64,000 nt of DNA from Trebouxia sp. TZW2008 (Eukaryota > Chlorophyta > Trebouxiophyceae > Trebouxiales > Trebouxiaceae): positions 62,001-126,000 of the forward strand of contig BDIU01000033.1 of NCBI GenBank assembly GCA_002118135.1, given 5' to 3'. The notes under the pieces are model-generated. The model made no database searches. It saw nothing but the letters and a program-made list of their open reading frames with translations, and was not told the DNA's origin. The first letter of the stretch is position 1. Each line of letters starts with the position of its first letter. Position numbers and translations under genes: made by a program. Of this stretch, positions 1-64,000 are shown in pieces.

Positions 1-2947
1 TGCCAGGTTTTCTGTAGGGTCTTCCTCCCTGACTGATGCCAAGCCTTGTAGACCAGAGTTGCGAGCAGTTCTGATGCCTGGCACATTCCCTTGTCCTGCT
101 GCTGCATCTGTTTGAGCCTGATTGTGCTGCTGTGCCAATCGTTGATGCTGTTCTGTGAATGATTGTGATGACGCGCGGTCCAGAGCTTGCTGTATCCTGG
201 ATCCTGATCGCTGCCGGCTGAAAGAGCGCCGCAGCTGTGAAGCCTGTGTCTTGCGCCTGTGAGCACATTGGGCACAATCAGAGATATTTCAATGCACATG
301 CAAGACCAAATGTGGCTTCCATTCGCTTGACAACCATTGACTGCCACACACTACATTGCCAGTAAAGCTGCTGTTCACTTAATTCAAGCCTAGCTGAGCC
401 CATGGAGCTTGTCTCAACAAGTGCACAACAAATGCACTTAATTCAAGCCTAGCTGAGCCCATGGAGCTTGTCTCAACATGTGCACAACAAATGCACTTAA
501 TTCAAGCCTAGCTGAGCCCATGGAGCTTGTCTCAACGTGTGCACAACAAATGCATTAATCAAGGCAGAACATGCAAACAGCACATATCTTTGTCGCATAC
601 TGCATGACAAAAGGCACCAACTCATTCCCGACTCAAGCACCTGTGAAGCACGATGATCACCATACCAGCTTGCATGCAGCAATGCTGTGATAATGCACAT
701 GTCATCAAACAGGCAAGAAGATCAGGGAGTGGACTGCACACCTGACAGCATTGTAGTGGATGGGCGCAATGTAGGTGATAAACACCTCTGCAGCCTTTTT
801 GGGCTGAGCCTCAGGCTCATACCGCATGAACCAATGCTGCTGATCACTGGTGATGACATTGATGACAATGCCATACGCCTCACATAGCGCTCTCTGCATC
901 ATGCACAGGAAGACAGGTCGGCATTCATGCTGATAGAACAAGTGGGCATGCAATCAAATTGTGACTATGGTCTCGGTAAAGCTTTGCCTGCTTCCTCTAT
1001 ATGCTTCCAAGTAGTTTACGTCAGCAGGCCTTTTATGTGAATGCTGCAAGAGGTGCAAAAGGAGACCAGACTGCAGATCTGATCAGCCCCAGCAGCCAAA
1101 CAACCCTCAGCAAACGTCTACAGCAACCTGCAGCCGGGCTGTGACACAGTAAGAGACACAAACAGGAACAGGATAGCTGTGCATCACGTGCCATGATAGC
1201 TCAGTGAGCCAGACTATAGGCAGTGCAGAAATGCCATAAGATTGCGTATCAAGCTACCAGCAGTGAAGGAAAATTGTCTAACTATCAAAGCTGTGCATTG
1301 GAATGGAGTTGCCTTGCTGCTTGGTGTCATTGCTGACATGGCCAATGGCGTCTGTTTGAATCAATTTTGGCAGCTCGACATGCGTGTATGTAGAGGATAA
1401 CGACAAGGATGCCAGAGCACAATGCCAGCGCTCACCAGGGTGAGCTCATCACCCCAGCTCTCATGCTGTGACATTTCTTTCAACCAGCCATCCATGTCAT
1501 CCCCTACGAACGCCTCAAAGTCTGACCGGTGATCCCGCATGTATTGCACAGCCTTTCGCCTGACAGCTCTGTGATATGCTTCTGTGCCAAACAAGCCATA
1601 AGAGATGGACCGAAACTGCAGCATGCAGTCAGGTGTCGATCAGTGCAGCATTTGGTCTTCTGGTAAAGCCAGACAGCCTTGTGGTATGCTTCTATGCCAA
1701 ACAAGCCATGAGAAATGGATTGGAACTGCATCAGGCAGTCAAATGTTAGCCAAACATGCAGCATATGAGACTGTCACAGTCTGGTACAGCAACAATCCTT
1801 CAGGAGGGCACAAGGGCGTACTGTCCACACAGAGCATAAACAGCTGTGCAGGAAGGCTTGTGTGCATGGGACACAAGTGCACAGACTTCTCAAAGATTGC
1901 AGACAACAGCAGATGGTTGTGCACTATCAATCTATGCATGCACAACAAGCACTTGCCGTGTGCGCCTGGCAATGCTGACATCAGCTAGGAGACGTGTCAT
2001 TGATGCAAGACCTGCCAGATTGGAAAATGGTCTCACCTGGCAAGCACCGTCAGAGCCCATGATGAACATGTCTAGTTTCAGCTTGTCAAGCCGCTGGTCT
2101 AGTCTCTGCTCATGACTCAGCAAATCTGAGTCCCAAGTTTTGTGGGTTGAGTTCTCCTTTTCCTCTTCTATTGCTTCTTCTAGATTCTGCCGGCTTTGTG
2201 TCCACAGATCAGTCTTCTTCAAGCTACCTGCCAGCAAAGCAAGACAAGCAAAGTCATCGTAAGGTAACTGCTGTACAAAAACAGGCGCTGCAATGGCTGA
2301 GGCCCTGCAATGTAGGGCTGCTGTCAATGCAAGCTGCTCTTGCAGAGCAGCGCATGAGACTCAGCAATCGATCTTGAGTCTGTTGACTTTGGGTGAGGTC
2401 ATCACAAGTAGCAATGCCAAGCTGCAGGCACGCACCGTTGACTTGGGGAGCATCTAATACTGGAGCTACTGAGGCAACTCTCCTAAAGTTTGTGGATGGC
2501 TCGCGCTGTGCTTGACCTTGATGGCGTTTGTTTCTGTGCAAAAAGTGGACTGTGGCATGAGATCTGCCCTGCACCACAGACGGCGCAACCTGTCAGCTGG
2601 CAAACTATAGCACAAATCTGAGTTGGTGACACAATTGCCTTGCAGATGAAAACCAATTCTGGCTTCCAGACCATGCAAGCCTTCTGGGACGGCGCCACAA
2701 AAGCTAAGCAATGAGAGTGACGGCAGTTGCGACAAGCCTTTCGCCGTTGTGAGCTTACTGCGGTGGTTGGAGCCTCGAAGCCGCGCAGTCCTGTCAGGAC
2801 CTCCTGTGAAAATCTATTCTGCTTGTCGGTGAACATGACCTCCGGTGGCTCGGCGTCTTCATAGTATACATTGCCTTTGCCAAGTTGAGGACTCGGGGAA
2901 AAACAGTTACAGAAACTCATAACGCGAGATCTCTTTTCAGACGTCAA
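1..2947 (-). CDS. OTU-domain cysteine protease (deubiquitinase), 3' end outside window
   Basis: Six exons were joined with consistent phase: 2947-2759, 2589-2436, 2227-2037, 1615-1436, 893-742 and 256-1 (continues off the window). An OTU peptidase cleaves ubiquitin from substrates. Exon 3 has an acidic, probably coiled-coil stretch and ends in SDGACQ. Exon 4 opens with FRSISYGLFG, giving the catalytic loop D174-G-A-C177 (canonical DGNC). The core continues with WGDELTL and AYGIVINVITSD. The catalytic His is H284 in IAPIHYNAV. The last exon is Q/S-rich, basic and probably disordered. The layout resembles plant OTU9-12-type proteins. The start is the first ATG of the reading frame; a second Met is at residue 10. 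It is head-to-head with MIS12. What is seen: the motifs and frame. What is inferred: DUB activity and the exact N terminus. Confidence 0.86.
376..553. repeat. 59-bp tandem repeat, 3 copies
   Basis: Three nearly identical 59-bp units, each containing GAGCCCATGGAGCTTGTC, lie inside intron 5 of the OTU gene (257-741). Differences are single bases, so the array is young. No coding or splice function is visible. Confidence 0.9.
1671..1730 (-). repeat. Decoy copy of the head of OTU exon 4
   Basis: Read on minus, an AG at 1727-1726 is followed by FQSISHGLFGIEAYHKAVW, a diverged copy of the true exon 4 head (FRSISYGLFGTEAYHRAV, starting at 1615). The copy is 110 bp upstream, inside intron 3, keeps its acceptor, and lacks the rest of the exon. 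The complete downstream copy is taken as the real exon. Confidence 0.85.
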
Positions 2948-3615
2948 GCCAGCAAATCACAGCCGTCCTAGGAGCAGTCGTGACTCAAGTTCAACTTACA
3001 ATGATAATTCCGTAGCTCTGCGCAAGTAAAGCCGCGGCGCGCTCGGCGATCAGCGACACCCGAGCTACACATGGAAGCTGGGAATCTGACATGACACAAG
3101 TTACTGCATGCTGTACTGCATGGCTTGCACTTGAATGCAAATGTGATCAGTTTGCGTGGTGTCATACTTTGCATGCACACATACTCGGGGTCAGAGTGCT
3201 CGTCTACCTGGCGAGCAGTGCATTACATAATTGCATAATGTGTACGCATGGGCATTGTGCAATGCATAATTCGACTGCAGTTCTGGCAACCCCTCGGCAT
3301 TGACCTCAAAAGCTACTGAAACATGACCTCAGGCTTGTGCTGAATGAACAGGGAGCGTTTACACAGCATATGCATGACCTGCAATTTCATTTCAGACAGT
3401 CTGTTGCTTGACTTCATAGTAGACGTGGTTGGTCCCGGGGATTTCGCTTGACATTTTGAATTCGTCAAATATCTCATGCAGTTGGTTCAGCGCTTCGTCG
3501 AGCTTACACACCGGACCAGCGTCAAGCAATTGACCCTCACACAGACAGCGAAGTCTTTGGTTGGGGAGTCGGCAGTTCTAGCTTGCAGCGTATCGGCTGG
3601 AGTCTGTGCTGTGAA
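2948..3615. promoter_or_regulatory. Shared 5' region of OTU (-) and MIS12 (+)
   Basis: 668 bp separate the two divergent start codons, so both promoters and 5' leaders must lie here. I see no TATA box or other named element. Short plus-strand reading frames (for example one ending at 3694) are not in the MIS12 frame and are not called. Confidence 0.5.
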
Positions 3616-5553
3616 ATGGAAGTTGCTCGACAAAGCCCTGGCGACGCACATCAGTCACAGCAGAGCTTGCTCAACATCAGTCCATCCGAGATAGTCAATG
3701 ACATCTCCAACGCTGTATGCCTGACAGCTTGCGCCATATCTTTCGCCTGACTTGTACACAAGCTGAACGCTGAAGGCCACTGCAGGTCCATGAGTACTGT
3801 GCGCAAGGAATTGGTGCCATGGAAGAGTGAGTTTGTGGCTTTGGCATATGCACTGACATTCATGAAAGCATGGCAACACAGCTTTGTTTCTGGCAGGTGT
3901 GCAGCTGCTTCACTATCGCTAGAAAGGGAGCAGCTTGACAGCCTTTTGCAGGTGATGTAACAGCTAGGCTGCAGCAACAAACCTTGATCATGCACTCAAA
4001 AAACATTGCTTTATCCGCTGCATATGCTTTGCATTGCTGCAGGGAACAGCACAGATATACCAGACCCTCCAAAGCCGGCTCACTCTTCAGCTGCAAAACT
4101 TTGAACAGTATGCCACTGAGACCTGCTTGCACATCCCAGTAGGACTGATCACAACTGAGGTAAAGTGTAATGTATAGATGCGTATGAGTCTGATGCAGCA
4201 ATCAAGGCAGCAAGTGGACATTGCGGTACAGGTTGAGCCACCTTGCACGAGCGAGCAGCATGACGATGCAGCAGAAGGCCACCTTGACCTACAGCTGGCT
4301 AGTCTTAGGCAGCAGATTGTCAAGGTATGAAGCATTGAGAGCTCTTGAGCTTCTGCTAGGAGGTGCCATGCTGAGCATTGCCACAAAGTAAGGCTGCAAA
4401 CACTTGACTGCAGACTCAGAGGAGACAGCGTCAGGTTCGGCAGGAGATTGCAAGGCTGGAGCAAGAAGTTGTCGCTTGTGGTATGCAAACTTACCAAACA
4501 TTGCTCTTGCACCTCATGCTGGCTGTTTCCAATGCAGCCAAGATGATTTCTGGGAAGCATGGCAAGCAAGCAACACAAGTTGCATGTAGTCAAATTTATA
4601 TGCTACAGCCAGCAGCAGAAGCCACTTGACTCGCGCCTCTGCAGTCAGTGCAAGCAAAACAAAGCACATGTCATTATTGAAACTCGGTTGTCACTTCCGC
4701 ATCAGAGCATCTGTGACACACTACACGCCTGAGTCGATTGGCTATGCAAATGCCGCACAGCTTTGCAAATGATATGAGATTGAAATTTGCTGCTTCTTTA
4801 TGCTGATGCATCTGCACTAGCTTGTATGTCATGCTGACAGCGCGCGTGCAGCACCATGTACCATTTTCAAGATCTTCTTGCAGGCAGTGCAGCGCAGCTT
4901 GCTGCAATAGCGGCTGCATCTGATCCAGAAAAGGAAAATCTTGCAGCAGGCGCTTCAGCTATGGTGAATGCAGCTTTGCGTCTCCAGCCCTTGATGGCAA
5001 GAGCAACAAAGCTGAGAACCATGGATAAATCAGCAGCTACTGGAAACAATGGTGAGCACAATTACTGACCATGCTGCTCAGCTTGAGCCTGGATCTGCAT
5101 GCGTGATGCTTTGGCATGTCATGACAGCATTGTTTGGCCATGTGATGACATTCATGTGGGTTTGACAACATGAACTTTGACCTGTATTGCAGCTGGTGTC
5201 ATAGCAGAAGCTGAGATAATCAAGCAGGAGGCCCTTGTACAAATGCTACCCACTCACAAATTACACAGTGTGGCAGAAGCATTGCAAACATTGGTTGCAG
5301 CAACTGAACAGAATGGGACAGGTAACAGTCAGATCTTCATTTCAAAGTGAATTTTGTTGCTAGCATGCATGCCACATTTATTGTGAGACCTGCACCAGCC
5401 TTGCTTGCAGCAAAATTGACTTTGTGTCAGCAAATGTAGTTTTGTCAGGCTAAAAAATGACCCACACATCTGATGGGCAGCCACAAGGGCATGTAGTTCT
5501 GTCAGGTTAAAGAGTGACGCCACACATCTGTTGCACTTGCAGATGCTCAGTAG
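3616..5553 (+). CDS. MIS12: MIS12 kinetochore complex subunit
   Basis: Nine exons, phase-consistent: 3616-3714, 3786-3826, 3897-3951, 4043-4159, 4232-4324, 4414-4480, 4884-5051, 5193-5321, 5543-5553; 780 nt, 259 aa. MIS12 is a core subunit of the MIND/MIS12 complex that ties centromeric CENP-C to the NDC80 complex. The family pattern is visible. It has an N-terminal [13 protein letters not shown] helix (compare plant NPQLFINE). The helix [18 protein letters not shown] (about residues 84-101) matches the Mis12 box in which FE.Y is followed by IP and G. An acidic stretch follows, then [13 protein letters not shown] and a coiled coil ([11 protein letters not shown]). Length suits the family. The ATG at 3616 is the only in-frame start feeding the conserved helix. 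Without the splicing no long frame shows. It is tail-to-tail with QC, and its last 11 coding bases lie within the QC terminal exon. The family call rests on pattern, not an alignment score. Confidence 0.82.
5378..5383 (-). terminator. Possible QC polyadenylation signal
   Basis: AATAAA on minus, about 125 nt past the QC stop, inside MIS12 intron 8. If used, the QC transcript would overlap the MIS12 3' end antisense. Position and hexamer are seen; use is inferred. Confidence 0.3.
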
Positions 5554-7777
5554 GAGACATCTGAAGCTTGGTGATCTGAGTCTTGACCTCATACATCTTG
5601 GGCCAGCATTTGCCAGTGATGAACAACCTCTTGTTGACATTGTCATATGCTATCCCTGCAACAAACATGAAGCCTGGAATCGCAGCAAACTACTGTGCAA
5701 CTGCATGCATGCAGCAGAATCAAACTGTGAGTCTTGTTCTGCCACTCAGCACATCAATTGGCATCATACACAAAGCCTAAAATTGCAGCACGTTGTTTGT
5801 CGTGATGCACATACAGCAGACTGAGCCTGTGCAAACTTCAATTTACGATTCAGGACATCAACAGGCATCATACACAGAGCCTGAAAGGCAGCACACTGCT
5901 CATCACGTGCACATTCAGCACACTGAGCCTGTGCAAGCTTTGCCGTGCCCTTCAGGAGCTTGATGAGCATCGTACACAAAGCCTGAGATTGCAGCACAAT
6001 TGTTTCTCACAATGCACATGCAGCAGACTGAGCTCATGTGAGCTGTGCCCTACCGTTCAAAACATCAATTGGCAAAGGCTGCGCAGGCGATTGTGACAGC
6101 AGCTGATTCCGTAAACCGGTGAATAGTACCCAGCCCCTGCATTGCAATCCCCCTTCATCTGGCCTCATTATTACATATGCATAGCCATTATAAAGGAACC
6201 AGCAAAACTGGAAGCAGCAATGCCGTAGCACAAGACCTGAAATCAAAGTGCTTAAGCAAGTGAAAACAGCATACGTACCTCACTTTCCCAGACAAAGGAT
6301 CAATTTTGGCTATACATTCTGTCATCCATACATTGGCCCAGATCTCATTGTTGATAAACTCCAGCTGCACAGCACAGTCATTTCAGTGGAAGTTACTCAA
6401 CTGCTGCTCTTTGCAAAAGCAGATAAGAGACTGGCTGTTGCATCTTATTCACAGACTCATCCACTCAGCATTTGTGTGACAACAAGCTCGTACTGCTGGA
6501 CCAGTAAACATGCATTTCAAGGTCTGAAAGGAAGGATTGCTTTACGACATGCAGAGGGCCTGCTTGTCTCTGCAAGTGTTCTTATGACATGCATTTTTAC
6601 CTCATTCAGCATAGGTACTGGCTTGCCATTGTCATTCACTGCCACTGATCTCACCAGCTGCAAGGTGTTTTGGTCAAGAAATGAAATGTTTGCACTGCCA
6701 TCACTGACAATCAGATGTCGCCCGTCTGTCGTGGCGCCCCACCCATCCTTCAATGGGTCGTATTGCATTGTGGATTTGGTGAAATCATTGACATCATAAA
6801 AGTATGTTTTGCCAGAAAGCCAGGTGAGTTGAAAAAGCCTGCAGCATGAGCAAACTTTGCCCTCAATCACGACTGCAGCAAGCTGGAACAAGCACTTACA
6901 CCTGTCAATCACAGGAATTGCATGTTTGCATGCAAGCAGTGTGGCGTCTACGCGACTGCGTTGTGTCAGCAGTACAACAGATGATTTGGTGTTTCATGAG
7001 CATACAGCAGGACTATGCCACTGGCTACCTGGACCCAAGCTTGACCAAGCCTTCACCAAAGTCTGACGCAGGCAGCGCTTGTGAGCGCAGGACTCTGCCA
7101 CTGACTACATCAACTTCTCGTACTGTAGACTGTCCATACAAACCTGCAAACAGGTGCACTGCAAATTGATGCCAACTGTCTGCAGAGGATCTTACTTTGG
7201 CCAAATTGCATCCAGCAAGTAAGGAACGCACACAGGTTGATGCTTCAGAGCATCTTGACACCTGACCTGTGGATTCCCAGAAAATGTCTTGACAGGAGCT
7301 GGCATCTGTGGAATTGCAGATTCGGTCATACTCTAGGCCTTGCGTGAAGGCGTTGGGGTCATGTGGATAAGTCTGAGCAGTCGAAGGCTCATTTCAGTCA
7401 GTTGATCATGTGCCTGACAAGTCCTGTTGATGGAGGAACTTGGGTGAAGCTTATGTTACCTGAATAATGCTGTAATTTGAAAGGCTGGATGTGATTTCTG
7501 AGCGTATATTGCCCCGCCTCCTTGGCAATCTGCTAGTCTGAGCTTGTCCTGTGCTGAACCAGACTATAAACACCAGTATGCCCTATACCAGCAAAGGGTG
7601 TCCATCAGCAAACAAGGCAGTGCAGTGCACTGCAACGCGAAGCAACAATGACAACGAGCTCACCAGCACACAGGCGACTGACACGGGCATAAAGGTCTTT
7701 TTACTTGTACTTTCTACTTGCGTTGCCGGCTTGTCTGCGGCGACTGCTCTTCTGGCATGTGCCTTGGACCGGGACAT
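5507..7777 (-). CDS. Glutaminyl-peptide cyclotransferase (plant-type QC)
   Basis: Eight exons: 7777-7589, 7537-7460, 7372-7267, 7143-7029, 6838-6601, 6364-6279, 6136-6054, 5655-5507; 1044 nt, 347 aa. QC converts N-terminal Gln to pyroglutamate. This is the plant/bacterial beta-propeller type, not the zinc type of animals. Residues 29-50 form one hydrophobic segment after a basic N terminus, so a type II membrane or secretory-pathway protein is likely. Family signatures in order: [84 protein letters not shown] and a C-terminal [15 protein letters not shown]. All are expected of the plant family and none is missing. Length is close to the usual 320 or so. Intron 7 holds decoy copies of the exon 7 tail. 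Confidence 0.95.
5748..6053 (-). repeat. Three decoy copies of the QC exon 7 tail
   Basis: Intron 7 of QC is largely a tandem array with a period of about 103 bp (units near 5748, 5850 and 5952, before the real tail near 6057). Each unit repeats the last codons of exon 7 (true: PIDVLNG at the donor 6053) plus following intron. Copies read MPVDVLN or similar and have lost a clean GT donor. Confidence 0.85.
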
Positions 7778-8381
7778 GTGTATCGGGTGCAGCTTGCGGC
7801 CATGCCCCGAACCGTCCTGAGATCGACGCCCTTGACAGAAAGTCTATGTACAGCGTCAAGTGATCTCGCTTACCAATCCGCTCTACGATCTGATACAAGT
7901 CTTCAGCTACAAAATGCAAGCGGTAGATGCTCTTGCAGGCCCTCGCACGGCCCTTCCGCTCCTCGATGCAGAGCTTCTGTCGACACAAGCAGTCGCTCCA
8001 GAACCAAGATTTGTCATAAACTATCACCATTCACACTACTGCTGCATGCTTTTCGTTTCTCCCACATTTCAATGGCCGCTTGGGCAAGAAGTGTCTGTGC
8101 ACACCTGCAACAGTCAAATCTCAAACAGCATTACATGACGAAATTTTCGTCAAGAGGATGACAGTGAGTGATCTTCAATGACGTTGACAGCAGGAAGCAT
8201 TCGTCTGTGTCTAAGCTGTGAAGCATTTCGTCAGCGTGCGGTCTGGAGTCAAGAAAAGCACTGATTGCATGAAGATAAGCTGAGGGCCAATTGCAATATG
8301 ACTGCAACATGAAATCCAGCAACATGAGCATGTTGCTGACTTTGGTCTGGACCGAACAAGAGACGTTTGTTGTTGGGTCAT
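7778..8381. other. Intergenic: QC 5' region and NUP155 3' region
   Basis: 604 bp between the QC start and the NUP155 stop, both genes on minus. It must contain the NUP155 3' UTR and the QC promoter. A TGTAA motif on minus (8135-8131), about 250 nt past the NUP155 stop, matches the polyadenylation signal usual in chlorophytes. A 147-codon plus-strand frame at 7718-8161 has no recognisable motif and is not called. Confidence 0.5.
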
Positions 8382-11300
8382 CTACGCAGCTTTCTGCAAG
8401 GCAGGCGCGAGCTCGCTGCTGAACTCGTCAAACAGCTGCTGTACGGCCTGCTTGCCTGCATGCTGCAATCTTGCAGCCTCTGAGCTGTAACTAGCGCACG
8501 CCTGAACTATCTCTGACAACTGCACGAGACAAGACAGAGGCTCTTCAGAAGCTGACAACAAAGCAATGCAGTTTGTGCAATGCAGCAAAGCAATGGCATC
8601 AAATGCTGAATGCGTGTGCTGTTGCCGCAATCTGTCAGGGCCGTGACCAAGACAATGATCCTCTGCATGCCTATGCCTGCTGGCAGACTGATGCTTACAA
8701 GCCATGCAAATTTTGTGGGGATGCATCCAAGACAGATGAGCGGTTGCGCCAAGTCTTATGTCATGCTCAACAATATACACTGGCCCCACCTCTGTTCTCT
8801 CTATCTGTCGGTACGACTGGTATTGGCATCGATGCCGCTGTTTGCGCATCTCTGCATGCCTCGCCAAAAGAACAGCATGCAGTGACTTGAGCACCCTGAT
8901 GCGCAGGACTGGGGCCCTCACATCAGGCTTGGAGGGGTCCCCTCCAGGGCGCCCCAGCAGCTGCTCATATGCTGCCTGCACAACAGCTGGCTCCTCCCCA
9001 CATGCCTGCAAGACAGTGAATGCTGTTGTCATTTCGCTGTAAGCACTGGATTGTTCGTGTTTTTTCTTTTGCTTACGACTGCTGGTCGGCTCATCCTTAC
9101 TGTTATCACTGTCGTCATAGATGCATCAATGCTGTAACGGGCATCTTAGCAGCACCCTCTTGTGATCATCAAGACCAGATTTCATCAATGCTTTGTCTGG
9201 CAGCTCAGCAGCTGATCATATGTTGCCTGCACAAGAGTTGGCATCTCCCCACACGCCTGTAAAGCAGCACCTGTTACAAGGCAGCTGCAACAGTTGTCTA
9301 GCGTTTCCATGTCAGGCAACTGACTGTACTTGCACAAAGCATGTGGAACAAGATGCTGGTGTTTAGTGGTGTAAGCATTACACATACCGGACAGCGTCTC
9401 ACATACTTGCATCAAAGCGCCTGCAAGAGCATTGTGGACGTCCGAGGTATGCTTTGACCCAAGGCACCCCTTGGAAACCACTTTGCTGTTGCAAATGCCC
9501 CAGTGCATTCTGATGACATCGCAAGTTTGCTGTCTTCAAGAGGGATTAAACAGCAGACCTCAATTATATGTCATGAATACCTGCACCAGAGCGGCTGCAA
9601 CAGCAGTGTAGACTTTGCAGCACCTTCAAAACCAGACCTTCAAAGTGCCTTGAAGAGCATACCGCTGTTGCAGACGCTCTCATGCCGTTTCTCATGACAA
9701 TTTTGTGAAGTCTGCTCTGTGCAAAAGGTGTTGTACAGCATGGCTCACACACATGCCATGATGCCCTGCACCAACTGCAGCAACCATGTGGTCTTCAAGA
9801 GGTGCTTTACGCTTTACACTCAAGGCACCCCTAAAAAGACTTTGATGCTGTTGCATACGCTTGGTGCAGGTTCTGGTGACATTGTCTGTGGAGTCTGCTC
9901 TTGACAAAAAGTACTTAACAAGATAGCTCACACACACGCCCTGATGCCCTGACATCGAACCTTGTAGAGGTGCTTCATGCTCTTTACTCAAGGCACCCTC
10001 AGCAATACCACCATGATGTTGCAGATGCCCAGGTACAGGTCCTCATGACATTTGGTTGGAAATTTTGCTGTCTTCAGGAGATATGCAACATCAAGTTACA
10101 CAGATGCACATCATGTTGACCTGCGCCAGAGCGTCTGCAACAGCAGTATAAGTTTCAAGGGTTTTTGATTGCAAGGTGTTGCTGACCTGTGCTGATTGGA
10201 CCAGACCTTCTTGGCTGCCTTATAGCATTCGTACAACATGTGCGACCGGCTGCAGGGCTGCACTTCTTCTTTTAGCTGCACATGTGGCATGAATGCCATA
10301 AGACAGTCAAGAAGGTTTGGTCTGGTCAGCACCCAGTTAACAATTCCTTGCAATCACAGATGCCTGTGTCACGTGTCATTGTCTATGACAAAATATGCAG
10401 TCCATTTGTTGCCAGCGCCTTGTCCTTTTGAGATGTTGCACCCAAGCACTTGTCTGTTCCAACCCAAGAGCAATGTGGGGCTTTCAAGGGTCATGTTGCG
10501 AAGACGACAGCAGGCGTACCTGCGCCAGAACATCTGCGAAAGTGGTTTGACAGGGCAGCGTGTAGAGGCAGTGACTGCAAGGAATTACTGACTGATCACA
10601 CCAGGCCTTCTTGGCAAGATCAAGGCACTCACCGCCCATGAGTGCCGCTCATGAGTGCCTGAAGGTAGCCAAAAAGGCCTGGTGACCAGCACCCAGTGAG
10701 CAAATCCTTGCGACCACAAACCACTGCATCACTTGTGTCTGTGTTGCATTGATGAGCCCATTTGGTTTGGGCGCCTTGTCCTTGTGAAGATGTTCACCCA
10801 AGCATGTGCTGGCTCCATCCTGAGAGCAGTTCGGGGTTGCCCAGAAGCATTTGTACAGAAATCGTCAGCCAAAGCTGCGTCATGGCATCATCGACAACAA
10901 AAAGATTTTGCAGGGACACATTGGTCTCATGGTGCCAAGCTCATGGGGGCCATGTGCGGGTGCAAAAACTCGCGTCACAGAAACATTGTCAGCCAAGCGT
11001 GCAACATGCCATTTGCAGCAGCAGTTGTATGCTTTTGTAGGAACAGGTTGTCCTCATGGGGCCATGCTGGTAAGAGCAATGTGTTGGTGCCCAAAACCAT
11101 TTTGCAGAGACCCTGTCATGCATACCAGCACCAGAGCGTCAATAACAACAGTGTGGCTTTCACAAGGTGCCTTGAACCATGCAATCAGGGCAAGCTTTCA
11201 AGGAACCCAAAGCTTGCCTTGGGTGCATCTTTTAAGGCACGTCTTGAAGATCACACCGTTATTGCAGGCACCTGGCTGCAGCTTTGTATGACTTGCATGT

Positions 11301-14300
11301 GAAGTCTGCTATCTGCAAGAGGTAATCCACAACACACTTAACTTACATGCCAGAGTATGCTGCACCAGAGCGTCTGCGACCTCAGGACGGTTTTCAAAAG
11401 GTGCCATGAAGACTACATCCAAGGCAAGCTCTTGGAGATCAGTCTGCTGTTGCAGACGCCTGGCTGTAGCTTTGTGTGACTTGCATGTCAAGTTGCTTTC
11501 TTCAAGAGAGAGTCCCTAACACGCTGAACATACATGCCACAGTATCCTGCACCAGAGCGTTTGCGACCTCAGGACGGTCTTCACGAGGCGCCTTGAAGAC
11601 TGCACCCAGAGCAAGCTCTTGCAGACTACACTGCTGTTGCAGACACCTGGCTGCAGCTTTGTGTGACTTGCATGTCAAGTTGCTTTCTTCAAGAGAGAGT
11701 TCACAACACACTTGAAATACATGCCACAGTATCCTGCACCAAAACGTCTGCAACATCAGGACGGTCTGCAACAGGTGCCATGAAAAATATATCCAAGGCA
11801 AGCTCTTGAAGACCACACTGCTGTTGCGGATGCCTGGCTGCAGCTTTGTATGACTTGCATGTGAAGCTTGCTATCTTCAAGAGGGAGTCCACACTCCACA
11901 ACAAACTTGCCGTACATGCAATGTACCAGAGCGTCTGCAACAGCAATGATTGCCAAATCGCTACCAACATTGCAGTGTATGGTGCCAAACGTCAAGTGGC
12001 ACCCGGACCATCATATTCACCTGTAAAACGCCTGCGACAGCAGTGTAGTCTTCAAGGCGCACCTTGTGCGGATGAGACCATACATCAGCGGATATTTGCT
12101 GTAGCCTGAGACTCATGCAGTGTGAACAAATGGCAGACATACCTGCACTAGGGCGTCTGCAACAGCAGTGTGATCCTCAAGGGGCGTCTTGTCCTTGTGC
12201 GGCCACACACCAGCAGCCATTTGCTCCAGCCTGAGAGCAATGTGGTCCAAGGGTAGCGCTGTAGAGCTTGGGTAACACTGGCCTGTCACACGCTTCAGCC
12301 TCTCAAAGGCTTGATTGCATCGTGCTGACAGCGTCTGCAAACCTGGCAGCTCATACCCCTACAGCGGAGAGACAGGACTTAGCACACAGCACTTCTCAGC
12401 AAACCTGGAACAGCTCAAAGGCCTACACCAGGCTGACAGCGTCTGTAAGCCTGCCAGCTCATATCCCTGCAGCAGAACAAGACCATAGTTTGGTGGTGAT
12501 GTGGTCCGGTGGTGGAGCCCTAAAGCTGGAGCAACTCTGCCCTGTCACAGGCTTCAGGTTTCGAAAGGCCTGACTGCCCTGAGCTGACAGCGTCTGCAAA
12601 CCTGGCAGCTCATACCCCTACAGCAGAGCAGGATTCAGAGCACAACGCTTGCCAGTATTTCAAGACATGTTCTGTAGTGCAAGGGTGATGGGGTCCAGTG
12701 GCAGTGATGTGAAGCACTGCCCTGTCACACGCTTTAGCCTCTCAAGGCCTGACTACATCTGGCTGACAGCGTCTGCAAGACTGGCAGCTCGTACCCCTAC
12801 AGCAGAGAAGCAGGACGTGACACACAGCACTTTCCAGCAAATCTGGAACAGTCCAAAGGCCTGTCTGCACCCGGCTGCGTCTGCAAGCCTGCCAGCACAT
12901 ACCCCTGCAGCAAAACAAGACCAGATCCACCCTGTCTGAAGCATGCACCAGCTCAGTGCAGGACTCCACTGGTGATGCGAGCAGCGTACTGGCTGTTTAG
13001 GCTTGCCTAGACAACAGCAATGCCATGCTGGTGCGACCATGGTGTACCTGTGTTTTGGGTAAATTTGCTGTTGCATGTGGGCCACATGTCTACCTCATGT
13101 GAGGCATGCACCAACTCAATTCAGGACATGCAATGATGGTATGGGGCAGCGTACTATTTGTTTCCACTATTGAGACAAAAGCAGTGCCACGTTGGTGCAA
13201 CCGTAGTGTACCTGTTTGAGGTAGAGGTCCCACAGTTGCTGCACGTAGCCCAAATCCACTCCATCTGAAGCATGCACCAGCTCAATGCAGGCTTCCCACT
13301 GGTGATACGGAGCAGCATACTGGTTGAACAGGTCCACCAATGGCTGAGGGGCGTCTTGCAGAGCCCTTAGCCGCAGGCCCAAATCATCTGGTGCATTGTC
13401 AGGCAGGCTGCCAGACGCCTACAACATGAGTCAGCAAGAGTGACTGATCATTGTGGTTAATGAAAGGAATGAAGAAAGGTTTGTTGATCAGGTGCACCAA
13501 GGGCTAAGGGTATCCTGAAGAGGCCTCATTTGCGGACCTAGATCATCTGGGGCGTTGTCAGGCAGGCTGCCAGACGCCTGCAGCATCAGTCAACAAGACT
13601 GGTGAGTCATGATAAATTATTGGTCATCATGACTGATCAAGCCAATGAAGGAAGGGGTGGTGAAAGCAACATGTCATTCACAACAGCAGTGTGTGGAATC
13701 AATGCGTGTGAGACGAGCCTTTGGGTAATCGGCTGGAGCAAGACTGTGATGTATCGTGCATGAGGTGCGATGCACACGGAGGTGCAAGGGATGCTATGCA
13801 TTGAGCAGCACTGCGAGCAGCCCGTGTTGGATGCAGCTGATTCAGCGCAGCCAGCTGAGCAAACTGCAGTCACACTGTTGTGCTCATCTAGTGGTGCTGA
13901 ACTAGCTGAGACCAAAATGCGTACTCCCCACAGAGCCAAACACACAACATTTATTTGCAGCACATGCACTCAGATCTGATTGTCAAATGCCAGACACAGC
14001 TGGGCCTGGAATGTCCCAGCAGCCCTGCAACAACACTCAAAAGCCAAAAAGCAAATACTTGCTTGCAGAGTCAGGACATAGTGAGCAGGACTGTGGGCAG
14101 CCCATGCCGGCTCAAGCTGATGCGTCACTCTTAGACCAGCAAAACGAAGACCTGCTGTTGTACTGGTCTTGACTAGTGATGAATCAGCTGAGAACGAGAG
14201 GCATGCACCCCACAGAGCGGCAAAGACAAACAGCGGCCCACTTCAGCACACAACACAAGAGATAAGCTGGGCAACAGTTGGTGTCAGACGCAGCTGAGAC

Positions 14301-17300
14301 TGGACTGAGATATCACAGCAGTCTTGTCAAAAGCGCCCAAAAGTTGTCAAAAAACACTTGAATGCACAGACACAAGACCCCATTAGCAGAGCAGAACCAT
14401 CCTTTCTTCTGTTTCAGTGATGCAAAACTAGTCCTGGCGCAAGGTGAGAGGCTGACCTGCATTTGTGTAAGCTCCTGGACTAGCCTGATCTGGATGTCTG
14501 TCAGCTGCACATTGGTCTCCATGGCACTGATGATGCTTCTGTTCCCCATGGCCTGACCCTGCAAAGCCCAATGCAACATTGCTTACTGCCTGCTGAGCTG
14601 CTGCGTCAGGCAGAATACAGCCTGACAAGATTTTGGTGGATGCTGTGCCTGTCTTCACTGCAACAACAACAACAATTGGGAGCTGTTGCGCTTGACTCGT
14701 ACACAAAGGGGAATTGCATGGTAGCTTCTAGATTTGGTCATTACCAGATGTAGCTGACTCCGAGGTCAGCCTGACAGTGTCATCAAACTTGCAAGCAGCG
14801 ACGATGCAAGTGACATGTTTGCTCGTAAAGCAAAGCTTGTCAGCTTGGTGCCAGACACAAAAGGAAGAAGGGAAAAGCAGAAGGATGCAACAGACAAAGA
14901 AAGATATCAAAGAGATTGCAGACAACTGTGCCCAAGGAGGCACACCTGCATGACCGCCATCCTAAACAGGTCCAGCCGTTTCTCCAGCCCAACAGGATGA
15001 CTGCTGTAGCCATTCTGACGTGTGGCAAGGGCGTTGAACACAGCAGCTGCGGCCTCCAAGCAGTCATTGCCCTCCGCATGGATGTACACCTTGGCCAACA
15101 TCTCCAGGCTGGCCACCTGCTGGGGGTCCAGACCCACCAGGGGGGCCGTGGCTACCCCCAGGCTGGGCTTGGTGTCTGCTGGCAAGCCCCCTGCCTTCAG
15201 CAGATGCTTCTGAACCTGCAGCAGAAAGCGTCATGAAGTGTCAGCAACGTATATTGTCGTACCTGCCGTGGGTCCAGACCCACCCGAGGGGGAGGAGGGA
15301 ATGGAATCAAGTGGACAGCGTTGGCAATGAGTCAGTGATTTCTGAGAAGGAGATTGGAGGGCCATGCAATGTCTTCTAGCAGGTGCTTGTGGACGCAGGT
15401 GGAAAGCAGGCAAGCTGTTCAGCATGCACATGCGCATGTGTTTCCAATGTCACTGTAAGTAGCGTCATATTTCGGCAGGCCATAACTACCAGCTGTGCAT
15501 GGGAGTTCTCAAGATGATGGCATGCCGCCATGCCTCTGCGGGACCGTGTGGCACAAGCACAGCGCAGGGCAGCACAGCATGGCACAGCATAGCGCCACTG
15601 TCATCACCTTGGTGAACATGCCGGGGGCTTGACTCAGTTTGATCAGCTGGAAACTGCCCTGGCTCTCACAAGCGCTGCCAAAGCAGCATATCATAGCACA
15701 GCACAATACCACATAGCACAGCACAATGCAGCATAGCACAGCACAGCACAGCTCAGCGACAGTAGGGCATAGCCAAATGCTAAAGCCAACTCCTTGGTGA
15801 CCATGCCTGGAGCTTGACTAAGCTCGACAAGCTCCAGGCATGTTCACCAAGGCCCTGGCACTGACAAACCCCACCAATGCAGCACATCGCATGACAACAC
15901 AGCGCAGCGCATCACAGCATGGTACAGCACAGCGCTACTATCCTTGCCTTGATGAATATGCCTGGGGCTTGACTGAGCTTGAGCAGCTTTGAAATGACCC
16001 TGACACTAACAATGCAGCACATTGCAGCACAGCACAGCGCAGCACAGTACCGCTCTACTGTCGCCACTTGGGTGAACATGCCAAAGGCTTAACTGAACTT
16101 GATCAGCTGGGAAACAGCCCTGGCACAAGTGTTGCCAAAACAGCATATCACACCACAGCACAGCACAGCACAGCACAGCTCAGTGCAGCACGGTAGGGCC
16201 TAGCCAAATGCTAGTGCCATCACTTTGGTGAACATGCCTGGAGCTTGACTGAGCTTGTCGAGCTCAGTCAAGCTCAAGGCATGTTCACCAAAGCCCTGGC
16301 ATTGATAAGCCCCACCAATGCAGCACATCGCATCACAGCACAGCACAGCACATCCCAGCACGGCATATCATAGCGCTACTGGCATCACCTTGGTAAACAT
16401 GTTTGGGGCTTGACTAAGCTTGATGAGCTCAGGAATGGCCCTAGCACCCACCAGTCCCGCCAGTAGTTGCTCAAGAAAGAAGTTGTCCTTGGAGCTAGCT
16501 GCTTTCTGCAGGGCAAACATCACAAGTAAGCACAGGTTGATCATGACAGCTGTAGTCAGTGAGTGTGTGTCAACATGTTTCAATGTTGGATATGTCAACA
16601 GGTCAACGCATTGTGTGTGTATCAACACATTCAGGGGTCGCTTTTGCCAGTAACTCCAGCAAGTGCTGCTCAACAGTGTTACTGCTTGTGAGGCATGTCA
16701 AAGGCAACACAGAGCTGCAGCATTGTACGTCCATGCAAAAGACACAGATTGCTGTCAAAGTCAGTACAATGAGGCTTGCTCACATTGAGGATGCCAGCTT
16801 TAGCCTGGTTGGCCGCATCCGCAGGCAGACCACCCTGCTGTGCCAGCACAGCACCAGCCCCTTCCTGTAGGCTGGGGTTGACCAGGTACTTCAGCACTTG
16901 GATGACAGGTGCGTACGCCTCCTCCAGACGTCTCTGCACACCAACAAGGCAAATGCACATCTGCTTATGGCCCTGAACAGCAAATGTCTTCCAGGCAGAT
17001 ACACAACTGCATTGCATACAGTCTCTGAAGCTCAGTATCTTTGCACGCCAACATGCAACTCATTCAAATGCAGAGCAACCTCAACTTTGGATTGCTGCGC
17101 AGAATTGTCAGACGAGACAAAGAAAGCCTATGAAACCTCAGATACAGCTAGATGCTGCCAATCAGAGTCAAATCCCATGTAGCCTGTCTTCTCTAAGTAC
17201 AGAGAATGAAAGGATGGCAGGAGGGATTGATGTACCTCTCGAGCCATACGGCCTGCATCAGAGCTCTGAGCAGCAACCTGTTCTGGGTCAATGGTGCCGG

Positions 17301-20300
17301 CCTTGGCTAGCGCAAGGCTGACCATGCCGTCATACGCTCCCAGTTGGGCTAGCAGGGGGGTGACTTGAGCAACATCTACGCTGCTAGACACCTGTACATA
17401 CGAAACTCTACTCAGGCTGAAGCTGAGTCTTGTTGAGGGCTTGAGTCAATATCTGCCAGCAGGCAAACGCTGCGTGTAGGTATGTTGGGCTGCTGGTATG
17501 TTTCTTGCTCAATTCTGGACAGCAATTTGTCAGTAAAAGCCTTGACTTATGCACTGCAGCAGAGCCATGAGCATCAAACCTGTTTGCAAGCAGATGCAAC
17601 CCTTTCATCAAGCACTGCATAAGCCGATGCTCATAACTTGCGTTCTGATTAGCTTCTCAAGTGCTTCCCATGAGATATATCAGAGGGGCCAGACAAAGGC
17701 TTGCCCTGATGAGCATCTCAAGCGCTGCTTGAGTGACGTCTTGGCGCTGGCTGCCCTTTTGTGTTGCATACACACCGCAAACAATAGCACAAGCACTCAG
17801 GCCTGGGCTGTCGATGGTGGTCCTGTCAGAGTCACATCACGTGGAACATGCAGTGTCAGCTGGGTAAGAAAGGCTTACCCTGATCAGCTTCTTCAATGCT
17901 GCTCTGGTGACGTCTTGGCGCTGGCTGCCCTGCAGGGTCTGTGCGCGCCGCAGCTCGCCATTGGCAGCATAGTATATCTTGTCGTCCTCCTTAAAGTAGG
18001 AGGGGCAGCCCTGCTGCAATGCATTGGACAAACTGCTGTCTTCTAGACCTGCACATGCAACAACAGCAAAGTTATGGTGATGATAGTAGCAATGATGTCT
18101 TGGCGCTGATTGCCCTGCAGAGTCTGTGCGCGGCGTAGCTCGCCATTGGCAGCATAGTAGATCTTGTCGTCCTCCTTGAAGTAGGTGGGGCAGCCCTGCT
18201 GCAGAGCATTGGACAAACTGCTGTCTTCTAGACCTGCATAAGAAAACCAAAATGCTTGCTTGGACACGTCAAAACCGTGCAATAGTGAGGAGGCTTGTTG
18301 AGCGCAGGATGAATCAGACATGATTGACATGTGCCAGAAATTGCAAGTGGTTCCCATGCAAATACTGTCATAGGCTAGATGAGTTGAAGATGAACAGCCA
18401 GACTGCAAGCCTTGCCATAACCTGCTGCTTGCTGGTGCTCGGTCGGAAGCACTGCAGTGTCTCCTTAACAGCTTTGGCACATGCAAAAGAAGCCTGAGGC
18501 GTTGCGGAAGGTCTGCCTGTACCAGTTCTGGTGCATGGCTTTCCCATGCAAACGCCCATGCAATTCCCTAGATGCATTGAAGGCCAGACTGGATGCCATG
18601 CCTAAGTTGCTGCCTTGTGTTGACCATCTAACAGTGTGCTACATTTGCATAGCAGGAACTTGTACGGCCCTGTAACATCAATGAGTCAGAGCAGACTGCA
18701 TGCATCCCTCATGCAAGGAGCCTCTCCGACCCCTCTCCATTCCTCATTTTCACAAGGCCCAGCATCAGGCTAAGATCAACAGCAATGCTTCACCTGCTGC
18801 CTTCTGGTGCTCATCTAGAAGCACTGAGATGAGCTGTGTCATAGTATCCTCGCCCTCCTTGCTGCACACCAGGTCTTTCAGGCTCATGGCCTGTAAGCGC
18901 TTCCGCCGAGCGTCTTCTAGGAGGGTAGACAACCGCGAGAGTTGGTTCTCAATCAGGACCCTGACCAGGTAGCAGCCCTCACTAGCTCTGCTGACCAGCG
19001 CAGTCACTTCCTGCACCCTGCAGCATGAATACATGCCTGTCAGCTTGACTGAGCATGATCAGTGCGTTTGTTTCCTGGCACCTTCACCAAGGATGCATGC
19101 CAATCAGCTTGACTGTTATGCATGTGAATGGTTGGCGTTCTGAGATTCAGAGCACGGCAGCAGACACAGGGCTGCAGACTTTGTCTGCTGCCATGTTCTG
19201 ATCTTGACGACAAGCTTGACCAAATGAGAGCACAAATGCTTGATGGGTTGCATGGTTAAGACATGTGCGTCTACCTGTCAGCTTCCTGTGCTGCAGGGTC
19301 ATCAAGGCGCTGCCGCTTTGCAGGCGGGTTGGCACGGCCTTTGCTGTCCAGCTGACCAAACGTGCTGCTCAGGCCCACCCGTCCAAAGTAGCTGGCAGGC
19401 TTGGCACGTGCCTTGCGCAGCTGCTCCACCTTGCGCTGCTGGTAGTCCCCTAAGAAAGCGGACAAGGACCGCAGCCGTGACTGCAGAGCCTGCATCCAAA
19501 CAACAGTTTGATTGCTGTGATGACTGTGGGGTTGGTGGGCGCAGCTATCACAGCCGGGCTGTCAAGCATGGACAAGACATGGGTATGCAACCTCAGCATG
19601 AGAACTGGCTGTCTCTGACATGTCAGATAATATGTGGGCGCATTGCAGCCTGTGTTTGAACTTTCTTGTTGACATGATTGATGGCTTGACGAAAGGGCAA
19701 ATGCGGCGGAGATGCGGTCAACACATGCGTGTCTCAGCACATAGATTTGACAAGCTGACTGCTGAAGAAATTCGTGACAACTTGCCAAGCATGTTGCATG
19801 TGTGGCAACTTGCAACCCCTTTCCAACAGCATGTATTCCATCCTTCTATTTGAAAAAGGACAGCTCTGTCAAGATGTGCTTACCTTGAGGTTTTCCTCTG
19901 AGAGGTTTGGCATAAGGCTGTTGGGGTTGCTCTTTGTTGGGCTGGTAAGCTTTGTGTCCCACATGGGATGAAGCAACCTCTGCAAATATATTTGCAAGCC
20001 CCTGTGCCCACCTGACCACTCTGGCTTGTTGGCCTCAGCAACAACCTGGAATCAACAGCAAGCAACCCTCATTCTGATTCAATTGCATGCTCTGCCAACT
20101 GAGCCTGGGGTCAGCACGCCAGTCCAGAACTTTGTTTTGCTATGCTTCTTGCCCAGCAAAGGGCTGACAGTCAAGAGATGTGAGGCAGGCAATTGCCTCC
20201 TCACTGAGCCCAGCACAACGACGTACTTGAACTTGACCATAGAAGACATGCACATAGAAGACATGCACATAGAAGACATGCACATAGAAGACATGCATGC

Positions 20301-22436
20301 ACATAGAAGACATGCACATAGAAGACATGCACACGTAAGCAGAAAAGGTATAGATTGACATGGCCATGCAACATCAAGTTGCGCCAGGAATGATCAACAC
20401 AAATGTGGCCAAGTCACAAAACAGGGTATGCAAAGATGCAGATGTTTGACGGCTCCGTCTGGACACAGCCTCGTACAGCAACACCTAATCAGATTTGTCT
20501 TGTCTGTTCCTGATGCAGGTGGGACTCACCTCTCCCATGTAGAAGCCGGAGCCCTGTGCCGCAGGATGTGAGGCAGAGGCCTGCTGCCCTGAAGGCATGG
20601 TAGGCTCCCCAGTCAGCCGCACGTCCAGCAAGGCTGCTCGTGCCTTCTCAACCACTGTCTGTCAGGCATATCAATGCTTATAAGTCAGGCTTTGTGAGGA
20701 ATTACGAGGGCTTGAAGGCCGATGTTTGTGACACAAACTTCACTAATGCACATAGAATGCAGGGCCTTCTCGGTCATTGCCTGTCGGATCTGCACACTGG
20801 ATGTTGATGCAGGACGCTGCTGTGCAAAGCTGACAGGCTGAGCCTTGTGAGCTCTCACAAATTGTGGCATGCTTGAGGATTGGTAAGCTTTTGTGGGCAG
20901 ACACCTTGATGTATGCACTAGTTGTGCTGATGACAAGCTGATGATGGAAATGCATGGGGCTGTTCAATGGCCATGTGCAGAGACTTACGTCAACAGGCAA
21001 GCAAACAACAGTCATGCATGCAGTTGATAGTTTGAATGTAAGCAGCAAGATTTGCTTGATGCTACTGTTGCTGATTGCACAGTTATTGCTGATTGGCATG
21101 CATACCGACGAGGCCTCTTGTGTATTTGCCGTTGCCACAAAGTAGCACATGGCGGAGGCTTCTGCAGCGCCATATGCACTGAAGAACTGATCCAGCTTGC
21201 CAGGCATGTCTTCCCTCAGAATCTGGTTCAACACATCCACAGGCCGCAGCTTGATGGCTTCTGTTGCTCCTGTACCTCAAGGAAACTTTACTCAACAATG
21301 CATTCAAAACAAGTGAACTAGCTGCGTTCTATCATAGCAAAAGTTCATCTCCACAATGTTACAGCATGAGTAGAACACCTTGTGCTATCCCAAAGAGATG
21401 CAACTGCTGGCGCCCTGCAGGTGCAGTGCAATGAAGTACAAGGCACACATTGCATGAAAGGAGTGATTGTAGGGATGCAGGCAAACAACTGCAAGAGGAC
21501 AATCAAGTATGAAGGAGGGGCTAAGACAGTGGATTGGGCACATAGACACAGCACTGCTTGCCTGCTGTAGTCACGACCATGAACTGCTGTGCAGGAGTGA
21601 CATGCTGGGTGGCCAGCTCTGATTTGACAGAGTTGTCAATAACTGGTAGCAGCGGCTTAGGCTGTGGGCACACCCCGAATGCCAACACCTCCCCTGTACA
21701 TGTAAACCACAGATTGAGTGAGCAAGCTGTGTGGCTGTGCAAATGAAAGCAAAGCCTTTCTGGCATGCAGCCTTGCCAGCGTCAGCAATGTCAGACAGAC
21801 GGACGGACAGAAAGACAGAGAGAGAGACAGACAGACAGACAGACAGGCAGGCTCAAAGAGCAGAGACAATTAATGCTGGAAAGATCTCGCTATCACATTC
21901 TGTGCGTTGTGCTGGCTGGTTCAGCTCCAGGCCTTAGGGAATGCGTCGCCCAAATCTCACCCGCAACCTGCTGTTGCTGGAGAGACGTTGCTGACACACT
22001 CCCTTAGGCCTGGAGCTGAACCAGCCAGACGGAAAGAGCGAACAGACAACCAGATCAAACTGACAAAAGGACATATGTCCACAGGTCAGCAAAAGTGTTG
22101 TCAGGCTGACCTGCTGTGATTGAACAGATCTCGTCGACATGGTCTCTGAGGCCTGTAACTGAGCCGTTCAGCCAGTTAGCCAGACAGACAGATGGTGTCA
22201 CATATAGACAGATGTAAAAGCCAGACGCGTCGCTGGCGAGCTAGTCAACTGTTGCTGGGGACACCTTACTGACACACAACCTGAGGCCTAGAAGTTAGCG
22301 AAAAACACAGATAGACGTGTTTGCGGAAAGTCATTAAAGACAAAGAGCAGAGACAATGCTGCTGACCTGCTGTGGCTGGAGAATCTCGCTGACACATTCC
22401 CTGAGGCCTGAAGCTGAGTTGGCTCAGCTCAGCCTC

Positions 22437-22468
<32 letters not shown>

Positions 22469-25400
22469 GACAGACCAACCAAACGACAGACCAAGCGACA
22501 GACCAACCGACCAAAAGATAAACAGACAGACAGTTGAATAGGCCAGACACAGACGGTGCAAGAGCAGAAAGTATCATGTTATGCTGACCTGCTGTTGCTG
22601 GGGAGATTTCACTGACGCACTCCCTAAGGCCTGGAGCTGAGCCAGTGCTAGTGCCGACAGGGGCAATGGTCAAGTCCCTGCTGACCAGCAGCACTCTGCT
22701 GTTGCCATCAGCAATTGTGTCACCTAACAGGAGCGTCCCCTGGCTATATGCGGCCACAGTCACATTCAGGCTCCTACACCAAGATCACACCTTCAAAATC
22801 TGGCAGAATTTTAAGCCTTGTATGCCAAGAGGATGTCGAGTAGCTTTTGACTGCTGATTGGAAACTTGCAGCAGCAACAGCAGTGGCACCAACAGCAGCA
22901 GCAGCAGCAGCAGCAGCAGTGTTATACCAAGCTGACTGGAGTTTATTGGTCAAGGTTGACTTGAAGCACTGTAATGCAACTTTGTGACTGTCCATGAGCA
23001 AGAAGGCATTCCCCAACACTCAACAGGTCATGACTGGTGACTCATTGACAATGTTGCCACAATCAGCATTCTCAGTCAAGAGCCGCAGCATTGAAAGAAA
23101 TAGATTGCGCAAGGCGTAGACCTCTGGGCAGGCTCGTGATCTCATTGAACGTATCAGCAGCAACCACCTGCAGAGCATGAGCTATGTGCAGAGTTGCTGT
23201 CGGCTGGCAAAGAAGCATCAGGGAGCAGGGGAGTGAGTGCAAGCTCACACACAAAGGGTGAGTTGAAAAGGGTTGCTCAACAAACCTGCTTTGGCCCTGG
23301 TAGGGTGGTGCAGGCACAGCACTCCTGGTCGTCACAATAGACAGGCAGAAGGGCCGCTTGCTCAGAGGCACAGCGCCTGAGTGGGCAGGTTGAGTTGACA
23401 AATACACCCTGCGGCCGTCTGCTGTGACTGCCATGAGGTGCAGGGAGGCAGACTCGGAAGGGGTGATGGGGGCAATCAGTACCAGAGCTGAGCCTGGGCT
23501 GTTTTGACCTGCACATCAGTCATTGCATTCAACAGGTTGACGTGTACAATCCGCAGCCAGCAACACTGTGACAGCCCCATCAGGTGCAGGGAGGCAGACT
23601 CTGAAGGGGTGATGATAGCAATCTGGACAAGAGCTGAGCCTGGGCTGTTTTGACCTGCACATCAGTCATTGCATTCAACAGGTTGACGTGTACAATCTGC
23701 AGCCAGCAACACTGTGACAGCCCCATCAGGTGCAGGGAGGCTGACTCTGAAGGGGTGATGACAGCAATCAGGACAAGAGCTGAGCCTGGGCTGTTTTGAC
23801 CCGCACAGCAATGACCAGGATACACAATGTTAATAGTACGTGCTGCAGCCGTCTGCTGTGACTTCCATGAGGTGCAAGGAAGGCAGACTCTGATGGAGTG
23901 ATGGAAGCGATGAGCACAAGAGCTGAGCCTGGACTGTTTTGGCCTGCACTGCATTTGTTGTATTCAACAGGTTGACAGGTACACCCTGCGGCCGTCTGCT
24001 ATGGCAGTCATGAGGTGCAGGGAGTCAGACTCTAGCTAGTTGATGGGAGCAATTTGGAGAAGCGAGGTCCTGGGCTGTTTTGACCTGCACAGCAGTGGCC
24101 CTGAAACAACAGGTTGAGAAATTTACCCTCCTGCCGTCTGCTGTGGCAGCCATGAGGTGCACACCCTGCTGTGCAGGTGAAAGCACCTCAGGCTCAGCTC
24201 TTGCACTCACTATTGTCATCACCCTGGCAGACTTTGGCAGAGTGATGGGTGCAATGAGTGCAAGAGCTGAGCCAGGGGTTTTTGGCCAGCACAGCAGTTG
24301 CTGTCATCGGAGCAAGACCTGAGCCTGGGCTGTTTTGACTTGCACAGCAAATGCCGTGATTGGCCCTATGTGGTGCAGATAGTCTGGTTGTCATTGTTTT
24401 GTCATTTTGCCTATATGGGTTCAGGTAGCGTTTGCATGATATTACGTGTGACAAGAGCATGCTTGAAGTTAGCGTGTTGCCATCTCCTCTTTGATACGAT
24501 ATGTTCCAGTGACCTGCACTCCACACCATGCACACGCATGGATGGACTTAAAGTCTGCCAAAGCAGATTGCACCTTTCAACCTCTCAAGTCGCTTGAACT
24601 TATCTGGAGGCAGATGAGTTCAAGCTCTCAAGTCGCTATCTGGAGACAGGTGAGTTGCAGGCACAAAAGCAGCACATCATCCTCTCCTACTAAACAGTTT
24701 TGCAAACGCATTGCAAGGTCAGCAGCAATACAGCCAGCAAACTCACACAAACAACTGGAAGGCATAGTGGTGTTACCTCTTTCTGCAGTGGTCATGACGT
24801 TGGCCATCTCAGTGATCTTCTTCACTGGCCCCACACCAGACATGCCCATGTCAAACATCTGCAGCCAATTAGCACAGCTTTGTCTCTTAAGCCATGATCA
24901 ACTAGATTGCAGGTTTTGCAATAGTCCATGCAAGATGAGCAATCTCTACAGCATCACAGGCCGAGGGAACATGTCACAAGTGTGAAACTGTCATGAACCC
25001 AGCATCAAGGAACAGACAGGCTATGCATTATGCAAAAGACTTTCTGGTGAAGGCAAGTTGTGCTTGCAGTCTAACAGCCAGACAGGCTCACCGCAATGAC
25101 GCCAGACTGGGAGCGGGTGTACAGGATCTGCCTGTCGCGGTCAATCACAATCTGCATGATGGGGCTTGCTTTCCTGAAGATGGTCCAGCGCGGCAGATAG
25201 GCAGCGAAGGTGCCTGTGTAGCACACCTGCCAGACACATAAATTTTCTCAAAATGACAAAAGTAAGCTACGGCTGACCGAGCCTATCATGCGACCAGCGC
25301 ATAACAGGCAGCCAAATGCAACTATCACAACCACACTTGCAAACTGCAAAAGCTACCTCAGCATACAGGAAACAAGCTGCGATTCACAAAGCATACACAC

Positions 25401-26875
25401 CACCAGCACATGACAGACAGGCAAATGATCCTATTGCGAGCAGCATTTCACACAACACACAAACCCGTAAGCATACGGCAGACAGGCAGTCAGCCCTGCT
25501 GCAGGCATGATTGAGCATGTCAGTCAGTTGCTGCTACACATGACTTGTAGGTCTGCTCACTTTGTTACATCTGCCTCGCAGCCATGAGTTGTGGTTCCTG
25601 TACTCCAACTCATACAGGTGACCATCATTGCCTCCAAGGAAGATTCGCCCTTCAGGTGTGCTTGTGATGGTCGTCATCAGCACGTCATCAGAGGGGGTTC
25701 TGAACTGCTCAAGGTTGATTAACCTGAGCTCTGCATTGCCATTGGCATCTCTCTTCAAAGAAACACCCACCAGAGCAATCTACAAAGCAGCATCCAGGTT
25801 CTCACATTGACAACGGCCATGTATGAGCAACGCTGTTGTGTGCCATGTATGATATGCTGTGCTGATTGCTGTCTTGCCCTGAATGGCTGATGAACAGTCC
25901 ATTCCTGCAGTCTCAGGCCCCCACAGGTAGGCCTCAATGGGACAAACCCAACTCAAATAGGGAGCCTATGGAATGCCAGGTTCAAGAAAGAAGGCCACAG
26001 TTCAAGTGATTGGCAGTTGTATTGAAGGCATGACATGAAATAATCCTTGCTTGGCCTGACATGTGCCAACATTGCAGCCACTCAAATGATATATTCATGT
26101 GTGACTGCTGACGTAGCCATGATGCTGGCAGTGACACATGTCAAAGCAGCTTGAATTTGTCAGTTTTGGCGTACCTCTACAGTGGTGCAGACCACCAGGA
26201 CATGCTGCACAGCTTGCTGAAAGATGTTGGCTTTGGGTCTTGCCAGCCCAGCACAGCAGATCGCCTGTTCTTCCTGCCACTTGACTGGCACTGACATTCT
26301 GCGGAAAGCAAGTACGTTGGAGTTGTTGCTGCTGGGTAGAGTTCATGCATTCTGGTCATGCACTGCACCTGACCTGCAAGTGTCCCAGATGAACAGCAGA
26401 TTGTCAACAGAAGCCCATGCATGCTGAATGTCTGTGAATACCCCGCAGAAGCAGGCTGCTTGCATCTGACGCTGGCTATCAATCACCATGTCTGGCATGG
26501 GCCTCGTGATTGCAGCTTCTTGGCTCAACAAGGCCGGCCACTGCAGCACGTTCACTCTCAGAATGGCTTTTTGAGACACTGCCGTCTGATCATGCGATGT
26601 CAACGTTTGGCAGGTACAGGAGAGCTGTGATGTCTTACCCCAGCAGGCAACTCGCCATATTGTGCTTCTCGACTTGAGTTTAGCAATAAATCTTTCAAAT
26701 CAATACGCTGATGATCAGAACGTGCAATGCTGTTCATCTCTTTCAACGCTCTACCTACAACCTCAACGTTCTGCGCAACAGGATTATCTTTGACTTTGTT
26801 GCTCTCAGATGTCTGTGCAGGCGCTGAACCGTCCCAGAGCGACCGGCCTGGCGGCGGACGCGAGGTCCGAGCCAT
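8382..26875 (-). CDS. NUP155: Nucleoporin NUP155 (Nup155/Nup170 family)
   Basis: Twenty-six exons: 26875-26639, 26540-26374, 26298-26175, 25779-25561, 25226-25092, 24858-24777, 23508-23286, 22773-22589, 21693-21562, 21275-21106, 20658-20530, 20045-19884, 19489-19275, 19017-18794, 18048-17879, 17391-17236, 16933-16784, 16505-16389, 15215-14946, 14787-14745, 14657-14587, 14558-14457, 13418-13212, 12334-12143, 9005-8790, 8519-8382. Every junction keeps phase; 4236 nt, 1411 aa, close to animal (about 1390) and plant (about 1460) NUP155. It is an inner-ring scaffold protein of the nuclear pore. N-terminal beta-propeller markers: VDNLLFIWD, WQEEQAICCAGLARPK, TPEGRIFLGGNDGHLYELEY, RQILYTRSQSGVIA, LHLMAVTADGRRVYLST. 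Then VKSELATQHVTPAQQF and KLRPVDVLNQIL lead into the helical solenoid (GLQIYLQRLLHPMWD, LQAMSLKDLVCSKEG, GCPSYFKEDDKIYY, LVDLFNQYAAPYHQWE, STALPLDHIALRLEQ). Exon 9 ends in a GC donor; exon 10 has tandem acceptors 6 nt apart; the exon 20 acceptor is AAG and the weakest call. Confidence 0.95.
9230..12090 (-). repeat. Decaying array of decoy copies of the NUP155 exon 24 tail
   Basis: NUP155 intron 24 (9006-12142, over 3 kb) is mostly degenerate repeats of the real exon tail (LEDHTAVADALVQ, donor at 12142). On plus, the signature CACCAGAGCGTCTGC recurs near 9586, 10123, 10520, 11120, 11362, 11548, 11730, 11928 and 12030. Spacing is about 185 bp in the better-kept part (11.3-12.0 kb). Some copies read LEDYTAVAGVLQ with a GT just after. 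Near 9210-9265 there is also one 5' copy of the next exon (ACGEMPTLVQATYDQLL; real one ACGEEPAVVQAAYEQLL at 9005). Confidence 0.85.
12430..12900 (-). repeat. Four decoy copies of the NUP155 exon 24 head
   Basis: The real exon 24 opens with TLSARCNQAFERL at 12334. On plus the matching word GCTGACAGCGTCTGC recurs near 12432, 12582, 12762 and (shortened) 12872, each with an AG acceptor on minus. The copy at 12582 still reads TLSAQGSQAFRNLKPVTGQ before failing. Flanking sequence shows a higher-order duplication of about 440 bp. Confidence 0.85.
13500..13583 (-). repeat. Decoy copy of the NUP155 exon 23 head
   Basis: On minus, CTGCAG is followed by a close copy of the start of exon 23 (ASGSLPDNAPDDLG, real start 13418), about 150 bp upstream. 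The copy then diverges. Tail copies of the same exon, including the HASDGV and KQ-donor part, lie downstream at about 12930-13160. Confidence 0.8.
15600..16300 (-). repeat. Five decoy copies of the NUP155 exon 18 tail, with CAGCA-rich spacers
   Basis: The real tail ELIKLSQAPNMFTK with donor at 16388 is copied near 15605, 15792, 15947, 16065 and 16220 (for example SQAPGMFTK before GTGATG). Two units (15792-15850 and 16225-16290) carry an inverted second half and form palindromes. Spacers are runs of AGCAC. The array fills intron 18 (15216-16388). A partial head copy of exon 19 lies at 15260-15400. Confidence 0.85.
17630..17765 (-). repeat. Two decoy copies of the NUP155 exon 15 tail
   Basis: Downstream of exon 15 its last codons recur: GSQRQDVTQAALEMLIR before GCAAGC near 17715-17765, and EALEKLIR near 17640-17665. 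The real tail is DVTRAALKKLIR with GTAAGC at 17878. A copy of the exon 14 tail (CLLDEH-like, then QQ and GT) also sits upstream at about 18420-18460. Confidence 0.75.
18090..18232 (-). repeat. Near-identical upstream copy of NUP155 exon 15
   Basis: Copy A reads GLEDSSLSNALQQGCPTYF and onward for nearly the whole exon, with a good AG acceptor and the same entry phase as the real exon 15 (18048-17879). Most differences between the copies are synonymous. Copy A lacks the last 11 codons and any clear GT donor. Possible alternative exon or recent duplicate. Confidence 0.9.
20238..20334. repeat. 15-bp minisatellite (ACATAGAAGACATGC)n
   Basis: About six copies of a 15-bp unit in NUP155 intron 11. 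The length is a multiple of three, so it stays open in several frames, but it is intronic and not coding. Confidence 0.9.
21781..21850. repeat. GACA/GACAGA microsatellite
   Basis: An imperfect GACA tract in NUP155 intron 8. A second, longer one with runs of CAGA and then CCAAC(C) variants is at 22434-22545 in the same intron. Confidence 0.9.
21912..22029. repeat. Inverted repeat, arms about 36 bp
   Basis: The left arm (from 21912, CTGGCTGGTTCAGCTCCAGG) is the reverse complement of the right arm ending near 22029, with a loop of about 45 bp. Both arms derive from the tail of NUP155 exon 8, so one copy was inserted inverted. Confidence 0.8.
21985..22415 (-). repeat. Decoy copies of the NUP155 exon 8 tail
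   Basis: The end of exon 8 (APGLRECVSEISPATAG, donor at 22588) is copied near 21985, 22255 and 22370 on the same strand, separated by GACA tracts. Example: GLRECVSEISPAT-like reading with GGTCAGC after it. The sequence round the GT is retained in the best copy. Confidence 0.8.
22893..22919. repeat. (CAG)n microsatellite
   Basis: Nine CAG units in NUP155 intron 7 (22774-23285). The stretch 23072-23175 of this intron has a frame with a good acceptor, but exons 7 and 8 already join in phase without it. Confidence 0.9.
23640..24350 (-). repeat. Array of decoy copies of the NUP155 exon 7 head
   Basis: The real exon 7 begins at 23508 with GQNSPGSALVLIAPITPSE. The same head with its GTGCAG acceptor recurs near 23646, 23796, 23937, 24078, 24290 and 24340, roughly every 145 bp, decaying with distance. 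The copies at 23646 and 23796 still read QNSPGSALV and ITPSESASLHLMGLSQ, then run into stops. All lie in intron 6 (23509-24776). Confidence 0.9.
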
Positions 26876-27318
26876 CCTGACGCCCTCAATAGAGTTCCAA
26901 AAAGCTGTATTCGCACAGTATCAGGCGTGTCGCTGCAACGAAGCCTTTGATTGTTACAGGATGCAATGCATCTGCGCCAAAATGCTTCTTCTTCATGACT
27001 AATTGATCCAGATGATCGTTGTGATCATGACATCAATTGCAGCACGGGGCCGCAGTCAGTGTTGGAGCTCTGGATTTGCGCAAGCGTGTCAGCGTGCAAG
27101 CTCAGGTTGACTTGAGTGACAGCTTGCAAGTGTACAAGGAGTAGCTGTTCAACTCACAGGAACGTTTGCTGCACTCAAGTAGGGTAGCGAGGTGGTTTAA
27201 ATTCAAGTCTTGATCAGTGGTGAAGCTCGACAACTGCTGTAGTCGCCGTGCTCTGCCTTGAGTACCATGTCTTCGCGTCAACTGTAACAAATGGCGTAAT
27301 CAGGCGCCCTCTGAGCTC
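26876..27318. promoter_or_regulatory. Bidirectional promoter region of NUP155 (-) and RPB3 (+)
   Basis: 443 bp lie between two divergent housekeeping start codons. No TATA box is evident. A minus frame of 62 codons near 27102-27290 is not supported. Shared promoter function is inferred from geometry. Confidence 0.5.
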
Positions 27319-28661
27319 ATGGTTTCGACATACCAAAGTAGACAGCGTCATCCTAAGATCCGTGTACTCAGTCTAGACGAGGAAAAGTGCGTGTTCGAGC
27401 TGACCAACACTGACCCAGACATAGCCAATGCGCTCAGACGCGTCATGATAGCGGAGGTCCCAACTGTAGCCATAGATCTTGTGGAAATTGAAGTCAACAC
27501 CACAGTCCTGAATGACGAATTCATAGCGCACAGGCTTGGTCTCATTCCCTTGGTCAGCCATGCTGTGGAAGGCATGATCTCCCCATTCGAAGGGGATGGC
27601 GACTTTCAGGAAGTGGACTTCTATCTGGACATACACTGCACCAGCGATGACACACAGAACATCACCAGTCATGACCTTGTTCGGGAAACCAACTATGACC
27701 ATCCTGAGTTGGAGTCTGTGAGACCAGTTGACGAGGGAGGTGATGCAAGCGACAGCCAGCGAGGCATCCTGATAGTCAAAATGCGCAAGGGGCAAGAACT
27801 CAAGCTGAAAGCTAAAGCACGCAAAGGCATTGGCAAAGATCATGCAAAGTGGTCTCCAGTTGCCACTGCACGCTTCAAATACGTGCCCGAGATCACGCTC
27901 TATGAGCAAGGGCTTCAGGATCTTACTGACATACAAAAAGTGGAGCTTGCTGAAAGTGATCCGACAGGCACCTTTGGCTTACATCCCACAACACGCAAGG
28001 TAGATGCGCCCCTGCACATGTGCTGCACTTACAAGCTGTTTGGGCTTCAGCTGGATTGCTATGCTGGCTGTGTTCTTGCCGCTGCTCTGACTACATGTTC
28101 ATCTGCAGTTTTATGTCAAGGACATTGACAGCTATAATTACAATGGAGAAATCCAGGAGAAACTGCAGGATATGGGCAAACCTGACTTGGTGAAAATACG
28201 GCAGAAGCAGGTCAGCATGCATTCTCATCACAAGAATCGGCATAGCTGACTGCACCTATCAAAGCTCTTGCATGTGTGATCTGCGCTGTTTGACCTATCA
28301 CAGCTCTTGCATGTGTAATGTATGCTGGCTGACCTATCACAGCTGTTGCATGTGCAATGTGTGCTGGCTGCTCTATCACAACTTTTGCATATGTAACGAG
28401 TGCTGACTGACCTATCACAGCTCCTGCATGTGCAATGTGTGCTGTCTGACCTACCATAGCTCTTGCATGTGTGATTTGAGCTGTCTGACACTGCAGGATC
28501 ATTTCATTTTCACAATTGAGAGCACAGGTGCATTGCCTCCTGAGGACATTGTGCGACAGAGTATACAGGTCATCATGCAGAAACTTGATACACTGTCATC
28601 GTCTCTGGAAAGTTCAGATCATCAAATGGATGGCCAGCCAGCAGACATAGCCATGGGCTAG
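27319..28661 (+). CDS. RPB3: DNA-directed RNA polymerase II subunit RPB3
   Basis: Three exons: 27319-27999, 28109-28210, 28497-28661; 948 nt, 315 aa (plant NRPB3 about 319). RPB3 forms the alpha-like heterodimer with RPB11 that seeds Pol II assembly. Strong matches: NALRRVMIAEVPTVAIDLVE, LNDEFIAHRLGLIPL (residues 64-78), KLKAKARKGIGKDHAKWSPV, and the C-terminal dimerisation part FIFTIESTGALPPEDIV. These distinguish RPB3 from the Pol I/III paralogue RPAC1. Odd point: the zinc loop, usually C.xC..GDG.C..C, is replaced here by MISPFEGDGDFQEVDFYL (residues 86-103), leaving none of its cysteines. Intron 2 is a 39-bp tandem repeat. Confident call. Confidence 0.97.
28245..28490. repeat. 39-bp tandem repeat forming RPB3 intron 2
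   Basis: About six copies of a 39-bp unit (core TGACCTATCACAGCTCTTGC) make up nearly all of intron 2 (28211-28496). Because 39 is divisible by three, the minus strand stays open for over 80 codons; this is not a gene. Confidence 0.9.
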
Positions 28662-29165
28662 CGCGTCATATTCAAGCATGCAGGCCAGGTGTTACAAAAC
28701 AACATGTAAGCGGCCGATGCCACTAGGCTAGATTCACTAGTTTGTGTGCTACCTTGTTATACCAGGCTCACTGGTGTCCTGTGACGTAAGTCGCAAGCAA
28801 ATGTACGCCTCAGCTGGTAGTTGAGCGGATCTGAGGCTGTCTGTTACACCAGGTTCCACATTTTGAAAGCTGCCTTGCAATGACTTGACAGGATGTCATC
28901 TGGCAACATCAGCTGCTGCTGCTCTTCCAGACCACGACAACACCCATATAAGGCCTTTGTATCAGTCTCCAAAGCAACCAACTTCAGGCGTTACGCCAAG
29001 CCTTATGTTGGTAACTGCTGAATAAACTCAATCAGAAACTATATTGTCCATAACGAGGCTACATCCAGTATAGGCAGCACTGCAAAGTCGATCATTGGCT
29101 TGCGCAAACGGGACATGCATGTCACCCAGACACATATGATACTCTCAACGCTGTCATACTAAGAC
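28662..29165. other. Convergent 3' region of RPB3 and the small minus gene
   Basis: No further gene is visible. AATAAA at 29021-29026 on plus, within TGAATAAACT, is a candidate RPB3 polyadenylation signal. The same ten bases recur past the DPBB gene at 33066. Confidence 0.5.
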
Positions 29166-29774
29166 CTACATGGCAGTACCAGTGATGTGTTTGTGCTTCC
29201 TGACGGCATGCCGCCTTTCCGAAGCTCTGTTGAGCAACTTGGCAAGATATTGTTGTTGCTTGCCTTGCACTACAGTGAGAATATGTTCTGAAGTGCGGTG
29301 ATGATTGCCTGGGTCAAGCTTGATGATGGCATGGCGTGCAGGCTGCAAAAGTGTTGCATAATATGCATCCTTACATGCGAACCAGCCCAATGCCTTGCAC
29401 AAGTACAAGCTGCACGGGATGGATGGTTGTGGAGAAAGTACTGAGAATGCACAACAGCAAGTTTTGATTGCAACGATTGCATGCCAAGCTCTTCACTGTC
29501 TTTTTCAGGCACAGAAGCAGAAGACCTTCTAGAAGGCTAAGCATTACCTGATTATCACAGCAAGATCTAAAAAAGCAGATGTTCTGTAATGCTGAGCACT
29601 TTGTACTGCAGACTGTTGAGCGGGTGTGACAGTCGAAGCTGCCATGTGCAACAGTTTGTTGCAGCATATTCCGTAACCATGACTTGCAACACAGGCTGCT
29701 GTTCGCTCGTTTGCATAAGGGCTGGTTGACAAAGGGCGGCCACCGTGGCGGCCCCGCAAAAATCCTGAACTCAT
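29166..29774 (-). CDS. Unrecognised small two-exon candidate gene
   Basis: Exon 1 29774-29548 and exon 2 29409-29166 join in phase; 471 nt, 156 aa. I do not recognise the protein. The N terminus is basic and Ser/Arg/Gly-rich (MSSGFLRGRHGGRPLSTSPY), which would suit an organelle-targeting peptide. The middle is Cys-rich (FACKDAYYATLLQPARHAII). The C terminus is strongly basic (RRHAVRKHKHITGTAM). Support is limited to an intact frame, GT at 29547 and a pyrimidine-poor AG at 29410. It could be a fragment of a longer model or not a gene. It lies between the RPB3 3' end and the DPBB promoter. Confidence 0.3.
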
Positions 29775-30468
29775 GCTGCTGAGTCTCACCGTGCGTGCTT
29801 TGAGCGTAAGTGGCGATATCTATTAGATGATTTTCAGTAATGAATATTGATAGTCTGACGCGCTGACATGGCGCAGTCCGACTGGCAGCAGCTTGGAGAT
29901 GAAACGTCGTGCTTGCAGACAGTCATAGGACCAAAACGAAGATGAATGGACGTTTCGCTCCCGCACGAGAAGCAATTCGACTTAAGACCAAAGCACAGTC
30001 TTTCGGCAAACTCACTTCGCTCGCTTGCTGCCTGCTCCTGTCGTCCAACTTCGCGCCAGTGCCGCAGATCTGATCGCTTGCTGAGGGTCCGCGCTCACCT
30101 GCTCGACATACAGTGCCTGCAATTTTTGAGATTTGACTTTCGGAGGAGCGTTTCCTGCATCGCTCGCTTCCCTGCTACTGCGGCCTCAGCAGCTCATTTG
30201 GTGAGCTCCAGTAACTGCTCTTGCCTGTGCCATGTTGCATTCGACACAATTGGCTTGAGCGTTATGAATCGGTCACTGCTAGCTGCGTTGAACATCCACC
30301 GAGCAGCGACCGCTTTTTGTGTCGAGAGTGTTTGCCCATCAAGCTGTTAATGTTGTCCCGACCATTGCACTTGACGTGGTTGTTCACCTGTCGACGTTGG
30401 CCTCAGCTTCGTTTGACTGCCTGCAGGCACCTTTCGCGCGTTCGTTCCGACAAACGCCCAGACTCAGC
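29775..30468 (+). promoter_or_regulatory. Upstream region of the DPBB gene
   Basis: 694 bp before the DPBB start. It is richer in CG dinucleotides than the introns. A 134-codon plus frame (29946-30350) covers most of it but has no family features and ends before the gene, so I read it as promoter and long 5' leader. Confidence 0.45.
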
Positions 30469-32555
30469 ATGACAAGGACAGCCGGCACCGCAGCTTGGTA
30501 CCTGCTTTTGGCGACGTTTGTGGCGCAAAGCTTGGCACAAGGAAGCGGCCTGGTAAGGTTGCGTGCATACCTGATTTGAACTGCTTGCTCGGACATGCGT
30601 CTGCAGTGCCGCGCCTTGACCACGATCTCCAAGTCTACTATCGCGCCCGCAACCAGGCCTGATTCTTTATTTCTGCCTGCAGCTATACCACTTGCAGTAT
30701 CCGCAGTACTCCTGCCCTGCGATCACACCGGCCAACGTCGACACCACGGCCATAGCGTCACAGGCTATCGTCAACGGCGGCAACAACTGCGGTCGGTGCA
30801 TTGAGGTCACTCCATCAGACCCAACTGTGCCAACATTTACCGCCCAGCTGATCAGTGCTGCCATCGGTGATGGCCTCACCAACCAAGATCTTGGCATAGC
30901 TATCAACTTCCACGACAATGCTGTGTACCCCATGAACTGGTACTTTGTTGACTGTGCATCTGCCCAGAGGCTCCTGGGAGAGCCAGCCACCACTCCAACA
31001 CCCACTGTCTCTCCAAGCCCTGACCAGCGTGTCATTGAGACTGTCACCACACCTTCAACCCCTGTCCCTACCCCTGCTGTTGACCCTGTACCTACCCCTG
31101 CCACCACCCCTGACCCCACCCCTGCCACCACTGTACCCACCCAAAACGCAGACATACAAACCCTTGCCACTCCGGTCGCCACTCCAGCACCCACACCAGT
31201 TCCAACTGCTGCACCAACCACAGCTGCTCCTGTCACCATTGCATCATCTTCTTCCAGTTCCTCTGCAAGCAGCAGCGCCACAGTTTCAGCAGGCACCTGC
31301 ACAGGACAGGTAACTTTCTTGCTTACCACCTTTGCGAATGCTATAAGCTCTCTTGCTTGACACCCTCGTCAATGCCTTCAGAAGCTGCCTTTGCTGTGCT
31401 GGTGCATCACAGCTTGTGTCGCCTGCATTCCTGCTTTCTGTTGTGCCGCCACAAGCTCAACTTCATTGCACCCTCTTTGCTGCGCTGTCACGTCCTTAGC
31501 TTGTTGCACCTGCATACCTGGCTGCAAATTTGCTGCCCTCAGTGCTTTGTAGCAGCTGACAGTGTCTGAACCCTGCTCTGAAGATGTATTTGTTGCTTAG
31601 TCGTGCTGCCCTACCATGTACAGCTACATGATATTGTTTTCTACATATGCTGCAGCAGTTGTCACGCACTGCCAAGAAAGTAATTGACTTTTTTGATGCT
31701 GGTACTGCAGGGCACTTACTACTCACAACCCCAGAGTCCATCCACATTCTACTGCGCTGGCAATGGGCTGGATGCTGGATACCCTGGCCTACCAACAGTT
31801 GCGCTAAACGGTCCTGACATGACGCCAGCCAGTTGCGGTCAATGCATTGTGCTGCGAGGCACAGGTACATTCCTGCTTTGCATACACCTGCTCTGCATGC
31901 ACCTGCTTAGGTAATGCTTGCAATTGCCTGAGTGGGCCGTCCAGTTGTAAATGTCCGCAATAACAGTACTACAGCAGCGCATTCAGAGTGTAAGATTCAA
32001 ATGCTGTTTGCATACAACGCATCTTGTTTGCATGCCAGTTCAGCAGGGCTTGAGCGGCTCATTGCGCACATTGCAGTTGTCCTTGCATGACTGATGCTTC
32101 ACATGCCATTGTGCTTGCCTGTGTCAACACATTGACCGCACATCTTACACTACAGTCCATTTGCAGCATGCTTGATAGTGACTGGTGGCTCTCTCATTGG
32201 AGCTGCAGTGTCAGCCTGACATCACTCGCACGAGATGGATGCCAACCTGTGATTGCGGTGCTGTGCAGGCATCACTGCTGATCAAGCTGCTGCATCAGGA
32301 CAAGGCACCACTCCCTTCCCTGCAGCACCTACGTATGCCACCATCAACAACAAATGCCCAGAGTGCAGTCATTGCGACATCGACTACTACGTTGGCTACA
32401 CACAGACGAAGAATGGACGGTACACCATCACATGGGACTACATTGACTGTGCGACAGCGTTGAGTCTGTACAATGCTCAAGGGGGCTCAGGCCGAAAGTT
32501 GTTGCGAGAGCAAGGGCTCACAGGTCCCCTAAGTCCGCTCACACCATCATCGTGA
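30469..32555 (+). CDS. Secreted two-domain double-psi beta-barrel (expansin/RlpA-like) protein
   Basis: Four exons: 30469-30552, 30683-31309, 31711-31864, 32269-32555; 1152 nt, 383 aa. Residues 1-24 are a signal peptide (AWYLLLATFVAQSLAQ). Two barwin/expansin-like barrels follow. The first (about 29-125) has NCGRCIEV and NWYFVDC. The second (about 238-355) has GTYYS, CGQCIVL, NKCPECSHCDIDY and WDYIDC. Between them lies a linker of about 100 residues, rich in Pro and Thr (PVPTPAVDPVPTPATT), ending in a Ser run, typical of O-glycosylated algal wall proteins. Such domains bind or loosen wall polysaccharide, but I see no basis to claim a particular substrate or catalysis; pollen-allergen or RlpA relatives are alternatives. 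The ATG gives the signal peptide directly. The C-terminal 40 residues are unique. Confidence 0.82.
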
Positions 32556-34120
32556 TGTGGTTGTGGTGCTCAAGCTTTGTGACCCAGTGTTAAATTCAGT
32601 GTTGGCAGTTGGTGAATTTTGACCACGGGCATTTTGTTTTCTGTATGTATGGTTGTTTGCCCAACTCAGCGTACCCAAACACAACTCTGTTCAAGGCCCG
32701 AAGTATTTCATTAGGCATTTTGTTGCCGAGTATGGTTGATTTGCGCGGCAGGATAGGGCTAGCATGCACTCAGTGAACTCCACACCTAAATTGGCTTAGC
32801 TGCTGTGTAGTTCATGTTGCAATGGTTGCCTGTTCCAGTGAGCTTTTATGATCGCTCACAGTGAGTCCCGCTTTCATGTTCCTGTCATTTAGTTCTTAAA
32901 CATTAGGTCAAACTCTGTATAGCTTTGACTGCAGTGTTGTTGCACCATGGTGCTGTGCTTTGTAGAGGTTGAACCCTTTGCTCAACTCAAGATGTGTATG
33001 TAGTGTTTTAACTTTGCCACTGGCTGTTTGCTGACTGCTCAGCCCTTTCTTTTGGGGTTGCTTTTTGAATAAACTGCTTTGTACAGACTTAAAAGTTTTA
33101 CTGTTGTTTGTTGCTTCTTCTAGAGTACCCTAGTCCCTTAGCTTTTGCAATTGAACAATCCCAGTTCAGGCAACTTTACTTGTGCCTGTAGTGTACAAAG
33201 ATTGTAATCAATTGCCTCCTCTCCATCACATTTTGATCCGTTTCAATTGGTCCTTACCCATTGCATCACTTGATCTTCAGTACTTGCACACAGCACTTCT
33301 CCACACTAACAGAGCTGCTGGCATTTTCATGAGCATAAATGACTCAACACGACAGTGCAACAGGGAGCAGGACTCCTCGATTTGTCCTGTTTGTGTTTTT
33401 GGCATTCGCGACATTTTATTCGGCAACATGTACCAGTGTGTGTTGCGCTGTTGTCTGACTGCACACATTGTCGATGAGTCTGCCTAGCACAAGGTCAATG
33501 ACAATGCTTGACAAACTACTCGACCATATGCATCATGCCACATGTTAATTGCCCTGGCACTATCTTACACTGTAAGATATGGGTATGGGTAATATGGTAA
33601 GATATGGTATGATGGGTGCTGTCAGCACACATCATACCACACGTTTGCAGCATACATTTGTCTCATGCTGCACCTGTAGCAGCCTTGAACCAAGTTCGAG
33701 AAGGCAATTGTCCTACACAACTGGGGCCAACGAGCTGCTGAAACACGAATCAAATGAGCAAGATATACGACATGGGACTGCGCTGCATGACGGATGCCGC
33801 CTGCAACACTACATTGTCAACACCAGCTTTGTGACTCAACGTGGACTTGATAAAAGATGCAAACTCTGCGCTAATTGTACACGTGTACTCAGCCTGTTTG
33901 ACATTACTGAGCAACGAGACTAGCAACACCTTCACAGTCAACGAAATGCAATGCTGATGCGCCATTGTGTCGTAATCTGTCTACTCACCAACACCTACGA
34001 TGAACAAAGACGAACAAAGCAGACATGACAAGAAACAGGAGTAACTAAATGCCTGTCAGAGCAAGCAATGCAAGGATCCATAGAAAGAATGCTGTTGTCC
34101 TTGATCCTCGCACGGCCATG
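32556..34120. other. Convergent 3' region of DPBB (+) and BIG (-)
   Basis: 1.56 kb, T-rich on plus for the first 600 bp (a long 3' UTR), with AATAAA at 33068-33073 as a likely poly(A) signal. A low-complexity GATATGGTA tract is at 33570-33615. Frames at 33182-33487 and 33579-33923 show no domain, splice support or composition of a gene. Confidence 0.5.

Positions 34121-64000
<29,880 letters not shown>

Follow-up and report, generated by a model that had tools for sequence, protein, structure and literature searches.

The origin of intron sequence and length is an old question that has often been answered with transposons. Gao and Lynch reportedly described internal gene duplication, in which exons are duplicated and whole exons or introns are multiplied. 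The Trebouxia introns described here share with it local duplication within genes, but their copies are mostly exon edges without coding capacity. They also resemble minisatellites and higher-period intronic tandem repeats in having many copies in tandem arrays that are detected by Tandem Repeats Finder, except that the Trebouxia units contain an exon edge and are anchored at one end by a functional exon. Duplication of exonic AGGT segments appears as a route of intron gain in one review (PMC3443670). That model likewise involves tandem duplication with the extra sequence spliced out and the protein unchanged; however, it makes a new intron, and its signature was not convincing in 69 Trebouxia introns.

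The nearest published relative is a single potato gene, RdRp, where a tandem duplication crossing a splice junction made a new intron (PMC4974935). As in potato, the duplicated segment in Trebouxia spans the 3′ splice junction and carries splice signals. Unlike in potato, the Trebouxia introns appear to have been lengthened, the outer copies are non-coding, donors are involved as well as acceptors, and there are 75 copies in two genes. The genome of the lichen alga Asterochloris has about nine introns per gene, and the word "tandem" is absent from the main text of its report (PMC6652019). A search of open-licence papers, judged mostly by their listings, found none that describes introns made up of copied edges of adjacent exons.

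The window, by which we mean the whole 64,000-nucleotide stretch analysed (C33:62001-126000), comes from a genome of 68.5 Mb in 527 contigs. The copies were studied in two genes:

8388..26875, minus strand: NUP155 gene; 24 exons and 0 frameshifts in the spliced alignment to Trebouxia P0001/P0002
34277..64000, continuing past the window to about 73998, minus strand: UBR4/BIG gene; 47 exons modelled, part of them with low confidence

The 24-exon NUP155 model combines the models from two orthologs, and the UBR4 spliced-alignment model also has 0 frameshifts. In the spliced protein-to-genome alignments, 1011 of 1330 aligned residues of NUP155 and 1753 of 2746 of UBR4 were identical to the Trebouxia ortholog. 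The NUP155 query matched Trebouxia spp. C0005, C0004, and C0006 with 60–68% identity over the aligned part, the UBR4 query matched Trebouxia C0005 with 48% identity, and an unlinked gene on contig C10 matched Trebouxia C0005 and C0006. These matches mark the organism as a Trebouxia-like green alga. Protein queries and splice-site matrices were derived from a self-trained gene finder, and the matrices were seeded with typical consensus values. Exons with less than 50% identity to the ortholog or shorter than 75 bp were excluded from the copy tests, which removed some weak UBR4 exons. Acceptors in the alignment models mostly end in TGCAG, and donors are mostly GT with some GCAAG. GC-AG introns starting with GCAAG occur in these models at the donors of exons 21562-21693, 37469-37701, 38558-38854, 40278-40415, and 60840-61012 of NUP155 and UBR4.

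Exon-edge copies in the introns of NUP155 and UBR4

Introns in these genes contain copies of the edges of their neighbouring exons, and the pattern is strong. For NUP155, partial extra copies of exons, with heads upstream and tails downstream, are visible by tblastn alone. The first-pass annotation had proposed aligning exon edges to their own introns as a check. Alignment of exons to introns in NUP155 and UBR4 gave scores of at least 50 for 32 of 111 adjacent pairs (upstream introns, 17 of 55; downstream introns, 15 of 56). None of the 1744 non-adjacent pairs scored as high, and 3 of 111 did so in the reverse-complement control. The result was replicated in the unlinked C10 gene (adjacent, 5 of 28; non-adjacent, 0 of 147; reverse complement, 0 of 28).

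At a Smith-Waterman score of at least 44, we catalogued 75 exon-segment copies in NUP155 and UBR4 introns, 64 of them within the window. Of the 69 introns mapped, 27 hold such copies, 1 to 7 each; for the window the figure is 23 of 57. The annotation had counted at least 30 introns with up to ten copies; the copies are there, but that figure, although plausible, was not reproduced from two genes. Its description of a polar arrangement held well. Upstream copies reached to within 12 bases of the exon start in 39 of 43 cases and the exon end in 1 of 43, and downstream copies reached the exon end in 28 of 32 cases and the exon start in 2 of 32. Copies of full exons are rare, with both exon edges reached in 3 of 75. 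The following arrays illustrate the pattern, together with two intron-only arrays that served as a control class:

23536..24339, minus strand: seven copies (period 146 bp) of parts of NUP155 exon 23286-23508, of which six include its start
18093..18233, minus strand: one head copy (92%) of NUP155 exon 17879-18048
12414..12904, minus strand: four head copies of NUP155 exon 12143-12358
15608..16267, minus strand: five tail copies of NUP155 exon 16389-16505
21968..22418, minus strand: three tail copies of NUP155 exon 22589-22773
47610..48040, minus strand: three copies of the head of UBR4 exon 47398-47578, with a period of 154 bp
41399..41692, minus strand: two copies (91%) of the head of UBR4 exon 41134-41343, with a period of 177 bp
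36263..36899, minus strand: four head copies of UBR4 exon 35911-36166
39567..40206, minus strand: four copies from UBR4 exon 39234-39491, three with the exon start
38246..38504, minus strand: two tail copies of UBR4 exon 38558-38854
49342..49725, minus strand: two copies of the head of UBR4 exon 48929-49321, with a period of 202 bp
52146..52644, minus strand: acceptor-crossing array at UBR4 exon 52020-52214; 214 bp period; 95% matches over 1.9 copies by Tandem Repeats Finder, 86% by blastn over a longer span
11234..11893, unstranded: intron-only tandem array (control class) in a 3.1 kb NUP155 intron; 187 bp period
58343..58873, unstranded: intron-only tandem array (control class) in a UBR4 intron; period about 177 bp

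The array at 52146..52644 has junction copies at 52428 and about 52638, and its exon fell below the identity filter of the catalogue. Just outside the window, at 64873-65589 in window numbering, lies an array (L003) of 188 bp units with 95.7% identity at UBR4 exon 65442-65694. Its unit consists of about 125 bp of exon alternating with about 63 bp that starts with gtgag and ends near ttgcaag; instead of having decayed, its copies might serve as expressed tandem exons.

The median length of introns with copies was 817 (n=27) compared with 383 for those without (n=34), an excess that is partly expected because long introns have more room. About 38% of the intronic bases in these two large conserved genes are in local direct repeats, and no dispersed element family was seen.

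According to the annotation, only the innermost copy is the real exon, and the comparison with orthologs bears this out. Among 495 codons with differing residues (summed over bins), the Trebouxia residue was matched by the inner copy in 337 and by the outer copy in 29. Codon position 3 accounted for 0.48 of the exon-copy mismatches, where we estimate 0.47 if a neutrally evolving copy is compared with a constrained exon. In addition, 58 of 62 indels in the copies were frame-breaking, and 18 mismatches created stops. This mismatch pattern, the indels, the stops, and the ortholog matches together indicate that the outer copies evolved as non-coding DNA. They also support, at the level of sequence, the earlier proposal that an extra junction is harmless if the inner site is used, so that the intron grows and the protein is unchanged. 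With the exon end of each copy conserved, the copies record intron growth like fossils that carry their own reference, and a model of neutral intron expansion is thus directly testable in Trebouxia strains.

Copies of donors decay as neutral sequence. Outer acceptors scored 5.61 on average, whereas uniform mutation would give 2.9 to 3.9 (P = 0.006 to <0.001); the scores use the same seeded splice-site matrices as the spliced alignments. Selection maintaining the outer acceptors was considered and is unneeded, since GCAG, TGCA, and CTGC are among the best-kept words across all repeats. On C33 and C10 taken together, TGCA is very common at 16.1 per kb, whereas ACGT, at 1.5 per kb, is rare; loss of CpG may be behind this contrast.

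Local tandem duplication and the splice junction

Similar sequences that lie close together on the three contigs compared are nearly all in direct orientation, and arrays of at least two units occur, as local tandem duplication predicts. At distances below 300 bp, direct versus inverted similarities numbered 97 versus 1 in 84 kb, 30 versus 0 in 60 kb, and 3 versus 0 in 28.6 kb. At 300–600 bp the corresponding counts were 51 versus 5, 11 versus 0, and 0 versus 0, and direct matches more than 5 kb apart numbered 1, 1, and 5 across the three contigs. Homology fills the whole unit in several intron-only clusters (e.g. 9664, 15556, 15924, and 68939) and in some junction arrays, but not in many junction copies. 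Across a sample of 243 kb, local direct repeats covered 27% of C33 (124 kb), 10% of C10 (60 kb), 12% of C20 and 18.5% of C300 (10 kb each), 1% of C1 (28.6 kb), and 0% of C120 (10 kb). The word composition of C1 is about the same as that of C33, and that of C120 deviates.

The unit size of 100–200 bp given by the annotation agrees with the 143 clusters, which have a median period of 153 bp with quartiles of 110 and 185. Only three have periods of 200–220, and this sharp drop near 200 bp is a possible hint at mechanism. A length of about 200 bp is close to the nucleosome repeat length. Cluster identity peaks at 80–85% and is above 90% in only 5 of 142 (one further cluster, below 65%, falls outside this histogram), which gives no support to ongoing steady duplication. 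The scarcity of young duplications suggests an older burst, loss of recent duplications in assembly, or homogenisation. Copies had also been said to decay with distance from the exon. This did not hold, as the 10 arrays with at least three copies had a mean rho of +0.20 and no fall in identity with distance (permutation P = 0.859 for a mean this low or lower).

The annotation attributed the copies to tandem duplication across splice junctions, and we compared the placement of clusters with random placement. The two genes contain 66 clusters in 58.2 kb. Of these, 37 span a junction, 28 are intron-only, and 1 has both copies exonic, where random placement predicts 21.7, 30.3, and 14.0, respectively. 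None of 2000 random placements had so few both-exonic clusters. This depletion is the expected outcome of purifying selection, which we infer to be its cause. None of the 2000 placements had 37 or more junction clusters, and junction clusters formed 0.57 of the junction and intron-only classes combined, compared with 0.42 expected (P = 0.0135).

This raw excess was examined by a simulation that placed duplications uniformly, removed the exonic ones, and let exons decay more slowly (25 runs per setting). In two settings with older ages, the simulated junction share was 0.58 and 0.60, close to the observed 0.57. In these settings the median identity of intron-only clusters was 75, compared with about 74 observed (read from the distribution), and that of junction clusters was 76.5 to 77.5, which is below the observed value of about 80. 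With younger ages the share was 0.49, none of the 25 runs reached 0.57, and an excess would remain; the ages were picked after the data had been seen, and the conclusion of no excess depends on this choice. An earlier, rough age cut on the junction clusters (13 versus 28) was superseded by the decay simulation.

Given older event ages, the match between the simulation and the split of 37 to 28 indicates that a preference for junctions is not needed. What distinguishes the junction copies is that they stay recognisable for longer and that both-exonic duplications have been removed. Their polarity needs no extra cause, because in a tandem duplication that crosses a junction, it is always the inner copy that remains attached to the remainder of the exon. 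Thus, tandem duplication of units of about 150 bp fits, but a process specific to junctions is unneeded, with intron-only clusters near their expected number and the junction share close to that simulated with older ages.

Outer splice sites and competing explanations

These data are probably best explained by random local tandem duplications filtered by selection, with intron growth as a by-product. Local tandem duplications of small size, for the most part about 50 to 200 bp, would arise in large numbers regardless of splice sites. Selection would remove most of those in which both copies are coding, and those internal to an intron or crossing a single junction would survive. A duplication that crosses a junction would leave a complete exon at its inner end only; splicing at the inner site would then keep the protein unchanged and lengthen the intron by one unit. 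The geometry of this step is observed, and we infer use of the inner site from the conservation of the inner coding sequence. Exon definition favours the shorter exon between long introns and probably aids the preference for the inner site. The outer copies would go on to drift as non-coding DNA, as their mismatches indicate, and arrays of several copies were probably extended by unequal exchange.

One feature falls outside this account and is the sole sign of something linked to the junction: homology stops at many outer splice sites. In 16 outermost upstream copies, identity was 0.78 to 0.91 per 10-bp bin on the exon side. On the intron side it was 0.68 compared with a null of 0.64 in the second bin, with no mean excess beyond. 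Averaged over bins 20–80 bp out, the upstream flank had an identity of 0.60, where uniform breakpoints would give 0.68 to 0.70 (sd 0.02) and the null is 0.61. In 15 outermost downstream copies, identity was 0.65 to 0.85 on the exon side and clearly above the null on the intron side in the first 10 bp only; the downstream flank 20–80 bp out averaged 0.63 over bins (null 0.62), with the uniform-breakpoint expectation modelled on the acceptor side only. These values come from a version of the flank test with a milder gap cost, which replaced one with a harsh cost. In the L003 donor array, the outermost copy has gtgag in common with the real site and then diverges, and in the 52146-52644 acceptor array, blast homology stops a few bp past the outermost junction. 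The homology is contiguous across the junction in a minority of cases (NUP155 exons 17 and 20; UBR4 exons 27, 33, and 40). Beyond the outermost copy, the intron gives a match to the spacer in 7 of 30 cases, and in five of them the match lies directly at the junction.

Two sources of the spacer were tried and rejected. Against the continuation of the exon on the expected diagonal, identity was 0.256 upstream (null 0.247) and 0.230 downstream (null 0.243); a one-base shift gave 0.304 downstream as the best of 13 shifts, and a minority of spacers exceeded the shuffled level. Against the intron on the other side of the exon, 1 of 28 tests had p<0.05. As causes of the stop in homology, we considered old edges left after exchange within arrays, filler DNA at the point of duplication, and breakpoints at splice sites.

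The last of these would mean that duplication is directed to splice sites, with a breakpoint at AG or GT arising, for example, from transcription- or splicing-linked breaks, and with a unit made of an exon edge, the splice-site core, and new spacer. If true, an event in DNA linked to splicing or transcription would repeatedly add one exon-edge unit to introns. The abrupt loss of homology in the outermost upstream copies and in the two arrays above fits this idea, as does the raw excess of junction clusters. So do the outer acceptor flanks, whose base composition and TGAC content (0.50, n=16, compared with 0.44 for real acceptors and 0.19 for background) are like those of real acceptors and which score as high as real sites. 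However, the broader branch-point pattern is not enriched in these flanks (0.25 compared with 0.44 real and 0.23 background), the well-kept words in all repeats can produce high acceptor scores without selection, exchange within arrays could leave old and decayed edges, some cases have contiguous homology through the junction, and the age-matched simulation left no junction excess over intron-only clusters. We therefore consider directed duplication unlikely. Strong outer acceptors would also be expected if the copies were once exons or are alternative ones, mutually exclusive exons for example, and some copies are nearly whole exons (e.g. those of UBR4 exons 45298-45377 and 53032-53168). This reading is very improbable in view of the rarity of copies that reach both edges, the frame-breaking indels and stops, the neutral mismatch pattern, and the better match of the inner copy to the ortholog.

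Intron birth by duplication of AGGT-containing exon segments (the Rogers model) involves the same class of mutation as random local duplication, and births are expected where tandem duplication is frequent. Among the 69 introns, however, the best score of an exon tail against an intron tail was 14 (null maximum 20), and that of an intron head against the head of the downstream exon was 18 (null maximum 14), a weak match in a single case, with the others at 8 or below. No score for heads or tails came up to the cut of 24 used for listing, and we give this model as little credence as alternative exons. Least probable of all is that a mobile element, for instance an introner-like one, was inserted, even though introners have been reported in 5% of the species searched in one survey (PMC9860276). 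The copies match only their own exon (none of the 1744 non-adjacent pairs), direct matches more than 5 kb apart are very few, and a 1001-base stretch containing an array matched only itself genome-wide, in a search that scored only the best candidates and skipped common words. Similar intron sequences at many unlinked sites, as introners would leave, were thus not found in these comparisons. Spacers had blast matches almost solely to their own array, and the remainder were simple-repeat-like.

Perfect hexanucleotide microsatellites also occur within the UBR4 span, with AGCAAC at 51040-51156 and TCTCCC at 43104-43150 of the window.
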